Below, in pieces: positions 1 through 29,803 of a DNA stretch of 29,803 bases (position 1 is its first letter; each line of letters opens with the position of its first letter). The DNA comes from a virus. The notes under the pieces are model-generated. The model searched no databases and was not told where the DNA came from. It saw nothing but the letters and a program-made list of their open reading frames with translations. The stretch covers positions 1 to 29,803 of the IMG/VR virus record IMGVR_UViG_3300032223_001159; one strand, given 5' to 3'. A program made the translations under genes and the position numbers.

Positions 1-327
1 CGCTTCCCAACGTGTTCGCGCCTGTATACTTATATCGCTTTTCTCGGCTTCAGTCAAGCTCTCCCAAGCTTTTGCACGACCTTCACCAATCTTAATTTTG
101 TCCTCTTCTGACCTATGAGTACCTTCTGTTGGGTGCTTTTGGCGACCAGTTTTTAGAGCTACTTTTGTTGATTCGGACTTACTCCTAATTTGCACCTTTA
201 GGAACTTTAATGCGCGAAGAATCTTATTAGGATACACATTGTAAGCCTCAGCGATTTGATGGATACTCTGCTGTTCAGTTGAGTACCTTTTTATTAGGTC
301 AACTTGATTTTCTAATGCGAAGTTCAT
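1..327 (-). CDS. Partial HTH / NUMOD-like DNA-binding protein (5' part only)
   Basis: The gene runs off the left edge, so 109 codons of its N-terminal part are visible and the stop is missing. Residues about 20-45 (IHQIAEAYNVYPNKILRAL) look like a helix-turn-helix. They are followed by a basic stretch, GRQKHPTEGTHRSEEDKIKI, which resembles the NUMOD3-type DNA-binding repeats found beside homing-nuclease domains. The ATG at 327-325 lies inside the 3' end of the preceding gene (29-base overlap), with an AAGG-type ribosome site about 9 bases before it. I infer a DNA-binding regulator or the front of a homing endonuclease. A catalytic domain, if present, lies outside the window. Confidence 0.6.
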   Translation of the reverse strand, partial: MNFALENQVDLIKRYSTEQQSIHQIAEAYNVYPNKILRALKFLKVQIRSKSESTKVALKTGRQKHPTEGTHRSEEDKIKIGEGRAKAWESLTEAEKSDISIQARTRWEA

Positions 328-784
328 TCTCTACAACCTTCATAATATCCAGAATATTAAACTGCGGAACAACACCGTTAGCTTTACGACCACAGTAGTT
401 CGTGAGTTCATTAGCGTAAGCCATACTAGGAGCAATAACTATTAAGTTTGGGTCATTATACATACTATAGTTCTGAATGTAATTACCAAATCCGCGCACC
501 CAATCTAGGTCAAACATATATAGTACCTTGACCTTTGGCATATTTGCACGCAACATAAATAACGTTAAGTCTAGGTCCGTAGCAATTAAAACACCATCGA
601 ATCCAAAGATTCTATCAAATGTTGTTGATGCTGTCGCTAGTCTACAGCAATTTTGCGCTGGTTCCTTGTAGAACACTGTTAGTTTATACGGAATATCCAT
701 TTGACCAAGACTATTCACTCTATTAATTGTAGTGAACGCCTGCTGATTAGGACCGAGATTATTTATAATTATTCCAACGTTCAT
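299..784 (-). CDS. Hypothetical protein, possible glycosyltransferase-like Rossmann domain
   Basis: This is a 161-residue protein with no family I recognise for certain. It opens with a beta strand and turn (MNVGIIINNLGPNQQAF) like the first element of GT-B glycosyltransferase N-domains. Alternating hydrophobic strands follow (VLIATDLDLTLFML, VKVLYMFDLDW, NLIVIAPSMAYANEL), consistent with a Rossmann-like fold. At 161 residues it could be only one half of a GT-B enzyme. It overlaps the GT10-like gene before it by 26 bases, and an AAAGGA site precedes its ATG. Its place at the end of a glycosyltransferase block supports a sugar-related role, but that is inference. Confidence 0.6.
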   Translation of the reverse strand: MNVGIIINNLGPNQQAFTTINRVNSLGQMDIPYKLTVFYKEPAQNCCRLATASTTFDRIFGFDGVLIATDLDLTLFMLRANMPKVKVLYMFDLDWVRGFGNYIQNYSMYNDPNLIVIAPSMAYANELTNYCGRKANGVVPQFNILDIMKVVENELRIRKSS

Positions 785-1628
785 AATTTTCCTTTACGTA
801 GTTTTCCCACATGAAGTCTTCTATACACGCAAATTGCTGACATACATTAAAGTTATGTTCAACAGCACGAATTTTAGATTCATATAGCTCATTGGTTAAT
901 TTCGGAAGAACACTTAGTAATTCCTTGGCAGAAGAAAATTGAATTATTCCATCTGCGTCGAATACTGACGATATGTTTCTTGCTCCGAGGTAGATTGGTA
1001 TTGTTCCTGTAGCAAAGCAATTAAGAATCTTCTCAGTAAAGTACAGGTCATCAATATTATTCTCGAATACAATTGAGAACCGATAGTACCGTAGATACTC
1101 TATTGCTTTCACAAACTTACCAGTAGCCGCACCGAATAGCTCTACTCCCGCTGGCTCGGTACTCATAATATACTTATAGACAGACCACCGCAACTTATGT
1201 AAGTCGCACATCTGTTTGTCTGATGACACAAAAGAACATAATTTTGTCTTGCCGTATATCTTAACTTCACCACCACCAAACTCAGTACCAATCCATATAC
1301 CACCACCCGGAATCCAGCGTGACCTTTTACATAGCTTAAGTAATTCTGAGTTATGAGTATAAATATCCATAAAGTTTCCAGCGTGTTTATGGACCCACTT
1401 AAGCTGGAATGGTATAATAGAGCTTGACTCAACTAACAAAGCGTTTCTAGATGTATATTTTGTATCTAGAGATTCATCTAGGTTTAGGTAGGTAAAAAAC
1501 GTTGGTAGGTCTGGCCTATCAGACACCCACTCGAAGTACTTAGAATACCTATCAGACACAATAGAGTTTTGGTATCTAGTTGTTCCTAAGTAATAAAATG
1601 TTTTATCGCGTAAGTTTAACTGAAGCAT
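759..1628 (-). CDS. Glycosyltransferase family 10 (fucosyltransferase-like)
   Basis: This 289-residue protein carries the GT10 signature near its C-terminus. Residues about 183-214 read RFSIVFENN, then YFTEKILNCFATGTIPIYLG, matching the alpha-1,3/4-fucosyltransferase core (F-x-F-E-N-S ... Y-x-T-E-K ... G-T-x-P-x-x-x-G). Family members transfer fucose from GDP-fucose to a glycan using a GT-B fold. No signal peptide or membrane segment is visible, so it should act in the cytoplasm. The segment GGGIWIGTEFGGGEVKIYGK may be a donor loop. It sits among other sugar-transfer genes and likely adds one residue to a phage- or host-directed glycan. The acceptor is unknown, and fucose specificity is not proven by the motif. 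Confidence 0.85.
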   Translation of the reverse strand: MLQLNLRDKTFYYLGTTRYQNSIVSDRYSKYFEWVSDRPDLPTFFTYLNLDESLDTKYTSRNALLVESSSIIPFQLKWVHKHAGNFMDIYTHNSELLKLCKRSRWIPGGGIWIGTEFGGGEVKIYGKTKLCSFVSSDKQMCDLHKLRWSVYKYIMSTEPAGVELFGAATGKFVKAIEYLRYYRFSIVFENNIDDLYFTEKILNCFATGTIPIYLGARNISSVFDADGIIQFSSAKELLSVLPKLTNELYESKIRAVEHNFNVCQQFACIEDFMWENYVKENYERWNNYK

Positions 1629-1629
1629 A

Positions 1630-2175
1630 CTATTCTTTCTTTAGGTGTAGCCATGTTACATGATGACGGTAGATATCAGTTCCGAACGCTTCGTTGACGG
1701 CTGGAACGACACCTCTACCATCCTCATAATCATGTCCACAAATCCAACCACCAACTTTAACTTTTGGATACCACGCAGATATATCAGCTTTTACTGCTGG
1801 ATACGTATGGTTAGCATCTATAAAAACAAAATCAATTGAATTATCATCAAACAGAGATGCACTTATAGCTGAGTCACCAGTTATTACATTTAATATACAA
1901 CTAATAGGAGAAACATTTTCTATAAACTTTAACCTTAATTCATCATTAGTAACTGAGGGTTCGGTACATCCTTCGTCTCCTACCCAATTATCAACACAGT
2001 GTAGTTTAATATTTTTTCTAGAGTTGATTATTTCAACACCTAAGAACGCTGTACTACATCCCATAAATGAACCAACTTCAACAAATACAGCGTCTTGTGG
2101 CGCTAATTTAACCATGTCCCTGTATAACGACTGATAATCAAACCACCCAATTATTTTATTATAGAAATGCTCCAT
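1630..2175 (-). CDS. Class I SAM-dependent methyltransferase (Methyltransf_24 type)
   Basis: Motif I is visible at about residues 31-44 (VFVEVGSFMGCSTAF), followed by an acidic ribose-binding strand (LHCVDNW) and the post-motif SIDFVFIDANHTYPAVKADI. This is the layout of class I methyltransferases of the CmcI/Methyltransf_24 group found in polysaccharide and antibiotic clusters. I start it at the second of two close ATGs (2175) because an AAGGAGG lies six bases before that one and directly abuts the first. The gene overlaps the previous one by 17 bases. In this setting an O-methylation of a sugar is likely, but the substrate is inferred from context only. Confidence 0.78.
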   Translation of the reverse strand: MEHFYNKIIGWFDYQSLYRDMVKLAPQDAVFVEVGSFMGCSTAFLGVEIINSRKNIKLHCVDNWVGDEGCTEPSVTNDELRLKFIENVSPISCILNVITGDSAISASLFDDNSIDFVFIDANHTYPAVKADISAWYPKVKVGGWICGHDYEDGRGVVPAVNEAFGTDIYRHHVTWLHLKKE

Positions 2176-2878
2176 ACGCATCCTCCTTATAAACGTCCTT
2201 AATTAACATTTCGGGCATTAATGGAAGATACTGCTCAGCAGCTTTAATCGCCGACATATCAAGTAGTTCTTTTCTAGTTATCGTAAACGGTCTTTCGCCG
2301 TAACTATCAGCAATAGTAACGTTATCATTACATAATGCGGCGTTTACTGCTGTGTTTTTACTAAGAGCAAGAACGGACTTGGCAGAAGATAACATGAGTG
2401 TATGTAGTTCTTTTGGTAGCCACCCACAGTTTTTTGCACCACCACCTTTTAACATAGTGAATAGCCTAAACGTGTCGGTGTACTTACTTGCAAACCTAGC
2501 TTGTAACGCAAGGTTAGTTATCTCTTCTACTTCAGGATACTGTAGAAGACACACGTTAGCGTCAGCAAAGTGTGGTGCTGGTTCCATTTTCTTAAAAGAT
2601 AGTAGGTCAGATAATACAAGGTTACCAAAATCTTTTGTATCTGTCATCTGAACAAGTGGGTCAGATGTTATTTTTCTCACAACCCGTTCTGGTACTTCAG
2701 AATGATAGAGTATATGATATGGTTTCACCTCATCAATCATATCAAGTAACGATACCATCTGGCTATTCCACATCTTAACTTCGACGCCGTACCAACTTAA
2801 TGCTCGACCAATAGCGAGTACATTTTCGTACTTCAAGCTATATGCGTCAAGTTCAATCACAGCAATATGCTCACTCAT
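2159..2878 (-). CDS. Hypothetical protein in the glycan block
   Basis: This 239-residue protein matches no family I can name. It begins MSEHIAVIELDAYSLKYENV, followed by ALSWYGVEVKMWNS and YHILYHSEVP, strands and helices that would fit a GT-B-like N-domain (compare CgeB-like proteins). The segment FRLFTMLKGGGAKNCGWLP and the later SYGERPFTITRKELLD may be binding loops. No transmembrane helices or metal motifs are seen. The ATG has an AAGGA site upstream, and the gene overlaps its neighbours by 8 and 17 bases. A sugar-related role is suggested only by its position between nucleotidyltransferase-like and methyltransferase genes. Confidence 0.6.
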   Translation of the reverse strand: MSEHIAVIELDAYSLKYENVLAIGRALSWYGVEVKMWNSQMVSLLDMIDEVKPYHILYHSEVPERVVRKITSDPLVQMTDTKDFGNLVLSDLLSFKKMEPAPHFADANVCLLQYPEVEEITNLALQARFASKYTDTFRLFTMLKGGGAKNCGWLPKELHTLMLSSAKSVLALSKNTAVNAALCNDNVTIADSYGERPFTITRKELLDMSAIKAAEQYLPLMPEMLIKDVYKEDAYGAFL

Positions 2879-3584
2879 TACGTAAATCCTTACCAGATGA
2901 AATTTTTCTTAGAAAGCCATTAGTTTGACCAACAGAATAAATAATACCACCGTGATTCAAAACGTAGTTAATACCCTCGAACGCACATAGATTAGCCCTA
3001 TTCTTAATAGATACAAACTTTTTAAGAATCATATGCTCACGATGTTCGAGGTACGTCATATAACACCATTTATCTTGCACGCCATACGCGATATTTTCCA
3101 CTCTATCGTTATGAGATATAACACCAACAGAATCTTTATCAATCTGATTGGTTTTATCTACCAATGTACACGAGCTACGATTACGTAGGTGCTGAAGCGC
3201 AGCAGAGTTGAACACACAACTACCATTAATAAATAATATATTATCTGTTGTGCAATTATTAATCGCTAAACGTAGTTCTTCTGTTTCGCCAGCAGTATCA
3301 TACGACTGGTTCTCAATAACTCTAACGCCATGAGGTTTCCTATCAATGACCTGCTGAGCGTCATGTCCAACAACAAGAGCAATTTCACACTTAGGAAATA
3401 CCATTCTAATAGCTTCAATCTGTAGGTCAAGCACGTTGTGCTGATTATCTACCATCATGAGACTTACTGGAGGCATCGTTTTCATACGTTCATTTGGTAT
3501 GGACGCTAATACGATAGCTGTAGTATTTGATGAGTCGTTCTGCTTTGGTCTTGTTGGTACTGTAAAGCGATAATCTGCGTTCAT
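2871..3584 (-). CDS. Nucleotidyltransferase-like protein (GT-A / NTP_transferase fold)
   Basis: This 237-residue protein has an N-terminal half laid out like sugar-1-phosphate nucleotidyltransferases: TAIVLASIP, then MPPVSLMMVDNQHNVLDLQI, then a strand CEIALVVGHDAQQVID, then NNCTTDNILFINGSCVF in the position of the metal/ligand strand. The usual nucleotide loop G-x-G-T-R is missing; ASIPNERMKTMPP sits there instead. Activity may therefore be lost or altered. It abuts the GT25 gene with an ATGA overlap and an AAGG site. A role in activating a sugar for the neighbouring transferases is plausible but inferred. It could also be a diverged GT-A glycosyltransferase. Confidence 0.6.
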   Translation of the reverse strand: MNADYRFTVPTRPKQNDSSNTTAIVLASIPNERMKTMPPVSLMMVDNQHNVLDLQIEAIRMVFPKCEIALVVGHDAQQVIDRKPHGVRVIENQSYDTAGETEELRLAINNCTTDNILFINGSCVFNSAALQHLRNRSSCTLVDKTNQIDKDSVGVISHNDRVENIAYGVQDKWCYMTYLEHREHMILKKFVSIKNRANLCAFEGINYVLNHGGIIYSVGQTNGFLRKISSGKDLRNE

Positions 3585-4222
3585 TTTATTACCTTAGTAT
3601 AGTCCACGTCCTTGCTCTCAATGTCCGAGTAACCGTTCATTTGCGTTGCAAGCCCAACTAATGGACAATAAACATTGTACTGCTTATGCAATTGAGCATA
3701 ATATAAGTCAATAGGAATATTAGCGTGCCTAGTATAATGAATTAGATGCTCAAACATCGTGCTTCTAATGCCAACCGCGTGTGCCGTTAGTGTAAATTGA
3801 CATCTACCAACGGTATCATCAATTGGTATTAATGGTTCAACGTGATTTCCACCAAAATATACCATATCCCAGTTCTTCGGAACTTTATCTAAGAACGATG
3901 ATATAGCATGATTTGGACCAACGAAATCAACGTCATCTTCTAGAATAAGAATCTTATCTAGCTCAGCAAACTGCGAACCTCGGATTACAGCAATTTGAGA
4001 TAAAACGTTTCCATAATTTCCCATACTGATGGTTGACCAGCCGGGATGTGGGGGTTTACCGGGCTTAGTAGTAAGAGTATTACCATCAAACGCCGGAAAT
4101 CTTAAAGCATGAATACCTAAATACTTTGCTTGTTTGACAAAATGTTCCATGCGGTCAACACGTCTATCTAGATTGATAACCGTAATTTCATCAAAGAATG
4201 CCGATATCGTAGTCTCTGTCAT
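3581..4222 (-). CDS. Glycosyltransferase family 25 (LPS-type)
   Basis: Family 25 hallmarks are clear: an N-terminal EITVINLDRRVDRMEHF, which matches the V-I-N-L-x-R-x-x-D-R opening, and ILILEDDVDF at about residues 91-100, which provides the acidic metal/UDP-sugar motif. The family includes LPS galactosyltransferases and collagen galactosyltransferases using a GT-A fold. A longer reading frame exists upstream, but the real start is the ATG at 4222, read in a second frame through the tail of the DnaJ-zinc mini-protein (32-base overlap). The resulting protein is 213 residues with no signal peptide. It probably extends the same glycan as the GT2 and GT4 enzymes nearby. Confidence 0.85.
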   Translation of the reverse strand: MTETTISAFFDEITVINLDRRVDRMEHFVKQAKYLGIHALRFPAFDGNTLTTKPGKPPHPGWSTISMGNYGNVLSQIAVIRGSQFAELDKILILEDDVDFVGPNHAISSFLDKVPKNWDMVYFGGNHVEPLIPIDDTVGRCQFTLTAHAVGIRSTMFEHLIHYTRHANIPIDLYYAQLHKQYNVYCPLVGLATQMNGYSDIESKDVDYTKVIK

Positions 4223-4397
4223 CTTGTTTCTTTCTAGGAGGCTCTCCAGAACCATCACACTCTGGACACACATAGCTTTTCATAAATAGCTTCCAGAACT
4301 CATACCATTTAATAGGCTCACTATAGAAGCCGCGACCATCACACTTAAAACATCTATTTGGTTTTGGTGGAGGTCCGTTATATAACTTTACTATCAT
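4191..4397 (-). CDS. DnaJ-type zinc-finger mini-protein with C-terminal DYDIGIL tail
   Basis: This 68-residue protein has two C-x-x-C-x-G-x-G motifs, CFKCDGRG and CPECDGSG, about 28 residues apart. DnaJ uses four such repeats to bind two zinc ions; two repeats would make one site. There is no J domain, and the WYEFWKLFMKSY segment between the motifs is aromatic. The protein ends in DDRDYDIGIL, one of ten related C-termini in the window (coding bases 4194-4214). It is the only tailed gene inside the glycosyltransferase block, overlapping the GT2 gene by ATGA and the GT25 gene by 32 bases. A zinc-stabilised adaptor is the most I can infer. Confidence 0.8.
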   Translation of the reverse strand: MIVKLYNGPPPKPNRCFKCDGRGFYSEPIKWYEFWKLFMKSYVCPECDGSGEPPRKKQDDRDYDIGIL

Positions 4398-5200
4398 ATC
4401 ACGAGTCCGGCCTGCTTATCTGCCACACGTTGCCAACACTTATTCCAAATTTCCTTATCAACAGAATGTGTGGTATTTTTTCTTGATGTTCTAACTAGAG
4501 TTAGAGGTTCTGGAACATGGAGAATCATATACTTCTTACAAATACGTAACCACAAATCCCAATCTTCGGCAACCATAAGATTATTATCATAGTAACCGTT
4601 ATGGTCTTTTACTGCATTTAACGCTTCGGCGGTAACTAGGGAACCGCTATGTACAATACAGTTAGATTGTAGTCTTTGTGCCGAGAAAGGTTCTTTGTAC
4701 TCTCTAGTTGCAATACCAGTTTCAACATTAAGAACGTCATAGTCACCATATGCAGCGCCGATTACATTTGGTAACTGAGCAATCTCCTTAAATAGACGCT
4801 CTACCTTATTTGGCATCATTTCATCGTCCGCATCTAGAATAGCATACGCCCAAGTATTTTTAATGGTATAGTCAATACCAATATTTCTAGCAAATGACGG
4901 TCCTCGTTTTGCATCTATCTTAATAGCTGTAAAAGGAACGTCATGACCGTACTGGCTGCGAAGCATTACCTTCTTAATTTCGTACTCATGAGGCAAAATC
5001 TTTTCGTGCATCTTTCCCTTAAAGAAAGCTTTATATATGTTTTGCCATGAATTATCGGTTGAGTTACTATCAACTAGAGTAATTGCTAGATTTGGATATG
5101 TTTGTTTTAATGCGCTATTAACGCACCCAACAACCCAATCTTCGTAATTATAATTAGCTATCAATACATTAATTGGTGGAAGTGGATTGGATGTACTCAT
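4394..5200 (-). CDS. Glycosyltransferase family 2
   Basis: This 268-residue GT-A enzyme opens with NVLIANYNYEDWVVGCVNSA, the usual GT2 start. It continues with ITLVDSNSTDNSW, the acidic LDADDE at about residues 122-127 (D-x-D metal/nucleotide-sugar motif) and AEDWDLWLRICKKY, which matches the ED-x-x catalytic-base region. No membrane helices are present, so it is a soluble transferase. A clear ribosome site precedes ATG 5200, and the start overlaps the Cys-rich GT2-like gene by 32 bases. It is one of at least six transferase-type genes between 299 and 11411 and probably starts or extends a phage-encoded glycan. Confidence 0.9.
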   Translation of the reverse strand: MSTSNPLPPINVLIANYNYEDWVVGCVNSALKQTYPNLAITLVDSNSTDNSWQNIYKAFFKGKMHEKILPHEYEIKKVMLRSQYGHDVPFTAIKIDAKRGPSFARNIGIDYTIKNTWAYAILDADDEMMPNKVERLFKEIAQLPNVIGAAYGDYDVLNVETGIATREYKEPFSAQRLQSNCIVHSGSLVTAEALNAVKDHNGYYDNNLMVAEDWDLWLRICKKYMILHVPEPLTLVRTSRKNTTHSVDKEIWNKCWQRVADKQAGLVI

Positions 5201-5861
5201 TTATTTTCTCGAATGGTGATGGTTCATACATGAATTGTTTATATAGTATACGTGGGCAAACGTAAAACTCTTCAGACACAAATAGAATTCGCGGCTTAAG
5301 TTCTACATTAATTGAATTATCTATTTCACTTACTATCGCCTCATCATAGTCATGACCCGGATTAACGAACAGTAGAAACGTTGCGGTAGACTTATGAATC
5401 GCTGGTCGCAAGCGTAGACCGAGGTCTTCTTCAGTTGATATATTAGCTGAATACATCGAGTTTGGAAATAAACTAATAACTCTATGTATTAAGTCTCTTG
5501 CTCCAAAATCCGCAGCGTACTTAAAGCATACGTGTACTCTCTGTGGTTGAAAAGACTTACTTTGAATGGAACTTAGCGTTTTATAAATATCACTATAAGA
5601 TTCATCATTACACACCATGATAACATCATACGTTATCTTAAGCTCAGCGTTAACCTTTTCCTTGAGATTATCAAGGGTTGGGTCAAGAACGTATTCGTCC
5701 CAATATACGTTTCTTAGTGCCCTACAGTGGTCATCAACTACAAAATGATTACCCTCTTGATGATGTGGTAGCTTATCTAATCTATCAAGATGGCATCCGA
5801 CCTGAACAGAGTTTTCTCGCTTTGAGAATACACAGTGTTCACATAATGTTGTCATGCCCAT
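5169..5861 (-). CDS. Cys4 module fused to a GT2-like (GT-A) domain
   Basis: This 230-residue protein has two parts. Residues 1-50 hold four spaced cysteines (CEHC, then VQVGC, then DDHC), likely a small zinc module. Residues about 73-200 look like a minimal GT-A domain: ITYDVIMVCNDESYSDIYKT, a strand with PQRVHVCFK, and FLLFVNPGHDYDEAI in the D-x-D position. The usual D-A-D-D is replaced by NPGHDYD, so catalysis is uncertain. It starts at ATG 5861 after a GAGG site and overlaps its upstream partner by 10 bases. It may assist or pair with the complete GT2 gene that follows. From memory, similar Cys-rich N-termini occur beside GT2 domains in other phage proteins. Confidence 0.68.
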   Translation of the reverse strand: MGMTTLCEHCVFSKRENSVQVGCHLDRLDKLPHHQEGNHFVVDDHCRALRNVYWDEYVLDPTLDNLKEKVNAELKITYDVIMVCNDESYSDIYKTLSSIQSKSFQPQRVHVCFKYAADFGARDLIHRVISLFPNSMYSANISTEEDLGLRLRPAIHKSTATFLLFVNPGHDYDEAIVSEIDNSINVELKPRILFVSEEFYVCPRILYKQFMYEPSPFEKINEYIQSTSTN

Positions 5862-6280
5862 CTATGAGCCTCCACAACAAACGCATACTGATTAATACGC
5901 TTCTTGATAATTTTCATACCAGCGGCCTGTAGTATTTGCACTACCATAGGTAGCGTCATTGTATTTTCCTTGGGTCTATCTGTACCATTACCAAACAGGA
6001 TTCGGTTTAGTTCGACAACATTGAAGTCATCTCTAAGTAGGCACTTAGCCAATTCGATAGTATCAAGACCACCAAGAGTAATCTTTCCACCACGAGCAAT
6101 TTTCTTACATAGGTGCTGAATATACTGCTCAACGTTCGTGTAGTGAATATAGCTTAGTACATCTAGAGCTAAGATTTCTTCACACTCGCCATTTTCAGCA
6201 ATACCATCAAGATTCTTAACGAACCCAACATTCGTATATCCTTCTGCGTTCTCGCCGCCAACATTAATACATACCTTCAT
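5852..6280 (-). CDS. Methyltransferase-like protein with degenerate SAM motif
   Basis: This 142-residue protein has the outline of small methyltransferases from glycan clusters (L-N-x-G-C-G ... G-W-x-N-V-D ... L-x-H). Here they read VCINVGGENAEGYTNVGF, then EEILALDVLSYIHYTNVEQY, then KKIARGGKITLGGLD. The SAM-binding glycine motif has decayed: there is no G-x-G-x-G and the acidic strand end is lost. It may therefore be a non-catalytic or scaffold relative. It has a strong GGGAGA site and ATGA coupling to the gene before it. Its job is unknown; the fold is inferred from strand and helix order. Confidence 0.55.
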   Translation of the reverse strand: MKVCINVGGENAEGYTNVGFVKNLDGIAENGECEEILALDVLSYIHYTNVEQYIQHLCKKIARGGKITLGGLDTIELAKCLLRDDFNVVELNRILFGNGTDRPKENTMTLPMVVQILQAAGMKIIKKRINQYAFVVEAHRWA

Positions 6281-6750
6281 TTTATCTCCCTTGGTGGTAC
6301 AAACACCGGCATTTTAATTATCTCTAGTTCCTCTGGCTTAATAGTCAGATTATACTGTAACATATGTTCCTGCTTGCAGTATGCTGGCCAAGTCCTAATC
6401 AGCGTCTTGGCATGATGTGGCTTAGTCCATACTCCAGCGTCAGCCCAAATCTTAGTGTAGAACAGTCCACGATTTCTATGTTTTTTGTTTGCCACAAACT
6501 GACCAGTGATAATGTGCCGGATAGCGAATACATTATTATACTCTCCAGCTTGCATTAGTCCAGTGATTGGCACGATTTCTGCGTAATCTTTTCCAAGAAT
6601 TCTTAAAACGTGCTTCGGGCCACGAAGATTGCTCCATACAGAAGCGTTCTTTATACCCTCAACCCACCCACCACAATTACGAGCTAACGCCCGTTTGTAG
6701 TACTGTTCCCTATTTCTTTTACTTCTAATCATATAGAAAACTATGGACAT
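6277..6750 (-). CDS. Hypothetical protein
   Basis: This 157-residue basic, aromatic-rich protein belongs to no family I can name with confidence. The segment FAIRHIITGQFVANKKHRN, followed by GVWTKPHHAKTLIRTWPAY, resembles a short beta motif common in small phage proteins, in which a strand I-x-N-x-x-T-G-x-F is followed by W-T-x-x-x-x-A-K. The N-terminus is rich in Arg and Lys (RSKRNREQYYKRALARN), so nucleic-acid or polyanion contact is possible. No cysteine cluster or membrane helix is seen. It overlaps the GT4 gene by 10 bases and the next gene by ATGA, so it is translated with the glycan block. Confidence 0.55.
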   Translation of the reverse strand: MSIVFYMIRSKRNREQYYKRALARNCGGWVEGIKNASVWSNLRGPKHVLRILGKDYAEIVPITGLMQAGEYNNVFAIRHIITGQFVANKKHRNRGLFYTKIWADAGVWTKPHHAKTLIRTWPAYCKQEHMLQYNLTIKPEELEIIKMPVFVPPREIK

Positions 6751-7757
6751 GGATTAAACTCAGCTCCTTCTCGAAGAACCTTAGTCCAATTTGACTTAAA
6801 CTGCTCTAGATTAAACTTATCTAGGATTGTTTGTCTTGCATTTCGCCCTAGAAACTCTGCGTAGTCCTTGTCTTTTACAAGACGTTCTAGATGGCCACGA
6901 AGAACACTCTCGTCATTCGACATAAGCCCATTAACACCATCCTGAATGATTTCTGGAATCATACATGTTTCAGTTGTAACTATCGCACAACCACACGCCA
7001 TAGCTTCCATTAACGCTGTAGGAACCGGGGAAATTGTCGAGGTATTTAAGAAGATACGAGAAGTTCTATACTCTTCAACTAGATGAGATACGCTGCGTGC
7101 CGGATATGATAAGCCCGGAGTATCACCAAGAATTCTTACTGGTAGCCCGTTAGCGATTCTTTGGAATCCTGAGAAATTACAACACCAGTCTCTATTTATC
7201 CAGTCGTTTACTACACACAGCACATGTGGACTAGGTTCACCAGTCTTAAATTCTTCAGGAGTTGGGCAGAATAAATCTGTGTCTATTCCGTGGTGAACGA
7301 TTCTTACAGACGGGTCATCTAGGTCGAATCCCCATTCCCGAACCGAAAACTCAGAAATAAATACGTTAAGATGTCCACGCATTCTCCTAAGAGCCTCTCG
7401 CTGTTGTGGTCCCCATTGTGGAACTGGTAGAGTATGCTCAAGAGACACAAGCGGTATAGCAAATTGCGCAGACATTTGTCCTAGCACCTGAAATTGCCCA
7501 AACTTATTCTGCGAAAGTATAACGTCTATATCTTTATGGAGTGGTGCCATTTTAGATTTCAGCAACTTGTAATTGCTAGGAACTGGTCTGTAGTTCGGAT
7601 TCCATTTTTTGAAATTTTCATCTGGAACAGAATAAAAATCAAATCCGGTCGCACAGAGATTGGTTTCGTATGCTTCGTGCGTTGGTGCGGTTAAGATATT
7701 CAACTTCTCGTCTAGCAATCTAGTTGCTTGTCTTAGTATTGATGAAACTGGTGTCAT
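6741..7757 (-). CDS. GT-B glycosyltransferase (GT4-like)
   Basis: This is a 338-residue retaining-type GT-B enzyme. The linker signature VRIVHHGIDTDLFCP at about residues 150-165 is the standard start of the C-domain. VPTALMEAMACGCAIVTTE near residue 245 carries the E-x7-E-like sugar-nucleotide region, continuing into PEIIQDGVNGLM. The N-domain is short, matching its length against about 350-400 for typical GT4 proteins. It is soluble with no signal peptide. The TAATG junction at 7757 couples it to the small gene before it. It is one of three GT4-like genes in the block. Confidence 0.88.
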   Translation of the reverse strand: MTPVSSILRQATRLLDEKLNILTAPTHEAYETNLCATGFDFYSVPDENFKKWNPNYRPVPSNYKLLKSKMAPLHKDIDVILSQNKFGQFQVLGQMSAQFAIPLVSLEHTLPVPQWGPQQREALRRMRGHLNVFISEFSVREWGFDLDDPSVRIVHHGIDTDLFCPTPEEFKTGEPSPHVLCVVNDWINRDWCCNFSGFQRIANGLPVRILGDTPGLSYPARSVSHLVEEYRTSRIFLNTSTISPVPTALMEAMACGCAIVTTETCMIPEIIQDGVNGLMSNDESVLRGHLERLVKDKDYAEFLGRNARQTILDKFNLEQFKSNWTKVLREGAEFNPCP

Positions 7758-7963
7758 TAGAACTCCATCTTATCTAGTCTACTTGTATCTAACATTGCTC
7801 TTGTAATATATTGACCGTTAATTATTTCAAAACTAAAAGCAGCATTCCCATTCAATGCGAGAGCTTGCCCATAGTGACCTACTTTATACGGTTTAGTAAT
7901 CTTGCATCTCCAAGGCTCACAGCATATACCAGTGAGCGTTATTTCCATTCCAACTTCATTCAT
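7757..7963 (-). CDS. Small hypothetical protein
   Basis: This 68-residue protein has no recognised family. It looks beta-rich: MEITLTGICCEPWRCKITKPYKVGHYGQ, then NAAFSFEIINGQYITRAML. It has three cysteines (CC and C) too close together for a classic zinc ribbon. It sits between the P-loop kinase and a GT4 gene with one-base start/stop overlaps at both ends, so it is certainly in the translated operon. It lacks the shared C-terminal tail found on other small genes in this window. Confidence 0.6.
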   Translation of the reverse strand: MNEVGMEITLTGICCEPWRCKITKPYKVGHYGQALALNGNAAFSFEIINGQYITRAMLDTSRLDKMEF

Positions 7964-8433
7964 TAGAATAGCCCTCTTCTATCAATGTTCTCACATATAC
8001 GGGCCATATATTCCTGAAGACCAACCTCATGAATTTTCTGAATCTGCTGATTGATTCTCTGAATAGGACCAACTAGGTCCATCTGTCCAGTAGCATTAGC
8101 TCTCCTAATACATTCTTCCATAGGAGTATCGAAGGTAATAGCTACAGCACCACGGTCAATCTCTAGGAGTCTTTGGATACTAACTTCTGTTGAATGCGTT
8201 CCATCAACTATTACTGTGGAACCACGAGCAATATGGGCGCGAATCATGATATGCTTTATTGCAAAAACCATTGTTTCAGCTAGTGGCTCATAACGTTGTC
8301 CGTGCAAAGCAAGTCTGATATCATCAGAGCAAACAATAACACGATTTGGTTTTTCTTTTGCCCACTCTGTACAGAATGAAGATTTACCGCAGCGTGGCAT
8401 ACCTATTGTAAAATACAGTTTACTTTCTAACAT
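7963..8433 (-). CDS. P-loop kinase, polynucleotide-kinase-like (AAA_33)
   Basis: This 156-residue kinase has a Walker A at residues 11-18 (GMPRCGKS). It also has VIVCSDDIRLALHGQRYEPL, which matches the substrate-side D-D-x-R motif of T4 polynucleotide kinase and zeta-toxin-like kinases, and a later TVIVDGTHST in the Walker B region. Only the kinase domain is present; T4 Pnk also has a C-terminal HAD phosphatase, which is absent here. Likely roles are 5'-phosphorylation of nucleic acid ends or of a small nucleoside/sugar substrate. The exact substrate cannot be read from the sequence. Its ATG lies within the last codons of the preceding gene (7-base overlap). Confidence 0.78.
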   Translation of the reverse strand: MLESKLYFTIGMPRCGKSSFCTEWAKEKPNRVIVCSDDIRLALHGQRYEPLAETMVFAIKHIMIRAHIARGSTVIVDGTHSTEVSIQRLLEIDRGAVAITFDTPMEECIRRANATGQMDLVGPIQRINQQIQKIHEVGLQEYMARICENIDRRGLF

Positions 8434-8708
8434 GACGCTGGTGGCTCCATACCAAGACTAAGATTAGGAAATGCAGCAGAACTATTGTCGTTACTACACG
8501 TAACGCGAGGATTCTTGAGAAACTCATCTAATGGATTTGGTCTAGGACCAATCCAAACAGCACCGCTCGTCGCTCTATCTGGTGTTACTTTATTTAGAAC
8601 TAGAGACAAATGGTCCTTAATAACCTGTGTCTGAGCAGCGTCTAACTTTGTTGGATTTGCTATTTCCATAAATCCTTGTAGCCAGTACACAAAATCATTT
8701 GGTGTCAT
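8427..8708 (-). CDS. Conserved phage hypothetical protein (YWLQGF type)
   Basis: This 93-residue protein begins MTPNDFVYWLQGFMEIANP and continues LDAAQTQVIKDHLSLV. The pattern F-x-Y-W-L-Q-G-F-x-E, then Q-x-x-x-I-x-x-H-L, is one I remember from hypothetical proteins in many tailed phages; their function is not known to me. The C-terminal third is proline- and serine-rich and probably unstructured. It has an AAGGA site before ATG 8708 and overlaps the GT4 gene by 14 bases. Recognition is from memory and not from a search. Confidence 0.68.
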   Translation of the reverse strand: MTPNDFVYWLQGFMEIANPTKLDAAQTQVIKDHLSLVLNKVTPDRATSGAVWIGPRPNPLDEFLKNPRVTCSNDNSSAAFPNLSLGMEPPASC

Positions 8709-9789
8709 TAAGATATTCCTTCATTCTTAGACCAACATTTAGATGAGAATATGGACTAAGGTCAACCTTATTATCCAATGCTCCATAGGTGTAAGCATCT
8801 CTCATACACGCCTGAATACTCTCTATATTACCAGTGTACCACGTTTCTCTGGATGTTCCAATATGACTAAATGTATCATTCATACCGAACACAGGAGCCT
8901 CTGCCATTTCAAATCCGTAGTTTCCATCAGTATACGGAAACATACCTGCTGGATAGACACATGGCTTACCCATTGCTATGGCATCAAACAAAGGAATACT
9001 CCACGCCTCACCATGAGACGTTGTAACAAAGCAGTCACATGTTGCGTGTAACCTAAGAATATCTTCATCAGACATCCTATCAGCAATTACAACCTCAGAA
9101 GAGTAAGTTTCAATTTTATTGTACAGTTTCATTGACTGTTTAATCTTGGTGCATTCGTCAATAACAATCTGAGCGCACTCTTGTGGTGACGCGCCATGCT
9201 TACCAGTTTTAATTAGCAGTTTTATTGGTTCGTTTGGTGAGAATTCTAAATGGAATGCTTGGATGAGACTAAGCATATCCTTACGTTTATTTAGGTCACC
9301 TATTGTGTAGAATACAAAATTACCAGCTAGTTCTGGATGATAAATTTTCTCTCGTGGTTTGCTATACTGCGTTAGGTCAAATGCGTGTGGTACAACTCTA
9401 GTTGGAATATCAACAAGCATACTACTAAAGCAAATATCACAGAATTCCGTTGGAACCCATAGCTCATCCATAGTATTGATTTTTGCTGGCCAAGCGGACA
9501 ACGAAGCTCCAAATGACTCATATACACATAGCGCTATACTTTTTTCAAAGTTACCATTAAACTCCAAGTGATGCGGCAACACATGCTGAATACAGTGAGT
9601 GCAGCCTTTAGTTGACTTAGCTTCTAGCTCTAGAATTCTTTCTGGAATCTCTGGTTTATTAGAATCGCTAAGCTTAACTGCTCTAGGAACAACTTCAACT
9701 CCTGCGGCATCTAAGGCTAGGATATAATCCCTAGCTGCTTTACCCCAACCAGTTTGTTCCTTATAATGTCCTATATACAATACCTTCAT
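8695..9789 (-). CDS. GT-B glycosyltransferase (GT4-like)
   Basis: This 364-residue protein has both halves of a GT-B enzyme. The N-domain opens MKVLYIGHYKEQTGWGKAAR, with the glycine loop followed by YILALDAAGVEVV. The interdomain region RVVPHAFDLTQY and the C-domain strand FVFYTIGDLNKRKDM follow. DCFVTTSHGEAWSIPLFDAI near residue 255 is the donor-site E-x7-E-like region with the second acid as Asp. It is soluble. It overlaps the 541-residue GT gene by ATGA and is probably made in step with it. Confidence 0.87.
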   Translation of the reverse strand: MKVLYIGHYKEQTGWGKAARDYILALDAAGVEVVPRAVKLSDSNKPEIPERILELEAKSTKGCTHCIQHVLPHHLEFNGNFEKSIALCVYESFGASLSAWPAKINTMDELWVPTEFCDICFSSMLVDIPTRVVPHAFDLTQYSKPREKIYHPELAGNFVFYTIGDLNKRKDMLSLIQAFHLEFSPNEPIKLLIKTGKHGASPQECAQIVIDECTKIKQSMKLYNKIETYSSEVVIADRMSDEDILRLHATCDCFVTTSHGEAWSIPLFDAIAMGKPCVYPAGMFPYTDGNYGFEMAEAPVFGMNDTFSHIGTSRETWYTGNIESIQACMRDAYTYGALDNKVDLSPYSHLNVGLRMKEYLNDTK

Positions 9790-11411
9790 TGATTTTTCCT
9801 TAGTGATTCAGAACGCTTTTGTTCCCAATATTGCTTTTCTTCTAGTAGAGCGCCGAAGTGCTTTACTGCAACCTCTCTATCAAATGGAAGTAGAGACATT
9901 CCACGACCAGAAATATCTTCGTGATAATACTTACCATCAAATGACCTTGGAGCAACACCGTTAGATATATCTCTAATTAGTCTAGCTTCCATAAAGCTAC
10001 CAACAAATTCAGGAGCTTGTAGAACCTGTGTAATTAGAAATCTAGCAAACTCAGAGTTAGATGCGTTTTTAGGAACCTGAATGTTCATATTATACCGAAC
10101 GTCTGGTGCATTCCAAGGTTTCTTAGGTGCTGTGTTATTTAGGGCATCTAGCCAAATCCTAGCGATATCATCATAACTACGAAGACCATATAACATTCTT
10201 GAGAACTCGCCCTTTTCACGAAGTTCTGACTTACTCATACCCAAATAAGTCTTTAGTCCATTTAGGAAACTATGCGAATCTGGTAGAGCCATCATACGAC
10301 CAGTTTCTGGTTCCTTAAAGAAACCGACTGGTTTAATTGGATATCCATTAGACTGATGAATAATTTCACTCATAGCTGAATAATCGACACCCATTACAGG
10401 AATACCACACGCAATAGCCTCACCAAGAGGCATACCATATCCTTCGCATATAGCGTATTGAACGTAAACGTCCATAGCATTATATACAAGGTTCATCGCC
10501 TCGTTTGGAATACCATTTTGCGTGTTAGTAAATGTAGATGAGTTTCCGTTACCACATTTCTGACAGCTACTAAAAATACCTCTATAGAACGAGAATTCAA
10601 TATTCTTACATTGTGGATTTCTACACACATATGTGAATAGTACGCGGTCCATTACTCCATGCTCTAGAAGAAGCTCGTCAAGCTCCCAAGTATCAGGATT
10701 AGAAGTATGGCAAAGTAAAAACACATCTTTTCTTTTGCTCTCGCGTAGATAACGACTGAAGTCTCTGAATAGCTCTGGAAATAGCTTGCGGCGTTGATTA
10801 CGCATAACCGTACCAACGACTGTGATATCTCCAAGACCGATAGCCTTCTTGATGTCAGCTTTCTGTTCTTCTGATAGTGGCCTATATTCAGCAGATGAAC
10901 ATGGACTTGCTGCTGCGTGAGTATTCTTAAGCCCCGCTTCATTTAGAACATCAATTCCCCAGTCAGTATAAGATAGAAGCTTATCTGCTGTGGCATACAT
11001 ATCTAGCCATGTTTTATGTTGTGGAATCGCGTCTACTGCTGGCATAACTACGTGAGCAAAATACTTACGTAATGGGCTTCTAAACTGATACTCGAAGTGC
11101 CAAGAATCACGAATATCAATTACGTGCGTTGGCTGAAAATCAAGTAACACATCGTTAAATATACCAGCACCAAAAGCATTTAGTGGATTAGACTGAAATT
11201 GCTCTACCATTCTCTGGTCACTTCTCAAAGGTGCGACTGGATATACTCTCCACGGAACATTACGAATCCTTTGGTCGTCTGGACTACAGTAACATGCTAG
11301 TTCCGCAACTTCTACTCCCGGCACTTTATTTAGTCGGCTTAGTAGCTCTCTCATATAAATTGAGTATCCGCTACTTACCTGAGTAAATTCACCACACGCT
11401 AATACTTTCAT
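9786..11411 (-). CDS. GT-B glycosyltransferase (GT4-like) with inserted zinc ribbon
   Basis: This 541-residue protein opens MKVLACGEFTQVSSGYSIYM, a GT-B N-domain loop, and has the donor motif CEGYGMPLGEAIACGIPVMG at residues 322-341 (E323 and E331 as the E-x7-E pair). Between the C-domain start and that motif sits a four-cysteine cluster at residues 263-286 (C-x4-C, 14 residues, C-x2-C), a likely zinc ribbon that ordinary GT4 enzymes lack. The last 130 residues are an extra region of unknown fold. It is the largest gene of the glycan block and is coupled by ATGA to the 115-residue gene before it. Confidence 0.85.
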   Translation of the reverse strand: MKVLACGEFTQVSSGYSIYMRELLSRLNKVPGVEVAELACYCSPDDQRIRNVPWRVYPVAPLRSDQRMVEQFQSNPLNAFGAGIFNDVLLDFQPTHVIDIRDSWHFEYQFRSPLRKYFAHVVMPAVDAIPQHKTWLDMYATADKLLSYTDWGIDVLNEAGLKNTHAAASPCSSAEYRPLSEEQKADIKKAIGLGDITVVGTVMRNQRRKLFPELFRDFSRYLRESKRKDVFLLCHTSNPDTWELDELLLEHGVMDRVLFTYVCRNPQCKNIEFSFYRGIFSSCQKCGNGNSSTFTNTQNGIPNEAMNLVYNAMDVYVQYAICEGYGMPLGEAIACGIPVMGVDYSAMSEIIHQSNGYPIKPVGFFKEPETGRMMALPDSHSFLNGLKTYLGMSKSELREKGEFSRMLYGLRSYDDIARIWLDALNNTAPKKPWNAPDVRYNMNIQVPKNASNSEFARFLITQVLQAPEFVGSFMEARLIRDISNGVAPRSFDGKYYHEDISGRGMSLLPFDREVAVKHFGALLEEKQYWEQKRSESLRKNQ

Positions 11412-11755
11412 TCATTATCCCATTCAGCTAAATTAACTGGACATACGCTTGTCATTTCGTAATCAAGATTATGCTTTTGCACAATTTCCCACCATCCATA
11501 CCAAACACCATCTTTTTTATAGCATGGTACGCAACCATATCCTATATAGAATTCGTCAGATGTGTTATATGTCACACCATTTGGAGCTAGATATGGTCCA
11601 CGCTGCTTATCATTTCCATATAGGCAAATGTATCCAAGTGCTTTAATAGCCTCAGACTGCGCAGTATTTTTTACAGTAAACTCATTATTCCAAGCGGCCC
11701 AAATAGCAGACCACTCTTCGTCAGACATACTTTTGGGCTTTGGAATGTAACACAT
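11408..11755 (-). CDS. Hypothetical protein
   Basis: This 115-residue acidic, tryptophan-rich protein has no family I recognise. The N-terminus MSDEEWSAIWAAWNNEF looks like an amphipathic helix. The middle has paired tyrosines and prolines (YGNDKQRGPYLAPNGVTYN) and YIGYGCVPCYKKDGVWYGWW includes a C-x-x-C. With C44 and C103, four cysteines are present but not in a clear ribbon pattern. It lies between the SSB-like gene and the large GT gene with short overlaps at both ends (TGATG and ATGA), so it marks the border between replication and glycan blocks. Confidence 0.55.
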   Translation of the reverse strand: MCYIPKPKSMSDEEWSAIWAAWNNEFTVKNTAQSEAIKALGYICLYGNDKQRGPYLAPNGVTYNTSDEFYIGYGCVPCYKKDGVWYGWWEIVQKHNLDYEMTSVCPVNLAEWDNE

Positions 11756-12093
11756 CAGACAGTCTGCTCTTTCTTAGGAATCCATCTAAATGACGAAACC
11801 CTAAAGATAACCTTAGAATTTTTCTTGCCATCTTCTGATTCCCAGCGATTCTGTCGTGGAGTTCCCTTAAGAACAATAATAGTATCGCCCTTATGACAGT
11901 TGTTTTCAATGTACTCTGCTGCCTTATCCCAAAGTTCTAGGTCAAAGTATGAAAACAGTTCTTTCTTCTGCTCGCCCTGCCCAATTTGCTCAACCACCAT
12001 ACCGGCAACGTTAGCAACTTTTGTATTTCCAACTGACTTAATGGTAGGCTCTTGTGCAATAACAAATGCTCCGGTTACGTGTGCTTCGCTCAT
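11755..12093 (-). CDS. ssb: Single-stranded DNA-binding protein (OB-fold SSB-like)
   Basis: This 112-residue protein follows the SSB layout: VTGAFVIAQEPTIKSVGNTKVANVAGMV (strands 1-2), LFSYFDLELWDKAAEYIENN (the F-x-x-x-x-W-x-x-x-A-E motif), KGDTIIVLKGTPRQNRWE (strand 4) and VIFRVSSFRWI (strand 5). Bacterial SSBs are about 150-180 residues and end in an acidic tip (D-D-D-I-P-F type) that recruits partners. Here the protein stops just after the OB fold, at WIPKKEQTV, with no tip. It would coat ssDNA at the phage fork. It lies directly downstream of the C-terminal polymerase half, separated by one gene. Confidence 0.82.
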   Translation of the reverse strand: MSEAHVTGAFVIAQEPTIKSVGNTKVANVAGMVVEQIGQGEQKKELFSYFDLELWDKAAEYIENNCHKGDTIIVLKGTPRQNRWESEDGKKNSKVIFRVSSFRWIPKKEQTV

Positions 12094-12094
12094 G

Positions 12095-12595
12095 TTAGTC
12101 CTCTCTTAGATATCTCTTTGTAATAACCTCAAAACCATCAACAACCTCTTTTGGAATCAAAGAGGCATTTCCCTTAACTGCAAATCTACTTAGAGCAATA
12201 TGAAAAACTGATTCTAAGTCTAGAGTCTTTGTTGCCGATGGCGCAGTAATCATTTCGATTAAACTAATCTTATGTTCGCCATCACTTATTGCATTGTCAC
12301 TACTATCAAACGCTCTCATTAGCGAGCTATCCATAGCACGATATTCCATCCTAGATGTTATATCTGTTGCAACTAGATATCTAAGAGCGTAGTCTGGACA
12401 TTCTATAGACTCGGACTTTGAACCATTGACATATACAGTTAACTTATCATCATCAAGTTCATATATTATATGTTCTTCTGGAATACTTAAAAAGATGTTT
12501 TTGGGAAGCTTCGTCATCAATCCTCTAATGTGGTCAACCATTATTACTTTTGCGAAGTAGTTAAGTCTGATGTGTTCTTCTTTTGCATCACTCAT
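12095..12595 (-). CDS. Hypothetical protein next to SSB
   Basis: This 166-residue acidic protein has no recognised domain. Features include an N-terminal helix region (HIRLNYFAKVIMVDHIRGLM), a beta hairpin (IIYELDDDKLTVYVNGSK) and a helical C-half with SVFHIALSRFAVKG. There are no cysteine clusters, P-loop or membrane segments. It is translated between the polymerase C-half (ATGA overlap) and SSB (one-base gap), so a replication-accessory role such as an SSB or polymerase partner is reasonable. This is inferred only from position. Confidence 0.55.
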   Translation of the reverse strand: MSDAKEEHIRLNYFAKVIMVDHIRGLMTKLPKNIFLSIPEEHIIYELDDDKLTVYVNGSKSESIECPDYALRYLVATDITSRMEYRAMDSSLMRAFDSSDNAISDGEHKISLIEMITAPSATKTLDLESVFHIALSRFAVKGNASLIPKEVVDGFEVITKRYLRED

Positions 12596-14205
12596 ATTTG
12601 TATTACTTTCTTAACTGATAGTGAACCCTTCTTGCTTTTATGGCCAGCGAAGATAACCGTGTTACCCACGAATAGTAAGAAGTTATTATCAGCATACTCA
12701 TTAGAAGATATTGATACTTCTATAGAACCAGTGTTATCGTGAGCGGAAATAAAGCCCATAGGTTTAGCATCTGGTACTTTAGCTTTCCATTCTGATACCC
12801 TATCTATTTGGAGGGCCATTACTATTGACTTGAGTTCCGTTGTCGGAAAATCAGCGCATGTACAGTTTACCGCAGAAGTGTCGCAGGCGTCAAGTTTTGA
12901 ACAACTAATTGACACTCCAAGTAGGTCGGTTTCTATTCCAGACACCCAAGCTACTGAATCTTCTAATTTTTCTGGCGGCTTTTGCAGTAATAGATACATG
13001 CTACGAATTGTTTCTACGCGCCTTTTATTCGGAATACCAGAACTCATTAGTCCTTCTACAGCCTCGATAATATTTGTAAATCCACGAGTCTTAATCCAAG
13101 CGATTTCTCTTTCGGTTAATGTGGACGTTTTGTGGTAGTCAAATAGCATTTCCTGTCTCATCATGCCAAATTTAGAGAAGGCTCCACATGAGATAAGATT
13201 ATTAACTACAGCGCTATGAAGTTTAGGCAAAACAAATATAAGTACCTCGTACCAATTCATATTAGTAAGTGACTTGCCAACTTCCTGCTCAATGACGGAG
13301 ATTCTACTAAATGTTTCGGCTACCTTACTGTAGCCAACACTCTTAACATTACCAGCCCCAAATCTAATAGAATTCTTACCTTCAATAATGAAGTTATCAT
13401 TACCTATAAAAATTGATGGCGGTAGAATCTCGATACCGTAAGCCTTAGAGTCCTGAATTAGCTCGCGTACTTCCTCACGAGGCTTTTGCTTATCACCAGC
13501 TAGAGATAGCCAGCTACAGAAGAATTGCACAGGAAAATGTGCCTTAGCGTATGCACACCAGTAAGCTGTTTCAGCATACTCAACACCGTGAGCTTTATTG
13601 AAAGAATATCGGTTACTCTTTTCAATTATGTCGAACAGCGTCTTAGCTTCCTCTTGATTGATAATATTGGTTTTTTGGCATCCTTCAATAAAGATACCGC
13701 GACACTCTGCCATTACGTCCGCTTTCTTTTTACCAATAGCACGACGAAGCATATCTGCCTGTACCAAGTCGAAGCCAGCGAATAGACGTGCTAGAGCTAG
13801 TGTTTGTTCCTGATATGTAACAACACCGTATGTGCTATCAAGAATAGCGTCGGCCTGTGGGTGGAAGTTCTCGTATGATTCTTCACCAGACTTTCGGTCG
13901 GCGAAGTGAGTAGTCATACTCTTACCTTCAAGCATAGCTCGCAAGCAACCGGGACGAATAAGACTTACAAGAGCGGAAACCTCTTCGATACAAACTGGCT
14001 GAATAAGCTTTGACCACTTAACACCCAAGTTCTTTTCTAGCTGGAATACACCTTTTGTCTTGCCATCACAGAATAACTGCCATGCACGATTACATCTATG
14101 GTTTAGGTTATAATAGTCAATTTCTATGGATGGAAAGCCGTCTGATTTAACTGTTTCATCAAGAACAGGTAGCTTACATCCACAATCAAAATCGTATGTC
14201 GTCAT
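12592..14205 (-). CDS. dnaE: DNA polymerase III alpha, C-terminal half (fingers, HhH, OB)
   Basis: This 537-residue protein carries the C-terminal half of a family C polymerase. TKGVFQLE at residues 50-57 and VSALVSLIRPGCL at 77-89 are the start of the fingers, and YGVVTYQEQTLALARLFAGF at 126-145 and DMLRRAIGKKK at 151-161 continue them. YSFNKAHGVEYAETAYWCAY at 200-219 follows. A C-terminal OB-like part (MGFISAHDNTGSIEVSI) ends the protein. It has no PHP domain and no catalytic aspartates; those lie in the separate gene at 17544-19445, so the two should form one enzyme. The N-terminus (MTTYDFDCGCKLPVLDE) has no intein sequence. It starts at ATG 14205 with an AAGG site. Confidence 0.92.
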   Translation of the reverse strand: MTTYDFDCGCKLPVLDETVKSDGFPSIEIDYYNLNHRCNRAWQLFCDGKTKGVFQLEKNLGVKWSKLIQPVCIEEVSALVSLIRPGCLRAMLEGKSMTTHFADRKSGEESYENFHPQADAILDSTYGVVTYQEQTLALARLFAGFDLVQADMLRRAIGKKKADVMAECRGIFIEGCQKTNIINQEEAKTLFDIIEKSNRYSFNKAHGVEYAETAYWCAYAKAHFPVQFFCSWLSLAGDKQKPREEVRELIQDSKAYGIEILPPSIFIGNDNFIIEGKNSIRFGAGNVKSVGYSKVAETFSRISVIEQEVGKSLTNMNWYEVLIFVLPKLHSAVVNNLISCGAFSKFGMMRQEMLFDYHKTSTLTEREIAWIKTRGFTNIIEAVEGLMSSGIPNKRRVETIRSMYLLLQKPPEKLEDSVAWVSGIETDLLGVSISCSKLDACDTSAVNCTCADFPTTELKSIVMALQIDRVSEWKAKVPDAKPMGFISAHDNTGSIEVSISSNEYADNNFLLFVGNTVIFAGHKSKKGSLSVKKVIQI

Positions 14206-14206
14206 A

Positions 14207-14482
14207 TTAAACCTTGTGTGGGTTTGGTACAGAGTCTAGTGAATAGGCGGTCTGTGGCGATGGTGTAGAAGCAAACCATCTCTTGAAGTGTTCTACGGAT
14301 GATTGACTACCTTCAATCTTAACTTCGCGGTGCATTGGGACATGACCGTCCTTTAGTTGCCTGTAATAAACAAGCTTAGCATTCGCACACGTTTCCAAGA
14401 ACTTTTCGATAGTACTCTGCATACACCAATGTTCATTTTCCGTTAGGTACATACAGAAATAGAAAGTGTCATATTTGTCCAT
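14207..14482 (-). CDS. Unknown protein, tandem paralog B (DGHVP family)
   Basis: This 91-residue protein shares a core with the gene directly before it: YYRQLKDGHVPMHREVKIEG, then VEHFKRWF, against WYRPLRDGHVPNHMEVKFRG and IAKFKRWF. The two are clearly tandem duplicates. No known family comes to mind. The invariant D-G-H-V-P-x-H-x-E-V-K could be a binding or catalytic element, with two histidines and a glutamate. I start it at ATG 14482, where AGGAG stands nine bases upstream; a longer TTG start is possible but would overlap that site. It lies just before the polymerase C-half. Confidence 0.7.
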   Translation of the reverse strand: MDKYDTFYFCMYLTENEHWCMQSTIEKFLETCANAKLVYYRQLKDGHVPMHREVKIEGSQSSVEHFKRWFASTPSPQTAYSLDSVPNPHKV

Positions 14483-14810
14483 TTTTCCTGTCTCCTTCAA
14501 TCAATCTTTTTTCTTCAATCTTTTTCTGGAACTGTAGATATATGTCATCAAACTTAGCCCTATTTGGATTCTCAACAATAGCTGCTGTATTAGGGGAAAA
14601 CCACCGCTTAAATTTAGCAATAGCTTTATGAGAACCACGGAACTTTACTTCCATATGATTTGGTACATGACCATCACGAAGAGGTCTATACCACAATAGA
14701 GACAACCTACCACGTAGAGCAACAATAAACTTAGCCATATCCATGTAGGCTTCCTTATGTTCATCATCACTAGCTAGACGTAGACACATATACAAACTTT
14801 TTGTAGCCAT
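14469..14810 (-). CDS. Unknown protein, tandem paralog A (DGHVP family)
   Basis: This 113-residue protein is the first of the tandem pair. After MATKSLYMCLRLASDDEHKE, which parallels the paralog's FYFCMYLTENEHW, it has the shared core WYRPLRDGHVPNHMEVKFRG and FKRWFSP. It then has its own charged C-terminus (KKIEEKRLIEGDRKNG). The start is ATG 14810, which shares a base with the stop of the exonuclease gene (TAATG). Two predicted strands and a helix around the core suggest a small alpha/beta fold. The position between the proofreading exonuclease and the polymerase C-half suggests replication-linked use, which is inference. Confidence 0.7.
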   Translation of the reverse strand: MATKSLYMCLRLASDDEHKEAYMDMAKFIVALRGRLSLLWYRPLRDGHVPNHMEVKFRGSHKAIAKFKRWFSPNTAAIVENPNRAKFDDIYLQFQKKIEEKRLIEGDRKNGQI

Positions 14811-15538
14811 TAAAACACCGGCCTTTTCCATGAGGCTAACGAGCCTTCAAATCGAACCTTAAGTGGAGTTTGGCATTTCGTACACTCGAAGCCAACATTC
14901 ATTTTTCTGTGCATTCTTAGGAATCGTATAACAAGTTCAGCACAGTCAATTACGTCATTTTTAGCGTCGTGCGCTCCCTCTTTAGTCATTCCTAGCCAGT
15001 CTCTTATTGCATCTAGACTAATAGAGTGGTTGTTATTAATCTTAATGTTCTCGGCAACTTTCCAGAACTCAACTAGAAGGTCATAAGACACAAGTGGATG
15101 GAATACAGTATTTGTTTCCCAAGTCTTATCCCATTGACCAAACTGCTCGGCATATCTATCTGTGATGAAGTTGTCGAATTTATTAATATTAAATCCGCAC
15201 GGAATAGGAGAACCCCAAGCGCCCCCACGATTAGTTCGGTACTTAGCGATTGACTCCATCCAAGATTCCCATACTTGCTTAAGTTCTGGAGCCTTAGCTA
15301 GATTCTCACGAGTCTTATGAGTAATACGAAGCGCTTCTTCGTCAATAGGAGCGAGTCCAGCTTCTATAGCTGCCGCGTCATCTAGGATAGGTTTCACTTC
15401 GGATGAAAATAGACTATTCTCTACAAGAACTAACTTACGTGGCTCAATTACAATAGAGGCTATCTGCGTAAGCTGTGTATTATGCTTGTTCCTAGAACCA
15501 GTTTCATAATCATATACAAGAAGATAATTGAAATTCAT
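14810..15538 (-). CDS. DnaQ-like 3'-5' proofreading exonuclease
   Basis: This 242-residue DEDDh exonuclease has Exo I as VYDYETG (D10, E12), Exo II as GFNINKFDN (about 115-123, acidic residue D122) and Exo III as HDAKND (H190, D195). These are the four acidic residues plus histidine that bind two metals and remove mismatched 3' ends. DnaQ/epsilon is about 243 residues, so the length fits. The C-terminal tail has a lone C-x-x-C (ECTKCQTP). It lies between the two polymerase III alpha genes and is probably the proofreading subunit of that enzyme. An AAGGA site precedes ATG 15538. Confidence 0.9.
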   Translation of the reverse strand: MNFNYLLVYDYETGSRNKHNTQLTQIASIVIEPRKLVLVENSLFSSEVKPILDDAAAIEAGLAPIDEEALRITHKTRENLAKAPELKQVWESWMESIAKYRTNRGGAWGSPIPCGFNINKFDNFITDRYAEQFGQWDKTWETNTVFHPLVSYDLLVEFWKVAENIKINNNHSISLDAIRDWLGMTKEGAHDAKNDVIDCAELVIRFLRMHRKMNVGFECTKCQTPLKVRFEGSLASWKRPVF

Positions 15539-15546
15539 TTAATTCC

Positions 15547-15765
15547 TTAGTCAAGAATCCCTAAGTCGTAGTCTACTCCGCATTGGTATTTTACGTGGTT
15601 GAATTCAGTAGCAAAACCACATTGGAATGTATAGTATTTATCACCATTTTGAAAACGGAACTCAGTTAGCACTCTACTTCCACAAAATGGACAACTACCA
15701 TTCATCGGTAATCCAGAAACATTAGAACCAACAATATTTTGTCTAGGTTCAATATTAGATGCCAT
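15547..15765 (-). CDS. Zinc-ribbon mini-protein with C-terminal DYDLGILD tail
   Basis: This 72-residue protein has a disordered N-terminus, then CPFCGSRVLTEF, and a second cysteine region FQCGFATEF ... YQCGVDYDLGILD. It looks like a one-zinc ribbon with uneven spacing. The last eight residues, DYDLGILD (coding bases 15550-15573), are the shared tail. Its start overlaps the stop of the previous tailed gene (TAATG), and its neighbour 15765-15986 has a similar CPFC beginning, so the two could be old duplicates. The tail codons TTA-GGG differ from those used by other copies. Function is unknown. Confidence 0.78.
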   Translation of the reverse strand: MASNIEPRQNIVGSNVSGLPMNGSCPFCGSRVLTEFRFQNGDKYYTFQCGFATEFNHVKYQCGVDYDLGILD

Positions 15766-15986
15766 TATTCAATTTCTCCAATATCAAAGTCGATATGAGC
15801 TTTACAAGTGCTTATGAGTATGGCACCGGAGTCGATACCATACCCACATAGAAATATACTTTTATCTACTCCATCAATAAAGTTTACTTTACTACCACAA
15901 CTACAAAACGGGCATGATAGTCTATATGGCTGAGAACTTGGGCTACCCAATACATTTTGATTTGGGTGATGTATCTCTTGTGTCAT
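15765..15986 (-). CDS. Zinc-binding mini-protein with C-terminal DFDIGEIE tail
   Basis: This 73-residue protein has an N-terminal HHPNQNVLGSPSSQPYRLSC followed by PFCSCGSKVNF and a further FLCGYG and STCKAH, giving cysteines enough for one zinc site. It ends in HIDFDIGEIE (tail bases 15768-15791). The GGAGAA inside the tail codons for Gly-Glu lies about nine bases before the next gene's ATG, so the tail DNA also carries the ribosome site for its downstream partner. Both ends overlap neighbours (ATGA and TAATG). It resembles the following gene in its N-L-x-G-S and C-P-F-C elements. Confidence 0.78.
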   Translation of the reverse strand: MTQEIHHPNQNVLGSPSSQPYRLSCPFCSCGSKVNFIDGVDKSIFLCGYGIDSGAILISTCKAHIDFDIGEIE

Positions 15987-16306
15987 TTGTGATGAAGTGG
16001 GAGCATTGGTTGGTAGGCTGGCTGAAATTTGAATCCACCGTTTCCAGTACTATATGTACGACCCATATATTGAGAATGACCGTTTACACGACCATAAATC
16101 ATTTGGCCATTACCAGAATTATAGCTACGACCATTTAGTCCATTTGGTCCGTAGAACGTGCTTCCATTGAAATTACTTTGAATTCTAGTAGTTCCATACG
16201 GAACAACACTTGGACCATAGTAATGAACGTCGCCGTACATTCTTTGTTGTGCTGAAGCATAACCAGACCACATTACAAGAACGATAAACATCATAAATAT
16301 CTTCAT
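15983..16306 (-). CDS. Secreted Gly/Tyr/Asn-rich protein with signal peptide
   Basis: This 107-residue protein has a textbook signal peptide: MKIF, a hydrophobic core MMFIVLVMWSG, then YASAQQ with a likely signal peptidase I site after A-S-A. The mature part is rich in Gly, Tyr, Asn and Ser, with repeated elements GRSYNSGNGQMIYG and GRTYSTGNGGFKFQ and similar YGPNG turns, suggesting short beta repeats. Export to the periplasm or cell surface is expected. Such a protein among replication genes is out of place; it may alter the host envelope. It has a strong GAGGAG site before ATG 16306. Confidence 0.72.
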   Translation of the reverse strand: MKIFMMFIVLVMWSGYASAQQRMYGDVHYYGPSVVPYGTTRIQSNFNGSTFYGPNGLNGRSYNSGNGQMIYGRVNGHSQYMGRTYSTGNGGFKFQPAYQPMLPLHHK

Positions 16307-16761
16307 AATAACTCCTCAATTGAAGTAATCGAACTCAGTAGTCGAGCATTGCTCGTAAATCTATCAATTGCGTATATCATCAAATCAGCGTTTTTATCAC
16401 CGCCCGCCGATATCATTTTACACGGCTTTTCGGTTTTGGTAAAGTTCAAAAGGTCGGAAGTTTTGATAATCCACAGTTCTCCGCAGATTTTATGGACCCA
16501 CCAATCAGCAGTTGTAGCTGTAATACCACTAGGTGTACCCTTTTTAGAGTTAAAATACTCTAATGCAACATTACCAGTCTTAGCTGACATTACATCATGT
16601 TTAACCTCAAAGGTAATTGTTCTGCACTCATGGTCAGCGGCTATATCATATAGTAGTCGCGTTTTTGGATTATCGTTCTTATATGGATAGAAACCTAAAC
16701 TTCTAAGAAAATCCATAACCTCAAGTTCAGCCTCATCACCAACCTTCATTGACTTTAACAT
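16303..16761 (-). CDS. PD-(D/E)XK endonuclease, resolvase-like
   Basis: This 152-residue protein starts with a helix containing E10 and E14 (VGDEAELEVMDFL). It then has YDIAADHECRTITFEVKHD, giving the D39 ... E52-x-K54 arrangement of the PD-(D/E)XK fold, followed by NVALEYFNSKKGTPSGI and TADWWVHKI. This resembles phage nucleases related to archaeal Holliday junction resolvases. It would cut branched or modified DNA during replication or recombination. Its start ATG 16761 overlaps the UDG-fold gene by 7 bases. Whether it resolves junctions or acts otherwise cannot be read from the sequence. Confidence 0.75.
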   Translation of the reverse strand: MLKSMKVGDEAELEVMDFLRSLGFYPYKNDNPKTRLLYDIAADHECRTITFEVKHDVMSAKTGNVALEYFNSKKGTPSGITATTADWWVHKICGELWIIKTSDLLNFTKTEKPCKMISAGGDKNADLMIYAIDRFTSNARLLSSITSIEELL

Positions 16762-17303
16762 GCGTATGCTTTCTTTATTGTCTGAATTGCTTCATCCATA
16801 TAACGTTGACCACGACGATACAACTCTTCCATTGAATAAGTAACAAACATATTACGACCATTAGGCATGGTATATTCACTAGATACAGAAGCGTTGGTAT
16901 CATTTAATAGGATTTTAGGTATACTGCTCCCAAAACACACAATAGCTTTCGGTTGAACTAGCTCAATCTCTTGTGTTAAGTGATTATTAGCACACACTTT
17001 ACCATTAGCAATAAACTCCTTGGCCGGAGTCATTGGTCCTGAACACTTCACTAGATTAGTCAGATAAATATCTGACTTTGGTACTTGAGCCTCTTGTAGA
17101 ATCTTAATTAAAAGAGCTTCGTTTTTTGCTGCCAGAGGTTTTTCAACTAAATGTGCTTCAATCGTAGAGCGTAGATTTACTAACATTAATTTAGCTGGAG
17201 TATGTCCCGCACCAATAATCGGTAGGTCACCATATCTTAAGTGGTCACGAAATTTACAAGCCCTACAAACTTCAATGTTATTGATAATCTCAAGCTTCGT
17301 CAT
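16755..17303 (-). CDS. UDG-fold protein with Fe-S cysteines, diverged active site
   Basis: This 182-residue protein follows family 4 uracil-DNA glycosylases: C13 and C16 (EVCRACKF), then GAGHTPAKLMLVN, then SDIYLTNLVKCSGPM with C87, then C104 and the strand KAIVCFGSSIPKILL. The four cysteines match the 4Fe-4S ligands. However, the catalytic motif after the first strand, normally G-E-x-P-G-x-x-E-D, is replaced by NLRSTIEAHLVEK, and the C-terminal H-P-S/A motif is not evident. It may bind DNA without removing uracil or act on another base. An AAGGGG-type site precedes ATG 17303. Confidence 0.72.
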   Translation of the reverse strand: MTKLEIINNIEVCRACKFRDHLRYGDLPIIGAGHTPAKLMLVNLRSTIEAHLVEKPLAAKNEALLIKILQEAQVPKSDIYLTNLVKCSGPMTPAKEFIANGKVCANNHLTQEIELVQPKAIVCFGSSIPKILLNDTNASVSSEYTMPNGRNMFVTYSMEELYRRGQRYMDEAIQTIKKAYAC

Positions 17304-17547
17304 TCAACTGCCCCTTATCAAGTACACTACGAATAAGCATAAACTTATCAACAGCAACATCCAGCTTGTAGTACACTTCAGAGAATCTAAATCGACTATC
17401 ATCACAGTCAACTTGATACTTGCGTTCTAGCTGGTCACGCATTTGTACGTGCTTACCTAAGTCGCAAATTGATAGTCTTCCAAAGTCAACGCCGCAACCA
17501 TTCTCGACTGCGTTCTTAACACTGTAATATAGCTTACTTCTGTTCAT
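17290..17547 (-). CDS. Small hypothetical protein
   Basis: This 85-residue protein is mixed in charge and probably helical, with LGKHVQMRDQLERKYQVD and FSEVYYKLDVAVDKFMLIRS as likely helices. It has three scattered cysteines and no clear metal site. It directly follows the N-terminal polymerase half (ATGA overlap) and overlaps the UDG-fold gene by 14 bases. Co-translation with the polymerase half suggests a link to replication. No family is recognised. Confidence 0.58.
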   Translation of the reverse strand: MNRSKLYYSVKNAVENGCGVDFGRLSICDLGKHVQMRDQLERKYQVDCDDSRFRFSEVYYKLDVAVDKFMLIRSVLDKGQLNDEA

Positions 17548-19445
17548 TCGTCATCCTCTACTTCCTGTGGTTCAATTTCAAATGTCTTTAGCGTTCCTGT
17601 TCTTAATAGAGAGTTAACGCCCATTAACTTATCTAATGTACTAAGACCCAAGATATCCCACTTAGGAACACCAGTCTTTTCTGCAAACTCATACTCAAGA
17701 CCAGCAATTAATGCTCCGGTCTTTTTATCATTTACCATCGGGCAAACATCAGCAATTCTCGTTGAGCCAATAACCAAAGCTGATGCGTGCTTACCATATG
17801 ACTTATAAGTTCCCTCAATTCTGATTGCTTGCTCAAAGTAATCCTTCATATAGCCAGACACAACACCGTCGTCGCTCATTGTTACCCATTCCTTTAGAGC
17901 GTCGGGGTCATTATGAAGCGTCCACCTAATAACGGAGTTTTCCTTTGCTTCTTCAAGCTTATCTGCGATTTCTTGTGTTTGAGGAATTCTCTTAGAGATA
18001 TCGTTCATTGTGTCATTATTACATGCGTTATGTACACGTAGAACCTGCTTAATAGCTCCGCGTCCCTGTAGGCTAGAAAATGTACAAACCTGAGATACAT
18101 TTTCCTCTCCGTATTTTTTGCTAATATACTCAAATACACGTTCACGGAAGGCAACTGGAAAATCTGTATCAATATCTGGTAGCGAAACTTTACCCGGAGC
18201 ATTTCTACCCTTATTATAGAATCGCTCGAAATACAGTTCGTAAACTACGGGGTCAATCGTAGTAATATCCAAAAGATACGATACTAGACACCCACCAGCA
18301 GAACCACGACCACACCCAACAAGTTGCCCCTGTGATTTGGCCCATCGAACATAATCCTGAACGATTAGGAAGTAGCCCTCTAGGTTAGCCTCATTGAAAA
18401 CACCAAGTTCCTGCTCGATACGTTCAACATACTCTTTTGTTCTGCCTAAGTCAAGTTTGGACGATAAGCGTTTCCATCCTTCTCTACAAAGCTGTCTCAA
18501 GTATTCCTTTTGGCTCATTCCATTTGGACAATCAAATGCTGGTAATGTAGGATTAGCTAGAATCGTATATGATTCACACATATCACTAACAAGCATCGAG
18601 TTCTTTAGTGTAGACTCGGAGTATATTTGTGACATTTCCTCGAATGTAGGAAGATGACAGTTATCATCATTAACGAATCTATTAAGATTGGCATACTGCT
18701 CTGTTTCAATAGATGTTGCAAGCTGATTAAAGTGAAACTTATTGTGCGAACAGATAAGGAGATTATGGTCAAACTTATCGCATTTGTTTAGGTAATACGA
18801 GTTAGGAACAGCAACACATTTAATACCATACATTTCCGCGTAGTACTCAATAGTGTCAGCAACGACACCATCAATTGGGCAAGCGGAAAGGTTCATTTTC
18901 TGGAGCGTTAGAATAAAGTTCTCGCCAAATGTAGACTTGTACTTCTCAAGTAAGTTTTTAACTGTTGTGGCGTAGTCAGTATGAAGAAAGTACGACGAGT
19001 ACTGTAGCGGATTCTTATTGGTATAAGCTAGTTGTTTTGCGACAATAGCGTTAGCGACAATAGAGTCTGGCTCACCGGCCATTACAAGCACATTCTTACA
19101 TGACCCTAGCTCATGAAAAAATATAGATGGAACGTCTTTGACGATATGGTTCTTGTCGTGCGATAAAGATGATATTGAAGATAGTTCTCGCCACCCAATT
19201 TTATTCTTAGCTATTACGGTTACGTAACCACCGTCATCCCTAATATAAATCTTGGAACCTAAAATCGGCTTAATGCCAGCTTTAACACAAGCTTCACTAA
19301 ATGCTACAACCCCGGAAAGCTTATCGAAATCTGTAATAGCAGCGCTACCAATATTTTTACTTGCCAAAGATTCTACTAGGGCATCTGGCTTAGATAGTCC
19401 GCGAAGTAGTGAGTAGTGCGTATGCAATGCTAACGGTGTATACAT
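17544..19445 (-). CDS. dnaE: DNA polymerase III alpha, N-terminal half (PHP and palm)
   Basis: This 633-residue protein holds the PHP domain and the catalytic palm. PHP opens LALHTHYSLLRGLSKPD and continues AITDFDKLSGVVAF and GIKPILGSKIY; TDF replaces the TDH of active PHP domains, as in E. coli. The palm has GCGRGSAGGCLVSYLLDIT around residue 380, PDIDTDF at 423-429 (D424 and D426) and KWDILGLSTL with D597, which correspond to the three catalytic aspartates. It stops soon after that, at EVEDDE, before the V-F-Q-L-E fingers region found in the gene at 12592-14205. It starts at ATG 19445 with GGAG upstream. No intein sequence is seen. Confidence 0.93.
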   Translation of the reverse strand: MYTPLALHTHYSLLRGLSKPDALVESLASKNIGSAAITDFDKLSGVVAFSEACVKAGIKPILGSKIYIRDDGGYVTVIAKNKIGWRELSSISSLSHDKNHIVKDVPSIFFHELGSCKNVLVMAGEPDSIVANAIVAKQLAYTNKNPLQYSSYFLHTDYATTVKNLLEKYKSTFGENFILTLQKMNLSACPIDGVVADTIEYYAEMYGIKCVAVPNSYYLNKCDKFDHNLLICSHNKFHFNQLATSIETEQYANLNRFVNDDNCHLPTFEEMSQIYSESTLKNSMLVSDMCESYTILANPTLPAFDCPNGMSQKEYLRQLCREGWKRLSSKLDLGRTKEYVERIEQELGVFNEANLEGYFLIVQDYVRWAKSQGQLVGCGRGSAGGCLVSYLLDITTIDPVVYELYFERFYNKGRNAPGKVSLPDIDTDFPVAFRERVFEYISKKYGEENVSQVCTFSSLQGRGAIKQVLRVHNACNNDTMNDISKRIPQTQEIADKLEEAKENSVIRWTLHNDPDALKEWVTMSDDGVVSGYMKDYFEQAIRIEGTYKSYGKHASALVIGSTRIADVCPMVNDKKTGALIAGLEYEFAEKTGVPKWDILGLSTLDKLMGVNSLLRTGTLKTFEIEPQEVEDDE

Positions 19446-19663
19446 TAGTAATCTTCTCCAGCGTCTTTTTCAATATAACTTTCAACTGTATCTGTTAGGT
19501 CTTGCAAACTCTCTTCAAGTGACTGTAACACTGGTTCGTACTTTGAGTAATTAAACCATAGTGGTATATCGCCAGCATTTATATATTTATGTACTAATGA
19601 GTCCCACGCAACTTTATCAGCATGTAGCATTTTACGTAATAGCACAATATCTGGATTTTCCAT
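19445..19663 (-). CDS. Small acidic hypothetical protein
   Basis: This 72-residue acidic protein has a helical look: DIVLLRKMLHADKVAWDSLV, then EPVLQSLEESLQDLTDTVES as a likely coiled-coil or amphipathic helix, ending EKDAGEDY. It sits immediately before the polymerase N-half with a TAATG junction, and after a tailed zinc protein with another TAATG. It has the acidic ending but not the tail motif of its neighbours. Function is unknown. Confidence 0.58.
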   Translation of the reverse strand: MENPDIVLLRKMLHADKVAWDSLVHKYINAGDIPLWFNYSKYEPVLQSLEESLQDLTDTVESYIEKDAGEDY

Positions 19664-19884
19664 TATTCTATTTTTCCTATATCAAAGTCGCGATTAAATT
19701 GGCATGGCGTAATTATATGATAGTGATGAATAGATTCTCTACCAAAAATATCCGCGTATTCTACAGTAACAGTATAATAAAGACCACACTCGAAACATTT
19801 AGATGTCTTAGTATTGTAAATACTTCCACATGAAATACATACTGTATTACCGTTAGTGTTTGTTGTAACTGGACTATTAGTCAT
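19663..19884 (-). CDS. Zinc-ribbon mini-protein with C-terminal DFDIGKIE tail
   Basis: This 73-residue protein has a typical one-zinc ribbon: CISCGSIYNTKTSKCFECG, giving C-x2-C, 10-12 residues, C-x2-C. After a polar N-terminus (TNSPVTTNTNGNT) and a strand YYTVTVEYADIFG it ends in NRDFDIGKIE (tail bases 19666-19689). Both junctions are TAATG-type. The tail uses ATA-GGA for Ile-Gly, unlike most copies. The ribbon resembles RNA polymerase or regulator zinc ribbons in spacing only. Host take-over or replication use is possible but not shown. Confidence 0.8.
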   Translation of the reverse strand: MTNSPVTTNTNGNTVCISCGSIYNTKTSKCFECGLYYTVTVEYADIFGRESIHHYHIITPCQFNRDFDIGKIE

Positions 19885-20123
19885 TAGATAATTCCTAAGT
19901 CATATCTATCAGATAGATTCGTGGAACAATCTGACTGTAATAACCTTCTACTTGACTCTTGATAATCTATCACAACACCACAGTCAATATGTATTGTCCT
20001 TGTACTTGGATTCGCAAGTCCACGAGCCGAACACTTAACACACTCATAAACGTACCCACAAGGATTAGCATCTTTAATGTACTTAATGTATTCGTCTTCG
20101 TTAACGTAATGCGGTTTAGTCAC
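19884..20123 (-). CDS. Cysteine-containing mini-protein with C-terminal RYDLGII tail
   Basis: I call a 79-residue protein from GTG at 20123, where the start overlaps the stop of the RecB-like gene and a GAGG lies six bases upstream. A longer frame exists, but its first 80 residues are the out-of-frame shadow of that nuclease gene. The protein reads MTKPHYVNEDEYIKYIKDAN, then CGYVYECVKCSARG and IHIDCGVVIDY, with enough cysteines for one zinc. It ends SDRYDLGII (tail bases 19887-19907), the most diverged of the ten tails (Arg instead of Asp before the aromatic). Confidence 0.72.
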   Translation of the reverse strand: MTKPHYVNEDEYIKYIKDANPCGYVYECVKCSARGLANPSTRTIHIDCGVVIDYQESSRRLLQSDCSTNLSDRYDLGII

Positions 20124-21237
20124 CGGGAGCCTCGTAGTGAGAAGTGCTAAAGCTTGGATTTTTATACTTAGCTGTAGCAGCATCAATACCAATTGTTTGA
20201 ATTTCGTTATGAATGTGCCTACAGGTATTGCAGTTAGTATTAGGAAGTCTTTCCTTATAGTAGTTGCATAACTTAGTACACTTAAAGCTAGATTGGTCTG
20301 GACTGCACATTTGAGGAATCTCACAAGCTCTAACCTCATCATAATGAGCCTTGAGACGTTCTTCAACTACTGGTAGGTGACTCTTCTCGAAGCACATCGT
20401 AAATGGCCCACCGTCACGTATAAAGAAGATGGTAATAATAATATTTTCGTACTCTGGAAACACCTTACATAAAGCATAGTAATACATCATAAGCTGAGTA
20501 TCATTACATAGCTTATCGTAGGTTTTTACTTCGCCCGTTGCCCAATCCAAACGCTGGCCGGTCTTCCAATCGACTACCTCCAGTGTATCCGAATCCAGTT
20601 CGGTAATCAAGTCCACGGTGCCTTTTATTCCAAAATTTCCCGCAAAATGTTCACCAATGGAATTTGTGTAATCGTACTTAGCCCAATCCTTCTCGATAAG
20701 CAAATCGAAATGCTTTTCTGGACACTTGATTGTTCTGAGTCGTGGGTCATATATACCACCACGATAATCTAGAGCAATCCATGTCCAATTAAGAACGTCG
20801 CGGAACGCAGCGCGAGTCCACTCTTCAGGAGACTTAGATGAGTAGTATTTAGATGACTCTTCCACAAGCCAATTAACAACTTCAACACCACGCCTAGTAT
20901 GACCAATAGTAATTGAAGCGTCTGACTTATAGATACTCTTACTAATACGTGACTTATTAATAAGAGTAATTTCATCTTCAGATAACACATATGGAGTTAA
21001 GAAGTCATTCTTATCAAATGATAGTTTGTCATCTATTACGATTCGCGTAGCATCAGGATTATTTTGAACATACTGCTTAGCGATTGCAAGCCATTCAAGT
21101 ACTTTATGTACCGCTGAACCCATATCAGCCTTAGTACTACTGGGTCTAAATAAACCTAGATTATACGTTAGAAAGTATTGCATCTGACAGAACTTAAAGT
21201 TTGCGTAACTTGATGACCTTGTATATGGTATAAGCAT
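20116..21237 (-). CDS. RecB/Cas4-like PD-(D/E)XK nuclease with likely Fe-S cluster
   Basis: This 373-residue nuclease has the RecB-family motifs in order: GSAVHKVLEWL (H44), GIKGTVDLITE (D209), LEVVDWKTG (D223, K225) and TQLMMYYYAL (Q248). One N-terminal cysteine (C17 in FKFCQMQY) plus a C-terminal cluster (C311, C320, C324, C336, C339) matches the split cysteine arrangement of the 4Fe-4S site in AddB and Cas4. It probably resects DNA ends for RecA-type recombination or degrades host DNA. Start ATG 21237 follows AGAAAGA with an 11-base gap from the previous stop, the widest gap in the window. Confidence 0.85.
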   Translation of the reverse strand: MLIPYTRSSSYANFKFCQMQYFLTYNLGLFRPSSTKADMGSAVHKVLEWLAIAKQYVQNNPDATRIVIDDKLSFDKNDFLTPYVLSEDEITLINKSRISKSIYKSDASITIGHTRRGVEVVNWLVEESSKYYSSKSPEEWTRAAFRDVLNWTWIALDYRGGIYDPRLRTIKCPEKHFDLLIEKDWAKYDYTNSIGEHFAGNFGIKGTVDLITELDSDTLEVVDWKTGQRLDWATGEVKTYDKLCNDTQLMMYYYALCKVFPEYENIIITIFFIRDGGPFTMCFEKSHLPVVEERLKAHYDEVRACEIPQMCSPDQSSFKCTKLCNYYKERLPNTNCNTCRHIHNEIQTIGIDAATAKYKNPSFSTSHYEAPGD

Positions 21238-21248
21238 TAATAGTCTTT

Positions 21249-21449
21249 CTAGTCTCTATATCCAATATCGTAATCAATGGGCGCTGGTCCCCAAACAATA
21301 TCAGTTTTCGCGGTCCTACTCATAATCTGTTTTGCTAATGCAACAAGTTTTTTGGTAAACTCACCCTCTTTACAAGGGGTTTCATACACAATAACATTTC
21401 TATTCACGATATCATTCAATGTATCCAATATCGAAGTCTCGTCTATCAT
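21249..21449 (-). CDS. Tailed mini-protein (tail DYDIGYRD)
   Basis: This 66-residue helical protein begins MIDETSILDTLNDIVNRNVI and has a basic middle (FTKKLVALAKQIMSRT). It ends PAPIDYDIGYRD (tail bases 21252-21275). The ATG at 21449 has AAGG nine bases upstream. A TTG at 21429 inside the previous gene's tail is an alternative start. It is the last of the five-gene tailed cassette. Here the next gene starts downstream of the stop, so this tail is kept without any overlap with a start codon. That argues for a protein-level role. No family is recognised. Confidence 0.7.
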   Translation of the reverse strand: MIDETSILDTLNDIVNRNVIVYETPCKEGEFTKKLVALAKQIMSRTAKTDIVWGPAPIDYDIGYRD

Positions 21450-21594
21450 CTTTTGATACCTTATTCAAAGTTAGCCTCATTACTTCAGATAATTCTTTTG
21501 CGGTTATACCAAACTGTTGCATAACTGTTGTCATTGATATAATATTGTTTGCTACTAACTGTGAAATTGTTTTTAACTTAGTATGTGATTCCAA
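21412..21594 (-). CDS. Tailed mini-protein (tail DFDIGYIE), TTG start
   Basis: This 60-residue protein (ESHTKLKTISQLVANNIISM, then QFGITAKELSEVMRLTLNKV) has a helix-turn-helix-like look in FGITAKELSEVMR. It ends RRDFDIGYIE (tail bases 21415-21438). The start must be TTG 21594: going upstream, a TAG stop is reached with no ATG or GTG, and AGGGA stands eight bases before the TTG. That ribosome site and the TTG lie within the codons of the preceding gene's tail. A small DNA-binding role is possible but weakly supported. Confidence 0.7.
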   Translation of the reverse strand: MESHTKLKTISQLVANNIISMTTVMQQFGITAKELSEVMRLTLNKVSKDDRRDFDIGYIE

Positions 21595-21781
21595 GGTCGT
21601 AGTCCCTATGTACTATGCGTAAGACACCATCTTTATCAAGATAATAATCAAAGTCAATACCAGCACCTAAACCAACTAACATTTCTGGATAAATTCCCGA
21701 TGGTTCAGATATATGTGACGACCAATTTTTGATGTCCTCTACTGCTTCTGGTGAAATGTAAATGTCAGTCAATGTACCCAA
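21578..21781 (-). CDS. Tailed mini-protein (tail DYDLGITY)
   Basis: This protein of about 67 residues has the body TDIYISPEAVEDIKNWSSHI, then YPEMLVGLGAGIDFDYYLDK and GVLRIVHRDYDLGITY (tail bases 21581-21604). There is no ATG start. TTG at 21781 sits at the same place in the previous tail as the well-supported TTG of the next gene. TTG at 21772 (giving TDIYISP...) and 21820 are alternatives. A second aspartate-aromatic element (DFDYYLDKDG) lies in the middle. No family is recognised; the fold is probably a small alpha/beta. Confidence 0.65.
   Translation of the reverse strand: MGTLTDIYISPEAVEDIKNWSSHISEPSGIYPEMLVGLGAGIDFDYYLDKDGVLRIVHRDYDLGITY
21592..21607 (-). promoter_or_regulatory. Ribosome site plus TTG start inside a tail-coding region
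   Basis: AGGGA (21603-21607) lies eight bases before TTG 21592-21594, all within the codons of the DYDLG part of the preceding gene's tail. A stop upstream and the lack of ATG or GTG make this TTG the only likely start of the 60-residue gene. Confidence 0.7.
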
Positions 21782-21962
21782 TGTCGTAATCTTGTTCTCT
21801 CTTAGAGAATTTACCTTCAAGCATAGCTAAAGCTTTTGCCACAACATCCCATTTAGCGTCCTGAATTTCTAATGTAAAGTCTTTTATAGACCCCATAATA
21901 TTGTAAGTAGGAACCTCAACTCGCGTTAGCTCTAGCTTTTTATTCAATGTATCCAAGGTCAT
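21765..21962 (-). CDS. Tailed mini-protein (tail DYDIGYID)
   Basis: This protein of about 65 residues (TLDTLNKKLELTRVEVPTYN, then IQDAKWDVVAKALAMLEGKF) ends REQDYDIGYID (tail bases 21768-21791). ATG 21962 lies inside the previous gene's tail. A TTG six bases later (21956) has AGGAG at the ideal eight-base distance and may be the true start, as in the next genes. A longer frame upstream is the shadow of the preceding gene. Two amphipathic helices are likely. No family is recognised. Confidence 0.68.
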   Translation of the reverse strand: MTLDTLNKKLELTRVEVPTYNIMGSIKDFTLEIQDAKWDVVAKALAMLEGKFSKREQDYDIGYID

Positions 21963-22149
21963 AGCTCCTAGAATGAAATGGCTGATACTGTCCTGTATCA
22001 TCTTTATAGAATGGTAGTGTACCAGAATGACCATAATCGCTACCCATGTAGTTATAAGCATCTGGATACTCAGATAGTATCTTCATTAACTCATCGCCAC
22101 GAATGGGTAGGTATGTGATTTCTGTGTTTATTAGGCTTATTGTAGCCAT
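21940..22149 (-). CDS. Tailed mini-protein (tail SYDLGYIE)
   Basis: This 69-residue protein is the first transcribed gene of the tailed cassette. Its body, MATISLINTEITYLPIRGDE, then LSEYPDAYNYMGSDYGHSG and TGQYQPFHSRSYDLGYIE (tail bases 21943-21966), is rich in Tyr and Ser. The start ATG 22149 has AAGGAG five bases upstream, located within the last codons of the dNMP kinase gene (13-base overlap). It has Ser in place of Asp before the aromatic residue of the tail. Its body is not visibly related to those of the other four cassette genes. Confidence 0.72.
   Translation of the reverse strand: MATISLINTEITYLPIRGDELMKILSEYPDAYNYMGSDYGHSGTLPFYKDDTGQYQPFHSRSYDLGYIE
21954..21969 (-). promoter_or_regulatory. 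Ribosome site plus TTG/ATG start inside a tail-coding region
   Basis: AGGAG (21965-21969) stands eight bases before TTG 21956 and only two bases before ATG 21962. The spacing favours the TTG as the start of the 21765 gene. The whole element lies in the RSYDLG codons of the preceding gene. Confidence 0.5.
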
Positions 22150-22919
22150 CCCCACTCCTTAACGATTCGGTAAATTTCATCGTTCTTTTCGTGGATAGTA
22201 CATGTTCTATTATCTACGATTGCGTCGAATAGAGCTTCTCTATCAACACTATCAAATTCATGTTCCGTATGATGACCATCACCATCGGTTAGCTCGCGAG
22301 TAAGATAAATTACCTTACCGCCCATAGCCTTAATAGCTTCAACTTCCTGAACACGACGAACATCTGCTACTAGGGCAAATGGGACATCATCTAGTTTGAT
22401 TCTATCAACTAGCGAATTGGTTAGACAGTTGTCATCAATCCAGCGTAGAACGTCGCCCATACATTGAACAAACTGACGCGCTTCCATAGGAGCTTCAGTG
22501 TCTGATACTGATGGTCTAATAGACTTTGGTAGTAGTTCCATCATCTTAGACCAAGTATGCTTACATGGTGACTGCTTTTGTTCAGCAGTTCCGTATAGCT
22601 GCTCAAATGTGAGGCCGTAAATATTCATACAAATCCACTTTAGTGAATCTGCAAAGTTATATACCTTAACATGTGGCCAAATTTGTTCCTGTAGATAGTA
22701 GATAAATTCAGGGTCGAGTCTATTAAGTTCAAATAGACCCATACCTTCTACTAACTGTCCCTTATCATCATAATATCCAGAGTTAACAATTAGCTCACCC
22801 TTATCGTTCATTCCGAACTTATTAATAATCATATTCTCGTAAAGCACATGACCAAGAACGAACTTAGCTGCACTATCCTTACCAGCACGCTTACATCCAG
22901 CAAAACCTAGAACTCTCAT
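22137..22919 (-). CDS. Deoxynucleoside monophosphate kinase
   Basis: This 260-residue P-loop kinase has GFAGCKRAGKDSAAK at residues 5-19 (Walker A GCKRAGKDS). Further along are VYNFADSLKWICMNIYGL, the acceptor-binding region, and PFALVADVRRVQEVEAIKA, which matches the D-V-R-x-x-x-E motif of phage dNMP kinases such as T4 gp1. These enzymes phosphorylate dNMPs, including modified ones, to feed replication. It is longer than many because of an insert (GMNDKGELIVNSGYYDDKGQ). It overlaps the primase gene by ATGA. If the phage uses modified nucleotides this would be the entry enzyme, but no base-modifying gene is in the window. Confidence 0.85.
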   Translation of the reverse strand: MRVLGFAGCKRAGKDSAAKFVLGHVLYENMIINKFGMNDKGELIVNSGYYDDKGQLVEGMGLFELNRLDPEFIYYLQEQIWPHVKVYNFADSLKWICMNIYGLTFEQLYGTAEQKQSPCKHTWSKMMELLPKSIRPSVSDTEAPMEARQFVQCMGDVLRWIDDNCLTNSLVDRIKLDDVPFALVADVRRVQEVEAIKAMGGKVIYLTRELTDGDGHHTEHEFDSVDREALFDAIVDNRTCTIHEKNDEIYRIVKEWGWLQ

Positions 22920-24058
22920 ATTAGCTCCTTGAAATTCAAATGAATATCACTTATACTCATATCACCAACGTCCTTTGACGTAAGGGATATCTCATGTATG
23001 TTGTAATACATAGACAACCTATCTATTACTTTCTGTCTAGCTTTAAGTCCCTCTTCGTCAATATCTAGGGCAACGTAAATATCAGTTATTCCTAGAGATT
23101 CGATGAGTTCAAATTGATTGTCCGTAAGCTTGCAACCGAACAGTCCAACCGCATTATCTATTCCGGCTTCGTGCAGTCTCCACACGTCACCCTGACCCTC
23201 AACTAACACTAATCTCTGTTTTTCTTTTGCCAATTCAGCGGCATTCCAAAGATTGTATAGGTGATTGCCAGTATTAAATCCACTGGAGTTAATCCACTTT
23301 CGCGACCACTTTTCTTCAGTCATGTTTGTTGGACACGCTCTGTTGATGGCGTGGTATCTACCACATAAGACACATTCTGGATTAATACTTCTACCAACAC
23401 ATCCTATAAGGTACTTACCTGTAATATCATATACTGGTACAGTAACCCTCATGAACATTTCCTGTCCACGCTTAATACAAAGCCCAACGTCGAAAAATTT
23501 TAACGTTTCAGCAGAGTACCCTCTCTTAATATAGTATTCTGCGGGAGTTGTCAAGTTCTTGCGCACATAATCTCTCGTGGCTAGTATCTTCGTCTCGACA
23601 TTAGTATTCAATTTAGCAATTAAACTATTAAAACACCTAACGTCCTTACTAACCGCAACTTCGATTGGGCATGTGACGCCCGTAATATGCTCTATCTTGG
23701 ATATTACTTGACGCATACCAACTGGACCACCAGCCTTATTCTCCATTATTTTTCGGATAAGGTTGATGGCACCACGCCCAACATCAGCCTCACAGTGATT
23801 TGTCCAGCACATAAAGTTACCAATAGACTGATTACCACTCGTAAACACATTAAGTGATTCTGGTCTATCAGAGTTATGTATTGGACATGATAGTGAAACT
23901 CTGTTGGGATACGTGATGTAATCAATATTAAAGTAGTCTAGTATTCTCTCTATGTTGAGAGCTATAGACTCATTTAATCTTAAGAAGTCAACGCTTTCTT
24001 TGGGAGTCGTCTCGGTACGCCTTGGCTGGTTCATCAAAGTCTTCATCTGAGAATCCAT
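22916..24058 (-). CDS. dnaG: DNA primase (DnaG-type, zinc-finger plus TOPRIM)
   Basis: This 380-residue protein has an N-terminal CHC2-like zinc finger (C58-x-x-H61 ... C84-x4-C89, SLSCPIHN and FMCWTNHC). A RNA polymerase domain holds TTPAEYYIKRGYSAETLKFF, VPVYDITGKYLIGCVGRS and a second cysteine pair (CVLCGRYH). A TOPRIM part has VLVEGQGDVWRL (E287) and YVALDIDEEG (D332, D334). It makes RNA primers at the fork. The C-terminal helicase-binding region is very short. ATG 24058 lies 71 bases inside the helicase gene with an AGG eight bases before it; ATGs at 24046 and 24034 are possible alternatives. Confidence 0.9.
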   Translation of the reverse strand: MDSQMKTLMNQPRRTETTPKESVDFLRLNESIALNIERILDYFNIDYITYPNRVSLSCPIHNSDRPESLNVFTSGNQSIGNFMCWTNHCEADVGRGAINLIRKIMENKAGGPVGMRQVISKIEHITGVTCPIEVAVSKDVRCFNSLIAKLNTNVETKILATRDYVRKNLTTPAEYYIKRGYSAETLKFFDVGLCIKRGQEMFMRVTVPVYDITGKYLIGCVGRSINPECVLCGRYHAINRACPTNMTEEKWSRKWINSSGFNTGNHLYNLWNAAELAKEKQRLVLVEGQGDVWRLHEAGIDNAVGLFGCKLTDNQFELIESLGITDIYVALDIDEEGLKARQKVIDRLSMYYNIHEISLTSKDVGDMSISDIHLNFKELI

Positions 24059-25517
24059 CTTGTATACCTATATCTGCTACGTCAAACCCTTGGTCATTCT
24101 GTAATCTACGTCCCGTGTTCTTTGTAGATAGTTCGCTAATCTGACACTTATCTTTATCGAACACAAAGTTAACCCAGTCACCTTCATCTAAACCGGGACC
24201 AAATCGCTGTTCTGGAGTGACAATTAATTTCATATTGCCGTTCTCAGGACCAGCGGTCATAATTTCTTCAATTGTTTTTCTCTTAAGTAATGCAAGTGAC
24301 GAACACAACCATAAAAGTCTATCAGACTGACTTAAAACGTCTGTTGTATCTTTTGTGATACCATCACGATTCATTTGAACATACGATGAACATGGAACGT
24401 CGTATTCCACACACATATTAGATAGTTCTTGAATCTGAAATCCAAGAGCCTGATGTTCAGCTAACTTATCTAAAGCGCCGATATCCATAAGCTTAAAGTA
24501 ATCGTAAATAACTAAGCATGGATTAGTAACCCCACCATCTACACCAACATCCTTAATAATCCACCTTCGGATAATAGAAAGGATTTCATCGAACGGTTTA
24601 CCAGCAATAGCTCGGTAGTGCAATGGAATAGATTTAAGGGTTTGTGCGGCTATCTTAAGTTGATTGTAATGAAATTCATTAACAGCAAAGTCACCATTCT
24701 CAATACATCTCATGCTCTGAGTAGATAGACATGCTAGAATTCTAGGTAGCTGAGACTTCTTAGTCATTTCTGTATCCAAGTATAGAACTGGAATACCAAG
24801 TTTAGCAACGTGAATAGCGTCGTTGACGGCAAATGAACTTTTACCTACCTTTGGTCGAGCAGCAATTAGATATACGCCACCACGTCTACGTCCACCACCG
24901 ATAGCCTCATTATAGATTGGCCACGGAGAAGGTATACCAACGGTATCAGGCTTATTCTCAGCTAGATACTTCACATACTCATCAACACCATCACCAATAA
25001 GCTCGGTCTTATCATCAGAACCAGAGCTTAAAGCCATAGTGTAGCCGAATATTGGCTGTTCTATTTTTGAAACGATTGTATCTATGGATTCTACGCCAGT
25101 TACCGTGCTTAGGTCCACATATACTTTTTTGGCGACTTCTTGAGCCTTACGCACGATATCAAGCTTCTTGATTACCTTAGCGTTCTTTATACAATTCTCT
25201 CTTGAGATGTTAAAACCGAATAGCGAACGAATGTAATCAGCGTTTTGCTTGTCTTGCAGTAAATCTCCGAACCCCAACATAGTACACGTAGAAATGACCG
25301 ATGGGATGTCGATAGATGATGATTTTGTAAGAACCTCGTCTATACTCTTATAGAATATCTGGTTCATATTAGTAGTAAAGCAATCAACACTAATTATTTC
25401 ATTAATATCAACAAATATCTCATGACCAAATTGACATAAACCAGCTAACGTGGCACGCTCTGCCGCAATGTTAACTGGTCTATTATACTTACCTTCTTCT
25501 TGTGCAGCATTTGTCAC
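23988..25517 (-). CDS. dnaB: Replicative DNA helicase (DnaB-type)
   Basis: This 509-residue helicase has an N-terminal DnaB domain (AAERATLAGLCQFGHEIF). Its RecA-like ATPase core has Walker A AARPKVGKSS at 219-228, PVLYLDTEMTKK, the Walker B strand LVIYDYFKLMD, and QALGFQIQELSNMCVEY followed by VQMNRDG. The order matches phage DnaB/gp41 helicases that unwind the fork as hexamers with primase. The only usual start codon in frame is GTG 25517, without a strong ribosome site, overlapping the zinc-ribbon gene by 29 bases. Its 3' end overlaps primase by 71 bases. Confidence 0.92.
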   Translation of the reverse strand: MTNAAQEEGKYNRPVNIAAERATLAGLCQFGHEIFVDINEIISVDCFTTNMNQIFYKSIDEVLTKSSSIDIPSVISTCTMLGFGDLLQDKQNADYIRSLFGFNISRENCIKNAKVIKKLDIVRKAQEVAKKVYVDLSTVTGVESIDTIVSKIEQPIFGYTMALSSGSDDKTELIGDGVDEYVKYLAENKPDTVGIPSPWPIYNEAIGGGRRRGGVYLIAARPKVGKSSFAVNDAIHVAKLGIPVLYLDTEMTKKSQLPRILACLSTQSMRCIENGDFAVNEFHYNQLKIAAQTLKSIPLHYRAIAGKPFDEILSIIRRWIIKDVGVDGGVTNPCLVIYDYFKLMDIGALDKLAEHQALGFQIQELSNMCVEYDVPCSSYVQMNRDGITKDTTDVLSQSDRLLWLCSSLALLKRKTIEEIMTAGPENGNMKLIVTPEQRFGPGLDEGDWVNFVFDKDKCQISELSTKNTGRRLQNDQGFDVADIGIQDGFSDEDFDEPAKAYRDDSQRKR

Positions 25518-25971
25518 AGTTATATGTTCCTTGATTAACTAAAACCGGATTGACATTATATCTTTTGCCACATGAAATACATGTAACTGTCACTGGAGTA
25601 TAAGCTTCTCTACGTGGGGTTGGCTTAGCTTTCTTAGCACGTTGGTCCGCAAGTCTGTCAGCTTCGCTATACTCTGGTGGTCTTTCGCCTTCATCAGCGA
25701 ACATATTAATTCGTTTTCTAGGTACGAATGGTTCTACCCTACTTGGGTTACCTAAGTCTGTCTTAGCTGTAGACACAAAATCATCTTCTGGATGACGGTA
25801 ATCATCATCTATACGTTCCTGTGGAACCTGACGGCGTTGAGTGGGTGGTATCCTAGTACTAGGAATATCACTTATATCAACAACATCCGAAGATACACGA
25901 TTGTATCCTTCTGCAACTAGCCGCATATTATTTGTTAGTATTCCAGCCTTAATTGTTTCTAATGGTGTCAT
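25489..25971 (-). CDS. Proline/arginine-rich linker protein with C-terminal zinc ribbon
   Basis: This 160-residue protein has a short helical N-terminus (ETIKAGILTNNMRLVAEGYN), a long polar low-complexity middle rich in Pro, Arg, Asp and Glu (including IPPTQRRQVPQERIDDDYRH), and a C-terminal zinc ribbon VTCISCGKRYNVNP ... YNCDKCCTRRR. The start at ATG 25971 follows AGGAG. The gene lies directly before the helicase and overlaps it. A helicase accessory or DNA-tethering factor is plausible from position and fold, but no loader motif such as a P-loop is present, so the function is inferred. Confidence 0.65.
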   Translation of the reverse strand: MTPLETIKAGILTNNMRLVAEGYNRVSSDVVDISDIPSTRIPPTQRRQVPQERIDDDYRHPEDDFVSTAKTDLGNPSRVEPFVPRKRINMFADEGERPPEYSEADRLADQRAKKAKPTPRREAYTPVTVTCISCGKRYNVNPVLVNQGTYNCDKCCTRRR

Positions 25972-26447
25972 TCTTTTCTCCTGACCTTTGCGAATCTACC
26001 AAATGCGTCCGATACGTGTTGTACAGCTTGAGATAGATAAGCAAACTCATCTATAATCAACTGTTGTTCGGAAACGATTTGTCCTAATTTTTGTGCGTAT
26101 TCATTATTAACTATTGTGCAGTCTTTGCGAGCTTCATACTGCATAAACTTATCAAACGAGTTGTAGTTTTGCGCAACAACTAATCTAATACTTCTATCTG
26201 CCCAATTCTTAATTGCCATAGCTTTATTAACATGCTGCTGCAAAGATAATGAGAATGACGATAGTCTAATTTCACCTAAAGCCAACTCTTCTGGAGTAAG
26301 CTTAACTAGCTGGTCTTCAGTCATAGTAAGATATGTAGTACAAGTTGTATCAATATTCACCCTATTGAGAGCAAAGATACGTGCCTGATTTTCAATCTTA
26401 TTGACCACTTCAGCCATTTTTTGGTCAACATAATTCTCGTTGCTCAA
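25968..26447 (-). CDS. Helical protein, possible recombination accessory
   Basis: This protein of about 159 residues is mostly helical, with long regions such as QLVKLTPEELALGEIRLSSF, QHVNKAMAIKNWADRSIRLV and GQIVSEQQLIIDEFAYLSQA. Phage proteins of this size and outline near recA act in some cases as UvsY-like mediators; I recognise the outline only and not a firm family match. I start it at TTG 26447, because GGAGGA stands six bases before it, while the ATG at 26465 lacks a well-placed site. It overlaps the nuclease gene before it by about 23 bases. Confidence 0.58.
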   Translation of the reverse strand: MSNENYVDQKMAEVVNKIENQARIFALNRVNIDTTCTTYLTMTEDQLVKLTPEELALGEIRLSSFSLSLQQHVNKAMAIKNWADRSIRLVVAQNYNSFDKFMQYEARKDCTIVNNEYAQKLGQIVSEQQLIIDEFAYLSQAVQHVSDAFGRFAKVRRKE

Positions 26448-26853
26448 TTTTCTTCCTCCACTCATCGTCCTGTAGGTTGAATGGTAGCTCTACTAAGAAC
26501 AGACCATTTAATTGACACCATTCTCGTTTGTCATTATCTCTAGCTCTAGCGTTCTTAAATCCAGTAGCATTACCATGAAAGAACGGTATGAATTTATAAT
26601 GTTGTTCACCCTGAACTTCAACAATAAGTGAGCGGCTAGGTATTAGGAAATCCGCGTATAAAACACTAGAGTTTTTTGTTTTAGACCCCGGCAACGTTAC
26701 TTCTTCAAGAATACGGTCACACGGAAATATAGATTTTAAGAGGCATCTAGCCCTAAGATGCAGGTCGGATTTTGCGCGTGTACTATCTTCATAAACAGTA
26801 TAATCAGCAACCGATATCGAATAGTCTCGTCCATCAAATCCCCGATACTTCAT
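26425..26853 (-). CDS. Vsr/DUF559-like PD-(D/E)XK endonuclease
   Basis: This 142-residue protein has the restriction-endonuclease-like core SSVLYADFLIPSRSLIVEVQ followed by GEQHYKF, in which D68 and E79-x-Q81 form the metal site, then ARARDNDKREWCQLNGLFLVELPF. This arrangement is shared by Vsr and DUF559-type nucleases. It may nick mismatched, branched or host DNA. The ATG at 26853 overlaps the recA stop by 20 bases and has GGTGG five bases upstream. The gene's place between recA and the helical protein suggests recombination or repair. Confidence 0.75.
   Translation of the reverse strand: MKYRGFDGRDYSISVADYTVYEDSTRAKSDLHLRARCLLKSIFPCDRILEEVTLPGSKTKNSSVLYADFLIPSRSLIVEVQGEQHYKFIPFFHGNATGFKNARARDNDKREWCQLNGLFLVELPFNLQDDEWRKKIEQRELC
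26445..26459 (-). promoter_or_regulatory. Strong ribosome site deciding a TTG start
   Basis: GGAGGA at 26454-26459 stands six bases before TTG 26445-26447, inside the end of the Vsr-like nuclease gene. The in-frame ATG at 26463-26465 lies upstream of this site and has no well-spaced site of its own. Confidence 0.5.
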
Positions 26854-27889
26854 CAGAACCACCCATATACTTTGCTAGAGCTAGACGAACATATGAATAC
26901 ACATCAAATCGTTCTGCGAATACCGCACACATCTTTGCTTCGCCCTGTGTTTTAATAGTTTCTCCATTCATATCGAATGAGAACCACGCACCAGCTTTAT
27001 TAATTATTCCAAGGTCAACACCAAGAATAAACGTTTCCTTGATTGCGTCGAGTCCTTTTCCGTACCTAAGACATGAACGAGCGGTGTTACCAGACTGTCC
27101 CATAGCGGACTTAATAACCTTCCACTCTACAATCTGCCCAATCTTAGCTCCATCCTCTTCCCAATCTTCTGGCTTGTTTCTTGTAGTAATATTAACGTCA
27201 AGTTGGAACTTTAGCTTCTCACCACCATCAACCTGCCATTTTTCACCATAACCACTCGTATTGGTAATTAGGTGCTGAATCATAATAACGGTAGCTGACA
27301 TAACCTTTACTGGTCCAGCCATCTTCCTACACCAGTGAGCCATAATTTTTGGTTGTGTAGAACGAATCTGTCCACTTGTTTCTGCAACCATTTCGTCAGC
27401 AGGACATAGGGCAGAAGAAGAATCAACTACTACAATACAACCCTCATTTTCTGGGTCTTTGATGAGAGCTTCTATAACATCTAGGAATTCCTGTGCAGAT
27501 AGGATATGTTCCTTCGTTGACTTAATTACTTGAATTCCTTCTGGATTAAGTCCTACGACGCCACGCATATTCATTGGCTTTAACCTATGCTCAACGTCAG
27601 CGTAGAATATCTTACGAGGCTTTCCGTTAATATAGAATTCGGGACGCTGACAATTAGCGATTAGTTGTAGCGTTGTAGTTGACTTACCACAACCGGGAGG
27701 GCCAGAAATACTTACAAAGCTTCCTTCAGGAACGCCACCACCGATAGCAAAATCTATAGATGGAGATATAGGGAATACCTGTGTTTTCTTATCAAGAAGT
27801 CCAGTGCCCGCCGTTACTATATCTCCATACTTCTTAAGGATGTTCTCAACTGATGCGCTATTCGTCTTCTCTTCTTTAGCCTTAGCCAT
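26834..27889 (-). CDS. recA: RecA/UvsX-type recombinase
   Basis: This 351-residue recombinase has Walker A GPPGCGKST at 63-71, with TTTLQLIANCQR after it. Walker B is CIVVVDSSSALCP with D156. QIRSTQPKIMAHWCRKM and ATVIMIQHLITNTSGYGEKW (L2-like loop region) follow. The family forms filaments on ssDNA and carries out strand exchange. The C-terminus lacks the long acidic tail of bacterial RecA, as is common for phage versions. The start at ATG 27889 follows AAAGGAC. It lies upstream of the replisome genes and is likely expressed with them. Confidence 0.93.
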   Translation of the reverse strand: MAKAKEEKTNSASVENILKKYGDIVTAGTGLLDKKTQVFPISPSIDFAIGGGVPEGSFVSISGPPGCGKSTTTLQLIANCQRPEFYINGKPRKIFYADVEHRLKPMNMRGVVGLNPEGIQVIKSTKEHILSAQEFLDVIEALIKDPENEGCIVVVDSSSALCPADEMVAETSGQIRSTQPKIMAHWCRKMAGPVKVMSATVIMIQHLITNTSGYGEKWQVDGGEKLKFQLDVNITTRNKPEDWEEDGAKIGQIVEWKVIKSAMGQSGNTARSCLRYGKGLDAIKETFILGVDLGIINKAGAWFSFDMNGETIKTQGEAKMCAVFAERFDVYSYVRLALAKYMGGSDEVSGI

Positions 27890-27890
27890 A

Positions 27891-28313
27891 TTAGTCCTTT
27901 AGTTTGTCGAAAATATTCGGTTTGGTTTGAACCTTTGGAATATGTGCGACATTCTCAGGCTTATGGTCAATAGGCTTTCTGCTGTCAATAATACGTTGTT
28001 CAAATTCTATTTTCTTTTGCTCTCTTACAATTAATTCTGTAAGACCAGCGTAATTCAATGAATAAATCCATTTACCGTCTGACGAGTTTAATGCCGCCAA
28101 AATAGGTTCGATAGAAAAAATCTTAAGTAGTGAATGTGCGGCCATTATAGCTAACCGATATTCACGTTTCCATTCTGGAGTATTCCAAAACTTGAATGGT
28201 AGTGACTTACCGGACTTCTTAGCTTTACGGGTTATCGAAAGTTCTGCTAAGTAGTGGGGAGCTTTGCACTCTTCTCCAGTGTTTTGAGATATGAGTTTGA
28301 TTTTTTGTTCCAT
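27891..28313 (-). CDS. Conserved phage hypothetical protein upstream of recA
   Basis: This 140-residue protein includes AELSITRKAKKSGKSLPFKF, WNTPEWKREYRLAIMAAHSL and LLKIFSIEPILAALNSSDGKW, followed by IYSLNYAGLTELI. I recall similar proteins (A-x-K-x-x-x-x-L-P-x-K-F-W ... W-K ... I-Y-S-L) from other phage genomes; their function is not known to me. The charged helical outline suggests a DNA- or protein-binding accessory. It starts at ATG 28313 after GAGGA, 67 bases inside the gene before it, and ends one base before recA's start region. Confidence 0.65.
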   Translation of the reverse strand: MEQKIKLISQNTGEECKAPHYLAELSITRKAKKSGKSLPFKFWNTPEWKREYRLAIMAAHSLLKIFSIEPILAALNSSDGKWIYSLNYAGLTELIVREQKKIEFEQRIIDSRKPIDHKPENVAHIPKVQTKPNIFDKLKD

Positions 28314-28726
28314 ATAATAGAATCCTCATTACCTTCAATATCTCTTATGTCGGTAGTACCCTCTTTAATTACTTCTGGTATCATCCAAACATCGACGTAG
28401 ATTTTACTATCTTTGATTGGACCTAACGAATAGAAGTAATACGTTTTAGATACACCGTCTGCTAAACTGCCAAGCACCCTATTTCTACAAAAATAACCTT
28501 CTTCACTTTCAGGCATCGTTTCTGTATGTGTACGAAATGTAATACGCATTTGCTTAACATACAAGTCGTTGTCATTGCAGAATTGCTGAAGTCTTACCCA
28601 AGCACGCGGCTCATCTTCTCCGGGCCGGTCGTCATCTTGATATATCCACCTTCCGTCGGAAAGTAAAGCTGTCCAGTAAGTTTTGTCTTTGTCGCGAATA
28701 AAATTATCTAATTCAAAACATACCAT
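28247..28726 (-). CDS. Conserved phage hypothetical protein
   Basis: This 159-residue protein begins with KTYWTALLSDGRWIYQDDDR, followed by RAWVRLQQFCNDNDLYVKQM and ESEEGYFCRNRVLGSLADGV, and then a strand KIYVDVWMIPEVI. The pattern of a strand with L-S-D-G, a helix W-x-x-L-x-x-F, then G-Y-F recurs in unnamed phage proteins in my memory. It may form a small alpha/beta fold. There are no metal or nucleotide motifs. A strong GAGAGG site precedes ATG 28726. The 67-base overlap with the next gene is among the longest in the window. Confidence 0.62.
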   Translation of the reverse strand: MVCFELDNFIRDKDKTYWTALLSDGRWIYQDDDRPGEDEPRAWVRLQQFCNDNDLYVKQMRITFRTHTETMPESEEGYFCRNRVLGSLADGVSKTYYFYSLGPIKDSKIYVDVWMIPEVIKEGTTDIRDIEGNEDSIIWNKKSNSYLKTLEKSAKLPTT

Positions 28727-28736
28727 AAGACACCTC

Positions 28737-29111
28737 TCAACCCAATGGTCTATGAATACATTCTACATTTCTTCCGCCAGTTCTAATTGAGCCTGCTGGT
28801 GGATTAGGAACTGCTGGCTTAGCCTCATCAGCATACATAGATGCTGGTTCGGTCATAACCGCCAAACCTTGTCTCTTACCGCTCTTTGAACCACGACCCA
28901 TTAGACCAAGCATATGACTAGCTGGCTTAGCTGGATAATGCGTTGCTACCTCAAACTCTTCAAGACCTAGAGCGGTCGCAATTTGCGCGACGGTCATTGT
29001 CTTAGACTTCTCAGCGATATAGAAAAGTTCCGGTTCAGTAAACACATGTCCCGTTGTTTGAACTTCTGGTGTTGCTTGAGCTTCTGTTGCTGCTGTTTTC
29101 TTCTTAGCCAT
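28737..29111 (-). CDS. Small HTH-like phage protein
   Basis: This 124-residue protein has a lysine/alanine-rich start (MAKKKTAATEAQ), a helix-turn-helix-like middle (ELFYIAEKSKTMTVAQIATA, LGLEEFEVATHY) and a proline-rich C-terminus with LAVMTEPASMYADE and GSIRTGGRNVECIHRPLG. Similar combinations of an HTH-like segment and a V-M-T-x-x-A-S motif occur in phage genomes near replication genes, from memory. A DNA-binding regulatory role is possible. The TAATG junction at 29111 couples it to the gene before it. Confidence 0.62.
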   Translation of the reverse strand: MAKKKTAATEAQATPEVQTTGHVFTEPELFYIAEKSKTMTVAQIATALGLEEFEVATHYPAKPASHMLGLMGRGSKSGKRQGLAVMTEPASMYADEAKPAVPNPPAGSIRTGGRNVECIHRPLG

Positions 29112-29398
29112 TATAGCCTACTTTCTAACGTCCTAAAGGGAACTGCTGACTTACCATTAATAATTTTGTGGTAAGTATCATACGTGTCTTTGTCTGTTTT
29201 TGCAAATGTTCCACGACCCTTTTTGAGTTCGTACTCACTGTAGTTACATGGGTTAATCAACATATTATCTACTATTTTAAGTAGGTATTTCTCAAGGTTG
29301 TCAGTCTTAATATACTTAGCTAGGACTAGATGGTCTTGGCCAACAGGCACTTGTTCTACCTGAGCCTTATTGAACATCGTGTAGATTGTTCTATTCAT
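29111..29398 (-). CDS. Small hypothetical protein
   Basis: This 95-residue basic protein includes VLAKYIKTDNLEKYLLKIVD, NPCNYSEYELKKGRGTF and KDTYDTYHKIINGKSAVPFR. It looks mostly helical with a basic surface, and there is no recognised family, metal site or membrane segment. It overlaps the zinc-ribbon gene before it by 8 bases and the HTH-like gene after it by one base, so it belongs to the same translated series. Confidence 0.58.
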   Translation of the reverse strand: MNRTIYTMFNKAQVEQVPVGQDHLVLAKYIKTDNLEKYLLKIVDNMLINPCNYSEYELKKGRGTFAKTDKDTYDTYHKIINGKSAVPFRTLESRL

Positions 29399-29717
29399 TG
29401 TAAATCTCCAGTATTGACTTAAATTTATTACTGCCGATTTCTTGGATAGATGATGTTATTAAACCCTCTGCCGACAAGAAGAATGCCGTATACTGCACCT
29501 TAACAACAAAAGACTCACCACCACATGGGCAAATGAAAATGTGTTTTTGTTCTATATCGTTGGCCAACTTCGGGTCCGCTTCAATCAAGTCCCCTAAAAT
29601 GCGACTACAGTTAGTACACTTAACTTGTGACGTTTTAACTGTTCTACGAGTGACTTTTTTGGAATTTTCTGGTTTTTTAACTTCGACTTCGATTGGTGGC
29701 TCATTAAATATAGACAT
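29391..29717 (-). CDS. Zinc-ribbon protein
   Basis: This 108-residue protein has a polar, charged N-terminus (VEVKKPENSKKVTRRTVKTS). It then has KCTNCSRILGDLIEADPKLA and, about 30 residues on, ICPCGGESFVVKV, giving C-x2-C ... C-x-C as a likely zinc site. A helical C-terminus follows (AEGLITSSIQEIGSNKFKSI). The spacing fits a zinc ribbon of transcription or replication factors, but no family is certain. Its ATG shares a base with the preceding stop (TAATG). It lacks the shared acidic tail. Confidence 0.65.
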   Translation of the reverse strand: MSIFNEPPIEVEVKKPENSKKVTRRTVKTSQVKCTNCSRILGDLIEADPKLANDIEQKHIFICPCGGESFVVKVQYTAFFLSAEGLITSSIQEIGSNKFKSILEIYNE

Positions 29718-29803
29718 TACTTACCCTCTAAAATATACTTGGTTTGTTGTTCTGGAGTAAGATTAGATACATCCTTTGTTGGACGACCATATACAGGAGT
29801 ATA
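29717..29803 (-). CDS. Partial gene, C-terminal 28 residues only
   Basis: The right edge of the window holds the last 28 codons of a gene on the same strand, ending at the TAA at 29717-29719: YTPVYGRPTKDVSNLTPEQQ followed by TKYILEGK. The frame is open to the window edge and ends in a TAATG junction with the next gene, like many others here. There is too little sequence to assign a family. Confidence 0.6.
   Translation of the reverse strand, partial: YTPVYGRPTKDVSNLTPEQQTKYILEGK

Follow-up and report, generated by a model that had tools for sequence, protein, structure and literature searches.

Ten small phage proteins share a C-terminal tail, and three of them carry neighbouring segments of a major capsid protein family

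The capsid targeting sequence (CTS) of the internal proteins of T4-type phages is N-terminal and leads to packaging. These internal proteins are small and highly diverse and have this one sequence in common (PMC3012670), a situation resembling the locus described here in that one short conserved peptide is found on diverse small phage proteins, and differing from it in that the peptide is C-terminal and encoded in a replication operon. In Cluster K mycobacteriophages, the start-associated sequence (SAS) is repeated at many small non-structural genes, by their translation starts (PMC3203893). According to the respective reports, Ccm of the satellite SaPIbov5 is a capsid-protein homologue that redirects capsids (PMC8569155), and CapRel contacts the P-domain sheet and the spine helix of a phage major capsid protein (MCP; PMC9712102). 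Ccm is similar to our locus in being a capsid-protein relative that serves as an accessory gene; here, however, short MCP segments are divided among several tagged mini-proteins, and the phage has its own replication genes. A decoy made of MCP pieces was not described in the literature passages searched. To our knowledge, there is no system with short MCP segments spread over several co-tagged mini-genes, and this arrangement matches none of the described systems that were found.

The window, i.e., the whole stretch of DNA analysed (29,803 nucleotides, IMG/VR record IMGVR_UViG_3300032223_001159), contains ten ORFs of roughly 60–100 aa, all on the minus strand, in which [YF]D[IL]G and two to three further residues form the C-terminus, with the stop codon directly after the tail in 10/10. 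All ten tails reported in the original prediction were thus recovered, compared with 0.005 expected by chance (composition-based, ~ 50 genes), and a six-frame scan for other [YF]D[ILVM]G motifs ≤ 5 residues from an ORF end gave only a 9-codon ORF at 26804. The peptide is C-terminal in every case, and its final residues are D, E, L, I or Y. An SSB-type acidic C-terminal tail (DDDIPF) was ruled out, as none of the tails ends in Pro-Phe.

The tailed genes include a DnaJ-type CxxCxGxG-like protein of 68 aa (4191..4397; tail DYDIGIL at 4194–4214) with a weak, below cut-off match to Pfam DnaJ_CXXCXGXG, the end of which overlaps in the + 1 frame with the N-terminal coding sequence of the following gene, which by eye encodes a GT25-like glycosyltransferase. 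Three others are zinc-ribbon-like, namely 15547..15765 (72 aa; DYDLGILD at 15550–15573), 15765..15986 (73 aa; DFDIGEIE at 15768–15791; the gene after it starts within TAATG) and 19663..19884 (73 aa; DFDIGKIE at 19666–19689), followed by a Cys-rich protein at 19884..20150 (RYDLGII at 19887–19907). The remaining five form a block consisting of mini-proteins E (21249..21449, 66 aa; DYDIGYRD at 21252–21275), D (21412..21594, ~ 60 aa, helical; DFDIGYIE at 21415–21438), C (21578..21820; DYDLGITY at 21581–21604), B (21765..22061, 98 aa from the first ATG; DYDIGYID at 21768–21791) and A (21940..22155, ~ 70 aa, Tyr-rich; SYDLGYIE at 21943–21966). The start codons of 21412 (TTG), 21578 and 19884 are uncertain and the lengths approximate; for B, a later ATG inside the tail of A is the likelier start, and A itself starts within the end of the upstream gene. 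Scanned against Pfam and PHROG, the ten proteins returned weak zinc matches only. The tail is carried by at least six body types, so that small phage proteins of otherwise different kinds have a single short conserved peptide in common. Describing the bodies as unrelated nevertheless proved too strong, since by eye the pattern QNxxGS..SCPFC makes 15547 and 15765 resemble paralogues, and different pieces of a single capsid protein family are present in 21249, 21578 and 21765.

Most mini-proteins are located in blocks between core replication genes on the same strand: a kinase-like gene (by eye; 22137..22919) lies upstream of the five-gene block, a PD-D/EXK-like gene (by eye; 20116..21237) separates two mini-protein blocks, and the N-terminal half of a split DnaE (17544..19445) was used to find syntenic relatives. 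In one of these (L017), the kinase homologue directly abuts the PD-D/EXK-like gene, which in turn abuts dnaE-N with a 4-nt overlap.

Across the four invariant codons of the tail, identity at the three positions was 0.84/0.88/0.45, and same-residue codon agreement among tail pairs (0.479) was close to the genome-usage expectation (0.465; P = 0.37), leaving no extra DNA-level conservation. It is the peptide, not the DNA, that is conserved, and the proposed selection on the peptide is supported by these identities together with a codon diversity equal to that of the genome. For the same reason, a ribosome-site or SAS-like DNA repeat was disfavoured: the SAS is a DNA-level sequence just upstream of start codons, whereas the window tail is conserved at the amino-acid level with free third positions. 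Programmed frameshifting through the tails was rejected, in view of the varied codons and of the differing frames in which the neighbours of same-peptide genes lie.

One syntenic phage (G018/G019) carries ~ 14 tiny ORFs with another common tail, ERLYGK, the DNA of which also provides the ribosome site and start of the next gene, in a position similar to that of the SAS. In G018, the Shine-Dalgarno (SD) sequence and the ATG are both inside the tail sequence (GGGAGCGTYTNTATGGCAAA), and the tail Tyr is encoded by TAT where the ATG is needed and by TAC in the single copy without it. The window tails could be a by-product of the same kind, i.e., the result of the upstream frame reading through the SD and start region of the following gene, as is true in part for G018, and their Gly codon does lean towards GGA/GGG (9/10; GGT never). 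The same lean is present at non-tailed gene ends (10/15), so we attribute it to the next gene's ribosome site; moreover, codon diversity in the window tails matches that of the genome, the junctions at which the tails stand are of three kinds (+ 1 overlap, TAATG, gap), and G018 itself keeps ERLYGK internally without a start. We thus disfavour this explanation as very improbable.

Near-identical phages were not found; the closest relative is L119 (IMGVR 3300032143; RecA 68%). Two strict DNA patterns of the tail searched against 2.9 million IMG/VR contigs produced no genuine match (one gave a single match outside any recognisable gene, the other zero); in the syntenic relatives the tail was also absent. 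The expectation of a general phage tag, enriched in other phages, therefore failed for IMG/VR contigs and syntenic relatives, and going by these searches the tail is lineage-specific and private to this phage. Two other aspects of the tag idea fared better: no full-length homologues of the ten proteins occurred among the relatives found, and the tail proved separable from the body, with homologous bodies lacking it in relatives. The bacterial genomes searched (257 Gb) contained five matches, three at the ends of 26–62-codon ORFs and two ending related 385-aa Bacilli proteins, all taken as coincidence. The W-L-x-x-A-E-R tails of L017, L030 and L031 were considered as a parallel tag and dismissed as paralogues, because the homology of the similar pairs examined in G007 and G011 extends through their bodies.

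Known ssrA-type degrons have ends unlike acidic D/E. The C-terminal position on small early-region proteins would suit a stability or degradation tag that is read by a host protease or adaptor and limits early proteins in time, but the acidic D/E ends of the tail do not resemble such degrons and its rarity in bacterial genomes also argues against this role, which we regard as quite improbable.

Segments of an MCP were detected in three of the five tailed proteins in block 21249–22155. The 336-aa reference family was identified as major capsid protein through its match to PDB 6wkk (E = 1.9e−10), phage G gp27, the major head protein of that phage. Only 3 of 571 window ORFs matched it (21249, 21578 and 21765; E = 6e−9 to 1e−6), and the segments were reconfirmed with an 83-sequence profile (E = 2e−8 to 7e−7; shuffle control 0/500). 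On the minus strand, the segment in B (RVEVPTYNIMGSIKDFTLEIQDAKWDVVAKALAMLEGKFSKREQ, 21792..21923) corresponds to MCP residues ~ 95–146 (E = 2e−8), that in E (VNRNVIVYETPCKEGEFTKKLVALAKQIMSRTA, 21309..21407) to ~ 153–189 (E = 5e−7; blastp 48% over 33 aa) and that in C (LGTLTDIYISPEAVEDIKNW, 21722..21781) to ~ 192–218 (E = 7e−7; blastp 74% over 19 aa). The first residues of the segment in C share DNA with the tail of B in a different frame. The three pieces are consecutive, non-overlapping MCP stretches, permuted in genomic order; joined in MCP order (B, E, C), they give a near gap-free collinear alignment with MCPs (E = 3e−29). Judged from their sequences, B, C and E are fragments and not a full MCP in one gene. 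The region represented would be that of the MCP spine helix and what follows, the helix being positioned from the HK97 fold by analogy (the MCP gave a poor AlphaFold model, pLDDT 37), and this analogy would make pieces B and E roughly the MCP region that CapRel contacts, with the difference that CapRel belongs to the host side. Mini-protein D had no MCP match, and beyond the tail no MCP similarity was seen in 7/10 tailed proteins; the other tailed bodies gave nothing at E ≤ 1 against 16 relatives in a search without positive control.

The core of the tail itself resembles a conserved MCP motif, PT[YF]D[IV]G[AS]SI[DE] (chance ~ 0.005, post hoc), and the pattern [YF]D[ILV]GxxI[DE] is present in 57/83 MCPs vs. 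0.0045 expected per protein. Over seven ungapped residues, the likeness between tail and MCP is not unusual (0.14), and at the matching site piece B reads YNIMGSIK instead of YDIG. Taken together, the MCP bodies and the likeness of the tail core point to putative capsid mimicry or docking instead of docking to SSB, DnaB or polymerase. A generic docking or sorting tag for one phage or host partner, with no capsid meaning and with the MCP pieces as incidental bodies, is possible though somewhat doubtful: it fits a tail conserved as a peptide across six or more body types and the replacement by the tail of a homologous terminus that is present in the L117 relative, but no partner was found, and both the neighbouring MCP pieces in three bodies and the likeness of the tail core to the MCP motif are left unexplained.

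Two other syntenic phages also have MCP-derived small proteins, four in G016 (E = 3e−17 to 2e−7) and one in L043, all without a shared tail, and an intact MCP was not found in the window or in the G016 and L043 contigs. The G018/G019 tail RLYG resembles RAGLYGWAE in the phage's own MCP (chance ~ 0.014); a single marginal body match in G018 (P = 0.006 for one of 14) is only suggestive of MCP pieces in that array, and the bodies of G019 are not clear MCP pieces. The idea that split pieces replace an intact MCP is not needed in G019, because an intact MCP is present there besides the array, but may apply to the window, G016 and L043. Permuted and partial pieces, the mosaic small proteins with MCP fragments in related phages and the G018 array, in which both starts and ends are shared, would also agree with a decayed cassette array, the bodies of which were replaced by stray fragments (capsid, zinc ribbons) while the tail survived as a functionless end. 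We consider this unlikely, as saturated synonymous positions combined with fixed residues are not expected of neutral leftovers, the frames are open and tightly packed, and tails also occur at distant sites (4191, 15547, 19663).

We tentatively favour the explanation that the mini-proteins, in which capsid pieces and tail are observed, function as MCP mimics with a common docking peptide. Each would present an MCP fragment or an accessory domain, the common tail would imitate the MCP motif that precedes the spine helix, and all of them would engage the same partner, namely the usual binding partner of that MCP region; candidates could be the head that the phage itself is assembling, the head of a competitor or a CapRel-like host sensor of capsid protein. 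Decoys or assembly modulators that are made early seem to us the likelier roles, without a choice between the two. A broader proposal, which we consider doubtful, is that some phages make early mini-proteins, each combining an MCP piece with a shared capsid-motif tail, as decoys or as poisons or guides of assembly, the tail being phage-specific and perhaps derived from different conserved capsid motifs. If the mini-proteins are decoys, they would represent a phage counter-measure against capsid-sensing immunity, and if they act on assembly, a means of adjusting or blocking heads; in both cases, a set of anonymous small phage genes gains the MCP or its sensors as a concrete candidate partner.

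The window is a 29.8-kb virus record with tightly packed genes, almost entirely on the minus strand, and comprises a phage replication region and a glycosyltransferase region; a long series of glycosyltransferase- and methyltransferase-like genes (299-11411) lies immediately downstream of the replication genes. DnaE is split over two genes (17544-19445 and 12592-14205), as in the related phages examined, and the order RecA, DnaB-like helicase, primase, kinase, PD-D/EXK, DnaE-N, exonuclease, DnaE-C, SSB (names assigned mostly by eye) is common to the window and these syntenic split-DnaE phages. In the relative L017, 4-base overlaps join kinase, PD-D/EXK and DnaE-N, whereas the same junctions in the window hold five and two tailed mini-genes, which are thus insertions at core-gene junctions. 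In other phage contigs (G003, G005, G008, G014, G017, and G020) the RecA match was interrupted after approximately residue 80 by a long insertion, mostly within open frames of up to ~670 aa, possibly an intein near the Walker A motif.

Ten window ORFs terminate in [DRS][YF]D[IL]G followed by two to three residues and the stop codon, while 0.005 such endings among ~50 genes were expected from composition. Identity across the four invariant tail codons was 84% at the first, 88% at the second and 45% at the third position, and same-residue pairs used an identical codon in 47.9% of cases vs. 46.5% expected from genome usage (simulation P = 0.37); hence the tail is conserved as amino acids and not as DNA. 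Nine of the ten tails have GGA or GGG as their Gly codon; untailed gene ends lean the same way (10/15 Gly codons), so this preference stems from the ribosome-binding site of the gene that follows. Several mini-genes have uncertain start codons. The next gene overlaps through the tail in the +1 frame at 4191, 21412, 21578, 21765, and 21940, a TAATG junction follows the tail at 15765, 19663, and 19884, and a gap at 15547 and 21249.

IMG/VR contained no tail of the window form except for a single match that lies in no recognisable gene, and the syntenic split-DnaE phages, identified by DnaE and RecA profiles and all of them distant relatives (DnaE ~40%), lacked it as well. Bodies homologous to the tailed proteins occur in relatives without the tail, so the tail is separable from the body. 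The nearest kin by RecA (68%), L119 (IMGVR_UViG_3300032143_000264), does not extend to the tailed genes; its RecA-side genes are followed by an ORF on the minus strand (2437-3033), and the expected helicase place holds no complete long ORF. Two homologous ~385-aa proteins in Bacilli MAGs from roe deer omasum (L205, L207) end precisely in DFDIGYID. Among related phages, the helicases of L017, L031, and L036 carry SSB-type tails (EEIPFV, QEIPFI or DEIPFD), and the SSBs of L036 and L117 end in DDDIPF or DEDIPF; such tails were absent from the SSB and helicase of the window.

Small proteins encoded by L043 and L117 were the first homologues of the 21578 and 21765 bodies to be found. Next came a protein of ~336 aa, shared by seven large phages, which matches phage G gp27 (PDB 6wkk, E 1.9e-10) and, weakly, a major-head PHROG; by homology, this is a major capsid protein (MCP). 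Only three window ORFs exceeded the threshold with an MCP profile, namely 21765 (MCP 95-145, E 6e-9; 2e-8 with an 83-member profile), 21249 (141-188, E 1e-7; 153-189 and 5e-7 with the larger profile), and 21578 (195-217, E 1e-6; 192-218 and 7e-7), and the remaining tailed proteins had no MCP match. Joined in MCP order, purely as a search query, the three give a 122-residue stretch, nearly gap-free against MCPs at ~41% identity, whose matches included hundreds of MCPs (best E 3e-29). The genomic order is 21765, 21578, 21412 (without MCP match), 21249, vs. 21765, 21249, 21578 in the MCP, and the window is a fragment without the phage's own MCP.

Other phages also encode small proteins that combine up to three MCP segments, or contain just one, and in some of them the segments are out of MCP order (L116:3731-4339, L117:16935-17387, L117:5264-5701, L026:8410-8823, and one in L043, 1417-1602), three of them with Tat-like N-termini (KRRDFLK, KRDFIK). 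Among such proteins, four are encoded by the 86-kb contig G016, in which no intact MCP was found (MCP 79-154; 306-332 + 205-233; 148-222; 108-143 + 295-318), two preceded by a Tat-like N-terminus.

A search of the collected loci without preset motif revealed one further shared-tail case, from record position 39563 (L108) to 41959 (L109) of IMGVR_UViG_3300029925_000021, the region being identical in 3300029807_000001 (contigs G018/G019). There, ~14 tandem tiny ORFs mostly start with MA[NK], MVN or MGN and end in [KR]xxERLYGK, and the tail DNA also supplies the Shine-Dalgarno and ATG with which the following gene begins. Leu codon choice is unconstrained (same codon 0.18 vs. 0.20 expected), while Tyr is TAT where the DNA has to provide an ATG, and TAC in the single copy without a start. 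Since ERLYGK also occurs internally in two proteins, at sites where no gene starts, it too seems to be conserved as a peptide. G019 has an intact MCP, which the array bodies match just marginally. MCP-piece mini-proteins and shared tails each occurred in more than one case, and were combined solely in the window.

The motif [YF]D[ILV]GxxI[DE] was present in 57 of 83 MCPs (0.0045 expected per protein) and, with the HK97 fold as a guide, would by analogy be placed just ahead of the spine helix; the commonest tail form, [YF]D[IL]GxI[DE], is one residue shorter. ERLYGK likewise resembles RAGLYGWAE in the same phage's MCP (chance 0.014). These resemblances are short, were noticed post hoc, and are treated as a lead.

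The tails are real, conserved as peptides and separable from their bodies, and three of the bodies are capsid pieces. The mini-proteins would act by mimicking the MCP, their tails providing the common contact; the main rival is a simple docking tag comparable to the T4 capsid targeting sequence (PMC3012670). CapRel, a host MCP-sensing defence, binds the P-domain sheet and spine helix of a phage MCP (PMC9712102), in rough correspondence with the region covered by the window pieces. A role of the mini-proteins as immune decoys is thus a reasonable guess, and an action on head assembly, for which Ccm (PMC8569155) is the comparison system, is equally possible.
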